Notes under the pieces: model-generated
Database searches by the model: none
What the model was told of the DNA's origin: nothing
The model's input: the letters and a program-made list of their open reading frames with translations, nothing else
Shown here: positions 1 to 64,000 of the stretch, piece after piece
How the letters are laid out: every line of letters starts with the position of its first letter
Numbering within the stretch: the stretch's first letter is position 1
Program-made: the position numbers and the translations under genes
Source: Cliona cf. orientalis
Lineage: Eukaryota; Porifera; Demospongiae; Clionaida; Clionaidae
Assembly: GCA_963930775.1 (NCBI GenBank)
Contig: OZ005689.1
Span: forward strand, 8,506,854 to 8,570,853
Length of the DNA stretch: 64,000 nucleotides
Reading direction: 5' to 3'

Positions 1-244
1 TTTTTAAGTCGTTGCGGTTAATAGTTAAGAAAGAATGCTTTGATCTTGCTTTGAAGTGGGCAATTACCGGTGTTTTCTTCAGGGGCCACTTCCGGTCGCT
101 AATTACACGCGCATAATCATCCCTGGCCGATTCTGGACACGCCCACCTTCGACCAAAAGCACTCGTATGGGCTCTTCGGCCACGCCCCTTCACGATTCGC
201 TAATTGAATTAGCCAATCCTGACGCTCACGCCCACGCACTTTGA
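1..244. other. Window edge, no gene supported
   Basis: I find no exon I can defend in this stretch. It is GC-richer than its surroundings and contains several 'cacgcccac'-type words typical of the local transposon remnants. Its first 50 bases resemble 17925-17980. The Ig exon that follows is open only from 245, because TGA at 242-244 lies in its frame and no acceptor AG is seen just before it. The 5' part of that exon is therefore missing, replaced or outside what I can recognise. Confidence 0.5.
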
Positions 245-3200
245 TGCTACCTTAACTGCTCCATCAGAGAAGGTGATATACTCTGGTATGTGGGTGGCAT
301 CTATGTTCCAGGCTTACCACTTGAATATGACGTATCATTCACAACTGAAAGATCATGCAATGGCCAATGCATTACGTCTACACTTCAGATACGAGCAACA
401 GAGCAGACAAATAGCTTACTGATTCAGTGTGCAGTGGTCACTGGTACAGGCTTGAATCGGACCTATTTTCCACCTACTACACGCCTACTCGTTCAAGGTA
501 TGATAATACTAAGCCTGCATATATATGGAGGCTAATAATAATATTATAATTCATGAAAGTAGCCAGGAAGGGTGATGGACCTTCACCTTTTTATTGTATC
601 GATTATTCCACTCTTTATCATAAACTAAAATAACCTTTACTCAATGTGAAATTCAAACAGTTGTATTAAAACTCTAGTCTTAATCCAGGGTGTAAATATT
701 CTATTATAGATGTGAATGTATCAAAAAAAAGGAAACTTAAAGCACAGTTTCAAATTTGAGAAAATCAACAGTTATTAAATTTTTAAAAGACCATTTCTGT
801 TTATTACCTTAATATTCAACTTTCATGCTTTCTACAAATTAATTGTTGTAAGTATACTTTTATCAGATCGAGTAGCTATTACCACAAACACAGAGTAAAT
901 CCACTACACAGAGTACATTGCATGCTATGGTACATATTATAATAATGTTTCAAGCTACATACTACATACCACAGGGGAGGTGAAGGGGGGGGGGGTTCCA
1001 TAGCTTTGTCCCAATTTTGTAACAAACCACCATTTAACCATAATTTTGTCGACCTCTAGGTCCACCAGTACCACCACCTAGTTTACAAGTCACCATCATA
1101 CCTACTGACACCCAGCTAGTCATTGACCTCATATGGGAAGAACCTGTTTCTCTGATCAACAACAGCATCACCAACTACACGGTGAGAGTAAACGTTTCAC
1201 TTGCCCTTGAGACCTCTGAGGAATTGTTCTTGGACTATGAGAATACTACGACTGAAACATCATTGTTGTATAACATTAGCCAAAATGGGATTCATCCCTG
1301 TAGCATTTCTGTTGTGACTGTGGATGTATTGGCGCAAAATAAAGTAGGAATTGGGGAAGCAGCAAGTAGCACAATAATACCAAACATTGATTTGGAATTG
1401 TGCACCTCAAGCTCTGTGGTTGCAGCTCCTACTGTAACAATAACTGTCGTACCACCAATATACCCTGGATTGAAAGTACTTTCAACAGCCAATAAAAATA
1501 GGATGCTCATTTATGGTAGGTTAATGATTATTATTATCGAGATGCACAAATTTTCACCTATGTTTAGTTGTGCCAGGAAATGAAATCAGATCATGCATGC
1601 AGTGGTATCCCTTAGTCGTGTATGACATAATTGTATATTAGTGACAAGGAGTATAGTTGTCTCTAATTATCTGATCTCTCAACATCGATTACCGGCACGT
1701 CAATCCCGGGCACATTAGAGAATGTGTACATTGATCCTGATTGATTGTACAATGCATGTGTGACTGTATCAATCAGCTAGCTAGAGAAATTTATTAGCAT
1801 GCGCAGTTCTGTAGCTTTGCTAGCAAGGGCTCTTAAAACAATTGTCACTTAAATTGAATAGTCTAAGAATTGTGCGTGCCCTCTGAAAATCATCAGTGGA
1901 CAACATTAATTCCAGAATGTCACTCTTTTGCCATTACAATATTATGTGAAGTAGCTATACTACAATAATAAATTATGGTAGTTGTATTGGTGAGATAATA
2001 AAATTATGATAATTACCTAGCTGTATGTAAGTTTCCATACGCACACTAAAATTGCAATTATTGTAATATTGATGATAAACTAGGGATTAGACCTTCTATC
2101 TTTCGGATGAAAAAAGCCTACACAACAGATTACTAATACATACTTCATAGTACTTATGTGAAGATTTATTATTTGTCTACTCTGTTTAATTTCTTTACAA
2201 ATTTACCCAATCATAAATCTATACATTATGATACACAATTCTATATTATACGAACACAACAGTTCCTGTATGTTATAGACTTGATGGGTTTCCCATCATC
2301 TGATAATTTAAATGCACTGTGAAAATACCCTGCTATTGTATAATTAATAGTCTGCATGTCTACGATCAATATAATAATATTATTATAAGGTTAATTGACA
2401 TACATATACAAGACTTAGGTTATTCTCAACTGACCATGAGACATAATTATGATTAACTCCAATACAAAAACTAATACTTTTGTGTATGTGAATATAGATA
2501 GCCAGCCATTTTACTCATAATAATTATGCAAACAATAATAATTTATTATTTAATTTTAATTCATTAATAAAGATTATTGGCCACTTAAACTTTTTATGGC
2601 CTTTTTTCACATAATCCATAGTGTTACTATAACAATTCGTCATAAAATTATGTTCAGGTGGTGTTGGAGGAGTAATGGTAGTCTTATTGCTATTAATGAC
2701 CGCTGCTATGATCATCATTTCAACCCATTTGATACTGAGGAGAAGAAAAAAGGGAGGAGGTAATAAATATTATACCTTATCAATAATGCAATACATCCTT
2801 GAAACAAAACATATGCACCATAGAGTGTGAACACTTATTAGTACACAGCCGAGCTTATACACATTAATTAGAGGGGCTAGAACCAATAATATTTCACCAA
2901 TTCAGACTACTGAATCAGTGTTTCCTCCCCCACCCCTCCCCATTAATCCTGATCATTACTGTGATAGATAATTATATAACACTTACTGCAAAGTGTAGGT
3001 GGAGGGATTACTGCAATCATATGGCCATGCATTTGTCTCTGTCCATCCCTCCACACAGGCAAGGGTAGCACAAGTGGTTGTCTGAGAGAAAGTGCACATT
3101 GGATGCACTAGCTGCCACGGTTTCCTAGAGTTTGTGTTGGCATAGCTACTACTTGTAGCTAAAGTCCACATCCCCTACAAACATATGAACCTGATGATTG

Positions 3201-6200
3201 TAAATATCACTCTACCAGCAAGTACAATACATGAGTAACAGTGCATATTCAGGTGGGATATGACACAAACACCAGCTGCAGCATATGAACTAATTGTGGT
3301 CATGTTAAATCCTGCCCAGTGGTTTAGCAGTGTAGCTGTGCGTCAGCAGCTGTTACCTGTCTGTATACCTTACACCAACCTCAGGTACATGATTGATATT
3401 GCCATTCCCTGCTGGTGGTACATGTAAACTGGTGTTACTGTAACAGAGGCTTAAGTATTATAGTGACACTGCCAGGCGACTTTATCTATTATTATAGTAC
3501 TCGGAGTCCTAGATTTCAGATCTGCAGAGCACAGTACTATATCCTACTACTGGAATGATGTTGCAGCATTTGTGCTGTAATAGTAGCTTAATACTCCCAT
3601 CTACCAAATTTAGTGAATTTAGCAATTTCCCTAATCTTCGAATATAGAAATAATTTTCAACATTTTTGAATAATTAGTATGTTATAATTTTGAAAGCTCG
3701 CTAAAATGAGTACCTTCTAAACACACTATTTCCAAAATTTGCTAAACCTTTCACCCGCAAATAATTATAGCTCTGTAATGATACCAATTGAACAGTGAGA
3801 TGGAAGAATATAGTCACATTCTTCATAATAATTTTCATGATCTATAATATTATAGCTATAGTTACAGCTAAAATTAATGATATCTGAAATTATGCAGTGG
3901 TAGAGATTCTGCCATCTGTAATACTTGTAGAAGAACAGAAGGGTGCAATTTTATTATATAGTAGTACAGAAACCCATACCCAGTATACTAGAATAATAAT
4001 AATAATCTTCTGTAAGTTAGAAAGCAATGTTTATCAAACAGTAGTCCAAGCCCCCCCACGTTCCCCCCCCCCCCCCCCCCCCCCCCCCCAAAAATTTCAA
4101 GCTTTTAATATATAGGCCATCTGCCATTGAGGGCCAGGTAAAGTTTATATAGCTATTTCCTTGTCTTGTTATAGTTCTTCCTATAGAGCTTGTGGTCTAC
4201 ATAATATTATTAGGTACATCCAGATTGAAAGTAGGAAACCATCATATTATAACTATGAATAGTTAGGATCCAAACATGCTGTCATCACTGTTACAGTAGT
4301 TATGGCAAGGTGCTGCACTACAAGCTGTGAATTTTTATGTTTATGTTTGCAAAGAATGATCATGAGGTGCCAGTACCCCACCTCCAACCCAGCAAGCTGT
4401 CATATATGAGTGTGCGTGCTGAGGCTACATGTAGCTGACTTGCCAAATCTATAAGCCAACAGAGACATGGGGGGCTGCATGCATTTAAGATTTCAGGCTT
4501 TTGGGAGGGTGGGGGAGCAAATGGTATTTCCAGTGGATTGGGAGGAGACAAACTCATAATATTATGTCAAAACCCATACTATATATAAATAGGCATATTA
4601 CATCAAAAATTTAGATTATTTTCTTTTCCACACATAATAATAAAGGAGGCTTCAAGATACAATTTAGTCTTTGTTCCGTAAAATTTCATTGAGTGGTTGC
4701 GGAGATATGGCTGTTTTAATATTTCTAAACATCACAATTTTTCTGCCAAGCATGTGTGCACTATTCCAATACTATTAGGAGCATGGCACGTAATATGTTG
4801 ATTGGTTTAGAGGCCTATAACTCAAAAAGTACACTACTGATTGACTCCAAACTTGAAATATAGCATGTAAGTACCTCTCTGCTTATTCTACTGATGAATT
4901 TAATGAATAAAAAAAATTTGGTGTGCATACCTGTTTGGCTGCTACTGTAGCTAACGTTAATAACACTTCACTGCCTCAGAATTCCAGAAGCTGACTTTAT
5001 GCATGATTTTTTGAAATTATTAGTTTAGACGTCCACTCAAGCACATACATAAGTTCTCATAGTGGTACACACACATGTTCACACGTGTACATGCTCATAT
5101 GCACATATTAATATTGTTTTCTGAAGTGGAATCTATTCTTAAAGTGTAAGACGAGCCCCAAGTTCTTTAGAAGCAATAAAGAGTTTAAAGTGCGTGCACT
5201 TTCTGTGTACCATATTTTTGACAGAAATAGTCTAGCTATAGGGATAGTTCGAGCCAAAAATTTCATTTTTCATAATTATTTCCAATGCATTTTCTCATAT
5301 GTATACATGTTATTTTACACAAAGTAAAATGCTTATTGAGCTCTTTTCAACCGAACACTACAAAAATGGTTAAAACTACTAAAAAAATTTGAAATTAGCA
5401 CCTTGAGTTACCCCTAGAAGCATAAAATGCCCTGGAGAAGTGAGCAACATGGAGCAAGTTGAAGTTATCCATTAGCAATATTTGTGTGCCACAGTAGTTG
5501 AGTATGTGGTATTTATGGAGTTTCCCTGAAGCTCTGCAATGCCGGAAGTGGTTATAACCCAACACTTCGGATACTGCAGTGTAGTGCTATCTTTACTGAA
5601 GCCTGTGGTACAAATTTGGTGTTTGTAGCACACTGTAGTGAGTAGTTATGATCCCTGAAACCTCATAATATTTATATGTGTGCAGGTTTTTATAGGCAAT
5701 TTTTTGGGATTCTGACATGCCTACTATAAATCTCAGGAGGGTGGTGGGAAGGGACACTACCACTCAATGTTTGACCTAAGGCCATCTTAGGCAATTCTGT
5801 GGGTAGCATACCCTTTCCATGCTTCGGACCAAGAGTTGAGGTCCATGACCCTCTGCTGCGCTTGATGAGATTAGTAACACATGTACAGCATATATTGTCA
5901 TCTCCATCAATTGTGGTGCCTTCTCCTGACAGCAGTGTCTGTGACATATGAGATTGATATATAGGGACTCGGTTGTCATGATCAGGCCTATAGTGATGCT
6001 GTCATGAGGATATATACTCCTACATTAATTAATTCTTCCTAGGGGTAATGGATGCATGATGATGGTGAGGTGTGTACTCTTGTTATTATCAGTGCTGGGT
6101 AGACTTTAGAGGCAACCCATGATCTCTACTGGGAGACCTAGTTGTATGGCGCCTCATGCAATTGCAGAGATGGAGTCTGAGACCGATTCCAACCTTGAAA

Positions 6201-7758
6201 GTGGTAGCTATGTTTCGATGCTTCAATCACAGAAGACGAACTCGACAGCATGTGAAGTACAACTTCAGAACTTCAGATCGATCGTGGCATGCATGACCTG
6301 CAGGATGCACAATGCATGATGGATGATGCTTGCTATATGGACTACCTTAGCCAAGGCAATGCGTGAAGTTCGGCCAGTGGTACTTATCAGAGAAAGTAGC
6401 ATGTACTCATGTATACGTATTCACTGGATACATGTGTCAGATACTCATGGAATTTTCTCAGAATTACCTCACCAAAAGTAAGATTTCCTTTATGTCATGC
6501 TTACCAAAACATGAGCTTTCCGACACGTTTGGCAGATCGAGGATAGGGCAGAATTTTTGTAAATGAAATGTGTAGAAAATTTTGCCCTATCCTACTTATT
6601 TCCTACATGCATGAAATCTGAGTTTTTATCTAGTGTAGATTACATCATAATCACATCATAACCACAAATTGCTACTGGGGATACCGTAGGTCAGGTTTTA
6701 ATTGTGAGTATCTATTAATTGTGAATTGCGAGTTTTTGTACGTTTCACAATTAATAGCTTCGCAAACATAAACGTGCACATTTACTACAGTACAGTACGG
6801 GGTTGTCTATCGCAATTATTTGATTCGCAATTTGGCCTGACTTGACTACAATGCAATTATTAAACACGCAATTAAAACCCGTCCTACGGTATAATGTATT
6901 TCTTGTGTCTAGACTGTAATGAGGAAGCCGACTGTCTAGCTTTCATCATTGACTGCCATGATCTCTGCTTTCGTGTTGTGACTGACTCAACCTATATACA
7001 TGTGTACAGGGAAGCCATACATATACAATGTGGTCCGCCCACGCGCTACGTGATGGGCGAGGCCTCGAGCGCACTAACGTGACGACCATTACCCAATATG
7101 ATCAAAATTGGAGTGTGGGGAGCCTGCTTGTATTGTATGGCTCTACAATGCACTCTAGCTGTATGAAGTGGATAAAATTTTTCTGCTTACTATATAGGCT
7201 CACTTGAAATTACAAACAAAATACACTGTAGCTATTTGTGACACTGTGGGCCTTGTCAAATCACTGGACGAATTATCTCGTAAGCTAAGCTTTTCCGAGT
7301 CCAATTTTGATGAACTTACTTGTTGCTCAGATGCCCAGGTGTCGAGGTCTGCCAATTTTTGTGGTGATAAACTTTAACAGCAACAATTTTTATGATTTAA
7401 AAAGACTACTGTCAAGGTGTTAAGTTTATGCATATCAGGCATTTGATGTAACTGATCACGAGCACAGAATGGAGCATGTATTCAAACTTGAGCATCAAAG
7501 TACTTAATTTAAAATAATACTGAATAATAAGGTATCATTCATGTGTATTCATTAACAGGTGAGTCTGCTAATGAGGAACCCAAGATTAAGGTGTCACACA
7601 ATGAAGCATATGCAAATGTGCAGCTACATAAAGCAGAGGAGGTGCACATTTATGAAGATCTGCATAGTGCCACTCAAAGTCAAGGAACAGTAATAACTAC
7701 AAGGAATGAAGCTTATGCATCCTGGATCACACAGCGTAGCAACCAGCTGCAGTATTAA
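245..7758 (+). CDS. Ig-FN3-TM receptor with tyrosine-motif tail (5' incomplete)
   Basis: This is the 3' part of a type I membrane receptor. Exons: 245-497 (Ig-like), 1060-1515 (FN3-like), 2658-2759 (membrane), 7559-7758 (tail, TAA stop). All introns are phase 1 and the joined frame stays open for 336 codons. The Ig exon has an N-C-S strand, an I-L-W core and a second Cys (IQCAV). It resembles the Ig exon of the minus-strand gene ending at 11731 (shared GDILW/RDILW and a GLP.E..VSF stretch). The membrane exon has about 22 hydrophobic residues followed by RRRKK, so the C-terminus is cytoplasmic. The tail has three tyrosine motifs (YANV, YEDL, YASW) and a repeated NEAYA word. A possible optional exon lies at 3898-4011. 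The Ig exon lacks a clean 5' boundary, so the gene may be damaged there. The ligand is unknown; adhesion or immune-type signalling is inferred. Confidence 0.72.
985..995. repeat. G11 homopolymer
   Basis: A run of 11 G lies in the intron between the Ig and FN3 exons of the first receptor gene. It is one of a series of G/C runs in this otherwise AT-rich window. Confidence 0.9.
2985..3485. repeat. Dispersed repeat, about 500 bp (copy 1)
   Basis: This intronic block matches 26099-26545 in the same orientation. Both have a GGAGGG-TTACTGCA word near the start, then 'tcctgcccagtgg', 'cagctgtta' and a shared 3' half with interspersed divergence. It contains no coding frame I trust. It is probably a non-autonomous element or a decayed copy of one. 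Confidence 0.65.
3898..4011 (+). other. Candidate optional exon of the first receptor gene
   Basis: An acceptor (tatgcag) precedes an open phase-1 segment that ends at a consensus donor (GTAAGT at 4012). The length keeps phase 1 on both sides, so inclusion between the membrane exon and the tail exon would preserve the reading frame. It would add about 38 residues, including a YTRI tyrosine motif. The end of the segment is a run of ATA codons that looks like simple sequence, so it could equally be a chance exon. Confidence 0.3.
4063..4089. repeat. C27 homopolymer
   Basis: An uninterrupted run of 27 C lies in an intron, about 50 bases downstream of the candidate optional exon. Confidence 0.95.
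6681..6892. mobile_element. MITE with ATACCGTAGG termini
   Basis: A 210-bp unit bounded by inverted repeats: ATACCGTAGGTCAGG on the left and its near complement (CCCGTCCTACGGTAT) on the right, followed inward by TTTTAATTG/CAATTAAAA. No coding capacity. It belongs to a loose group in this window whose ends read TACCGTA (also 9163-9580, 21289-21482 and 39318-39518). It is intronic in the first receptor gene. Confidence 0.8.
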
Positions 7759-8149
7759 TAATAATAATATTTAGCTATAATAAATGCATGCAGTGTTTCA
7801 AACATTATCATTATTATTTAATGTGTGGAACTGTTATTCAATAATATTAGCATAAACAATTATAATACAGTACAATAATATTATTTCTCTGATGCATATG
7901 TGATGTATGGTGACACAATAATAATTATCATCATAATGCATAGTCAATAATAGTATCCATGATATTGATTGGAGCAATTATTTTACAGAGATTTTGAGAA
8001 TACTGCATACATATTATGCTATTATAATATTGAAATCTGATCATTGAATTATAATCGAGGTACAATGCAATGTACATTCAGTATAATATATTATAATTTA
8101 TAACATTAAGATTTTCCTCTATCAAGACCATCTATTGCAGGAAACATTA
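7759..8149. other. AT-rich 3' flank, nothing recognised
   Basis: Follows the stop codon of the first receptor. Very AT-rich with ATTATTAT runs; 'aataaa' occurs within about 35 bases of the stop and could serve as polyadenylation signal. No gene or repeat boundary is seen. Confidence 0.5.
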
Positions 8150-8402
8150 TTGATAACATCTTCGACACTAATATTCTTCTATCTCATGCCTTTTGTCCAA
8201 ATCTCTGTAGGTATGGCTTAGTAATAAAGAAGATCGCGAGCGCGTGTATCGATTATATCATCACTTATGCAGCGGTACCACGCCCCTGGACTGGTTGCGC
8301 AATTGCTGTCACGAAATTTAAAACCACGAAAATTAATTTTGAGGGCCTTTTCGGACTTTCCACGAAAATTAGACCACATAAAAATTACCCGCCATACGGT
8401 AT
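8150..8402. mobile_element. Truncated TIR element (right half)
   Basis: Matches 9370-9580 closely in direct orientation (shared 'gacactaatattcttcta', 'tatggcttagtaa' and 'ccttttcggactttccacg'). It ends in AAAATTACCCGCCATACGGTAT, the complement of the left terminus seen at 9163. The left half is absent. Confidence 0.7.
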
Positions 8403-8408
8403 TATTAC

Positions 8409-8847
8409 TAGGGGTAGGTAAAATTAATTATGCCGGCATAATTTTGAGCATAATAGGTGTGTGTAAGCACTTGAGAATTATGCTAGCATTATAAGCATCA
8501 ACTGGCATAATTTTGAGAATTTTAGGGTATGTAATTGCAAATCTAGCCACTTATGATCATCGGGATTAATGTTCAAATGCTTAGAATGATCCTTACACAG
8601 ATAAGCCCAATTGCATCCTTGGTCTTTGTTGATACAATTACGCTTATGCTTGTTAAAGTCAGCAAACATAACATCACTGTAGCAATCGGTGCATGTTACA
8701 CTGGAGAAATTGTGTTTAGCGTGAGCATAATGGGCAATGTATTGGGAATTATAGGTGCATTTCTTGAGCATTATTAGAGATTTTTTGAGCATTTGAGAAT
8801 AACATTATAGGCCAAAAAATAGCATAATAATTATTTACCTACCCCTA
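8409..8847 (-). mobile_element. hAT-like non-autonomous transposon with zinc-finger ORF
   Basis: Termini are TAGGGGTAGGTAAA and its exact complement at the right end. They are flanked by a perfect 8-bp target duplication ATTATTAC (8401-8408 and 8848-8855). TIR sequence and duplication length fit the hAT superfamily. Inside, the minus strand carries a 104-codon frame (8792 to 8478) with a Cys/His pattern (CTDC, then H and C spaced as in a C2HC or BED-type finger, then further C and H residues). That suggests a leftover of a transposase DNA-binding domain. At 439 bp the element is far too short for a full transposase. It inserted at the edge of the preceding element. Confidence 0.75.
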
Positions 8848-9162
8848 ATTATTACTGTAACAGTGGAGTTTTGTTTATAATTAGAGCTGTGTGCATGTTT
8901 CTTTGGGAATATGCAAGTTTAAACAACATTTTTGGCTTTCAATAATAATAGTGTCATGGGAAAATAACAGATGTCAACCATTCAATTTTAGAAAAATATC
9001 CTTTTCTCAATGTAACACTCGATCTTTACTCACACTGGTGTTTTGAATTTGAAGCACAATAATGACATTATTCCCTACATGTATAATAATACATGGACAC
9101 CTCTAACAAGTAAACTCTACAATGTAATAATTATGATCTAGTGGCATCATCCTACTTACATA

Positions 9163-9580
9163 ATACCGTACGGCGGGTAATTTTTGTGGGGTGATAATTT
9201 TTCTTATTTTCGTGGTTGACTTGGCAGTCACGAAATTTTCTCACCCACGAAAATTAATGCCTACGGTGATATGGTACTATGCAAGTCCATGATGATGGGC
9301 GTGGCCACAAACAGCGTGGCAGCACGGCCAACACTTTCCAGTATAGCAAGCAACAGTAGCCACTGTCATCCAGCTGATAGATGTTTGACACTAATATTCT
9401 TCTATCTCATGCTATTTGTCCAAGTCTCTGTAGGTATGGCTTAGTAACAAAGAAGATCGTGAGCGCATGTATCGATCAATTGTGCAGCCCTGGACTGGTT
9501 ACTGTCACGAAATTTAAAACCACAAAAATTAATTTTGAGAGCCTTTTCGGACTTTCCACGAAAATTACCCGCCATACCTT
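9163..9580. mobile_element. TIR element with ATACCGTACGGCGGG end
   Basis: Left end ATACCGTACGGCGGGTAATTTT; right end the mutated complement AAAATTACCCGCCATAC. About 418 bp, no coding capacity. The interior repeats the words 'cgtgg' and 'cacgaaaatt', and the right half is duplicated at 8150-8402. Confidence 0.7.
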
Positions 9581-9599
9581 ATGTAATTGTATCAGCCAA

Positions 9600-11730
9600 A
9601 CCATAACTACATAGCATGCAGATTGGTTTACACAGTGATCTGATTACACATGGCTGTGGTTGCAGGTGTGCTGCAGTATCTGGTCAGAATGGTGACCCCA
9701 ACCCTAAAGGGACTATATTATTATACTCTTAGACTAGATTATTACCAAATTTCATTACCTGCTGTGATACCCAAACTCTCTTCCTAATACACTCTTCGTT
9801 TAAGTAATATAGTGGCATATAGTCAGGTTCTGAACTGGTTACTTGTTGTTTGGCAATGTGTGTTTCTATTTCTTTGGGAAATTGTAAATTTACAAATCTA
9901 CATGTATATAATGTCATGGAAAAATTAATATGATAATGATATTTCTCCTGATGGTATCTTCAAATTACACACTGTTATTATAATTTTATTTCGCAAGATT
10001 TAGCTACATTTTACAGTCAGCTTATTAGTCCCAGGATATCTCTAACAGCCTGTGCATATAATGTCAAGTATACCCTTATAGTAAGGTGCATAATGACTAT
10101 TGTATAAGGAAACTTACCCTAATTCGTTGCACTGTCACACACCTGACATCATGAGGTCACCTGACGTGTGTGTAATAGCAGAATACCTCAGCCAGTGTCC
10201 CCTCTCTGCTGGGTACAACATGCATGTACAGACCTTATGATAACGGTCGGACATGGGACATTTTCGGACAAATAGCCAGTATGTCCTGCCATTCACTTGA
10301 TTATCCGGACGCTTTTTCGTTCAATCAATGCAGTACTCAATAGCGCAGTTTAAGCACTAATGTCTGACCAGCATCCTGTTTACCGGCTTAGGCTGCACTG
10401 TAGTAGCTGTCACTGAGTCAACTATGGTTTTGGAGGCTGGCTTAGGGTGGGCCTAGCACACGCCAACTACACTGACCACATGACTGAGCAGCTGTACATC
10501 TGCTAATATAGTATTCTATGCATGTACACTGCAGTATTACACAACATACTCTGCTACAGCATTGATATATTGGATATGTAGTTGGGTGAAAAAGAATGGC
10601 AAAATAATTAATGTAGGTACATTGGTGTCCGGGCATTTGGTGTAAATGTCCGGTCAACTTCTATTTTGATCAGACATTTTGACTGGCCATACAAAAAATT
10701 TATCATAAGGTCTGCATGTACTACATGATAGGAAATTGGCAGAAGTTTGGGGGGGGGGGGCCTCCCAGATGGTTATAGTGGTTTGAATGAAGCCTATAAT
10801 ATATATCCCCCCTAATTTCTTCGAGCATCTTCCTGCCTTGTACATGTGTAAGTGCATTATAAAATTATTGAAGTACTGAATCAGATATAAAATTATTATC
10901 ATGATCAGTTCAGGGTGTCCTTCATCTGCATGTAATATTGTATGGAAATGACTATTAATAGTCCACCTATTACTATTTTTAGCCCAGTATACAGTATGCA
11001 TGCAGAAGGGCAGCTTATAATGTGGCTACTGCCATAGTATGGGGTTTTGTACTGATGCTAACATTGGGAAGTGGTCAGTGCTAATTATATCAAGGGGCCA
11101 ACTGGACAATGATCATTTAAGAGTACATGGAATTCCCATATCCACACTGTCCACTGCTTGTTCCAGATTTAAACTGTAAACAACTCCAGGACTGGAACAT
11201 TTTCTTAGAGAACAATATAAGTAGTAAGCACATGATCTATTCTCTCCTCCATAATATTATTCATTATCACAGTTGTTAAGGCTCCAAATGGTAGGTCTTC
11301 AAGATTACTATAATAGGTAGTATCAGGACCTGGTAGTAATGCACTCCTGGTAGTACTCTCGAAGATTTATTGTCGCAGCTTACACTTATCATAAACTGAA
11401 CGATGGAATAGTGATTCAGTAAATGTATATGATCTGTTAACAGCATTCAAGGGATCATAATTGTAAGTGTATCATTATGTAATCCAATGACAATGTACAA
11501 AATTGATTGCTTAGTCATATATACACACTGAATGTCCTGGGCTACACAATATAAAGTACTCCATTTATCAGACTGTAGAGCACAATAAATGCTGTCCCTG
11601 TTATGAAATAATTCAATAGCTGAGAGAATGAATATTACTAGTCTTATTATAATATAAAAATATTATAGTTAGTACATTATTTTATTATAAGGAAGAGTGT
11701 GCAATTACTGCAGATAGCACTTCAGATTGA
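9600..11730. other. Intergenic, no gene seen
   Basis: Short open frames here have no splice context, signal peptide or domain and look like chance. The stretch contains a G12 run at 10749-10760. Otherwise it is AT-rich sequence with no repeat boundaries I could place. Confidence 0.5.
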
Positions 11731-14700
11731 TCATACAAAACTACAAGCAATAATCAAAATTAGTGGTGGCATAGTCGTGTCAGTAGCATTGTAAACTGTC
11801 TCAGTAGTTTGGCTATTGTTTTGTTGGTTAGAAGTGTAATCAATACCTACAATTGGTGACCAGGAGCGCATGATAAATAATGAAGAGGAGGAGGGGAAGG
11901 GAAGGAGCACGAAGCGCCCACGCGAAAGATTAAAATTTCAAATTTTTCCCACGATAGTCGCGTTACTAAATTTAGAACAATGGCACATGGCGCTAACCGG
12001 CCAGATGCTAGATGAGTCAGCAATTTTTGCGATGGACAATGGACGAGAAGCTAGTAGCTGTGGGCAAGACTGGCTTCATAATCGCAATCTATTAGTACTG
12101 TACAGGTACCAAAGGAGTTGATCCATGCCAAAAGAAAGTGAGTACGTATAATTAATAGACAGAGAGTACGTACTCGTCGAGTCCGATCATGTGTTTGGAG
12201 AGGGGATGCTAAATCAGAACGATCTGGGCATACTGTTACCTCTTTCGGTTTGCAGATGAGCTCAACAGAGTCTCTCAGGCATCTAAAACAGTAACCAGCT
12301 TCTCGTGTCCTTAGACTCGTCTAGCATCTGGCCGGTTAGCGCCATTGTTCTAAACTTAGTAATGCGACTACCGTGGGAAAAATTTGAAATTTTAATCTTT
12401 CGCGTGGGCGTTTCACGCTCCTTCCCTTCCCCTCCTCCTCTTCATTATTTATCATGCGCTTCTATGGTGACTCAATACATAGAATGATATGCACTGAGTT
12501 GCATACTCTTCCAGCTAAATTAAATTATTAGAGGGCTAATGTACTCTCAGCACATCAAGGGTTTAGCCCAGTAACTTAATATATTATACAGGCACTAAAA
12601 AGAAAGAGCTTCTGTAATATTATTAATTCCTCAAACAATGTCATGTATGGTATTACCATTTAAAGCAAGTTTTTTCAATGAATCTGGCTGGTAAGAATCA
12701 CTTACAGCAAGAATGCATATAATTTGGGAGCCAGAAAATAAGACTATTAGGTTACGGGTGACAGTTCACAGATGCACGGGCATTTACCATGATAGTGAGT
12801 AATGGAGACGAGACAAATCACAAAATTAATGAAAATGGTGCATCAAATTTCTCCTATAGATGGCTTCTCTTTTGACCGTAAGGAAGTTTTTATCTTATTA
12901 CTCAGACATCTGGACTGTCACAGTGCTGGAGTTGGCGTATATTTGAAGGGCTCCTGTCAGGAAGCAGATAGATAGCTGCGTTGACAACCTGGTCCGCCAT
13001 TACGCTCGGCGTAAATGACCTTTTGTGTAGCTTGCCCTCTGTGGAGTCCGAGACTCTTTAACTTGGAAACTAATTCCAGCATTGAAGAAGTTAAGTATTT
13101 AGTAAATACTAAGCAACAGAAAGTACACTAGAAGCCTTTATTTTGTCTAGGTAAAACTTGACAAAAGAGATCGTGGCAATAGCAGTCATAGCCTAACTTC
13201 TGCAACAGAAAGGTCACTTCAATGTTGTAATGCTACCTTTGTCATCATGTTAGCTTCATTTTCATTTTTGTTCAGCTTCACAGCTGTCTCCTTTGTGGAG
13301 ATACAGATAGCTTGTTACTCACGATAATTTCTAGATGCAAACTGTCATCCGTAACCTTAGTAGCTATGGCAATATGCATAATATTATTATCTTACCAATG
13401 AACCAGTTCTGAATATGAGCAGCACCATTAGAGTTCGACAATACTGAATGATGACCATTCATATCATTGATATCTTGAGTAACTGCATAAAAATAGATTA
13501 AATTTTATATATCATCAAAATTTTAATTGGAAACACTATGGTCAATGTCAGAGTTCAAGTCTCCATGTCTCCTGCAGCTGGTTCTTTCTATCTTACATGC
13601 ATTGAATTTGCAGCTTGCTGCTGACTAGCCACACTCAAACCCACAGTGTTGTTCACTTTACAGGTGGCCAAGATAGTTTTGTAGATAATATTATGTGAAA
13701 AATATTATTGTGTGTCACATCAAAAGGTATGCTGAGGTGGTGCATGATAATAATTACCCTGCGTGCATGCGCAAGGTGTAATGTAATCGGTTTTGTCTGT
13801 CGTTGTTGTCTGTCTTTAGCACAAAAATTGCCTGATCTGGAGATCTAGGCATCTGAGTGACTCGTAAATATAACGTATCCGTCAATATCGCTGAAAAACT
13901 TGCTTCAGTATGCTTCAAATCGTTTGGCAAGATCCACAAGCGTCGCAAATACTGCGCTTTGTTGGTCATGCCTATGGACTCTGCCCACTATGTGCTCTCT
14001 GCTGCATGTGCACAACCTGGCACAATACGTAGGTAAAGGTCGTCAACAGGCAGCTCGCATCATCGAGCTATCTGACCTCAGATATGCTCTGACATCGACA
14101 CTGCAGTGCGCGTGGGGTATGTGCTCTATAGAGCTCTAGTTATGGCCTATCATTGGTAATTAGCTATTATAGCTATGTATAATAATATAGCTACCAGCAA
14201 ATTTAATCGTAAAATTAAGTATATATAGCTACTCATGTCCTAGGAGTTAAGTTTAAATTGACCCTGGCCAAATTAAAGGTGTGGTTACCAATTTTTTTGT
14301 ACTTGTAGCTATGTACTGAACCATTAAATTTTCACTTAGCTATAATAGTACCATGGTAGGGATTAATTAGCGGTAATTCCCTAGCCTCCCCCTGTTCAGT
14401 GACACATTACGTCATTAGTATAATACTGCAGAGAAGGGTAGCTAGCTACATGCATGTAGCTACTGATTAATATTAGTCCTTGTCAATGATTAGTTTCTTA
14501 CCAACTAGTCTTGCTTCTGCATTTTTTGGCTGGTGATTTCCACGCACAGAACACACAATCCGTGAATTATTTACACTTTCTTTGGCAATAAATTCTAAGG
14601 TAGAATTAATCAGAGATCCATCACTCTTAGTCTTAAATGATACATTCAATTCTGGAGGGAGCCCAAGAGCAAAAGTATCGTTCACAAGCCACAAGATGTC

Positions 14701-15008
14701 TCGAGCTCCTTCGTACACCGAACAATTGAACTTTACGGTGTCGTTTTCTGGACAACGTACGTCCTGAGGCGTTGATTTAAAGATTTCTACAACACCTGTA
14801 CCTATAATATATAACGTGAATACAAATAGCGGTGATATAATTAGAACAGCCGATACTCTACGATACTATTATTGTGTTGTGAATTCGGCATGTTATTAGC
14901 CGGTAGATGTCGATTTGAAATCTCACCTTCATCTTGTGCTCTACAAAGTAGTAGTAAAGTACTCTGCCATGCCACCATCAACGTCAAACCCAAAGCAGCC
15001 CGCCGCAT
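11731..15008 (-). CDS. GPI-anchored-type single-Ig surface protein
   Basis: Exons in transcript order: 15008-14927 (ATG, signal peptide), 14801-14502 (Ig), 13482-13396 (linker), 11846-11731 (C-terminus, TGA). All introns are phase 1 with clear donors (GTGAGA, GTAAGA, GTAAGA); the joined frame is 194 residues. The N-terminus (MRRAALGLT... LLLLCRAQ) is a good signal peptide. The Ig exon has VKFNCS, a DILW core, several N-glycosylation sequons and a second Cys (RIVCSV). It resembles the Ig exon of the first receptor gene. The last exon is Asn/Thr-rich and ends in a short hydrophobic stretch (PPLILIIACSFV) with no basic tail, which fits a GPI signal. Intron 2 holds a MITE and intron 3 a foldback element ending about 15 bases before the last acceptor. 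Role inferred: surface recognition or adhesion partner. Confidence 0.75.
11864..12462. mobile_element. Foldback element with long inverted arms
   Basis: Two arms of about 170 bp face each other. The left begins AGCGCATGATAAATAATG at about 11864. The right ends with the complement at about 12462. Both arms continue through a GA-rich block, 'cccacgcgaaag' and 'gcgctaaccggccagatgc' (left-strand reading) with few mismatches. The central spacer of about 235 bp is unrelated. It lies in intron 3 of the minus-strand Ig/GPI gene. I see no transposase frame. Confidence 0.85.
12470..13395. other. Intron sequence, nothing recognised
   Basis: This is the rest of intron 3 of the minus-strand Ig/GPI gene. 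I searched the minus strand for an alternative phase-1 membrane exon and found only acceptors leading straight into stops. Confidence 0.45.
13753..14141. mobile_element. MITE, ACCCCGCGTGC family (copy a)
   Basis: Begins ATTACCCTGCGTGCATGCGCAA and ends in GTGGGGTATGTGCTCTATAGAGCTCTAGTT. The terminus ACCCYGCG pairs with CGCGTGGGGT near the right end. Diagnostic interior words are 'tcgttgttgtctgtc', 'gcacaaaaatt' and 'gaaaaact...ttcag'. Related copies: 25703-26098, 26745-27465, 16690-17110 and, on the other strand, about 17118-17345. It lies in intron 2 of the minus-strand Ig/GPI gene. Confidence 0.75.
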
Positions 15009-15158
15009 GTTTCTTTTTTTTTTTCTTTTATCGTCTTGTTCGATGTGCGACTCTTGAATTTCTTATCAACTAATCGCTCACCAGACCATCCCGCGCGAAG
15101 GCGCAGTGCGCAATATTTTCGTAATTAATTAAATTATCGGTTTCCGAAATAAATATAA

Positions 15159-15380
15159 ATGGCGGCTCCAATCAGATTGCAGCTTTCTGACAACGTGCAA
15201 CATCACCAGCTCGCGCTGCGCAATAATAGTATAAAACCGAACGTGACATATCGACGTCACGTCAACAATATACGGCACAACTACATGTGTAGCTCTAGCT
15301 CTGTGTACACCAGCAACAAGTCGAACAACGACCTGACTGTGTGTAATCAGTACCGTGAGGCGCCATCAACGATCTATTAA
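15159..15380 (+). CDS. Small hypothetical ORF, divergent from the Ig/GPI gene
   Basis: A 73-codon frame starts at ATG 15159, 150 bases from the start of the minus-strand Ig/GPI gene and pointing away from it. It is preceded by an 'aaataaatataa' stretch. Its base composition is more GC-rich than the flanks. The product is polar, rich in Asn, Arg, His and Ser, with no signal peptide, membrane segment or motif I recognise. It might be a first exon, a short peptide gene or a transcribed non-coding leader. Confidence 0.2.
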   Translation: MAAPIRLQLSDNVQHHQLALRNNSIKPNVTYRRHVNNIRHNYMCSSSSVYTSNKSNNDLTVCNQYREAPSTIY

Positions 15381-16685
15381 ATTTAATGTTGATTAAAAGT
15401 TAGATTCTCGTGTTTGAGATAGCAAGAGCTATAGGTAAGTACATTTATATTACATGCAATACAACGCTCTCACAGTATTCTTGGTGCATGCCGTACTCTT
15501 TGCTCGCGCCGAACGAACTCAATACCAATCCATTTGTATTGCGCGTAGCTAATATTATTATCATTGAGCTGAAGGTCAGTCAGGTTCGCTTTTGTTAATA
15601 ATATTATCATGCCATGACGCATAACTATTAAATTTTTACAGTTTAACGCGCGTACGGCCCCCTAGCCTGCAAGCAACTATGATGAAAACAGGGTAAGTTT
15701 ATGATGAAATTATAAAAAAAATAGTATTGATGCTGTATACTGAAGTGGGTTGCATAGTTTTTACATGACAAAAATTTAATATGATGTACTTTATTCCCTG
15801 GTCCACTGAATATAATTCCGCTACCATAATTAGGGATTATGTAATGGTGATATCACTCAATGACATACACAATGTCATAATATTCATCCTTGTTAATTGA
15901 TCTTAATTATCAATACTAAAGAATACCTTAATTGCGATATAAAGTAGCGATTTGTATGGCCCAAACAAAACTTGCTCCAATATACATACAATTATCAATA
16001 ACTATTACATCATTTGTAATTCATCTTTGCGGGTGGGCAAGTGGATTTAGTGGAAACGGACAAAAACGGAAACAAAAAAGAGAAGGCCATCAAGAATATT
16101 CTACTAAATTTTGTGGTATAGGTCATTTTTGTTTTCGTAAATCTACTTGCAACTACCATTGAGGCAACCAAAGCAGCTGCCTCGGTTATCAGTTCAGCTA
16201 GCTATAATTATACTTAAATACACAATACTCACTGTACCGTGTGTATGCCGTGTTTGCTGACTAAGCACACTTGAATCTTTACTATGGCAAAAGATATAGC
16301 TCCGATCTCTAAGAGAGCTAGACAGATGGTAGTGCAAGTTTGGTGCTCATAGCACATTGCAGTGAGTATAGTTATGATCCTAAATAATTTTTAGATTTGC
16401 GCTCTAACTATTATATAGGTACATGTACATTGTAACTGACTTAGTTGCAGTACTATAGAGTAGCTACTAGACTAGTGGTTGTGGAACTTGTACTGGTTCA
16501 CCAATTCACCCATGGTAATCAATGGATACAGCACCTGCTCTTGTGGTGGCATAAAATTATATAGCTCTCTTTGTAGTGACCACTGATGCAACCTTGCAGT
16601 TACCCTTTCACTCACAATTAACTTGCCTAACCTCTAGTTCTGCTGACACTGCAATATTTTATCCCCGCAGGTCTCCTCTCTTAAT
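15381..16685. other. Intergenic, no gene seen
   Basis: No exon with credible splice sites, no long frame and no clear repeat boundary was found. Confidence 0.45.
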
Positions 16686-16689
16686 TACT

Positions 16690-17110
16690 CTGTGCACATG
16701 CGCAAGGGAGTTTATAAAGTAGTCGGTCATGTTGTTGTTGTGAGCACAAAAATTGCCATAGTATCCATAGGCGGATCCAGCATAGGAGCACAAGGGGCAC
16801 GTGCCCCCCCTTTTGGAGAGTCACATATGCAAACTATATAGCTACAAGAGAGGCACACATTCTAGTGCTATCAACTGTGGAGTAAAACTATCTATAAACC
16901 AACTTACTTAGTGGTTTTTAGCTCAAATGGCTGAGCCACTTCCATTTACCACGTGTCGACTAGCGTTGAACGGCAATTTAAGGGGTGTGGTCGCAAAATT
17001 TTCGCGCGCGTGCCCCCTCCTGTCTCAAATCCTGGATCCGCCACTGGTATCTGAGCTACTCGTAAGCATCTTGCTGAATTGGTCGAATTTGGCGAAAAAC
17101 TGGTTTCAGT
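16690..17110. mobile_element. MITE, ACCCCGCGTGC family (copy d), interrupted
   Basis: The left part (16690-16768: CATGCGCAAGGG, GCACAAAAATTGCC) and the right part (17046-17110: ATCTGAG..ACTCGTAA, GCGAAAAACTGGTTTCAG) align in order with copy a at 13753. They are separated by a different element at 16770-17045. The 3' terminal part is missing. A further copy in opposite orientation follows at about 17345 down to 17118. Confidence 0.6.
16770..17045. mobile_element. Nested MITE with GGCGGATCCAG termini
   Basis: Bounded by GCGGATCCAG on the left and CTGGATCCGCC on the right, about 275 bp. Removing it restores the order of the host MITE, so it inserted later. It contains a short run of C next to 'ggggcacgtgccccccc', itself a small palindrome. 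No coding capacity. Confidence 0.75.
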
Positions 17111-18160
17111 AGCTATGTTAAAGGACACGATCCATGAACATCAGAAATAGAGCCTTTTGTTTCTCATCATAGCCAAGCCTATGAACGGTACCTACTTGAC
17201 TCCGTAATACAGTCTGCTGCTTCTGCTCATGCGCATAACTATTACTGATAAAGATTGCTGACATGTTCCAAACTAGAGCTCTGTAGAGCACATACCCCAC
17301 ACGCTCTGTAGCAACTGTAGCATAGTATTTCAACACTCTCCGACAGCTGTTTTGTGACTCGAAATTAATTCTGTGTTATCTCAGTATACACAATAATATT
17401 AATAATAATGTGCAGTACTCAGTGCAGTTAAGGCATGTCTGATTATCGTTGGCACGCGCCCGACTATGAGCCAATTAGTGGCTTGTATTGTGACGTCACT
17501 ATCATACAAGCCCTGAACAGGCCATGGCAAAAAGCCACACAGCCACAGTTTTGAGCTCACTTTATCGAGAAAATGCCGTCCGGAATTGTAGCGCTCATGG
17601 TTTCGCAGCACTAATGATCGAAAATCAAAGCTTACGATCGATATTGATGATCTGTCGGACGGATTGTCGATGGCTGCTTTCAGTTCGGAGCTACATGCGA
17701 AACATCGTGCCGTGGATCCCCCCAAAATCTAATATTTTGCTACTAAAATCGTAGCAGAGGGGTTTTTCGATAATCCGTCCGATGATATGTTAGATCATCA
17801 TAGTTAGCCTCCGTTTGTGTAGCTAAGGTTCGGTAGAAGTGGCCGCTTAAATTCCGGATAGCTCGATTTAGCGTTTTAGAGGGCATGGCTGAATGGCGCT
17901 GCCACGCCTAATTAGTTAATTGGTTGCGGTTAATAATTATATATTTGAAAGGTGCTTGAATTGATCTTTCATATAGTACCCTGATCAGTCTTCTCCTGCA
18001 TTGGCGGATAGTACATGGTAATGATGTTGATGACAGCATCAGTGACACTGTGGTATTAGATTACCAGTACTCTAATTTAGCATAGTCCATATGCATGCAT
18101 AATACATGGGAATTTTTGTGTTAATACCCGATTAATAACTCTTTTTGATTTTTTTTTCAG

Positions 18161-21100
18161 GTGTACAATACTGTTGTGTCTTTGGGCGATTGTGATTATG
18201 CTTTCAATCTCATCATTGTCATCAGAAGTAATGTTTCCATGTATGGATTCATGTAACGATTCGGACAATGTGACCCACGTATGTGAACCCAATACACTAC
18301 GCTCAGTCATAAGTTCTATCTGTTCTGAAAGCTCTGGAATGGTCATGAAGTTTTATGAAACTACCAAAAAAATAATAGATCAAAAAACAAAAATAATTGT
18401 TGAATTTGATCTGCACATGCACGGGCAAAAGCTTAGATTAAGTACGATAGGTATATAATAATTTTTTTGTCCCATAAGAATATTCTGGAAAAGTGAGAGC
18501 CATATATATAATATTCATAGCTATTATTATTATGTTGAGAGGGTAGACAAATATAAAATTAATCATTCATGGTATGTGTGGATATATTATTCAGAAAACT
18601 CTCCATTTATTTTACATAGGTGAATGTATCATGTGAAGATCTAGAGTTGAACTCGATGAATAAATTTGAAGTAAAATTTAACTGCTGCTTATTATATAGT
18701 ATTACGTACGGCATTCCAACTCTACAAATTCATGGTAATTTCGATGATGGAGAAAGTGCAATACTGAAACGAAATTCTGGATCTGATAACAACTTATACA
18801 GTAGTATATCAACAGTAAGAATCGTTAACAGCACACGGGTCTGGTGTAATATTACTGACCATTCCACTCGTCCACCTACTGTAACAACTTGCAAACATCA
18901 TGTGTTTACAAACAACTGTCAAGATCAAGGTAATATGTTTATCTAATCTGGTTATTGTAGTATTAAGCTCTGAAGCTATTTTGAGGTCCCATGAGACAGC
19001 AGGGTACTTACTGGATGAGGAATTATAAATTAAATGCCAGTCATGCCATCATGTATATCATAATTAATTGTGGCCTGCTCTGAGAAAAGGACCATTCAGG
19101 ATATTTTATAAAAATTGAGTTCACTAGTAGACGTATTTGTATGAAATCCCTATGAAATTCATATGAATAATTTCATGTTCATATCATGTCATTTTCATGA
19201 CCATCAACCCTAGGAAACATTAACATTTCATGGGGTCACTTACTCATGAATATACCATGAACATACTAGGATTTTACCATGAAACATAGACCAATGAAAT
19301 ACCTATGAAATTTTTGACCTACCAAAAGCCATGAAAACCCCATGAAACTCCAGCCTATGAAACCATGGGTAATTTGATGGGGTTTTCATAGCATATTTAC
19401 CAATGAAAATGCTAGGATTTTCATGCAGTCTTCATGGTATATATATTGTCATGATATACCTATGATTTACCTATGAAATTTTGCTATTAGTAATACTATG
19501 AACATAGTTTAGTTAATTAACAGGCAAGTTAATGCTGGTAAGTCACTGCTACCTTTGCTTCTTAGGTGAACTTGCTATAATATTATAGCTTTACAGCAGG
19601 CACCAAATGGACTCAATCTGTCTGAATTGGTTGCGTAGTTCGTGGTTGCGTGTTCAACCACAGGTACTTGGATATAGGTGCCTCAACTAGGCTATCTTTC
19701 TTGTATCCATGGATACAAAGCACAAGTATGGGATAATGTGGCTGATACCAAGAATAAATGCTCAGATAAAATGTAAACCGTATTATCTCCCAAACCACGT
19801 CCCGTCAGTACAGTGTGATACGGCACAAACTTTAACCTACACTCCTCACTGCAGCTGACCAACAGCAGCTGCCACTAAGCTGGCATATGCGCATAATGGC
19901 GACTGGTTTAAATGTCGAATCTACCACCAGACTATTGACAGGCAAGATATTATAGTATAAGAACTAAGCTTAAGTGGTATCAAGCTTCAAACTAATAGTA
20001 TGAATTTTATACACATATCTTTGAGGAATAAACACCTCCTCCAGACCAATTGAATCACAATAATATGTTACAGCTATGATCAAAATTAATACACACTGAT
20101 AAAGGAGTTTAAATAGGCTATTGACTTGACAACCCAATACTCACTAATAGGCTTGCTCACAACCAACTCTTAGACCTAATAATTACTGCTTCCATATTGC
20201 ATGCTAATTCTTACAAGGAAATTCCCTTAGCATCTGAAGACTTGGAGTTTCTTCTTTCTAGCAGCTGTTCAATAGTGTACTTTAGATAGGGATGTCCAGA
20301 CAGATGGTTCACCACACAGCCAACTAAGCTAAGAGAGCTAGGCTCTAATAACTTGGTCTAGCTGTTCTACTGAACTGCCATCTTAAACAAACTATTGTGA
20401 GCTAGGATTTAAAATAGAAGCAGCTGCCACTGCACCTATGTCACATGCGATGCATGTGCACAGTCATCTCCATGAAAATCCCATGAAATCTTTATCATAG
20501 GTTCGTTAAAAACCTATGACTTTTGTTTTCATGGATATTTCATATCCCATGAAAATTATTTCATGGCATTTTCATATCCCATATAATCCCATGAAATTAA
20601 TTTCATAGCTTTTGTACTATTTCATAGGTTTGTTGAAACCTATGATTTCTATTTTCATAGGTTTTTGGTAAAATTATAGGTATTTCATATCCCATGAAAT
20701 TATTTCATGGGATTTTCATGTCCCATGAATATCCTAGGATTTGGCTATGACGCGAGTTTCATGGTATCATTTTATGAGTTCATAGGGTTTTCCTATACCT
20801 TTCATGAACATTTCATGAGAATACTGTCTAGTAGTGGTTTTAGCATAGAGTGATAGTGCTGTGTGTGCTGAATCCAACGGTGCAAGTTTCATGAAAAAAA
20901 AAAATCACAAGTGGAGTTATGACCATTTTTATGCACTCGGGTAGGTACATTCATTTTTCGGAAAATGCGCATTTTTAATTTGTATGTATCCGAGCAATTA
21001 TTTGCGCCCATAACGATAGTTTACATATTGCAACTACATAAATATAGCATATCAATATGAAGCCAAATTTCATTTCTGATAAAGCAAAAAACAGAAAAAT

Positions 21101-24100
21101 GAAGAAATTTATTTCCCCCACATTTTAGCTATTATAGGAAAATGATATTTTATCCTGAGTGGTCCCTTTTCTCCGAGCGGGTCACAATTATTGTGATACG
21201 ACAGCATGATCAATCAACATCTAAGACATATTCTTAGACTAATTAATAATTGTAGCTATAGGTGTGCAGAAGATGGAAAATTAAAAGATTACCGTAAATC
21301 GCGAATATTTCGATGTTAAAATATTTTCGGACAGCATGGCTTGTGCGAAAATTAAACGTACGAAATACATGCGCAATATTAACGACAATGCGGTACAGGG
21401 TCGTTTTTTCAAAAATTATTTAACGCGAAAAATTATCGCATGAAATATTTTAGACTCGAAATATTCGCGATTTGCGGTATTAAATTTGTCTGCTCTATCT
21501 GAAGTGTAAATGTTACAATGTACTGGAGTGCAGAACCCTCACCACTATTATAATAATTATATACATGTACAAGCATGCACGACCCTTGCGCATGTACAGA
21601 GTGGCTCACTGCATGTGTAGCTATATATGGAGTAACTACGTTATTATACCCTGCACCTGAACAGGGGTCTGGTACTGTTCTCTTATTAGAGTCAGTGCAT
21701 GATCTATATAGGAGTACAGTCCAACCTCGATTATCCGAACCTCGATTATCCGAACTCTCGATTATCCGAACTCGAGATGCAAAGAAAATTTAGGGTCAAA
21801 GTACACATTGTGACCACGTGACTGGATTGCGCATGCGCAGTAAACTTACGTCGCGTCGTTGCCACGCAAGAATCAGCTGCACTGCTATCAAATCTATAGT
21901 TTTAACGCTCAAAGAAGTAAAAGAAACGCATGGTAAGCGTTCTATCAATCGAGGATGGGATTAAAATCGTCAAAATTCTCAATAAATCTGTCAATGATAC
22001 GTTTTTGCATGCATCATCGATCTAGTGGGTGTGGTCAACGTTATCCGAGCTTTTTGCTTATCTGAACGGTTCCATATTTCCCCTTGGCCAAAGGGGTTCG
22101 GATAATCGAGGTTGGACTATAGTGGGAAGGCACCTGGCTATGTCACTGTATGAACTGAAACAAGGCTGTCGGAACCTGGTCTTACCACTTTTTGAGCCTT
22201 TATGAAAGTTCGACATCGATCCTCAGTTCATGATCTAGCAGCTAAGCTAGAATACACTCTATGGATCTCGTTATGTACAGACATCCTACGAGAACTTAAG
22301 AATTTTAACAACTGAAAAAAGCGAGATTCGAACCCGCTGTATACTTTCTGTTCCACACACAAGAGCTGCCCCAACCACTACACCACCGCTGTTGTCGCTG
22401 CTGCCAATCATTATTTTCCCCCTTTCATAGACAAAACCTAACCCTGCTAACCATTGGCAACCTATCCCCAACCCCCCCAGCCCCTCCCATCCATACCGTG
22501 TGTATCATTATCGAAATCATTATGTACATATTATGCGCGTATGATTGCGTCATAACCACGCGCCGATAATCTAATTATGATGTCTGTACATAACGATTTC
22601 GATTCGCAATGTTTTTTGCCCACGAGCTCTCATTTGGGTATGCGGTCTCTGTGAGTAGGTAGGGTCAACACACAGCATGCCAAAACATATCGTGCATATG
22701 CAAAACTTATTGGGAGCGTGGCTTTCAATACTATACTGCACATGCGCCTCACCACAAAGGATTTGCTTCCGATGGCCCTGTAAAGCGTACTTAAACTGAA
22801 TTAAACACTTCAGAGCCACTGCTTGTTTTATTACATAAAATGCTGTAATACACTATAGTAAGGAGGTATGTCAATCCCATCTGGAGGCCACCAGTGGCAT
22901 TGTGTTGAGTAAGATTGCTGTACAAACTTTGTTCAATGTTGTTCACTTCATTCACTAAGTAATATTCCCCATACCTTAAAGAGAATCTGAGATAACCAAG
23001 TTTGGAGTGAGGTGTTACAATGCATAATTTGGGGGTGAGTATGAGCGAGCCCCACTTCATTTGCATCTGTCCGTGTGTCCAGTTTGGCTGACTGAGCATG
23101 CACGCGAATTAAATAACACGTACTCTCTATTGTGCCATGCCTAAGCTAATTTGCCAATTATTTGCACATGCTCAAAATGAATGATCAGAGTCAAAGGAGA
23201 TTAGGAAGAGTTAAGGCCAAGAACGAGGATATCGGATCCAAAATTAGCTACAGAGAATGAACTACAGGGTTGCATACAGGATTTTTTTCTGGGGGGGGGG
23301 GGGGGGGGGGGGGGGAGGGGCGATCTCACGGACGACTTACGTATGTATATGCGCCGCTGCCATGCATATAATATACTAGTAAATAAATCACACAATAATA
23401 CTGTGATGACAAACGATTTCTTTTGCTTGTGTATGTCATCATATAATTTATTTGTGCTGTAGCTATATATTACATGTATATTATTATGGAATTCTGGGGG
23501 GGGGGGGGGGGGGGAGATCCCAGTGCGCCCCCACTCTGTATGCAACTCTGAACTAGACAGAGAAGACAGCAACAGAGAGGGAGCACGGGTAAAGAGATAG
23601 AAACGACGAATAGCTACTCCAGCTTGTTGCTCGCTAATAAACTCATATTATTTTACAAGGCCATTGGCATTGCTAAGTAGTTGAGTCTTGAAAAAGGACA
23701 AAAGGATGGCTAGAACTATAGAACCGCGTGTGCTGACATTGCCATATCTTGCATAATTTGTGCATAGCTACGTGTATCATGCACACGCAAGCTCGCAAAT
23801 ACTTGCCCCCACATGCATATGATCTATGCCCCCACTATGAAATACATCACACTAGTAATGATATTATATCCCTATATGAAATCTTATGCATGTAACATTC
23901 ATGTGATCCAAACATGCATGAAGCATGCTCATGTGTAGCGCATGTAAGACAACATTGAAGCAATTTTTTAGATTATCAGTAACAATTTAATTTTGTCTCA
24001 TTATAATACAGAGTCTAACAGCACTGAAAACAGCACTGATTCAGAATCAACTGTAGGTTTTACTACAGCCGTTACTAATTCCCATCGATCCCTTTCCGGT

Positions 24101-24232
24101 AATTTAAACTCTAGTGCAAACCATAAAATTAATTTAAATTTTGTTAATTAATTCTTTCCTATTGCAGCCCCAGTGCTAACTCTCCTTGTAGGAGGTACAC
24201 TTCATGTATTATGGATAATCATTAGATCATAG
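18161..24232 (+). CDS. Candidate Ig/mucin-like surface protein (start unresolved)
   Basis: Proposed exons: 18161-18450, 18639-18929, 24012-24098, 24168-24232 (TAG); all joins after the first are phase 1. The first exon follows a strong acceptor (T9CAG). It reads as a hydrophobic leader (LLCLWAIVIMLSISSLSS) if an upstream exon supplies 'AT' to make a split start codon; I could not locate that exon. The second exon has an Ig-like pattern (FNCC ... RVWCNI). Its better-looking acceptor at 18620 would give a stop, so I placed the start at 18639 to keep frame. The third exon is a short Ser/Thr/Asn-rich spacer. The last encodes a hydrophobic stretch (APVLTLLVGG...LWIIIRS), fitting a GPI signal or a membrane anchor with almost no tail. 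The 5-kb third intron is filled with transposons. It could be a decaying gene. Confidence 0.4.
19122..20838. mobile_element. TIR element with CATGAAA-rich subterminal arms
   Basis: Left end CACTAGTAGACGTATT and right end AATACTGTCTAGTAGTGG are imperfect inverted repeats. The left arm (19122-19510) and right arm (20460-20838) are each about 380 bp, made almost wholly of variants of CCTATGAAA, CCATGAAAT and their complements. The 950-bp centre is ordinary sequence without a transposase frame. It lies in the long intron of the candidate Ig/mucin gene. Confidence 0.7.
21289..21482. mobile_element. MITE with TTACCGTAAATCGCGAATA termini
   Basis: Left TTACCGTAAATCGCGAATATT and right complement AATATTCGCGATTTGCGGTAtta bound about 194 bp. 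No coding capacity. Terminal TACCGTA is shared with other MITEs in the window. Confidence 0.8.
21717..22119. mobile_element. pogo/Tigger-like MITE
   Basis: Left terminus CAGTCCAACCTCGATTATCC and its complement at the right end, each preceded or followed by TA (21715-21716, 22120-22121). TA duplication and this TIR are characteristic of pogo/Tigger-type mariner relatives. The left end carries three tandem CTCGATTATCCGAA words. About 400 bp, non-coding. Confidence 0.8.
22262..22600 (-). mobile_element. TIR element containing a tRNA-like sequence (intact copy)
   Basis: The ends ATCTCGTTATGTACAGACAT and its near complement at about 22575-22600 form inverted repeats. On the minus strand, between about 22400 and 22315, a tRNA-like block shows an A-box-like GGTGTAGTGGTTGGGG and a perfect B box GGGTTCGAATCTC followed by a T run. 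I do not see a good acceptor stem, so this is a tRNA-derived block rather than a working tRNA gene. A second, interrupted copy lies at 55112-55377 plus about 56640-56730. Confidence 0.65.
23262..23552. mobile_element. MITE with poly-G inside both ends
   Basis: The left end GGGTTGCATACAGGATTTTTT and the right end (complement reads GAGTTGCATACAGAGTGGGGG) are inverted. Each is followed inward by a long G run on the plus strand: 25 G at 23291-23315 and 19 G at 23496-23514. Non-coding. Confidence 0.65.
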
Positions 24233-25700
24233 AACAGTTTTATTTATTTTTGATTCATAATAATAATAATGTTAATAATTATTATTGTTATTATTGTGAT
24301 TGTGCTGAGATGGTGGTAACCAGGGATCCCTACTAGTGGTATTCCTATAGGTATTTTTGGAGCTGGATGCAAGTGACCACACTACCACAGGTGGATGCAT
24401 TTCTGATTTATTACTGTAGCAGGTAGAAGCAAAAAATTTAATAGCAAGTGTGGCAGTGTAATAAATTTAATATGTATACAGTCTAAGAGGGGCTATGTTT
24501 GGAACAATAAATCGGACGCATACTTAGTATGCACTATTATAATAATAATATACTATATAGCTGCACTTTAGTCAATAAAATTATAGTATATATAGCTACT
24601 CTCTCTTTTGTGTGACATTAGGAAAGGTGGGGGCAAAAGTTAAGGTTTATCAAAATTTGGACGTGCTCCCTGTATGGGTACATTATTGTGCCTGCTCACG
24701 TACATGTGAGAGCTATATTATTATGGCTCATGTACTGGTAATAATTATCCTGTTTGCATGCGCAAGGGGCCCTAATTTTGTTAGCCATTGCACTTGTACG
24801 TAGCAACGCCTATGGACACTCCTGATGCATAATGCATAGCATAACTAAGTTAAAGCGGCCTAGTATATGAACTGATAGGGATCGGCAACATGTTCTGCTT
24901 ACAGATTGCGAAATTTGTGCATGGGGTACATGCCGCTAGTCTAAATGCCGCTAGTCTACATGATAGGATCGAGGATAGGATTTTTTTTATGGGCCAGGGA
25001 GAAGTCCCCTAAACTTGAAAAATTATAATATTATGTCTGTAGCTACATGACATGAATAGGATCAAGGGCTTAACCTTATAGACTTCTCCTATTAAATGGA
25101 GAAGAGGGTATTCAAGTAGGTACCTGGCAAAAATTTATATGTAAGCTAATGAAATCCTCAATATGCATAATAATAATTATTATTATACATACAAACCACT
25201 ATTTGATTTGAATTTTGCAAGGTACACTGGTCAATAATAATAATAATATAACAGCCCACTATGGTTTTGCAAAGAGCTTCCTCATGCAACTTACTGATGA
25301 TATAGAGCTGAGAATGTGTGGAGATCACCTTGTAATAGATGAAGCAACTCCACTTGAATTGATTGAGTTATACGTGCAGTAACTCACTTTGAGTCTCAGT
25401 GTCAATGTATGCATGTCTGTCCTTTCATTTCATCAGTAGTGCATAGCTGAGTGTTGAGTTAAATTTTTAAGACATAGATTCTTTTTTTTTCAAGCAAGCC
25501 AACACACTAAGCAGGGGAAAAAGGTACAGAAGCCACAACATACTATGGATGTACATACAATGCAATATGCAGAACGTTCGGTATAGGGTCGTCAACGTAC
25601 CCCGCGTATAATATATACCCGTAAAAAATTTTTATGGGCAATCATTGCAAATACATAATTATGGGATAACTTCCAAGTGCTGTGACGTTAGTTCTAAGGT
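24233..25700. other. Intergenic, no gene seen
   Basis: AT-rich sequence after the candidate Ig/mucin gene. A fragment at 24750-24790 resembles the left end of the ACCCCGCGTGC MITE family. Nothing else is supported. Confidence 0.45.
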
Positions 25701-25702
25701 CT

Positions 25703-26098
25703 GAATCATTACACCGCGCGCATGCGCAAGGGGTAAAGCAATCATCTGTCGTCGTTGTCGGCACGAAAATCGCCAGATCTCGAGTTGTAGGCATCTGTGC
25801 GTACTGTAAGCACAACCAATCGGTAGATATCGGTGAAAAACTGGATTATACGGGCTTCGAATTGCTCAAAAGGGCTTACTAGTGCTATAAATCGTGCATT
25901 TTTTGTTCAACATGCCTGTGGTTTATAGACCACACCCACTCTTTTAGCATGCTGATGCGACTACGCATGCTCAAGCTCAGTGTTGGAAAGGGTCGTCAGA
26001 TCATAAAACAGCTATGCCATAGAGTGTTGCAGTAATACGCTACAGTGCTATAGTGGCTACAGAGCGCGCGATGTATGTGCTCTACAGAGCTCTAGTTA
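25703..26098. mobile_element. MITE, ACCCCGCGTGC family (copy b)
   Basis: Starts ATTACACCGCGCGCATGCGCAAGG and ends GATGTATGTGCTCTACAGAGCTCTAGTT. The interior follows copy a at 13753 in the same order (TCGTCGTTGTC, GCACGAAAATCGCC, GTGAAAAACTGG, AGGGTCGTCA). Confidence 0.75.
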
Positions 26099-26545
26099 AC
26101 CCTCGCCGCAAAGCGTAGGCGGAGGGTTACTGCAGTTGTTTGGCGATTTTTGTCCGTCTGTCCGTCCGTCCGTCCGTCGCAACCCTACTTTGCTAAATGG
26201 TAAGGGTCGTCATAGATAAAGTACGGTAGATTCTGTATGTATCAGTTCCTTTGATACATACAGAATGAACCTAAAGTACGCATTCTAGGTATACATAACA
26301 TAAAGGAAGAGTGGTCACGTTAAGTCCTGCCCAGTGGAGTAGTAGTGTGCAGCTGTTACAACTTGCCAGTCTGTGTTTACATGGCACCTACCTCAACTAC
26401 ATGACCGATTGCCATTCTGTGCTTTGCTGGTCAGTTGTCAATGCAGTGACAGTGTAAACAGGGAGTGGCTCTCAAGTGCATTATTCAGTTGAAGTATGTC
26501 ACAGAGGGTTTCAGTTTATATTGTGACATAGCCAGGTGCCTTCCC
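26099..26545. repeat. Dispersed repeat, about 450 bp (copy 2)
   Basis: Direct-orientation relative of 2985-3485. Near its start is a short tandem of GTCC units (26151-26178). A segment further along ('gtggctct.aagtg...ttcagtt') also appears in the opposite orientation at about 22770-22815. Confidence 0.6.
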
Positions 26546-26744
26546 CCAACTCTTAGATCACTGACTCTAGTAGCTATCAGAAACCAGTTTAGGTGCAGGG
26601 TATGTAGTATACCAGTACCCTGTTCAGGTGTAGGGTATGTAGTTCAATACTCCTGACTCCTGATTGCTGACGTTGAACATGCACAGAGTGAGCCATACTA
26701 TATGCATGCATGTAGCGGTGAGGGTTCTGCACTCCTGTGCATTC

Positions 26745-27465
26745 ATTACCCCGCGTGCGCGCATGCGCAGCAGGGGGTAAAGCAATCGGTTTTTCTGTTG
26801 TCTGTCGTCTGTCGTCTGTTGTCTGTCAGCACAAAAATCGGCAGATCTCAACATTTAGGCGAAAGTAGGATCAATAAATGGGATAAAATGATGTAAGACA
26901 GCGAAAAAACACCTTCTGTCTCATTCTTAAGACTAGGCAATACACAGAGAAGCTACAAATCGTGCGAGTATGTCGGACACGCCTACTTCAGATACGCCCA
27001 CCTAGTATCTCCTAAAGTCTATTGCGCATGCTCGAGCTGCTCTCTATTTCCAGGGAGTCTACTACGCATGCTCGAGCGGCTCTACAGCATACTTCCAGCT
27101 CGGAATTTGTGATCGTGGACCTCAGAAGGGAACGACAAAGTTCATGAGTAGCAAGAGATCCAGAGAAGCTACAAATAGTGCGAGTATGTCGGACACGCCC
27201 ACCTACTAGGGTAGTAGTACCACATGAAGTCTATTGCGCATGCTCGAGCTGCTCTAGGGAGTCTACTATGCATGATTGATCTGCTCTACAGCAAATTTCT
27301 AGCACAAAACTTAATGTCATTTGTGATCATGGATCTCAGAAGGGAACGAAAAAGTTCATGAGTAGCAAGATATTAAACTTCAAAGAATAGAGGTCTCTAA
27401 CAAGAGGCATGGCCATGGGTGATATTGCCATGGCACGCGGGGTATGTGCTCTATGAGCTCTAGTT
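26745..27465. mobile_element. MITE, ACCCCGCGTGC family (copy c) with internal duplication
   Basis: Begins ATTACCCCGCGTGCGCGCATGC and ends GCACGCGGGGTATGTGCTCTA, a clear inverted pair. It is longer than the other copies because a 215-bp block is repeated in tandem (26946-27171 and 27172-27381). Both repeats start at GAAGCTACAAATMGTGCGAG and end near TTCATGAGTAGCAAGA. Confidence 0.75.
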
Positions 27466-28516
27466 TGTAGGTGCAATTCATTCTGCATGCCCATATAAAA
27501 ATTACAGTCCCAATCTCCCCCCCCCCCCCCCCCCCCCCAATTCCAATAATGTTCTTTAAGCATGCAGACACATAGTACAACTACAATGTGGAGGCATACA
27601 ATGTAAGCAGGCTCCCCATACTCCAATTATTAATAATGGAAAACCTTTTTTTCTACTTAGCTGGTACTGGTACATATTAATCATTGTGGGTATAATTGAT
27701 TGTCAGAATTACTATGATCATCTCCATCGGGAATGATGAAAACTCAATCGATCTGTAGCATGCATAAATTTTATTATCTTATAGTATAGAAAGATACAAT
27801 GTCATAATAAAGATCCTGGCAATCAACTTCTTAATAAGAGTTCTAGTGTATTTTAGAGCTTTATTACTAATGCTCTGATTTGCTGCACAAACTTGTCAAA
27901 GCTCTAATATACACTTGGACTCCTAAGAAATTGATTCCCGGAACTAACTAAGTCATTCCAGGACCATTATTAATGTGTTTAAAACATTAGGCACTAGTCT
28001 GTATACATAAATGGGGAGAGTCCCTGGGATATCCCCTCAGGCACAGCCATGTCACACAATACTTTATATGCATGAAGCATAATATCTATTGTACAGATGA
28101 GATTGACTTTTACTTCAGTGCAAAACTTCCTATATCAATTATCATTATTTGTCTCTTTTCCTTGTCTTTTTTATTGTTGCTTGGTTATAATATATTATTG
28201 TACATGTATCACATGCTATATAATAATATTATTATATTATAGAGTGTAATGTCATATTAACCACAGAAGAGTAAATTATTGTTGCTACTAGGGATAGAAA
28301 CACCAAGATAACACAAATACAGTAATAAAAAATAGTGTTAACGATGTACGGTGTAGGAAGACAGGGTCCAATCCTGTATACATGCAAACATATTGTATTA
28401 TTTTAGTAAATTACATCGTACGTTCATTGACAAGCATGAAAAATTTTACATTAACAATCCTAAAAATAAATAGACTTTTATTAGCTCTCAATGTGTTGGC
28501 TAGCTGCCTTGTAAAA
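27466..28516. other. Intergenic with C22 run
   Basis: No gene seen. A run of 22 C lies at 27517-27538. The rest is AT-rich sequence downstream of the minus-strand Ig gene. Confidence 0.5.
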
Positions 28517-30885
28517 TTAATAATTTGACTCACTGAGAGAGGAATTCATTGATGCAGGTGTTTGATCATGAGTAGTTGAAGTGTTACTATTGTCGCCATC
28601 TATTATGTTGTCAGACTGTTGGCCATTATTTGTGTAGTGTACATCAGATTCTGTATGTGTAATATGAATATAATATAAATTAAATATTATTATACAGCAA
28701 CGGAAACTGTTGCAAACGTGACAATACTGTAACAGCAGTTTCCACATTATATGCACGTGTAGACAATAGAATCTGATAGCTAGTGCTTCATCAGATCTAG
28801 AGTAAATATAGTCAAGGAAGGGATTGCAGGTGCGTAGACAGCGCAGATCAACAGTCGGGAAGAGTTAAAAGGGGTAGAGGTTCGTGCTTGTGTTACATTA
28901 TAAACTAGTATAATTATTGTGGCTGATTATATAAATCATGAATAGGGAAATGAGAGTGAGAGTAAAATGCAGCAATTCGTGGATGGAGCTATAAAGGACT
29001 CAATAATTAATATTATTTAGATATATAGATTGACTCCTGAATACATACCCCATGTCACATTTGCAATAATTATTGCTTCTATTAGTGTACTCATAGTACG
29101 TACACGTATACAAACTACACTAATAATGAGCAACAGTCTGGCTTCACGAGACAGTATAGTGTAAGTATGAAGCTGCATCGCTGGTATAATAGCTTTACTA
29201 TGTATACGCTTAACTAATTATTGATAAACTTAACACTGAGAATTATATATCTAAAATAATACTTAATAAAATACCATTAGCGATAACAATTCATCCGTGC
29301 TGTCACAGTCATATTATGTATACTGCATAATAACATGGTTACCATTGCTATAAGCATAATAATATTATTATAGCTAGCTATGCAGGATCGAAGAGAGGTA
29401 CTACTAGAGTACATACTAGATTAAGTGGATATACAGGGTACATGCATACACATAATAATACATATTATTATATCTGGACAGATGACAGTGATATCAGAAA
29501 AGACAAGGATTATCAATTGTATTGTCTCTGAGTCTTCACTTACAGCAATTTAAAGTCCTGCAGCACAGATACCATCCATGCAAGTCACATTCTCTGGTGC
29601 AGGTATTATCAAGTGTAAAAATTATGTATGTGTACGTACCCTGTAATGATATCCACTTAGTCTGGTATGTATATCTCTCCTAGACACTGCATATTATTAA
29701 AGGTCTAGCTATATTATTATTATGTTTATCACTGAGATAGCAATGATGAATTATTGTCACTAATGGTATTGTTGTTAATTTAGGTAGCTAGCTATATGTA
29801 ATTCTCAGTTGTTAATACGTTATGGGTATTGATTTATAGTTATTGTATACCAGCAATACAGCTTCATAACACTATATACTATAGCAGTATCGTGGAGCCA
29901 GACTGTTGGCCATTGTTTGTTTTATTATGGTAATGGGTACAATTATTGCAAATGTGACAATACATGCATTAGCTATTATAGTATTATTATTTACACGTGC
30001 ACACAAAAGATTGATTATATTTATACAGTATCGTGACGAAAAGTAGGATGGGATTGCAGGTGGATAATGCAGGTAGGTATAGCCAGGAGGAGTATATTAC
30101 AATTATTTATCCATTTATAGCTAGCTCTATAGCTATTATAGTGAAATTAATTAGTTACTGTAACAGAATGCAAATTCGTACCCAATTGATCATAGGATTA
30201 TGTAACCATGTTCATACCTGCAAATGTAATTGAAATTGTGCCAGTTATGCAAGGACTCATTGCTCCATCTTTGAAGATGAACACACACTGTAATGAAGGC
30301 AATTTACTTCTGATCAGTTCATCTTGCGTCCAATTAAAATTAACCGAGTTTGAGCAAGAAGTATTCGTAGGATCGCTTATTGGATAATTCACATCACGGA
30401 TTTTGTCAAATATGCTAGCTTCAACAATATTAATGCGCAAATTATCTTGTGCATTTGGACTGTAAAAGTAGGTGTTAATCTTGTCTTGGTATGGTCCAGT
30501 ACAGGTTATGGTCTTCGTTTCCCTCTCAGTAATGATCAAATGCTGAGTAGGACTGATGTTGCAACTAGGAACAAAAGATTCTGCGCCTGAATTTCCAATA
30601 ATTGGATGATTTAATTTAGTTATTATAGTCACAGCAAAATTTTGAACCTGACAATGCCATGCATGCACGTCTATACATAAATTATTATAGTGTGTGCACA
30701 TGATAAATATTAATAATATGCACAATCATGTATTCTTGCCCATAGGGAGTGCATGCGCAAATTGACACTCAAAACAAACTAGAGCCTGGCTTACCTCTCA
30801 GAGTTGATGTTTTCCAAGCAATGAGCATTAAAATTATGTATACCGTCGATAAATATCTCACTGTTATAATATGATAGCTCCCCAT
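28517..30885 (-). CDS. Ig-domain receptor, 3' exons tentative
   Basis: Exons in transcript order: 30885-30795 (ATG, hydrophobic leader), 30586-30218 (Ig-like), and tentatively 29141-29049 (hydrophobic) and 28650-28517 (tail, TAA). All joins are phase 1 and the total is 228 codons plus stop. The first two exons are well supported. The leader contains VYIILMLIAW. The 123-residue Ig-like exon has several Cys (TITCTG ... LQCVF) and N-glycosylation sites. The third exon gives LLLIISVVCI followed by RVR, a short membrane segment at best. The last exon is Ser/Asn/Thr-rich with one tyrosine motif (HYTNN, a Grb2-type YxN). The last two lie inside a triplicated and inverted sequence, where the opposite strand also gives hydrophobic frames. 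Their assignment is therefore uncertain. Confidence 0.5.
29050..29965. repeat. Large imperfect palindrome around a membrane-exon sequence
   Basis: The left arm (about 29050-29450, plus strand) matches the complement of the right arm (about 29600-29965). Shared landmarks are GTCACATTTGCAATAATT, 'caacagtctggct.cacga', 'aactgagaatta.atata', 'ataccattag' and 'agtggatat'. Identity is roughly three quarters by eye. A third partial copy of the outer part lies at 28609-28860, in the same orientation as the right arm. Confidence 0.75.
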
Positions 30886-31813
30886 TTGTCACTTTAGTTT
30901 CGATCAATTTTGCGATAACTAGTTATGATCACTCCGCACCGCATCGGCCTTCTTTAATTAATTGATAGGACGGAAGTAAGATTTAGATATTCCCACTAAT
31001 TCCGTACGCTGTGCGTGCACGCATGCGCAGATCGGCCACAGTACTATCGCAGTTCTGCTGTGTGTATCGCAGTTCTGCTGTGTGTATATCAGTGATGATC
31101 ACTATGACGTCGTTTAATAGTTTGTCAATGATTATTTTCAGTGGTGACCAGTGAGACTGAGATACACTGTTATAGTATTATCATGAAGAATAAAAATTAT
31201 GATCAGCTTAGGGATATATAAATTCACGTCCCACCCAATTTTATCATTATTCTGCAAGCATGCAAGCTTCAAAATGTAGTGGTAGTAATATTATTATGTA
31301 TTGTCCAACGTTTGCCCAAGTGTCTTAAAATCATTATAAGCCGATTGCTGATAAACAGCACACTGAGCGAGTCTCACTACCTTTTAATGGTCTACAGCCT
31401 TTCTCTAGGGTGTGCCGGATTCCGAAAGCCAATAATAATTATTATTATCACATGCCTATAAATTATAGCCATTGAGATGATGTCTGCATCTGCAGATAAG
31501 ACTAAAATTAATTTTAAACTCATGAATAATGGCTCAGTATTACCTGTCAGGTAAGAACATGTGGAAGAGGCCTGCCGCAATCTGACTATTAGCTACATTG
31601 TCATGCAGCACTATTATTCCATAGTAAAATACCCTAACGCCTATGAATTAGTGATTAACATGACATCAATATTGTTGTATGAATAAATTTATAAGTTGAG
31701 ATGGGTGTGGCAAATTTAATGCAATTCATTAATCTCTTCATGAATGCAGAATAGACCTCCCACCTACCTTCCACAAATGAGGTCAATACGGTTGTGAATT
31801 GATTACACTAACA
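30886..31813. other. Intergenic with small tandem repeat
   Basis: No gene seen. Two adjacent copies of a 20-base unit containing CGCAGTTCTGCTGTGTGTA lie at about 31045-31086. The block before it contains GCACGCATGCGCAG. Confidence 0.5.
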
Positions 31814-32752
31814 ATGTGTTTTCTAGCCAAGTTTATTGCTATTTTCCTTGCTGGAGTTCTGTGCCACATCAGTGCCACAGCACAGCAGCCAGTACTAAGA
31901 GCAACAACACTTTCTCCAAGAGTGCTGAGAGCAAACTCTAGTAGAGTGTGTGCTGCAGATCCCCTGCGTGCCACTGCCAGAGATGACATTCGCTCAGATG
32001 TCCGGAGGATTCTATCCAACTTAAGCACTCAGACAACCACCCCACCTCCTGGAAGCCTCATGTTACCACAGTGCTGCAATGATCCCACAGGATGGACCCA
32101 GATTGCCTTCATCAACATGACAGACACCAGCTACCAGTGTCCTTCTAACTTTCGTGAGATTACAACTCCCAGACGAGTTTGTGGTCGAAGATCGACTACC
32201 ATTGGTAGTTGTGATGGGGTAACATTTAGTGTGAATGGGGCACGATATAATCAAGTGTGTGGCAGAATAATTGCTTACCAGATTGGAACCCCCGCTGCGT
32301 TTCATGAGCACTTCTCGCAGGGAACCGGAATAGAAAGCTTCTACTTAGAGGGAATCAGCATCACCCATGGTAGCCCAAGACAGCACGTGTGGTCATTTGC
32401 TGCAACACCAGGAGAATCCTACTCTACATCATCTGGTGATCCTTCACTTTGCCCATGCTCCAATTCAGCTGTTACTTACAGCACACCAACGTTTGTTGGA
32501 AACGATTACTTTTGTGAAACTGGAACCACCATGCCATGCTGCCCAAAGGGAATGTTTTTTGCTGACGACCCATTATTTGATGGTCAAGGTTGTGGAGCGT
32601 CAAGCTCTTGCTGCACGTACAACACTCCTCCATGGTTCTGTAGGTCACTACCTCAGTCTACTACTGACGACTTGGAGGTTCGTATATGCAGTGATATGGG
32701 GACATCACAAGATGATGTGCCATTTGAAATTCTTGAGATGTACATAAAGTAG
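31814..32752 (+). CDS. Secreted Cys-rich protein, invertebrate family
   Basis: Single exon of 312 residues; ATG at 31814 is chosen because it begins a clear signal peptide (CFLAKFIAIFLAGVLCHISA). After an Arg-rich linker the conserved part starts near residue 78 and contains about 20 Cys. Landmarks are WTQIAFINMTD, CPSNFRE, RRVCGR, CDGVTFSVNG, VCGRIIAYQ, GISITHGSPRQHVWSFAA, FVGNDYFCE, DDPLFDGQGC, CC and TTDDLEVRICSD. From memory this layout matches a family of uncharacterised secreted proteins common in sponges and cnidarians, with the 'G.S.THG..R.H.W.F' element at its core. The order recalls fibrinogen-like or similar lectin folds, but I would not name a domain. It is likely extracellular and disulfide-bonded; the function is unknown. 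It has no introns, unlike its Ig neighbours. Confidence 0.85.
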   Translation: MCFLAKFIAIFLAGVLCHISATAQQPVLRATTLSPRVLRANSSRVCAADPLRATARDDIRSDVRRILSNLSTQTTTPPPGSLMLPQCCNDPTGWTQIAFINMTDTSYQCPSNFREITTPRRVCGRRSTTIGSCDGVTFSVNGARYNQVCGRIIAYQIGTPAAFHEHFSQGTGIESFYLEGISITHGSPRQHVWSFAATPGESYSTSSGDPSLCPCSNSAVTYSTPTFVGNDYFCETGTTMPCCPKGMFFADDPLFDGQGCGASSSCCTYNTPPWFCRSLPQSTTDDLEVRICSDMGTSQDDVPFEILEMYIK

Positions 32753-33296
32753 GTGTATCTGGATCTATTAAAATTTTAAAGTACGGTCATGGAAATGACA
32801 TTATCTAGATCTAGTTGCTATTAGTTTGGATAACCCGATTGTTGTAATATTAATTTTTATACATGTACTTGTAGCATCGTATAATTATTATGCAAATTAC
32901 TTGTTATGCGTGCATGTGTGTAGCATAGATGACGTCATAATACTATAAATTATTAATATGTGACACAAACTGCCTCATGAATTCAATGAATTGAATTCAT
33001 TAATGGTGAATTCATTAATGGATGCAACCATTACAACATAAAGTAATTAATATTCAACAAAATAATATTATTATTATAGCTCGACTCTATTCATTGCCTG
33101 CATGTGTATAACAAGATGCCTGTGTTTGTTCTCACGACCAATACCAAATCAGCAAGGAATCTCGGTGTGAGACACTCCCACTAGTCTAAGATTAATCACT
33201 CAAAACATTTGTTATACGCATGCGTAGCTCAATGTTTACCCTCTACAAAACCACAACAATAGAGTTTCCCTTTCAATCTAGCTACCAACCATTATT
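32753..33296. other. Intergenic, short palindromes
   Basis: No gene seen. Around 32978-33022 there are overlapping palindromic AATTC/GAATT words (TGAATTCAATGAATTGAATTC then GAATTCATTAATGG twice). The last 100 bases should contain the promoter of the next gene; no TATA box is evident. Confidence 0.5.
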
Positions 33297-36200
33297 ATGA
33301 GGCTCTTCACAGTTCTCCTGGTGGCTGCACCTTTCCTGGCTGTATGCACTGGTCAAGCAGGTAAATAGCTGTTACAATTATTATAGCTACCTCTGATAGC
33401 TAGTTCACAGTCACCTTTTTCTGAAATCATTCTACACAGCTGTTATCCTTGAACATCCCAAGACACAGCATATTTTGGTTGGCAACACAGCCACCTTTCA
33501 CTGCAAGACACTTGGACAGGATGCATTCTGGTCGATCGACGAAAGGACAATATCAGAAACACATCTTGATATCAAGAGGGAATATGAATCACTAGGTTTC
33601 ACTTTCATTGACTCCACTCATGGAACATGGGGCTACCACAACTTGACAATAAACGCGAGAGCATCAGAGAGATTAAACAATACTAAAATTGAGTGCACAA
33701 TTGTGGATCGTAACTTCTTTCAGATCGGTAGCAACATTGCTTACTTGTATGTCTTCACTGACCTCCGTAAGTATTAATTTAATTTTCTAACATGCTGTAA
33801 CTATAGGTTGTAATTGATTGCAGCCTTGTCTCCAGTCCCTCCCAACCTTTCAGTATACGTTAGGTTGCAATTGAATGCGGGGAATTGTCCAAAAAGCAAA
33901 AAAAAAACATACATTGCTCTCTACCAAGTTTCCAAAAATTTTAATTTTCTACAGCTTATAAAAAACATCAAACACTAAACATTAATTTTGTGAGTTAGCC
34001 ACAGGCTTGCTCAAGCATCTCTGCACCTATCAACCTTTTAACGTTTTGTGAGCCCTTCATAGTTAATTATTGAGCAATAAATAGAAGAACACATAGTTGC
34101 TCTAAGGCTATACTATAGATGTACTGTTAATTGCTATAATAGACCTCCCACTGATCAATCAGTACAAACATAGATTCCTTCTATATATATTATGCTGTAG
34201 TTCAATCTAGTTTTCATTAGCCAGTCAATGATTATTATTATCTTATCTCAACATTTCAACACCTCTTCAGGTGTCTTCAACACATACCCCACCCCACCTC
34301 CGCCCCCCCCCCCCCCCCCCCCCCCCAAGCCCAAACTGATAGTAGTATTATCAGGAACAAGCATAATGTACGTAAGATCCCAAGATCAATCAATACAAAG
34401 TTTCTACATGTTGTATTATTGGGAACAAGCACGAAGCAAAATTAATGTGGCTGTTACTTAAGCACTTGAGGATATTAAACAAATGTCTCTCTAGGGCCAT
34501 ACCCCCAAGCCCAAACTGATGGCAGCACTTAGTCTACAAATAGTGTTATCAAGAACAAGCATGTAATGTGGTTATTACATAATAATATTATGCAAAATAA
34601 ACACTCTAGGTCCATACCCCCCACAACTGATAGAAGCTGCAGTGATATGTGGGGATCTGTTACCACCACAACTTCATGGCTCAGTACAAGTGCAACCCAG
34701 ATGGACAGGTTATGACATCGCAGAGTTACGAATAAATATTACCGACGGTAGCAATGGAGAGGTCTTGAAACAAGCTACTATTCCATACAGAAACAGTGAC
34801 CAAAACTTCTTCAATATAACTCTTCCTGGATGTGTAGTATCACTGAATATTAATTCCTCCATCTTGATTAGTGCTACGGCTTTCAGTAGTGGATAGAGGT
34901 AAGCCTGGTTTTAATTGTAATGCAATATGCATAGAATCTTTGCCTTGAGATTAACTCATAGATTTATGTAACGTTGCAGACCCAGGAAACTTTTCTGAAC
35001 AAGCAATTATTAATCACACAGTGTTCTATTACCCGAATGTTACCCCATTTCTCTATCTGGTACTCAAGGTATATGGATTCTAAAACAATCATTCACAATG
35101 TTAATATTGGTGTCATTTCAGTTACCAAGCACTCTTTGTTCATGTCAGAAAGTTGCGTATACGATCGAAATTGAGGATATTAATACTGGACAGGTTGAGA
35201 TACAGGGTCCATTCTATCATAATACCATGGAACACAAACTTCACATAACACAAGATATTGTCAGTGCAATATTTCAAAGAGATAACAACTATACAATGAC
35301 AGTAATAATGGAATCATTAAATTTTGGAGAAATCTCAACTTCAAACAGATATTTCTTCGGTAAGAGTTGTTGTTTTTTGTTGTTTTGTAGATGCTATTCA
35401 CCTTGTATTCAATGCCTTTTCTTGAGAAGCTTTCTTGTGATCTTATCAGCCGATAATCTAGCTGTGAGTCAACAAAGTGTGCGGCTTGAAGGAGTTGGGA
35501 ATATTTATTTTTGAGAGTGCGTGATAAGTTATGAGTCGGTTGGTGTTTTTGTTTTGTACTGGGGAATCTTGAAATTATTTAAGTTCAGTATTGCGTGGGC
35601 TCTTGTAAGTAGCATCCCTTGCAAGCCACAACTATGTTCTTGTGGTGGTGTAGTGATTTACCAAAATTTAATATTAAAGGGAGTCACCTTTCTTGTATAG
35701 CATACAGTTGTGCAACCACTCTTAGACTAGCTCTCTACATGTACCACCACACTTTTCACCCTGTTTTAGTCCCCATAAGCTAAGGCATGGGCACAATAGT
35801 TCCCATGCAGGATCAATCATCTGTAGGTGGTGAAATACACTGATACACGCATTATAGGATTAAATGGTATTGATATAATGTTGTCACAGATACAATCCTG
35901 AGACTTCCCCCAGGTATCCCTAGGCCTCAACCTTGCAACTCTAATACTAGTGAGTAATACTTGGTGTACTTATGTTACTATGAGCACCTACGTTTACAGT
36001 AACATTGTGCATTGTCATTAGCCCTTGACATCATCTATTTTGTAGGAGATGATAATATGACATTCTACTTTCAGTTGGGAATAGGCACTAGTCTGTTGAT
36101 AGCAGTGGTGGTCATGGCAGTACTGGTCATTATTGTGGTTACTATGTACATGAACCACAAACGAGGTATTTCTAAATCACTTGTACTCCTATGTTTCTGT

Positions 36201-36580
36201 TTTGGTAAGACTAACAGCATGGTACTAGCTAATCGTATACCACTTAGAATTGCCCCCCCCCCCTCCCCCTCTGAATTAGCTGTCAGATGATTTTTTTTGT
36301 CCAATCAGAACAAACCTTCATATATTTGGCTGCAAGGAGGGTGCGCAATACCAATCCAGTTTATGACATGCCAGTGTATGAGAGTATCCGGCCTGCAGCA
36401 TCTCTCAATGCACCCACTACTGACTCACAGCACGGCAGTATGGGAATGACTCATGCCAAAAGTGGGTGTGTCCAACGTTGTCAACTACGTGAGACTGATT
36501 TGAGTGATTCTCTGGTGTTTCATGAAAATGTAGTCCAGCCAGCAGCATGGAAGTATTTACATGACAACCAATGGAAATGA
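33297..36580 (+). CDS. Ig-FN3-FN3-TM receptor with NPxY tail
   Basis: Seven exons: 33297-33360 (signal, MRLFTVLLVAAPFLAVCTG), 33440-33766 (Ig), 34610-34885 (FN3), 34980-35068 plus 35122-35359 (second FN3, split by a phase-0 intron), 36046-36165 (membrane), 36309-36580 (tail, TGA). They join to 461 residues. The Ig exon has ATFHCK ... AFWSI ... IECTI. FN3 strands show YDIAELRINI and VAYTIEIEDINTG. The membrane segment is about residues 342-366, followed by NHKR. The tail has N387-P-V-Y390-D-M-P-V-Y395-E-S-I, a PTB/endocytosis-type NPxY followed five residues later by a second tyrosine. The same motif occurs in the receptor at 52199. The first FN3 exon also has a stronger-looking donor at 34899, but use of it puts TAG (34894) in frame; the donor at 34886 keeps frame and FN3 length. 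Confidence 0.85.
33832..34600. other. Large intron with C24 run
   Basis: Most of the intron between the Ig exon and the first FN3 exon of this receptor. It contains 24 C at 34303-34326. The phrase 'cccaagcccaaactgat' occurs twice, at 34323 and 34502, so part of the intron is a decayed direct duplication. No extra exon seen. Confidence 0.55.
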
Positions 36581-37704
36581 GGATCATAATTATGAAAATA
36601 ATATCGTTCTTGCAATTATCAAGAACAAAGAACATCTTCAATTGACAAATTTTGGACAAAAAAATTAACAGTAATCGTTATCACTGTGCAATGACCATCT
36701 TTGTATAATAATAATTATGTCACAAAAAATCATAATAGTACTGCTGTGATGCTGTTCGCAAGCTGTTATAATTAGTTTCATAAGAAGTTCGATGAACAGT
36801 GTATCACATTTAGTTCAGATTGGGTTCAGGGGTGAGCCAAATTCCATATAAACATATTATTAAGGCAGTTGCATAATTATAGGGCATGTGTGATATCTTG
36901 GGGTGAAGGTGTAAGGCATAAGTACAATTTGCACCTTGAAGTGCGTGCAAACATATCTCAACAAGTTCGACTATTTTGGGATGCAGTACAAGCTCATTAA
37001 AATAATATTTCATTATACCATTATCTGCTAACTCAACTAATGATAACAATGTGCTAACAGTTGTTAACACTAAAGCACCACTACTAACCTCAAAGTCCTA
37101 GCTATTTCTCTTAAAATGTCTATTTTTTATCAACAGGAAATAATTATAATTACGCTAATATTGTAAGTTTTTGTTGTATATGTGTTCCAACAGACATAAT
37201 AATATTATTATGACCGTAAGTATATCGAGTGAGCAAGTAGAAGGACAAAGTACATAATAATAGATAATAATTATTATCATAAGGTAAGAGATCATTAATA
37301 ATCTAATTAATAGCAGGTGTGTATTTATTTCTGTAGTGCTGAGCTTGCTTCACTATGAATAACAGCCAAGGTCATTATGAATAATAGTAGTGTTTACAAT
37401 GTAATGAGTATAATTGAAGGGCTCAGAACCAACCCACAAATGTTGAGTTAGCCCCCTTAATATTTATGCCATTGTTTAAAATGCATTTCATGAGCAACAG
37501 AAAATTCATATTTTTTTTAATTTGAGCTATTTGGTAGAGTGGGGTATTTGGTTTTTAGTCCATTTTAGAGTTTTTTAGATAATTTCCTGTATTCAATTTG
37601 AGGTTAGGCCCATCTGGTTCTCAACCCTTCAATTAGGTATGTATAGTAACATCGATCCTATTACTTCTTCTTTGATTATCAGCAACTGATACAGATTGGC
37701 AGAT
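36581..37704. other. Intergenic between receptor and GPCR
   Basis: AT-rich, no exon supported. The 5' flank of the GPCR has no recognisable TATA box. A possible splice acceptor (attatcag, about 37682) leaves room for a 5' UTR exon. Confidence 0.45.
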
Positions 37705-38838
37705 ATGGAAGGATCCGGTTCAGATGCTATTTACAATGCTATTGCCCTTCAAACTTCGAGCGAAATGACTAGCAGTCACATAACATCAACACACAATGCC
37801 ACAGATGTTCAGTTGACTTGTGAACAAATTGCAGGGCAGTATGGAGAACCACTACCGATACCAACAAACGTAGAGACAGCGCTAAGGTACATGCAAGCGT
37901 TTTACTACATTATTATGTTTGTGGTTGGAGTTATGATCAACATCTTTGTGGTCGTGCTTTCTCTGTGCTTCAAAAAGCTGCAGAATGTCACGTTTCTCCT
38001 AGGTCTTCAGGTGTGCGTTGGTGATATGATCAACGCTATAATAACTCTCCCTACTTCTACAGCAAATGCCATCGCCAATTGCTTTGTGTTACCTAGTTTG
38101 TGCTCGGTATTTGGTTTTGCTCACTTCTCTCTCAGTCTTGCAAGAATCTATCTCATGTTTGTATTGGTTTTAGATCGCTTTTGCAATGTCTTTATGCCAT
38201 TTTGGTACCAACGTCGTAGGAATAAAATGGTCCTATGTCTCTCCCTCGGAGCGTGGTTGCTTGCCTTTGTTATTGGTTTAATTCCAATAAAGGGTATTCT
38301 AGACTGCTACTCAGTTGTGCGCACAGGCTGGGTCTATTACCCACATCAGGGATGCAAATTCCCAGGAATGTGCTTAGCATTCACTTGGACCGCTCTTCTT
38401 CTGACTAATTTCAGCAGTGTAGTGTCTATAGTATTGTATTTTATTCTCTTCTGTAAGGCAAAGAAACTAAGAAACCAAGTGGGCATAGCTCCCCAGCCTG
38501 ATCTACTTGCCGAGGAAGAGAGATCAGCTATTATACATATATCAAAGAGGGAACGGAAAGCAAATGTTACGTTACTTTTACTCTTTCTTGCCTTGATTGG
38601 GATCACACTTCCTCCAGTGATTATTTCATTCATTAGTAAAGTAATCATTGGCCAGGCTAATCTACCCACAGTGTATGCTGTTGTAGACATATTAACTGGT
38701 TCTTTAATGTTTCCCCTTGTAACACTTATAGACCCCCTCGTTATCATGAGAAATGAGGATTTTGCAGAGGTGATCAAGACAGTGCTCAACAATTTGGCTA
38801 AATCCTGTAATCGGGAAGGAATTCGAAACACTCAATGA
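37705..38838 (+). CDS. Rhodopsin-like (class A) GPCR, intronless
   Basis: Single exon, 377 residues from ATG 37705. The N-terminus is about 50 residues, acidic and Ser/Thr-rich with an N-glycosylation site and no signal peptide, as usual for this class. Seven hydrophobic segments are visible. TM1 has GVMIN (Asn 1.50). TM2 has LQVCVGD (Asp 2.50). TM3 starts after a Cys (SLCS) and ends in D-R-F, a variant of DRY. ECL2 contains Cys residues for the usual disulfide. TM6 has ITLPP with Pro. TM7 ends in D-P-L-V-I, where NPxxY is expected, so the Tyr is absent. A basic third loop (KKLRN, KRERK) and a short tail follow. The ligand cannot be read from sequence. The DRF and DPxxI changes may alter activation. 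Confidence 0.9.
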   Translation: MEGSGSDAIYNAIALQTSSEMTSSHITSTHNATDVQLTCEQIAGQYGEPLPIPTNVETALRYMQAFYYIIMFVVGVMINIFVVVLSLCFKKLQNVTFLLGLQVCVGDMINAIITLPTSTANAIANCFVLPSLCSVFGFAHFSLSLARIYLMFVLVLDRFCNVFMPFWYQRRRNKMVLCLSLGAWLLAFVIGLIPIKGILDCYSVVRTGWVYYPHQGCKFPGMCLAFTWTALLLTNFSSVVSIVLYFILFCKAKKLRNQVGIAPQPDLLAEEERSAIIHISKRERKANVTLLLLFLALIGITLPPVIISFISKVIIGQANLPTVYAVVDILTGSLMFPLVTLIDPLVIMRNEDFAEVIKTVLNNLAKSCNREGIRNTQ

Positions 38839-39317
38839 AGGAGTGCAATCAGTAATACGCTACAAAGCTATTATATCAATAATGTTATTATTAATCTTTG
38901 TAGTACCTTGAAGTAAATGTATAAGCTTATGACATAAGTTATTGGTGGTATATACGACGGCCATTAGCTAATGAATTCTGTTACTGATCAATGCTTGAAG
39001 CAGAAGTGTTAGTGCATATTATGCCTGCAACTTCATGATCACCATTCACTAGTATCACAGTAATTATTATAATTTTGTCAACAGCAACTGATAATAGGAT
39101 AAAAGAGCTTCATGATCATAATAATAATATTATTACTATAGCTGTTGTAATTTTGCTTAAGCAACATAACTGTTCCTACTACTGACAATGTTCCAGTAAG
39201 ATAAGATAATATGTATGTGAAAATTTTCGTGGATAAGAATTTCTCCTCGCCCAGCTACCTTCATAGTGCAGAAGGTGATTTTGGTGTCACCAATGCGGTA
39301 AAGGTCGTCATATCTAC

Positions 39318-39518
39318 TACCGTATAGCGGGAAACTTTCGAGGGAGAAAACTTTCACGAATTTCCGCCATCCGCGAAAGTTTTCTCCACGAAATTCTAGG
39401 CATGTCACACTCATTATGCGGCCAGTTTTAACATTCCGCGAAAATTTTCTCCGCGAAATGCTCCTTTCCTACCGATCCGCGAAAGTTTTCTCCCTCGAAA
39501 AATTCCCGCTATACGGTA
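39318..39518. mobile_element. MITE with TACCGTATAGCGGG termini
   Basis: Left TACCGTATAGCGGGAAACTT and right CCCGCTATACGGTA. The interior is dominated by several copies of a CGCGAAAGTTTTCTCC word in both orientations. About 200 bp, non-coding. Confidence 0.85.
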
Positions 39519-39774
39519 TTCGTCCCCCAGACCCCACCCCAAAAGCAGGGGTCTGGCAGGTCCAGGCCCATTTTCGCCCGATGACCTTTACCCACCCTGT
39601 CCAAGGGTTCAGCAAAGGTCAAATTTAATGAAATTTTGTCTGCCAATCAGATTTAGCTTTCGAAATTCATGCAATCAAATATTTATGCATGGGTGTAGAG
39701 TATGCAGTTGGTCACACCCCATGCATGTTTTGTGCATGGCAACCAGGCTAGGCTAGGCACACACCTGCTCAGTG

Positions 39775-40147
39775 TAGTCTCGTCCCCAGACCCTCCAGTG
39801 CGCGAGAAGAGAGAGGGAGGGTCTGGAACATAACCCCGGGCGGAAGTGTCCCGAAGGAATGTTGCGCACAAGTAATCATGACGCGTAATCTGGCTTTTGT
39901 GGTTTCGCGCGCGTACAAAGAATGCAAATTACGTAGCATCTTACTGAAGTGCGCACGCGCACGAGCAGTGCATACAGCACGTTTGGGCACGTTTTGCCGT
40001 CCATTCGAGTATAGTGGTTTAACACCCTGTATTGTGACCAATCAACACCTGTCGCGGAATTTCTGCCTTCGGGACACTTCCGCCCAGGGTTATGTTCCAG
40101 ACCCTCCCTCTCTCTTCTCGCGCACTGAGGGTCTGGGGACGAGACTA
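39775..40147. mobile_element. Mutator-like TIR element with 9-bp target duplication
   Basis: Long inverted ends of about 85 bp, both starting TAGTCTCGTCCCCAGACCCT and continuing through a GAGAGAGGGAGGGTCTGG block to the GGGCGGAAGTGTCCCGAAGG word. The element is flanked by an exact 9-bp duplication TGCTCAGTG (39766-39774 and 40148-40156). Long TIRs with 9-bp duplication fit Mutator-like elements. The 200-bp core is non-coding and rich in CGCG. Confidence 0.85.
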
Positions 40148-40156
40148 TGCTCAGTG

Positions 40157-42692
40157 CATGCATCCATTATCTAACACCTATTATAATGTAATACATGACT
40201 GTCCAGTATTATTAAGCACCACTCTTATAACAATAATAAGTATAGGACGGCAACAGCAAAGTTATGTATGAGGACAGGTTTTTCTGTTTTGGAGCTTACT
40301 TGCAAACGTAATGGCATCAGACTAGCCAAGCATGCACGCATGCACTCGCATGGCTTCACTAAATTAATTGCATTCCAATACTGACCTTTGTGGGTAGAGT
40401 GGGTAATGGTCGTCGACCTGGCCGGCAGCTGAAAGCAGATCCTAAACCCTGAACCTGGTGATCATAAATGTGCACAGATATGTAGGGGGGCCAACTTATA
40501 CTGAAATAATATGGCTGTAAGTCAGTAAAATGAATACATTGGAACTAGTCCACAGAATTTTCTTGCACCCCTCTATATGATATCATAGCTAGAAAGTTAT
40601 AGCTAGGTAACAGAAGAACGGTTCAGTTGAACACTTTGATTAACATATGTAACACCAGTATGGATCTGCATTTTCCATAGGTGGTGGGTTGACAATGTTC
40701 ATAACACCGTATTAGATTTAGAGCTGTATTTATTCATCTCCTGTGTTGCATCCAAGCACCAACTGAAGCCTAGGCTACTGATGTATACATACCCACTCTG
40801 TGTGCATGCACATGATTATGCTAACACACAAGTGATACTACCCAAACATGAGATTAGAGTAACCAGATGAGATAGTGCTATCTAGATCTACTGCACTATC
40901 ATTCTCATGTGACCATGACTGGGGAACAGCTGTTAATGGTTTGAGCACAAACCAATGCCAAACACAGACTCTGAGGTGGCTCTGCCGTTTCTTCAGTGGT
41001 CAGGTCAGCCAAATCTTTTATCAAAGTATATATAGTAGGCACAAACATCGAATGCACGGCCCAAAAGTGTTCTGGATATATGGCCGGTGCATCAGAGCTG
41101 CCCCTGGAACACTTTCCTTATAATGGCTGCATTAGCTAGATCCCATTGGACCTCCATAATTGCCGTCATCCGAACGCTATCGGGGAATGAAGTTTGGTCA
41201 TTGTATATTTATAGAGGAGTGACCTAATATCTCAGGGGTTTGTCCTAATGGTGGTATAGTTTGAAAACACTGGGAGTTTGCTCACTCACAGCCGAACGTT
41301 AATTATGAGAGGTGTTCCATATTATAATACCGGGTAAGTGGTATCTAACACCAATAGTCTCCTTATTGTTTTTGGAATCCATGCATGGCTAGTAGGTTAT
41401 TCTTCTTCTTGAACCGTGTGCATTAATTACTGATTTCAGTAACTTGTAGTCTTGTACACTTAAGTAGCTTTAACAGGGATAAGGCGACAACCTGATTGTT
41501 GTTCACTGATTGTGTTTAAGATTATCAAACCCATTGACGGTTGTTCCCCTCCCTAATCATGTTTACATGAGAACTGTAAACACATTAACTATGTCGGGTC
41601 ACTGGAAATGGATTATGTGGCTTGACATAAGTGATGTCAAGGTTAGTATTAATTTGGTTGAGTGTATGTATGCATATTACTATTGAAATTGAAATTGAAA
41701 ATATTAAGCTTAGCCTATAACAAACTATATTATAGCTCATCATACCTTTGGCGTCAAAGTAGACTATGAGTATGGATAATAATTATTATGTAAATGTCCA
41801 CAGTATAAGCAAGCATAATAAATGTTATTCAATGGCCCGAATGTATATAGCGAGATTCATTTGGATATTTGGAACTTAACAGTTTTTTATGATATACTGC
41901 CTGTAGTCGTGTGTACACATTGATTTACAGTATTACAACTGCTTATTATATATTATTATACAATGCCATCGTGTATTGCACGTCTGCATGCATTACATGC
42001 AAAACATAGATGTATGTACTTGAATTGGTTAGGATAAGCATTATCATAAAACGGTCTACTGAAACTATTACCATGCACTAAAGTGTGAATGAGGTACATT
42101 AACTGTCAGACTGACAATGTCAGAAATTAAAGTGAACTACATGCATACTATGTCGTGTGCATAATCATTATAGCAGTATGTATGCAAGACAGTGAGCCTC
42201 GTTCAATTCCCAGGCCACTCCCATGTTTTCAAATGTTGCAAGCCTGGGAATGAGGCTATGCAAACATCATAATCATGTGTGATAATTATTATAAGACCAT
42301 TGATGGATATCCATTTAGTGCATGGGCTACCATGCAAGTAATTGCATGTGGCATGCACGTTACAGTACTATAGTAGTAGATACCCATTGTGATAGCATGT
42401 AGGATATAGCCGTCATGCAATAAGTAGATAATAGGTGTTGTCATAATAGTAATGTTATCTATTATTCCCGAAAACAGTGTTATTGCATTAAAATTAAATT
42501 TTGATTATGATTATGTCCCAAAACTCCACTTAGTACATGTCACTTTCAAAACAGATATTATTTAAATTAAACAACCATCACAAAAAGACATGATCGACTT
42601 GCTATATGATACAATAATTATTAGTTACTAGTTGGCACCACACATGGTATAGCTAGCCCATTGAATATCTTTTTCACACTCTATTCCTAAAA
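40157..42692. other. Intergenic, no gene; one small palindrome
   Basis: No exon supported. A small foldback lies at 42194-42257 (arms AGCCTCGTTC..TTCCCAGGC and GCCTGGGAATGAGGCT, with a spacer of about 25 bases). Confidence 0.5.
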
Positions 42693-44510
42693 TTAAAATG
42701 CATACCTGCCTATAAAATAGACAATTGGTAAGCATCCAAACAGAATAATAAAGGTTGAAATAAAACCAAACTTAATGTAGTTCCAGAAAGTGAGTTTATA
42801 CTCGGCTGGAGGCTTCAAGGCTTTCTCTGCTACGATAAGATTAGCTATGCTACCGATGAGAGTGAAATTCCCAGCAATGGTTGAGATCCAGGCTAACAAA
42901 AGACCAGGCAAAGGACCTTCACAAGGATTTTCGCCACAGAAATCATTGATACGACCTACGATTAAGATAGTGAGAGGTACGTTGGAGAACAAATTCGAGC
43001 CAACGATCACAACGACAGTGAAAAGAAGAACTCCTTCGATTGTGTGCAGGTTCATCAAGTGTGCGAGCTCATTGAGTGCCTTCGTAATGTAGCAAGTGTT
43101 TTGGAAGCCTTCAAGCCAAACAAAGAGACCCATGAATAATAGAATTACAGTCCAATCGATATTCTGCAACACATCGTGAGCATATGTCTTACTGAGGGTG
43201 GTATCAACGACCATTGTCAAGATAGCGGCACCAAGTGGGACTAGACCAAGATTGAATTCAGCACGTACTGCTGGGGGAGGGGGGATAGCAAGCAGTACAA
43301 TCACAAGGAGTGTAATGAAACCAAGCCAAATAAGGAAAATGCGTTCCCTCCATGTGCGCTCTTTCCAGCCTTTTTTCTTCACTTTATCAGTAGATTTTGC
43401 ATCACCTGATACACTCCTTTCCAATTCCTTAGGCTCATCGGCTGCAGAAGTATTGTTACGCCTGCGAGAACTTTTTGATAAACTTTCCGCTATCGCCCTA
43501 CGTTCAACGGAAATGCTGACCTGCTTATTTGCATTTCTGTCTGCCGCTGAATAACTTTGAGTAAAGTCATTCTTTTCCGAGGATATAGACACTGTATCGA
43601 AATCTCGTTGTGAGTCTAAACAATATTCAATACTCCGATCTTCATTATTTATGCAACTAGAATTCAGTCTGATGCTAAGGCTAGTCGAGATAGAACCTGG
43701 GCTGGTAGTATCTGCAGCACTGATCTTTGGAATTTCATCAGTACTGGCATATGTGACATTAAGATTTGGAGGTTCACGTTTTTTGCGACGGCACGGTATC
43801 TCATAATTAAAGAGAGTGCATGAAAAGAATAAATAGAGCAGGCCTATGTTGATGATTGTCCCTATAAGAGCAGCTGGCAGCAATGCCACTAAAAACTGTA
43901 GAAGTGTGACTTCTGCTGATGAGGCAATGAAAGCATTTTGGGGATTACCAAAGACGGTTGCAGCACTTCCAATATTAGCACTGGTTGCTATTCCTAGACA
44001 TAGCGGTAAAAGCTCTTTACGTTCTCTATTTTGCTTAATGAATTGCCGCAGCAATAAGGGAGTAATGACCAAACAAGTTGCATCGTTAGTAATCATCGCG
44101 GAGAGAAAAGCCGACAAAAGGCAAACTTTCCAAAGGATGTTTTTGAAAGATCTGTTAGCCTTTCCAAAGAACAGTAGTCCAATATGATGCAATATTCCTT
44201 CCCGATCATAGTAAAAGGACAGCATCATCATGCCAACAAGCAAGAAAACAGTTTGTAAGTTTCCCTTTGTACCTTGAATTTCATACACATCACTTTGAGT
44301 AACCACGTGAAAAACAACCATCAGTAATGCACCTACCAGAGCAGCAGCTGGTCTGCCAATGGGGAAATACTTGATATCCATCACGATAAATGGCCACACA
44401 ATGACAAATATGACTGTACCCAGTACCTGCACGTATATCGGAGCATCTTCTAGATCACAGCGAGACAGGTCAGTACTCACGTTCAGGCATCTTTCATTAA
44501 ACTGATCCAT
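42693..44510 (-). CDS. ArsB/CitMHS-type ion transporter, intronless
   Basis: Single exon of 605 residues, ATG at 44510-44508, TAA at 42695-42693. It is a polytopic membrane protein of the ion transporter superfamily containing ArsB, NhaD, the P protein and SLC13 relatives. It has two related halves separated by a Ser/Arg-rich cytoplasmic loop of about 150 residues. Half 1 has TNDATCLVITPLLL and SANIGSAATVFGNPQNAFI. Half 2 has the matching SNLFSNVPLTILI and AGNFTLIGSIANLIVAEKA. These paired N-x-x-x-x-P and G-N-x-Q-N or G-S-x-A-N motifs form the substrate site in the family. The substrate (arsenite, Na+/H+, dicarboxylate or other anion) cannot be assigned from sequence. The loop has many Ser and KKR patches, so phosphoregulation is possible. 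It has no introns and is unrelated to the Ig neighbours. Confidence 0.88.
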   Translation of the reverse strand: MDQFNERCLNVSTDLSRCDLEDAPIYVQVLGTVIFVIVWPFIVMDIKYFPIGRPAAALVGALLMVVFHVVTQSDVYEIQGTKGNLQTVFLLVGMMMLSFYYDREGILHHIGLLFFGKANRSFKNILWKVCLLSAFLSAMITNDATCLVITPLLLRQFIKQNRERKELLPLCLGIATSANIGSAATVFGNPQNAFIASSAEVTLLQFLVALLPAALIGTIINIGLLYLFFSCTLFNYEIPCRRKKREPPNLNVTYASTDEIPKISAADTTSPGSISTSLSIRLNSSCINNEDRSIEYCLDSQRDFDTVSISSEKNDFTQSYSAADRNANKQVSISVERRAIAESLSKSSRRRNNTSAADEPKELERSVSGDAKSTDKVKKKGWKERTWRERIFLIWLGFITLLVIVLLAIPPPPAVRAEFNLGLVPLGAAILTMVVDTTLSKTYAHDVLQNIDWTVILLFMGLFVWLEGFQNTCYITKALNELAHLMNLHTIEGVLLFTVVVIVGSNLFSNVPLTILIVGRINDFCGENPCEGPLPGLLLAWISTIAGNFTLIGSIANLIVAEKALKPPAEYKLTFWNYIKFGFISTFIILFGCLPIVYFIGRYAF

Positions 44511-45464
44511 GTTTATCGAGTGATGTATCCTGATTTGAACCCGATACGTTTCTTCGAGAATATATAGGTCACCGAGACTCCTTATTAACGACGTTCATCG
44601 ATGCACAGCTAGCTGACTATGACCGTGACTTACAAGTACCGGAACCTGTGTTTTTGACGACCATTTCCTTACAAAACAGGTTGTGGCCAAGTTAGTTTAG
44701 GGGATCAATGTGGTCATGGCTAGGCTGTCTTTGGTAGTTTACTCATCAACTTTACTACTACAGTTTAGATATAAAAAGTTGATAGCTATTAATTGAAACA
44801 CAGCTAGTAGCGATACACGCATCATAAGCAGCAAGAGTATAGCTAGATCATAGATAATTGAGACTGCATAACCACAATCTTAATTATCTATGGCTAGATA
44901 AGGCCTATCATAAGAGTATTGAATTGTATACTGCATGCGTTTTGGAAACTTGATGTCACAAGTTGTGTCTATAAATTAACTACTGATTGCTCTAAGCTTA
45001 TTTGCTGTAGAATAACATCACTACACCCCATGGAGGCTCCTGTTAAGTGACGAAGGTCACATCAGGTTCAAGACCTGAGTACCTCTGAACAGATTCCTCA
45101 GTATGCATGCAGCCAGTATGCAAGCACTATGATGCAAGCTAAAGCTCTCTTTGTCCATGCTTGCATGCATGAAGTGGCTTAAAATTTAATGTTGTTAGCT
45201 ATTATACTGGATGCTATGATCATAATAATATTATAATATTATTATATTATGTGCACTATAGCTATTAATATTATAATATTATCAGTACACCGGTACAAAA
45301 TAAAGTTATTTAGGATGATCGAACCCAAGGACCATAAGTTGATTGTTAGGCTATTATAATACAGCTACATGTATACGGCACATATTCTTTGTAAATACTA
45401 GTGACTTGGAGCTATAAACTGAGCTAGTTGTATACCTACATACCTATAGTCCAATTAAAAAGTT
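44511..45464. other. Intergenic, no gene seen
   Basis: Lies between the transporter 5' end and the 3' end of the next receptor. AT-rich with ATAATATT palindromes around 45210-45290. No exon supported. Confidence 0.5.
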
Positions 45465-47662
45465 TTACACAATCAATGAAAATCTTCTATGAATCTGCTT
45501 TATCATCAGTAGAGCAATAAGAAGCAGTAAGATAAAGATCACCACAGTCAAGCATAGTCCCATCGACAGTTCATAATAGAAAACCTCAGCATCTACATAG
45601 TAACATAAATGCTTTAATTATCACAATGATTAATTAATTACCTGAAGTTGGCACATGATCGGTACAATCAGTAAACACATTTTGCTGTTGAAACCTGGTA
45701 CCTGCATACAAATAAAAACAATAATTGAACTAGCTAACTGTGGTGAAACTCTAGACTATCTAGATATACCATGATTCAGAATACATTTACACCATTACTG
45801 TAACAGTAACAGTAAATGTACGTATAGTCCATCAGATGTACCTGAGTGGTAGTTACTACATAGCCAGTCCCCATAATCATCTGTAATGTGTTTTTAATAA
45901 TTATATCCTATGTGCTTCCCCAAATTACTTTATATCAACATCATTTGGACAATTCACATGATTGTCTTTTTTTTGAGTTCTTGATTGTGTTGATTATTAA
46001 ATTTTGTGAAAGTACATCATAATCATTGTTGCTGCTTACTGAAAGGCACTCCATGAGATTCAATCATCTGAGATTCTATCCAAACCTTCACTGTCACTGA
46101 GTATTCCTTGTCTCGCTCCAATCCCAATGTAATAGCATGACTGACAATCCCAGGACCAAGGTGAAGGTATGGTCCATTTATGGAATCATTGCTTTCGTCC
46201 ACTGTCTCATTGATAGCACTAGTACTTATTGAGTAATTCACCACTTGATGTTCACAGATAAACAAGGGCAACTATAATTAATTTTGTACACACATAATTT
46301 GTACGGTCATGTTAAGCAAATATTATTATGATGTCCATTTGCATCTTACATTAATGTTGATGTCCAGTATTGGGGTTACTTTGTTTGTGAACAGGACTGT
46401 TGTATTTATGTCAGCCACAGGGACAGCAACTTGTTGATCAGGTACACCACAAGCTAATTAATGTAATGTGAAGAATAAACATTATTGTTCACACCTTAGA
46501 TACAACAATAATAATCGTTTTGTTACGAGATCTAATTACGTTAAGTCTTGCATGAGGTGCATAGTCAAATACTCTTAGACTAGCACACGATTATTATTTT
46601 TATGGACTATGACTCAACTGCTTCAACATAATAATATTATTATTTTTAGCCTACTCTATAATATTATTATGATCACCCAAGATTCTTTATGCTGTGATAG
46701 TATTTGTAATAAAATCACTCACGTGAATGATATCTTCCTATAACACTGAATGGTGGTAACTCTACTTGATCTGGCCCTGCTGTGAAGATAGTGAACAAGA
46801 ACTCGGTACATGTGCACAAGTCGTGTGAGTATACATCCAGGTCAACCATCATTGATACTATGATGTCATCAAATGAGGCATTCACAGTAGTACGATGAAT
46901 AACCCTGTCTTCCTTTTGGTTTCTTACTATGATGCTAAAGTGTTCAATATGGTATCCAGGCCAGAGGAAGGGAGATGACCATTCCAGTAGGAATATTGTT
47001 GAATTTGGAGATATCATCTTAACTGAAGGGTTCAGTGCAAGAGGGGTTTCTGTAATGATATTATTCGTGAGTATGAGAAAATAATCAATTCAAAACTTAG
47101 AATAAAAGGAACCACTGCATGAATTCAGGTCACTAAATCTGAAAGATCGTGCTGCACCTAGCTACTAGTAATAGATACCTGAAGATATAATCAATATAGC
47201 CCGGTCACTTCTTCTGGGAAGGTTAATCCCATCTTGCACGATACAGTAAAATTCAGTACTATTAATACTGACTGAAGCAGTTATTGCCAGCTTGCTGTAG
47301 AATACATTGGTCGTAGTGTTATGGTGATCTTGAAAGATGAAGCCCTGGTCTTCATGTTGGTCTTGTTGATGATCGTGTGCAGTTGACGAGCCATTGATAA
47401 ACCAATAAAGTGAGCATGTCTGAGGACAGTGACGCACTTTGCACTCAAACACAGCTGTAGTTCCAATTGGAACTAGAAGAGATGAGGGATTTGTTTCAAT
47501 TTCAGGCACTACAGGAGTACATAAGATAGCTATGAATGATCCAATTTTTCTGCAACAATCTACTATTATCAATAATAAATTTTTGTTACCATGAATCCGA
47601 TTTGCATAGGTGCCCGCAGCACAAAGTACAACTGTTACAGTAAAAATCGGTATACACTTCAT
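45465..47662 (-). CDS. Ig-FN3-FN3-TM receptor, short tail (module 1)
   Basis: Seven exons in transcript order: 47662-47590 (signal, KCIPIFTVTVVLCAAGTYA), 47508-47179 (Ig), 47049-46723 (FN3), 46453-46350 plus 46271-46040 (second FN3, split by a phase-0 intron), 45701-45642 (linker), 45592-45465 (membrane and stop). They join to 417 residues. The Ig exon has FECKVRHC ... LYWFING ... FYCIV and extra Cys. FN3 exons show FLLEWSSP and VNYSIST. The membrane segment (LCLTVVIFILLLLIALLMI) is followed by only KQIHRRFSLIV and TAA, so no signalling motif is present. It is a close paralogue of the receptor at 52199 (about 83% identical in the Ig exon by eye), except that linker, membrane and tail exons differ completely. 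It faces the GPI gene at 47921. Confidence 0.85.
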
Positions 47663-47920
47663 ACTTCCCTTAGGGTGAAGTACTGTCGTGTTTGACTTTA
47701 GTAGCTAGCTGGACTAATACATGACATTATATAAGCGAATGCGTGAGGCGGAGTTAGCTTATCCGGATATGCGCATGCGCATTAATTTTATTCGTGTCGA
47801 GCAACGGGTCGAATTTTGGCAAAGATCGTCACGCGGGCGTACACAGCGCTACCTCAAAAATTGGGGGCGAGGCCAGTTATTTTTGTGTCTATTTTTTTTA
47901 TTAATGACAACTTAAAACTG
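47663..47920. promoter_or_regulatory. Shared divergent promoter of module 1
   Basis: Only 258 bp separate the two start codons. It contains a TATATAA-type sequence at 47727-47735, about 65 bases from the receptor ATG (minus strand), and a perfect NRF1-like palindrome TGCGCATGCGCA at 47770-47781. The words TTTGACTTTAGT (47691-47702), GAATGCGTG and AAAGATCGTCA (47820-47830) recur in the same order upstream of the paralogous receptor (54951-54962, near 55006, and 55078). They are conserved candidates for control elements. Confidence 0.55.
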
Positions 47921-48623
47921 ATGGTTCTGCAGGTGAAGAAATATTGGAAGGTGACTTCTGTGACTTCAGCACTATTCCTGCTACTTTCTTCTCACGGTAA
48001 GAACTTAGCTATAGCTAGCTACTTAGTCTTGTCACAGTAGCTATGAGGACTAATATTGGCCAGATCCTGATAGCTGCAAGGAAATAAAATTATAATCAAT
48101 TAAGTATTGCTTCTTTGCTACAGGATATTATTCTACAAATGATCCCTTTGTAGTTCATCCAACAAATCAAACAGCTCCGTTTGGGGAATCAGTCATCTTC
48201 GAATGTGTGATCTCAAGCTGTGACCACACTCTGACATTCCTTGCCAATGGCCAAAGTCTGGAGCACTTATCGGCAATGAATGTCTCTGACATTTACTACA
48301 GAGAAAGGGTAATATGCAATGAGCTTGATCAGCAAGTGGCAATGCTATCTGTCATCATTAATTATAAAACACTAGAAGAAGTGGAGTATGTCAACTGCAA
48401 TTTGACACTGTTTGAAGATGGAGATTTTCATGTTATTTCTAGTGATAAAGCTTACATTGACGATAATATTACATATCCTTGCCAATTGCCAACTGAGAAT
48501 GTAACTGATGATTTAGTAGTCTCTGAGTACTCCATTGATAATCCCTCATCAAACATAGGACACAGAGGGAAGCTATCAATATTAACTATGATAGCTTCCA
48601 TTCTATTATTAATTTCCTTATGA
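47921..48623 (+). CDS. GPI-anchored-type single-Ig protein (module 1)
   Basis: Two exons: 47921-47996 (ATG, signal peptide with VTSALFLLLSS) and 48124-48623, phase 1, 191 residues. The mature protein begins with PTNQTAPFGE, then an Ig-like domain (IFECVISSCDHTL ... YVNCNL) with four or more Cys and several N-glycosylation sites. The C-terminus is a hydrophobic run (LSILTMIASILLLISL) ending at the stop without basic residues, preceded by small residues: a GPI attachment signal. There is no cytoplasmic part. Paralogue of the gene at 56812 (about 60% identical). Transcribed away from the receptor at 47662, so the pair may be co-expressed. Confidence 0.83.
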
Positions 48624-49437
48624 ATAATGATTGTTTGAACTTTACTTTTGACATGTATGGTGTTGTAGTAATATATCGATGTGTGCAATTTTTATCGAGA
48701 AACTCACCTTACTTTTGGGTGAGGGATTGGTGCAAATAAGGGTCAACACCACATTCATGTATTGTGGTAGCATTGTTTCGAGGGACTTTCCCTGGGAAAA
48801 CCCATAATTTAATGTTGCAAAATTCATAGCAGATACTATAATACTATTGTGAAAAAGTTGTATAATAATATAATATATTCATACCTCTGATATTCCAGTG
48901 CGGAGGTGTACATATTATGTATGTAATTCATGTTAATTTCTTTTGCAAAAATTTAATAATAATGTTAATAATACTTTGATAATAATATACATACAAATCT
49001 TGTATTATAATACTAATTACAAGTATTACAAGTGAAATAGGAACCTCAATTTGAAATATCATTCTGAGTTGAAACACCTAGCTATCTGACTTTGTGTATA
49101 TGCTATTAGCCTATGATAGTGAGGTTAACATTGCATGTATGTTGAATTTGGATAAAAATTAGTTAGCCATGATGCACTGAAAGTTTGAGCTCAAGGACAA
49201 TAAAATATGTCATGAAGTGTGCTATTGGGTAAATTTCGACAAGGGCTACTTATTTATCTCAAGTTAGAATCCCTGCTGGCATGTGATGTTGCTACTACGT
49301 ACTAAGATTATCCTTACTCATTGTGACCTTTCAACTCAAGCTTAAGGCTTCCATTGCACACCCAATTCAAGGCGTACTCATTATAGTCACATATAGGGTT
49401 AAGTTATAGGGTTAAGTTTTTTCATTAAAATTTAATG
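48624..49437. other. Intergenic, no gene seen
   Basis: 3' flank of the GPI gene. AT-rich, no exon supported. Confidence 0.5.
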
Positions 49438-49900
49438 TTAATACAGCACATAAAGAGAACCTATAAGTGATAACAGGAGTACATTACTAGGAGTGTGCAA
49501 CCCACATAGTAGTAGTACAATCATCTCTTTAATTCCAGATATGACATCACAGAATAGCATTATTAATATGCAACCACTAAAACCATGAAGCCATGAAGGT
49601 TGTGTCTGCACTGTCCTATCAGTAACTAGCTGCAGCTGCATCTATATACAGAATATAACTCAGTGGTTGCAACTTAAGTACCTTCTAATAATATTCAGGC
49701 CCACGTACAAGGGTGGTTGTGATGTCACATCTGGAAAGAGATGTTTGTACTACTATTGTGTGCATTGCACACTCCTGGTGATAACTATAATATGATCACT
49801 TTCATTCTGTTATTAATTAAGTATCAATGATTTTTTGAACCTGACTACCTATGGAGATGACTACAATATTAAATTTTAGTGTAAAGTTTGCAATACCCAT
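49438..49900 (+). pseudogene. Relic of a third GPI-type Ig gene (3' end)
   Basis: Segments 49440-49474 (AATACAGCACATAAAGAGAA...) and 49778-49900 (GTGATAACTATAATATGATC..., then TTTTTTGAAC, GAGATGACTA and GTAAAGTTTGCAA) align in order with the end of the coding exon and 3' UTR of the gene at 56812 (57385-57570). They are separated by an inserted MITE. The upstream Ig part is not recognisable, so this is a dead fragment. Confidence 0.65.
49489..49776. mobile_element. MITE with AGGAGTGTGCAA termini, inside the relic
   Basis: Left AGGAGTGTGCAACCCACATA and right complement (TGTGTGCATTGCACACTCCT) form inverted repeats of about 60 bp that extend through GTACTACTA and ATGTCACATC words. The sequence GTGATAAC flanks the insertion on both sides (49467-49474 and 49778-49785), consistent with an 8-bp target duplication. 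The exact left boundary is uncertain by about 14 bases. Confidence 0.65.
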
Positions 49901-50009
49901 AACACACCTGTAAATATTTAACATGAAGTTGTATGAACTGTATAATTATAACAGAATGAAATCTCCACTATATTATTATAATACTGTTGACCTGTGAATA
50001 TAAAAGAAT

Positions 50010-50030
50010 GGGGGGGGGGGGGGGGGGGGG
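50010..50030. repeat. G21 homopolymer
   Basis: A run of 21 G lies between the GPI-gene relic and the FN3 relic. Confidence 0.95.
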
Positions 50031-50379
50031 ATACAAGACTAATAAACTCTCAAACCAACACAACTAGGGAGCTAAAATGAGCTCCTAATTTTAAGTTTGT
50101 GTCATTTTGTGGTCAAGGGTGAGTTTAGTAGACCAGTGATCAAGTCAAGTGAATAGATACACCCAGGCCAATAATCACACAATAATAATATGTGCATACA
50201 TGGCTATTAATAGGTGCAATTATGTTCATTGTGTATTACAAACTGTGAATATTCAATAGCAATAATTCAAAGACCAGCTTACGATAACTTCAGTCCAAGC
50301 TCTCATAGCAAGCATCATGCAAGTCACTCGTCAACAGATCTCATGTTATTATCTTTCCCAATAATATTTTCACTTGCAG

Positions 50380-50700
50380 CCTTTAAAACAGCTCTCATGG
50401 GCAAAAGTTTCACATGTGGTGCATTGAAAATAATATACAGCATTAAGGTTTACAACGTACAGTATAGTGAAGGTGCAAACAGGCTACATGTTATAGTTGA
50501 AATGCTGTCAACATACGTCTAGCTCTGCATGTCAACATAGTATTCTAACTAGAAGTACTACCTTGGATCCAGCTTGCATTGGGTTGATAGTAGAACTAAC
50601 ATCAACGCAGGAGTATACCTTCAGCTTGCATGCATTGACATTCAATATTAACACAGACTATCCTTGTAGATTTCCTTATTCCTTTATAATGGAGTCAGCT
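50380..50700 (+). pseudogene. Possible decayed FN3 exon
   Basis: After an acceptor-like cacttgcag, one frame gives ...IIYSIKVYNVQYSEGAN. After a frame shift another gives ...LTSTQEYTFSLHALTFN. Together these resemble the YxIxV and YxxxVxAxN strands of the second FN3 exons of the receptors here (VAYTIEIEDINTG ... NYTMTVIMES). No intact frame, donor or partner exon is seen. Confidence 0.3.
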
Positions 50701-50760
50701 GAATTCCAAGAAAAGATATTACATAGGATAAATTTCCTTAGTGAAACCTGGATAAACTAA

Positions 50761-52198
50761 CTTACAGACGAAAATAAGCCAAAATATGAGTATGCTAAAT
50801 GCACTGCATGAATGAACACCATCTAAAATTTTAAACAACTTTGGCATCATCACTTACGTAGGACATGACAGATACAGGAAAGGAGTAACCATATGTATTA
50901 CATATACATTGTCACAGTTCAAATTTCTATACTATTATTATTGTGTTGATAATATTATCACTTCTATATAGTACATTGTACAATATTATTATGTGAAGCC
51001 TGTATTAATATCATACACACTTATCTCTTAGCTTAGAGTGTCTTCTAAGCATCTAACAACCATGACTAATCTTATTACATTTAAAGATCAAATTGTGAGG
51101 TTGTAACGTGTAACCAAAAACTATGGACACTAAAGGATCAGATTCTATACAAGTAAAGCAAACACTCCGACCAATGCCAGCTAATACTGTATTATGTTAG
51201 CTGCTAGACTGAACATTGAGCCTATTCCCTTTGGCCTCTATAGCTATAATAATATTATTATTGGCTGTATTTTTGCTGTCTTATAAGCTTGCATGCATAC
51301 AGGGCTCACCCTGGACTGAAAGTTAAGGTACCTGCACAACAGCAGGTAGATGTAGATAATAATGATGAAATCCACACAATATAAGATATCAGCCATAAAA
51401 TTAATGGGCTATTGAAATATTTCCCTATTGCCATGGTTGAGGTGCATGAGTTGATCAGGGTGTTGAAATATATTTCCTTGTTTCATTATAGTCGAGGTGT
51501 ATGTGTTGACTATAGCCTCATCCCCATGGAGTCCCAAATTCTGAACTTGAGGGGTGCCTGTGGACGAGGCTGTGTTGACTAGCCGTTCCAGGTGTTTGCT
51601 GGTCCCCAGTAGTTTATAATACAGCAGATGGCAGTTTCCAAAAACAGAGAATGTTATGTAGCCAGTAACTGCGACACATAGATCGTCCAAAAAGATATGT
51701 TAGTGAAAACATCAAAGGCCCTATTATGATAATAACTTTACCCTCGAGACGGAAGGCAATAAAAGTAACAGTAGTAGAATGGGCATATACACAATGTCAT
51801 GCAGCAACACCAGTGCCAAAGGTTACTGACATAAGTAAACTAAAGATCATAGTTTTGATAACTAAGGTGTTGGGATCGGTTTCAAGTAGAGCGTGTTTCT
51901 CAAGGAAAATTATAGTTATTGTTGACATTGTGACAGTCAACAGTGGTAACCTTGCTAAAAGCTTTCACGCACATGTACAGTGGCAAAGCTAAGGAGAACA
52001 ACTATGTATGTATGCTTGGCAAGCAATATCAATCTTGATTATTCATTATCACTAAAAAATTTTATTCAGGAATTTGACTGATTATGAAAGTGAATACAAA
52101 GAATTATGATAGCCAAACACACACAATAATAATAAGTTTCTACAGTCAAGTAAAAAAATCAAGTCAATGTCAAATGTGCTTTACATTCATAATTTTTG
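50761..52198. other. Intergenic, no gene accepted
   Basis: A minus-strand frame at about 51690-51409 follows an acceptor-like cag and has a hydrophobic start, but part of it is an imperfect palindrome (about 51515-51580), so I do not call it. The rest is AT-rich. Confidence 0.4.
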
Positions 52199-54916
52199 TT
52201 ACTCCTTGTACTTATCTGTATCCTCTGGGCTAAGCTCACATCCATCCGTGCCAACCAGTGCACGACGACCAGCTGCAGGACTCAATATTGCATAATTGTC
52301 ATCCATATCCCTTAGCACTACTGGATTCACAGCTGATATTATTTTAGAGGTACAATTCTGAGCACTGTGATCATGAGCTTCAGTGGCGACAGCTGAGTCA
52401 GTGCCGGTAAGTGTGAGGGTCAGGTGCAGCTTGTTTCGCTGCTTGGGAATCTTTTTGATGACAGGTACTGAGACACTGGTACACCTTGGAATATTTTCGG
52501 TATCACCTTCTGCTGCAGAAGGATGAGATAAAAACGACTTACTTCTAATTTTGGATGCCTGGTGAGCTGATGATGGTGGATCAACATAACGAATGGACTT
52601 TTCTGAGCTTGTTGGAGTACTGGGCTGGCTGTTACAGGCGGATGTGTTTGATGTGCTTGTACTTTGCTTCGTGAGAGTTTCAAACTGAGTTTGAACTGAT
52701 TCATAGACTGGTCCATCATATATTGGATTGTGCACCATGGCATTGCAAACTCTACTTGTTGAATCGTTGACCTTCAGTTCTGTTATTGTTTAAAAGGGTA
52801 TACAATATCATACAATACTTTGCTAGTGAATATAGTTACTATGCATAACTCACTTTTCACTTTTCTCTTATTGTGAATGTAGAGGCACACAACTACACCA
52901 ACAAAGGACAAACATGCTACAATAATAACAGCCAAGCAGGCTCCAATTGCAATCTTATAGTGAAGGATATCTGTAAGGGGAGAATTATCATCATGACCAT
53001 ACAGAGATACTCAGAAGGACATTAATACCTTCATCTTCTTTTAGAGACTTTGAGCATACTAAGGTGGGCGATTTAACTAGAAGATGTGTATCTGTTGACA
53101 CGACAGTGTGCATTATCATGAATTAGGCATATCAAAATTAATGTTGACTATGATAATATTATGCATGTGGTATCTATCTAAATTAGCATCAAACAAAGGT
53201 TGGTACAATTTGTACCGGTGTACTATGAACTTTAATTGTATTTACCCCTTCCCATTAATCTTATCATAATATTATAATATAATATTATATTCCCACTGAA
53301 ATCCATAAAGGTTCAACTAAAAACACTTTCATCTGAAGTTGGTACATGAGCAGTGCATTTTATAATTGAAGCCTAGTACTTGCATACAAATAATTTCATA
53401 ATAATTGTGATTGAATCAACGGTTCTTTGTTTTTTGAGTATATTATACATGTGTTAATTTATGAAACTACCTTCATAATCCCAATCTTATTAAGTTATTG
53501 TTGCTGCTTACTGAAAGGCACTCGGTGAGATTCAATCATCTGAGATTCTATCCAAACTCTTACTGTCACTGAATATTTCTTATCTCGCTCCAATCCCGAT
53601 GTAATAGCATGACTGACAACCCCAGGACCAAGGTGAAGGTATGGCCCATTTATGGAATCATTGCTTTTTTTGTCCACGGTCTCATCGATAGCACTAGTAC
53701 TAATTGAGTAATTCACCATTTGATGTTCACAGATAAGCAAGGGCAACTATATGTATAAGATAATAATTATCACAGTCATGTTAAACATAATATTATGAAG
53801 TCCCATTTTATCTTACATTAATGTTGATCTCCAGTATTGGAGTTACTTTATTTGTGAACAGGACTGTTGTATTTATGTCAGTCACATGAACAGCAAGTTG
53901 TTGATCAGGTGTAACACAAGCTAATTATTATTATGTGAAGAATAATTAAAAATAATCGTTATTATTAATAATATTGTTTTGTACTGTGATAGTATTAATT
54001 TTATAATGGCACATAAAATCACTCACGTGAAAGATATCTTCTTATAACACTGAATGGTGGTAACTCTATTTGATCTGGCTCTACTGTAAACAAAAACTCA
54101 GTACATGTAGACAGGTCGTGCGAGTACGCATCCAGTTCAATAATCAAGGATACTATTATGTCATCAAATGAGGCATTCACAGTAGTGTGATGAACAACTC
54201 TGTCATTTTTTTGATTCGTAACAATGACATTAAAATATTCAATATGGTATCCAGGCCAAAGGAAGGGAGGTGACCATTCCAGTAGGAATATTGTTGAATT
54301 GCAAGACATTGTCTTAACTGAAGGGTTTGGTGCTAGAGGGGTCTCTGTAATAATAAAATTTGTTTAAACCGTGAGTGTGAGGAAATAAATGCAGAACTTG
54401 ATCTTAGACTAATAATAATGTACCACTGCATGCATCCAGGCACCAAATAGATACCTGAAGCTACGATCAATATAGCCCGATCACTTATTCTGATCCCATC
54501 TTGCACGATACAGTAAAGTTCAGTGTTATTGACACTGACTGAAGCAGTTATTGCCAGCTTGCTGTAAAATACACTGGTGGTAGTGTTGTGCTGATTTTCA
54601 AAGATGAAGCCCTGATCTTCATGCCGGTCTTGTTGATGATCATGTGCAGTTGACAAACCATTGATAGTCCAATAAACAGAGCATGTCCGAGGGCAGTGAC
54701 GCACTTTGCACTCAAACACAGCTGTAGTTCCAACTGGAACTAGAAGAGATGATGGATGTGTTTCAATTTCAGGCACTGCAGAATTAGTTGAGAATGATTC
54801 AAACTTGCACTTACTCCCGCTACAGTATTAAATTAATAGTCTTACAATGTATTACCATGATTCTGATTTGCACGGGCAGCACAAACTACAAGAGTGAAAA
54901 TTGATATGCACTGCAT
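52199..54916 (-). CDS. Ig-FN3-FN3-TM receptor with long tyrosine-motif tail (module 2)
   Basis: Eight exons in transcript order: 54916-54856 (signal), 54775-54455 (Ig), 54344-54027 (FN3), 53920-53817 plus 53746-53512 (second FN3, phase-0 split), 53091-53029 (linker), 52970-52854 (membrane), 52779-52199 (tail, TAA). They join to 599 residues. Start chosen to match the paralogue at 47662; an in-frame ATG pair upstream would add about 11 residues before the signal peptide. The membrane segment (residues about 372-396) is followed by HNKRKVK. The 193-residue tail has N424-P-I-Y427-D-G-P-V-Y432-E-S-V, matching the receptor at 33297, then a Ser/Thr-rich part, a basic stretch and a DNYAIL motif near the end. 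The ectodomain parallels the receptor at 45465 but the 3' exons are unrelated. A broken copy of the other paralogue's linker exon remains at about 53336-53382. Role inferred: surface recognition with intracellular signalling. Confidence 0.87.
53336..53382 (-). pseudogene. Decayed linker exon inside an intron
   Basis: The minus strand reads GTACTAGGCTTCAATTATAA ... CCAACTTCAG. This aligns with the working linker exon of the sister receptor (45701-45642) but has an in-frame TAA and has lost the GT donor. It shows that module 2 once used the same exon and replaced it. Confidence 0.7.
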
Positions 54917-55111
54917 AATTTCCTTGCGGTGAACTCGAAGTACCATCATCTTTGACTTTAGTCGATCTGCAATCGGATAAATGTCACGATTGCATTTGTA
55001 AGTGAATGCGTGGGTGAAATTGTCTTCTCCGGAAGTGCGCCGCGTGCGCGCGCATTCAGTAGCTACATTCATCTGTAAAGATCGTCATACGTATTCCTGA
55101 TTATGCTGCGA
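54917..55111. promoter_or_regulatory. 5' flank of the module 2 receptor
   Basis: Carries TTTGACTTTAGT (54951-54962), GTGAATGCGTG, CCGGAAGTG (an ETS-like site), a GTGCGCGCGCATT block and AAAGATCGTCA (55078). They are in the same order as the divergent promoter at 47663-47920. The partner GPI gene is no longer adjacent; transposons separate them. Confidence 0.5.
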
Positions 55112-55377
55112 ATCTCGTTATGTACAGAGATCCTACGAGAACTTAGAAAAATTTCGACAAGTGTAAAACAAAAAGAAAGAAAGCATAAAGCGAGATTTGA
55201 ACCCGCTACATTCTGTTCCATACACAAAATTAAAAGCCCCAACCACTACACCACCGCTGTTGTCGCTGCTACCAATCATTATTAATTTTTCCCCCTTTCA
55301 TAGACATACCCTAGAGACTAACCCTGCTAACCCATCCCCAACCCCCCCCAGCCACTCCCATCCATACCGCGTATAAT
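55112..55377 (-). mobile_element. TIR element with tRNA-like block (left part of a split copy)
   Basis: Closely matches 22265-22505: ATCTCGTTATGTACAG at the start, the minus-strand tRNA-like block with B box GGGTTCAAATCTCGC (one change), and the CCCAACCCCCC tract. The remainder of the element appears at about 56640-56730, so a later insertion at 55378 split it. Confidence 0.65.
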
Positions 55378-55998
55378 TACATCCTAAGTGGGAAGAAAAT
55401 CTAATGTAATGTAATGTAATATAATGTAAGTAAACTCAGCCCCAGAACATGCTACGAAGATAATTCAAAGACCAGCAGATAGAGCATAAAAAAATTTTTT
55501 AAAAAAATTACACGTTCCAGAATTTTCAATTTCACTTTCATTGTCGAGTTATATTAAAGCGAAAATGTCCTTGTCAAAACACAAAAGCCACAACTATACT
55601 ACAGTTCAGATGGTCTAATGGTTAAGCTCTGAGTCTGCCAGGCAGTGTGAAATGCGAGCCCCGGTTCGAATCCCGTTAGTGCCGATTTTTTTTTTTCCAA
55701 CTCTTTTTAACAGCCAATGATGCCGGGAAAGGTTGTCTTACATGTATATTGGATAATAAAGATTAAATACTAGTATGTATACTGATGCATCATCATCAAT
55801 ACACAGTTTAGGCCAATGACAATAATATATATTTACCATAGCTAAACACTAGAGTGAAACAAAGTTAGGTAAAGATCGTCATTGGCTGCTTCATGCTCTA
55901 GATAACATCTAAACTTGTTAAATTCAGTTTATTCCTCCTAATGCAGATGTTTTTCTTGCTGAATGAACACACTTTTTCCCACTTAGGATGCGGTCAGT
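55378..55998. mobile_element. TIR element CATCCTAAGTGGG containing a tRNA-like sequence
   Basis: Left CATCCTAAGTGGGAAGAAAA and right TTTTTCCCACTTAGGATG are inverted; about 620 bp. Inside at about 55609-55690 (+) is a second tRNA-like block: A-box-like GGTCTAATGGTTAAG, perfect B box GGTTCGAATCC, then T11, a good Pol III terminator. The acceptor stem does not pair, so I call it tRNA-derived (SINE-like), not a tRNA gene. Confidence 0.6.
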
Positions 55999-55999
55999 C

Positions 56000-56635
56000 T
56001 TCTTATAATAATAATAATAATAATAATAATAATTAATAATTTCGGTGAACACACCATTTCATAAGGTGTACAAGAAATAGTAGTAACGTTATAAGACTAT
56101 ATTATTAATTTTAAGAAAGTATAAAGAATAGAAATTACAGTAATTAATCACAGCAGATAGTGTAGATCATGGGCTCCACATCCATGTCACTTGGACTGAG
56201 TAGATTTAAGTCTTAAAAATCTTACAAAGTCAGCACATATGACATCTTCTTGAAAGTATGTTTTCTGATACTTCTGCCCAACGTAATGATTATGACCAAC
56301 AGGAGTAATTGTGCAGGTGAGAAAACGAGAAAAAGTAGCTACTACTAAGCAAAGCAGACTTAGACTGGCAGATCTTAATTGAAAAACGATTAGACCAACT
56401 TACAAGTCTATTAAAAACACTATCAAGATGTGCAACTTTATGGAGTATACGGGAGTGGCAATTTCTGGGTAACTTCCATATATAGAATGTTATTAAAGGC
56501 AACTTCTAAGGATTTGATTTGGTTACAAGTATTAAATATCCCAAAGAACGCCACCATACAACGACAGACAATGGGAGCTGAAAAGGACTGTCTTGACATG
56601 AGGATCACAAGCAGAGAAAGTACTCAAGGCACGTT
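56000..56635. other. Insertion-derived sequence, no gene
   Basis: Lies between the CATCCTAAG element and the right fragment of the split element. It begins with an (AAT)n stretch. No exon supported. Confidence 0.4.
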
Positions 56636-56639
56636 AATT

Positions 56640-56811
56640 AATACATTATACGCGCACGCGCGCGTGATTGCGTCATAACCACGCGCCGATAATCTAATTA
56701 GGATCTCGGTACATAACGATTTCGACTGCGAATAGGTATATATAAATAGGGCGAGGCTCAAGCGCAACCATCGAATTTGATTGATTACAACTTCATTGGT
56801 ACTGAGAGCTG
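56640..56811 (+). promoter_or_regulatory. Promoter of module 2 GPI gene next to a transposon end
   Basis: 56640-56730 is the right end of the split TIR element (shared with 22520-22612: GATTGCGTCATAACCACGCG, ACATAACGATTTCGA). Directly after it comes TATATAAATAGG (56738-56750), a good TATA box about 65 bases before the ATG at 56812. The transposon end thus sits in the core-promoter region. Confidence 0.6.
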
Positions 56812-57473
56812 ATGGTTCTGCAGATGGAGAACTATTGTTTTAAGATTTTTGTGACTTCAATACTGTGCTTGGTCCTTTCTCCTCGCGGTAAGAAAAATGC
56901 TACTCAGTATGAGGATAGCTATACTAGTCTAGCTACAAAAGAAATATAATAATTAAGTATTAGTTGTTTGCTACAGGATGTTGTTCTACACATAATTCCT
57001 TCGTAGTTCAGCCGACAAATCAAACAGCTCCGTTTGGGGAACATGTCACCTTCACGTGTGCTGTCTCAAGCTGTAATCACACTCTAAGAATCCATGCCAA
57101 TGGCGAACGTCCACAGTACTTAAATGTCTCTGAATTTTACTACAGTGAAAGTGTAATCTGTAATCAGATGGGTCAGTATGTGGCAATGTTATCAATCACT
57201 GTGAATTACAAAACATTGAAAGAAGTGAAGTATGTCAACTGCAAGTTGGTCCGATTTGCAAATGGAGTCTCACATTCCATTCTAAGTGATAAAGCTTATA
57301 TTGTCAATGTGACATTTCCTGGCCAATCTCAACCAACTAATTATCATATTTCAAGCACTGAATACTTTGTTACTAATTTTTCATTGAATACAGCACACAA
57401 AGAGAACCTATCAGTGATAACTATGATCACTTCTATTCTGTCATTAATTATTATCAAGACAATATTTGTTTGA
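56812..57473 (+). CDS. GPI-anchored-type single-Ig protein (module 2)
   Basis: Two exons: 56812-56887 (ATG, signal peptide with IFVTSILCLVLS) and 56977-57473, phase 1, 190 residues. Starts MVLQ like its paralogue at 47921. The mature protein shares PTNQTAPFGE, SSCNHTL, VAMLS, NYKTL.EV.YVNC and SDKAYI with it, while intervening loops differ strongly. N-glycosylation sites are numerous. The C-terminal hydrophobic segment (LSVITMITSILSLIIIKTIFV) fits a GPI signal, with a single Lys that makes a short membrane anchor a minor alternative. It lies head-to-head with the receptor at 54916, now 1.9 kb apart because of transposon insertions. Confidence 0.82.
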
Positions 57474-58049
57474 ACTTATCGAGATGACTATTGTGATGAC
57501 TCTGTTATCACTAAACTATAGGGATATGACATCGACTGATACTTCTATAATAGTAGTGTGAAGTTTGCAAGTGAATTGCACATGTAGAGTTGATCATGCT
57601 ACTTGCTAATCCCATTATCATATGTCATTTTAAGTCTCGATCACCAATAAATCCTCTCTTGATTGGTTAATAATTATTTGTGTGTCATTTTGAAATGTTG
57701 CATACCACATCACTGCTGTAGCATGCTTCGAAAAATGGACATTATATCTACCCAACGGAATAAAAATGGTCATAATGTCGATTACCTACAGCTACATAGA
57801 TGGTACAGCATGCAGGCTGATCCCTCCGAGGAGCAACGTCATGCACCATCAATCAGAATTTAAGTTTAATTTTTGAAGTGGAGTGCAACTGGAATCTTAT
57901 GAGCAATATTTATTATAATATTATGCTGGAGATCTCTATGATCTTGACACTTTCCTTCCGCAAATCATACAAGCTATTAAGAATGCAGTGATAATAAACA
58001 AAACATTTAAATTAAAGTTCTCTTATCTGATTCTATGGGTGTTCATGCA
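57474..58049. other. Intergenic, no gene seen
   Basis: 3' flank of the GPI gene; AATAAA-like words occur from about 57647. Nothing else recognised. Confidence 0.45.
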
Positions 58050-59760
58050 AATTGCAAGGTGTAGTGATGGTTACTGGGCATTCTAGGACATTGGAAATAT
58101 GCAACAGCCATATTATTAATATTAATAATTAGAGACATCCTCCTCCATTAATAATCAGATTGTGATGTTGTGATTGTAACAGCTCAATAATGGCTCCGTA
58201 CTTATATTTTATGTTTTTATCTCATCCATTAAGCCCTAGCCTATCCCCATCCCTAACACAACAGCCACACTTCATGCAAATCAGCAGGCATGAGAATGTG
58301 TTTGTAGGGTAGGACTATATGTTTTGGACCACCCAAGAGGAAAAAAAAATATTGGAGGGTGTGTGCACTTAAATGTAAGTAAATACTAGATCATAAAGGG
58401 TGTACTATGTGATGTTTGCAACAATAAAACAAAAACATACACTATAAGTATTTTATTTAGTGTATGGGGGTACATACAATGATTAAACAAACTTAATTTA
58501 GACCACCCAAGAGATAAAACAATGATGAGAACAGGCACCACACAAATTAGGCAGCACAAGGTTGGTATCACATGTTCAATGATGAATACTAAAACAAAAC
58601 TATGCAAATGTGTACGTAGAGGTACAAATGGAATACACAAAAACAAGGGTACGTATAAGTTTTGAACCACCCATATACAATTGCAAAATTTTAATGGTAA
58701 GACGAGGATCGAGGGTATGACAATGTGGAGTGTTAATGTTAAGTTAGACTGTGATGATGGCCTCGAACTCTATGTCTGAATCAGTATTCTGTAATATTAA
58801 ATTTTATTTCACATTCTTGAAATTAAATTGGTGATAATTAACACAATGTCATAATATTTTGATAATCAAAGTGACCTTTTGTGGAGCATAATAATTATTC
58901 TCTATGACATTGTAATCACTAACTACTGCACAAACGCTCTAAGTGACATGAAGGAGAGGAGAACCGAGTCAAGTGGCAGCATAATAATTATTATTGTTGT
59001 GCATCCAAACATTCCTCTATCCACAGGAATCAAATTGCAAAGGTCAGACAAAATACTATGCATTAGTAACCGTCCTCTCACCATAAATGTCCACCCCCAG
59101 AAGCGTAGGCATGCCAAGCATGTTCGCCTTCGTATCTCATTACGCTTACCAATAACCTTACAATACGGATGAAATATTCATCATTGCACCTGGCTACACC
59201 TAGACATGTCAAGATGGTGATGTAATATTTTGTGCCTTAGGGTACACTCATATCTTACATAGTGTATGGTACACTGAGCAAGACACGCACACGATCAAGA
59301 TTGTGTGGCAGAGGGATTTGGCTGCTCCAGGGCATTCTGAGTACATGCCAAATTTTCCCATGAAAGAATGAATATTAGCTCCAATATTCATATAGTTTCT
59401 TGGAAGGGCACAAAATTATGGAGATTGATCAGTAACTTTTTTCGAAGAAATACAAAAGGGGGGTACACAGTAACAGTTCTCCATTTAGTCAGGTTAGCCT
59501 TCAAGTGGGTGTAAGCAGTAAGTTAGAGGTCAGAATATGACAATAATTTTATTCATTAACATTTTCATAACTAGGGATACTCATGAAAAGTTGCAAGGTG
59601 TAGTTGTGGCTATGGGACAATAATTTTAATTATTCACCATCCAGTGAGCCATGCCATTTTGCAACAGTCGCCCTAGCTGTGTGATACCAACTGATTCAAG
59701 AATCTGATGAAATAGAGCAACTTAGTAAGTTTAATTATCAATATTAATTCCACAGCTGCA
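58050..59760. repeat. Segmental duplication, copy 1
   Basis: Aligned in order with about 59590-61810. Landmarks are TTGCAAGGTGTAGT, ATTAGAGACMTCCTCCTCCA, TTTTGGACCACCCAA, a nearly identical 170-base core (58475-58665), GCCTCGAAC, ATTCTTGAARTTAA, GATAATCAARGTGACC and later weaker matches (TTCGAAG.. GGGGTACAC). Divergence outside the core is roughly 20-30% by eye. No gene can be supported in either copy. Confidence 0.7.
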
Positions 59761-61810
59761 AGAATAATTATTAGCATTATTACATTCCGTACAGATCGAT
59801 CCTTCAAACTGCTCAACAGCCAAATATTGATGCCTACTCCAACCACAACCCTGGCTCCAATATTTGACCCTCATACCCGGAGGCTTGTATCAGTTATGGT
59901 AACCTCATTCACACAACTATTTACTGTCCAAACAATAATCACTGTTTTAACATCCACTCTATTGATATCAAGTTTAATTACCATATCTGCGGCATGCATA
60001 TTATAGCATTAATGATGGTAATAATACCATTATTATTGGTTATTAGAGACCTCCTCCTCCACTAATAATTAGATCGTCAAATGACGTTATGTTTTTTACC
60101 TCGTCCATCGAACATCCCTTCAGTCCTTAAGCATTGCCTATCCTCCTTGAGTTCTCCAACACAAAAGCCATGGTTTATGCCAGTCAGTGGGCATGTGAAT
60201 GTGTTTGTAGGGGGGATTATTTAAGTTTTGGACCACCCAAAAAGATGAAAAAAATATATTGGAGGTGTATGCATTATTTTTTGATAATATCGCTCTTTGA
60301 ATATCATTATGCTAACTCACAGAGGGTTACAGTACTGTGTGATGTTTGGAACAATAAAATAAAGCATGCACTGCAAGTGTTAGTGTTGGGGGGTGCATGC
60401 ACATATACAATGATTAAACAAACTTAATTTAGACCACCCAAGAGATAAAACAATGATGAGAGCAGGCACCACACAAATTAGGCAACACAAGGTTGGTATC
60501 ACATGTTCAATGATGAATACTAAAACAAAACTATGCAAATGTGTATGTAGGGGTACAAATGGAGTACACAAAAACAAGGTGAATCACCCTTACCCATGCA
60601 CGTACAATTACAGAATCTGATGGCAAGACAATGATCAGGAGTGCCATGGGATATGTGTGACAGTATAGAATATTAATTTTGCCACAAAATTTGGACAGTA
60701 ATGATATATAGCCTCGAACGCTCTATCTGAATCAGTATGAGCGCTAACCTTGTTCTGCAATAATATTTCCCGACTTAATATCACATTCTTGAAGTTAATA
60801 TGATTTATAGTGATAATTAACACATGCTTTGATAATCAAGGTGACCTTTGTGGAGCTCAATTCTCTATGTAATCACATACTTAGAGGTATGCGTACATCA
60901 AGGGTGTAGATAAGCCCCGCCAGATTTTTCACCATAAACTATAAGGGCTTATCAAGCCACAGCTTGATAAGCCCTTGGGACGAGCCACCGTATCATTTAA
61001 TTTATTTATAACACCACCTGCTATGGTGGCAATCTAATAAAAAAGTAGGAGTGGTCACAAAATTGGGGGTGGTAATATAGGCCCCCCTACTACGAAACAG
61101 TTATCTACACCCATGTACATGCATGAAGTGAGTCATCGGTTCTAGTCAATAGACAAGGTAGAGCTATACTCTATGACTGACTGTTTACGTCTAATTCGAC
61201 ATTCCTTAACTCGTATGAATCATAAACTTTCTTGCATTGCAATAAAAGGTCATGGTTGTTCTGGCCGGCCGGTCCACCCCCATTCAAGGCCGTACGCATG
61301 CAAAGCACGTTCACTTTGTGCATCAATCGATGTTTTCATTCAGATACGCATGTTTTAATATTCATCTTATGTATAGCTACAGATGGTCAGACAAGTCCAA
61401 GACGTTGATATCAACAGATATGCCTTGGGGTACAAAGTAGACTTAGACCAGTACTGCATCATGTCCATTAGAGTCAGACGTAGTAAGGGTATTTTCGTGG
61501 CTACATTCTAGGTGAAGCACACTAATTTTCCTGAAACTCATGAATACTAATTCGATATTCATAATCATATTCTTCGAAGTCAAGAGATCTACACTAGTTC
61601 GAAAGAGGGGTACACTGTATATAGTCAGGGACACTTTAGTCTGCCTTCAAGCTGTATGTCCAGGTGTAGGTTATACTTGTGAGTTAAATATCAGCATTAT
61701 TATTATGTGCCTAATACAGGATGCATGTACAATAACTAATACGGTATTAATTCATTGCGTGTATGTACCAGATGGAACTCATGCGATAATGAATGTTGTA
61801 ATTAAATTCT
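59761..61810. repeat. Segmental duplication, copy 2
   Basis: Direct-orientation partner of 58050-59760, with the conserved core at 60410-60585. The minus strand over the core contains a hydrophobic frame (HSFVLVFIIEHVIPTLCC...) present in both copies, but substitutions fall at all codon positions, so I do not call it coding. Confidence 0.65.
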
Positions 61811-62960
61811 AGTATGTATGCATTATGTATGATATAAAATATCTAACAACTATTAAGAGAATAACAAGTACATACATACTGGAATCTTGGTACACAATCT
61901 TGATGAATAGAATATGGGTGGATCTGGCTAAATTAGATTATGCATGGGACTACTGCCACTATTTAGCCAGAGGACAGCTGCCATGGTAATGTAAAGCATA
62001 ACAATTATCATGAGGAAATGGTTGATATCAGTCTGCCACATCCCATGGCAACTTGTGTGATTATAGCAGATCGAGTGATAACAAGGTTCAATAATATGAT
62101 AGCAAGTGTGCACATGTAGGGCCTAAATATTAGCTAATTAGTTATGTCAATGACTGCATGGTATGTTAATAAGTATCTAAGGGTGAATAATTTAAACTAG
62201 GGTGTAGACTGAAGGTAATGACATAATTTGTCTATAATAATATTATTATGAATCGTATCTGCATTGGAAATAATCAGAGTAACAAAATGCATTGTCCGAG
62301 GAAAGCACTCCCTCCTCGAGTCTTTGGGAAGTGTTCATACATTAAATTATAATGCAACCTCTTTCAACTTATGTATAAGTAATATAATAATATGGGTGAG
62401 TGCACACCCATGGTGTAGAAAGAAATGAACAGCTGTTCCTTTGTCTATAGCAAAATGAGCCATAAATTCAAGTGCTTATAAGGGTTAGACATTGTTAATA
62501 GAATTCTCTAGGGTATAGTGTCTGAATAATAGCAAGGAAGCCATTCACTTACCACCAGTGTATCAGTTGTGTACAATGATGCATGCTGCGTTTCCACCTG
62601 TTATGCATTTAATTTATACTTACATTATGCGTGAGATTTCATAGGAGTTCACATCTTACAATGAATTTTTGATAACTATTGTGTACAATATGTGGAGACC
62701 GGAACACAGGTCAAGAGGGCCGTCAGGCTAAACAATTTATCTAGCAAAAAAAGAGTTCTGAAGTGGTGCTGTGCGCATACATACATAGAGCACTATAGAT
62801 GTGGACAAAAAGTAGTACTGTCCTGCTTGTTACAACTGCACATGCATAACTCATCAGCTTCCCACTGACATGTATCTTGATTTATTGGCCATTGCCTAGC
62901 AACCAAAGTTTATTAGAGGCAAACTGCAGTCAATCAGAGGGGTGTGGAAGATCATAGGGA
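61811..62960. other. Intergenic, no gene seen
   Basis: AT-rich sequence without supported exons or repeats. Confidence 0.45.
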
Positions 62961-62964
62961 AGGC

Positions 62965-63583
62965 CAATGACGAGAGCTCGAGGGAGCGATCGATGGGTGT
63001 GTGATTCAGATCAAGGTGTATGTACTTGACAGAGTACTTAAAAACAATGCACACTATTCAGCATGCCCCATTCACATGACTACCCACAAACCACATGCAG
63101 CTGGTGAAGTGGGTACTTCCCCGAACCAATGTGTGAATATTGCTTCGGCTAGCACCCGAGATAAGACAATATTGGCGAGATGTTATCATCAAGATTCGCC
63201 ACAATCGTAACCAAGAAGTCTAGAAAATGGTTTAATGGTTAATACTATTACTATTGTGTATTATAGCTATGTGTTAAGCAATAATAATATTAGTACTTGC
63301 AATTATACAAGTCATAAACTTGTGCCATATCACTTTTATAACTTCTGTGCCACCTCTGCAATGACGAGAGCTCGAGGGAGCGATGGGTGTATGTACTTTA
63401 CAGAGTACTTGAAAACAATGCACACTATTCATTCACATGATTACCCACAAACCACATGCACAGCTGGTGAAGTGGGTACTTCCCCCAACCAACATTGCTT
63501 TGGCTAGCACCCAAGATAAGACAATTTGTGAGATTATCATTAATACTCAGCCACAATCATAACCAAGAAGTCTAGGAAATGGT
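62965..63583. repeat. Direct duplication of a 230-270 bp unit
   Basis: Copy 1 is 62965-63232 and copy 2 is 63358-63583. Both start AATGACGAGAGCTCGAGGGA and end AACCAAGAAGTCTAG.AAATGG. Shared interior: ACAATGCACACTATTCA, GAAGTGGGTACTTCCCC, GGCTAGCACCC. Copy 2 has several small deletions. They are separated by 125 bp of unrelated sequence. Confidence 0.85.
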
Positions 63584-64000
63584 TTGGGACCAGTGGCAGA
63601 CTACGCTATTTCCAGAAAGATCCCTTGCATACATGTGGGATTCAGTGATGCCTGATTTTTATTTTGTCATGTAGTACATGTTAATATGGGATCTATGAGC
63701 CATTGCTAGTGTATAACTTATTCTGTTTGTGGATTATTTTTACCAAGCGATTTCTGAATTTGAGGAGGAGATCTAGGAAATATTCATTACAGGACATGTG
63801 ATTCGAACAGCTTACATGTAGCTATAACTTGAGTCTGTGCACATTATTACACTGCAGTTCTGCACAATATGTAAGGGACTTTCCCAGGGAAGTACCCCCA
63901 TGATGTAAAGTGAAGGGGAATTGATCAGCTGGTAGGATGTGCTGTCAACAAACACCTTTGTTGTTTCTAGCGGCTCTCCTTCACATTCCATGCATTGCAC
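63584..64000. other. Window end, nothing supported
   Basis: No exon with splice context seen before the window ends. Confidence 0.4.

Follow-up and report, generated by a model that had tools for sequence, protein, structure and literature searches.

A chromosome 1-linked family of immunoglobulin-type receptors with GPI-type partners in the sponge Cliona cf. orientalis: a candidate cell-recognition complex

Here, we describe a linked set of apparently signalling immunoglobulin (Ig) recognition receptors with GPI-type partners on chromosome 1 (C1) of the sponge Cliona cf. orientalis, which we read, with a probability of roughly 0.55, as a candidate cell-recognition complex because a C1-linked receptor family occurs together with small, head-to-head GPI-type partners. 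The predicted architectures, family membership, linkage and divergent pairing are all drawn from the DNA sequence. To our knowledge, no genes behind sponge self/non-self recognition have been mapped, and the roughly 43 Ig receptor loci linked on C1, together with divergent GPI-type partners, provide recognition studies with a concrete interval and gene list; the receptor/GPI-partner pairing and a tail signature are new leads even if the role proves to be adhesion or immunity. The window, meaning the whole 64,000-nucleotide stretch analysed, is C1:8506854-8570853 in a genome of 216.8 Mb in 149 contigs, where C1 measures 37,495,003 bp and C7 9,989,510 bp. The published assembly, odCliOrie1.1, comprises 217.17 Mb, 19 chromosomes and 307 scaffolds, with chromosome 1 the longest scaffold (37.5 Mb) and chromosome 7 at 9.99 Mb (PMC12639293).

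An Ig domain is well supported in seven window genes (R1, R2, R3, GPI1, GPI2, A and B), which partly confirms a first-pass annotation of the window as a cluster of at least eight Ig-type genes. That count was too high, as genes proposed at 18161-24232 (possibly GPI-type) and 28517-30885 (a tailed Ig receptor) found no support: three scanned exons gave no meaningful Pfam match, those at 18.6k and 22.8k had no other match within the window at E<=0.1, and the 30.2-30.7k exon matched itself alone in a genome search and nothing meaningful in a PDB search. An Ig identity for these exons was set aside. Features are listed by window position.

245..1388, plus strand: gene A, Ig exon about 245-535, FN3-like exon 1053-1388
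about 7531-7758, plus strand: proposed tail exon of gene A, an open frame with tyrosines
14502..15008, minus strand: gene B, signal-like exon 15008-14927, Ig exon 14801-14502
31781-32752, plus strand: 323-aa cysteine-rich frame with a signal-like N-terminus and no meaningful Pfam match; looks like a secreted protein
33440..36580, plus strand: receptor R3, recognised by family matches on C1, Ig likeness to R2 and tail similarity; Ig 33440-33774, FN3-like frame 34567-34896, second FN3-like frame 35149-35359, transmembrane segment (TM) 36046-36165, tail 36309-36580 with NPVYDMPVYESI
37690-38838, plus strand: one-frame GPCR whose relatives carry PF00001, used as a conservation yardstick for R1
42693-44594, minus strand: 633-aa frame of a multi-pass transporter between receptor genes, which we take to resemble P protein/ArsB-type carriers
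45468..47662, minus strand: receptor R1, signal-like N-terminus (ATG 47662), Ig 47508-47179, FN3-1 47049-46723, FN3-2 split over two exons (about 46442-46344 and 46271-46038), TM and 11-residue basic stub tail 45617-45468
47921..48623, plus strand: GPI1, signal-like exon (ATG 47921), single Ig, hydrophobic C-terminus reaching the stop
49419..49475, plus strand: decayed C-terminal fragment of GPI1/GPI2 type with an internal stop (tblastn 68% over 19 aa, E 0.003)
52199..54916, minus strand: receptor R2, signal-like N-terminus (ATG 54916), Ig 54775-54455, FN3-1 54344-54027, split FN3-2 (about 53912-53814 and 53746-53510), TM 52970-52854, long tail 52779-52199 with HNPIYDGPVYESV and YAIL
55373..56627, no strand assigned: dispersed repeats of two kinds between R2 and GPI2, extending the divergent intergenic stretch
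56812..57473, plus strand: GPI2, signal-like exon (ATG 56812), single Ig, hydrophobic C-terminus

By domain order and sequence matches, R1-R3 are assigned to one Ig-FN3-FN3-TM family. The R1 and R2 Ig domains score slightly over the Pfam Ig_3 cut-off of 30 bits (30.3 and 30.9 bits), and AF2 models of the R2 Ig (pLDDT 92.3) and GPI2 Ig (pLDDT 91.7) match Ig folds, as expected of Ig superfamily members. Exon by exon, fn3 stays under its Pfam cut-off (best among 14 family members, 3.7e-5), and a profile of 14 FN3-1 exons matches titin at 1.4e-9. R1 and R2 are tandem copies with three ectodomain blocks at 84-88% nucleotide identity; their DNA aligns at 33-51% in the TM window and the windows beside it, and their TM peptides match weakly (26%, E 4e-4; hydropathy of the R1 TM, 3.71). 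The R3 Ig is weak when taken alone (Pfam I-set, E 0.07) and matches the R2 Ig (7e-7 within the window, 0.005 genome-wide) as well as chromosome 1 relatives (6e-17). The FN3-like frames of R3 give no Pfam match on their own, and its domain order is that of R2. Splice signals, from which the R1 exon joins are predicted, agree with the phase-1 borders previously claimed for these genes: in both R1 and R2, phase-1 joins would suit the Ig exon and the FN3-1 exon, and in gene B the Ig exon has both donor and acceptor in phase 1.

The stub-tailed receptor annotated at 45465-47662 is R1. Membrane segments with tyrosine-motif tails, claimed for several genes, hold for R2 (52199-54916) and R3 (33297-36580), both of which carry NPxYDxPVYES. 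The R2 tail is about 192 aa long, and its 196-aa exon has no Pfam match, so that the kinase of Ig-type RTKs was not found there; the R3 tail, at about 90 aa, is too short for a kinase domain. Across 14 aligned family tails, in which invariance arises partly by construction because the tails were chosen by similarity, NPxYDxPVY has four unvarying residues (N, Y, P and Y) and the common form is MV[HQ]NPIYDGPVYES[VI], with YxxM close to the end in six; we presume that roles of these motifs involve PTB, SH2 and PI3K. For gene A (245-7758) the frame with tyrosines is present, but inspection of the reading frames identified no TM exon, and the join of this tail to an Ig exon 7 kb upstream is putative.

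Genes A and B appear to form a separate small Ig pair, for which a common family with R1-R3 is not shown. Taken alone, the gene A Ig has no Pfam match; it matches the gene B Ig at 1.5e-6 genome-wide and 2.7e-11 within the window, and the FN3-like exon of gene A matches Dscam weakly (E 0.25). The gene B Ig falls just under the C2-set_2 cut-off (20.4 bits; cut-off 21) and matches a titin Ig at 3.7e-4. Apart from A and B, genome searches for this wider family returned a single weak place, at 8.06 Mb (E 0.006). The GPI-type end proposed for gene B (11731-15008) comes down to 12 hydrophobic residues near 11731, a putative 3' end. An inverted repeat of about 155 bp (90% identity; 11862-12018 and 12314-12463) lies within this 3' part, so the exons proposed there may be mobile-element sequence.

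GPI-type ends fare better at 47921-48623 and 56812-57473. GPI1 and GPI2, 54-55% identical, each combine a signal peptide with a C-terminal hydrophobic segment and little or no tail (by hydropathy and by eye), the segment reaching the stop or ending five residues short of it; both proteins are probably tethered to the membrane by GPI. The same features are weaker in gene B and in a protein encoded at 13.97 Mb. Where several dead relatives had been proposed between the genes, one was found, the decayed fragment at 49419-49475. The single-Ig GPI type has six matches in the genome, all on C1. The match at 13.913 Mb was excluded from the count of GPI-type genes, leaving five, each with a hydrophobic segment near the C-terminus (weak at 13.97 Mb). 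The excluded Ig exon is followed, 0.6 kb downstream and in the same orientation, by a receptor-type tail (L031 8304-9739; C1:13.913-13.915 Mb), an arrangement that suggests exon shuffling between the GPI and receptor gene types.

Four of the five GPI-type genes stand head-to-head (divergent) with a receptor. Start codons are 258 bp apart in the GPI1-R1 pair and 1895 bp apart in the GPI2-R2 pair, about 1.25 kb of the latter being dispersed repeats; the pair at 12.15 Mb is about 1.5 kb apart, and that at 14.01 Mb about 8.6 kb apart, possibly with other genes in between. No family exon was found within 11 kb 5' of the gene at 13.97 Mb. Both window pairs stem from one duplication, and the head-to-head arrangement looks old because the 12.15 Mb pair is merely 28% (GPI) and 38% (receptor Ig) identical to them. 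A search for a second copy of the R2 and GPI2 DNA (a haplotig) found the dispersed repeats alone, the 55373-56627 sequence recurring at 39 other places at 83-92% identity; a hidden second copy is possible, since 40 of 989 candidates were scored.

The complex proves larger than the first-pass annotation had claimed. Four protein searches of the genome (R2 ectodomain, 56 matches; R2 tail, 15; R3 Ig plus FN3, 22; Ig plus FN3 of the 13.85 Mb member, 50) yielded 143 matches, which a 3.5 kb rule joins into 50 loci; these figures count matches, some loci may not be intact genes, and there may be further loci. On C1 lie 43 of the 50, all between 8.54 and 17.32 Mb (8.8 Mb; P 5e-26 with C1 taken as 17.3% of the genome), and seven are elsewhere (two on C3 and one each on C5, C7, C9, C10 and C16). 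Weak rows were kept at C1 11.443 (E 0.07), 15.063 (0.0015), 15.985 (0.007), 16.39 (0.005) and 16.47 and 16.48 Mb (0.009), and at C5 3.006 Mb (E 6e-4, two stops). Removal of the six weak C1 rows leaves 37 of 44 loci on C1 (P 7e-22), and collapsing neighbours within 100 kb, which makes tandem copies count once, leaves 13 of 20 clusters there (P 2.8e-6). Fourteen loci fall within C1 13.6-14.3 Mb, and family exons were present in 17 of 20 fetched stretches, which were picked at or beside matches. As far as the searches show, the window would be the low-coordinate edge of this C1-linked complex. Such grouping of many related Ig receptor genes is one element of our working definition of an allorecognition complex; the others are strong allelic polymorphism focused on the ectodomain, diversifying selection among paralogous Ig domains, and genetic linkage to fusion or rejection, with polymorphism and linkage to fusion as the defining ones. 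A control with generic Ig_3 (PF13927) exons placed 31 of 150 on C1 (p 0.16), eight of them inside the C1 interval against 6.1 expected (150 exons scored of 1805 first-look candidates, the 31 and 8 counted by hand); without a C1 bias in this control, clustering as a general trait of Ig exons was rejected. Other dense Ig_3 exon arrays were seen at C15:7.88-8.14 Mb, C10:6.42-6.53 Mb and C10:9.49-9.51 Mb, where the family searches had no matches. C1 is 2.5 times as long as the next-longest chromosome (14.8 Mb), and the linkage of the family may stem from a chromosome fusion or from a separate history of this chromosome. This chromosome-wide family, the head-to-head pairing and the failure of the R1 and R2 tail regions to align go beyond what had been noted before.

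Rates of protein change were estimated by NG86 as exon averages, from which single sites under selection could escape. Omega is 0.31 (Ig), 0.23 (FN3-1) and 0.29 (FN3-2b) for R1/R2; 0.33 (Ig), 0.27 (FN3-1), 0.11 (FN3-2b) and 0.30 (tail) for the 13.85/13.88 Mb pair; 0.16 for the 14.250/14.256 Ig; 0.31 for the 13.97/14.01 GPI Ig; and 0.48 (Ig) and 0.80 (C-terminus) for GPI1/GPI2. No sign of diversifying selection among paralogues was found, with omega at 0.11-0.48 throughout the nine pairs of Ig or FN3 exons (the five Ig pairs, 0.16-0.48), values that point to purifying selection on the receptor ectodomain exons. The GPI1/GPI2 Ig carries 48 nonsynonymous changes in 250 sites versus 52 in 675 in the R1/R2 exons (p 2e-6), while synonymous sites of the duplicated unit do not differ (p 0.20). 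Within this duplicated unit, protein sequence thus changes faster in the GPI partner than in the receptor. The 13.85/13.88 Mb Ig exon has a dS of 0.465 versus 0.12-0.17 in the remaining gene (p 2.6e-4); this peak falls on the margin of the similar tract, so that a boundary left by duplication or conversion suffices as an explanation. R1/R2 show no Ig-exon divergence peak (p 0.49), and mean column identity across the family (Ig 42%, FN3-1 43%) gives no Ig-specific acceleration.

Relatives also occur beyond this genome. The FN3-1 profile matches 223 proteins in public sources, 120 of them listed, and a tree was made of 131 sequences, 12 of them from the Cliona cf. orientalis genome, leaving out P0021, P0031 and P0004, each the same as a gene of this genome, and sequences covering fewer than 60 kept columns. 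Six of the 12 members each have a clade of their own that includes between 4 and 11 relatives from outside (local support 0.71-1.0), the 13.889 Mb member falls in a clade with 16 (support 0.87), four have no more than two, and the remaining member has none. The pattern suggests lineages that are old and have persisted, rather than an array with fast turnover, though the outside sources could include the same species. Five contigs of more than 200 kb elsewhere presumably carry two family members each (among the 120 matches listed of 223), so family linkage seems present there too. The nearest relatives of the R1 Ig share 92.5%, 85.0% and 81.3% identity with it. For the GPCR 8 kb from R1 the values are 99.7%, presumably to its own copy, and then 86.3% and 80.1%; with unmatched sources, the comparison says merely that R1 is not conspicuously fast. 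P0008 (97% identical to R1 in FN3-1), perhaps an allele and perhaps a close relative, was not used as evidence of polymorphism. The genome analysed represents one haplotype of an individual whose alternate haplotype is GCA_963930685.1 (PMC12639293).

Under the reading as a recognition complex, most members would be type I receptors with a signal peptide, a membrane-distal Ig, two FN3, a TM and a tyrosine-motif tail, the R2 and R3 tails being of signalling type and R1 having the stub only; a second, smaller set would be single-Ig GPI-type proteins, mostly head-to-head with a receptor. The Ig domain may mediate contacts between cells as Kirrel/SYG-type Ig domains do, and the linked GPI protein may serve as ligand or co-receptor, co-expressed via the shared upstream stretch. 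On contact, the tyrosines of the NPxY and YxxM/YxxV motifs would become phosphorylated and recruit PTB or SH2 adaptors, and the stub-tailed R1 could compete, or adhere without signalling. The recognised partner could be self, allogeneic cells, symbionts or ordinary neighbours. The earlier interpretation as a recognition complex is partly supported, and three narrower explanations (allorecognition, immune or symbiont sensing, developmental adhesion) are special cases of it. Ordinary developmental adhesion molecules of Kirrel/SYG-like kind, multiplied on one chromosome by happenstance, would fit the purifying selection, the subfamilies common to other sources and the best fold matches (Kirrel/Neph/SYG-1); in our judgement, about 50 loci, divergent GPI-type partners and an unalignable stub tail exceed the usual basic set, and we regard this explanation as possible but doubtful. 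KIR and LILR are immune receptor clusters with long and stub tails, and large linked families with both tail types are typical of immune clusters, so the Ig heads might instead recognise microbes or algal symbionts, with uptake or defence set off by the tails and linkage reflecting ordinary tandem duplication. Symbiodiniaceae sequences have been found with Cliona cf. orientalis (PMC12639293). The tested Ig exons are nevertheless without sign of diversifying selection and the best structural matches are cell-cell adhesion Ig domains, though Ig folds are promiscuous; we consider immune or symbiont sensing unlikely.

A sponge allorecognition (histocompatibility) complex, in which one or two members have polymorphic Ig domains whose binding to matching alleles decides between fusion and rejection, would account for the layout, which resembles the hydroid complexes compared below, for the faster protein change of the GPI partner and for the raised dS of the 13.85/13.88 Mb Ig exon; sponges do tell self from nonself grafts (PMC5450542). 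Against it, no exon pair has an omega above 1, the R1 Ig is well conserved in relatives and no faster than the adjacent GPCR, subfamilies recur across sources, and the 13.85/13.88 peak is explained by its boundary and has no counterpart in R1/R2. In addition, a word search of the main text of an Amphimedon graft transcriptome paper returned neither immunoglobulin nor fibronectin, which is weak evidence. The self/non-self role offered in the first-pass annotation is thus not borne out by these analyses: allorecognition is a testable special case, at present unsupported, and we think it improbable. More specifically, C1:8.5-17.3 Mb might be a histocompatibility complex of head-to-head receptor/GPI-ligand units, in which a long-tailed receptor reads a co-inherited, faster-evolving GPI label, stubs act as decoys and fusion or rejection follows from unit matching, but this is a long shot. 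A chance neighbourhood of unrelated Ig genes in a compact genome would be consistent with A/B and the R family not being shown as one and with Ig exons being common (1805 first-look candidates) and not generally enriched on C1; it is very improbable given that R1-R3 and their relatives form one family linked on C1, also after 100-kb collapsing, and that the GPI type is found there alone.

Among known systems, Kirrel, Neph, SYG-1 and Roughest have several Ig domains and no known FN3, and their Ig domains are the best fold matches, at 16-24% sequence identity to the R2 Ig. NKR-P1/Clr of the NK complex are C-type lectins in which a receptor gene adjoins its partner's gene and the two are kept together in evolution; the Cliona receptors likewise lie beside a partner gene, whereas the proteins are Ig and the partnership is proposed from position alone. 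Sponge aggregation factors are the usual candidates for sponge self-recognition. Unlike the Cliona Ig/FN3 receptors, these factors (also mentioned in PMC5450542) are an extracellular proteoglycan complex (PMC11999971). Sponge IgSF proteins are linked mainly to adhesion and intercellular recognition in a review (PMC11999971), and the RTK and adhesion molecule of Geodia cydonium tie Ig domains on sponge surface proteins to adhesion (PMC12018476, PMC11999971); the Geodia RTK is a receptor kinase, whereas the R2 tail is without a kinase match. A literature search, with most subscription journals outside its scope, found no published sponge Ig/FN3 receptor complex in the portions of text it covered. 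The likeness to cnidarian Alr loci seen in the first-pass annotation is one of layout, and the absence of Alr among the fold matches listed for the Cliona Ig models carries no weight. Hydractinia has 40 linked Alr/Alr-like genes across chromosome 3, some of them potential pseudogenes, and 3 outside the complex (PMC11876637), with 41 members described as having V-set and I-set domains (cited in PMC11999971), and Podocoryna likewise has 22 Alr-type genes in its complex and eight outside (PMC13119343). The Hydractinia ARC and the Cliona complex thus both have many linked Ig receptor genes on one chromosome and few outside, and differ in that the Cliona ectodomain is Ig-FN3-FN3, with head-to-head GPI-type partners. 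Should complexes of this kind have arisen independently in sponges and hydroids, animals would have turned to Ig recognition clusters repeatedly.
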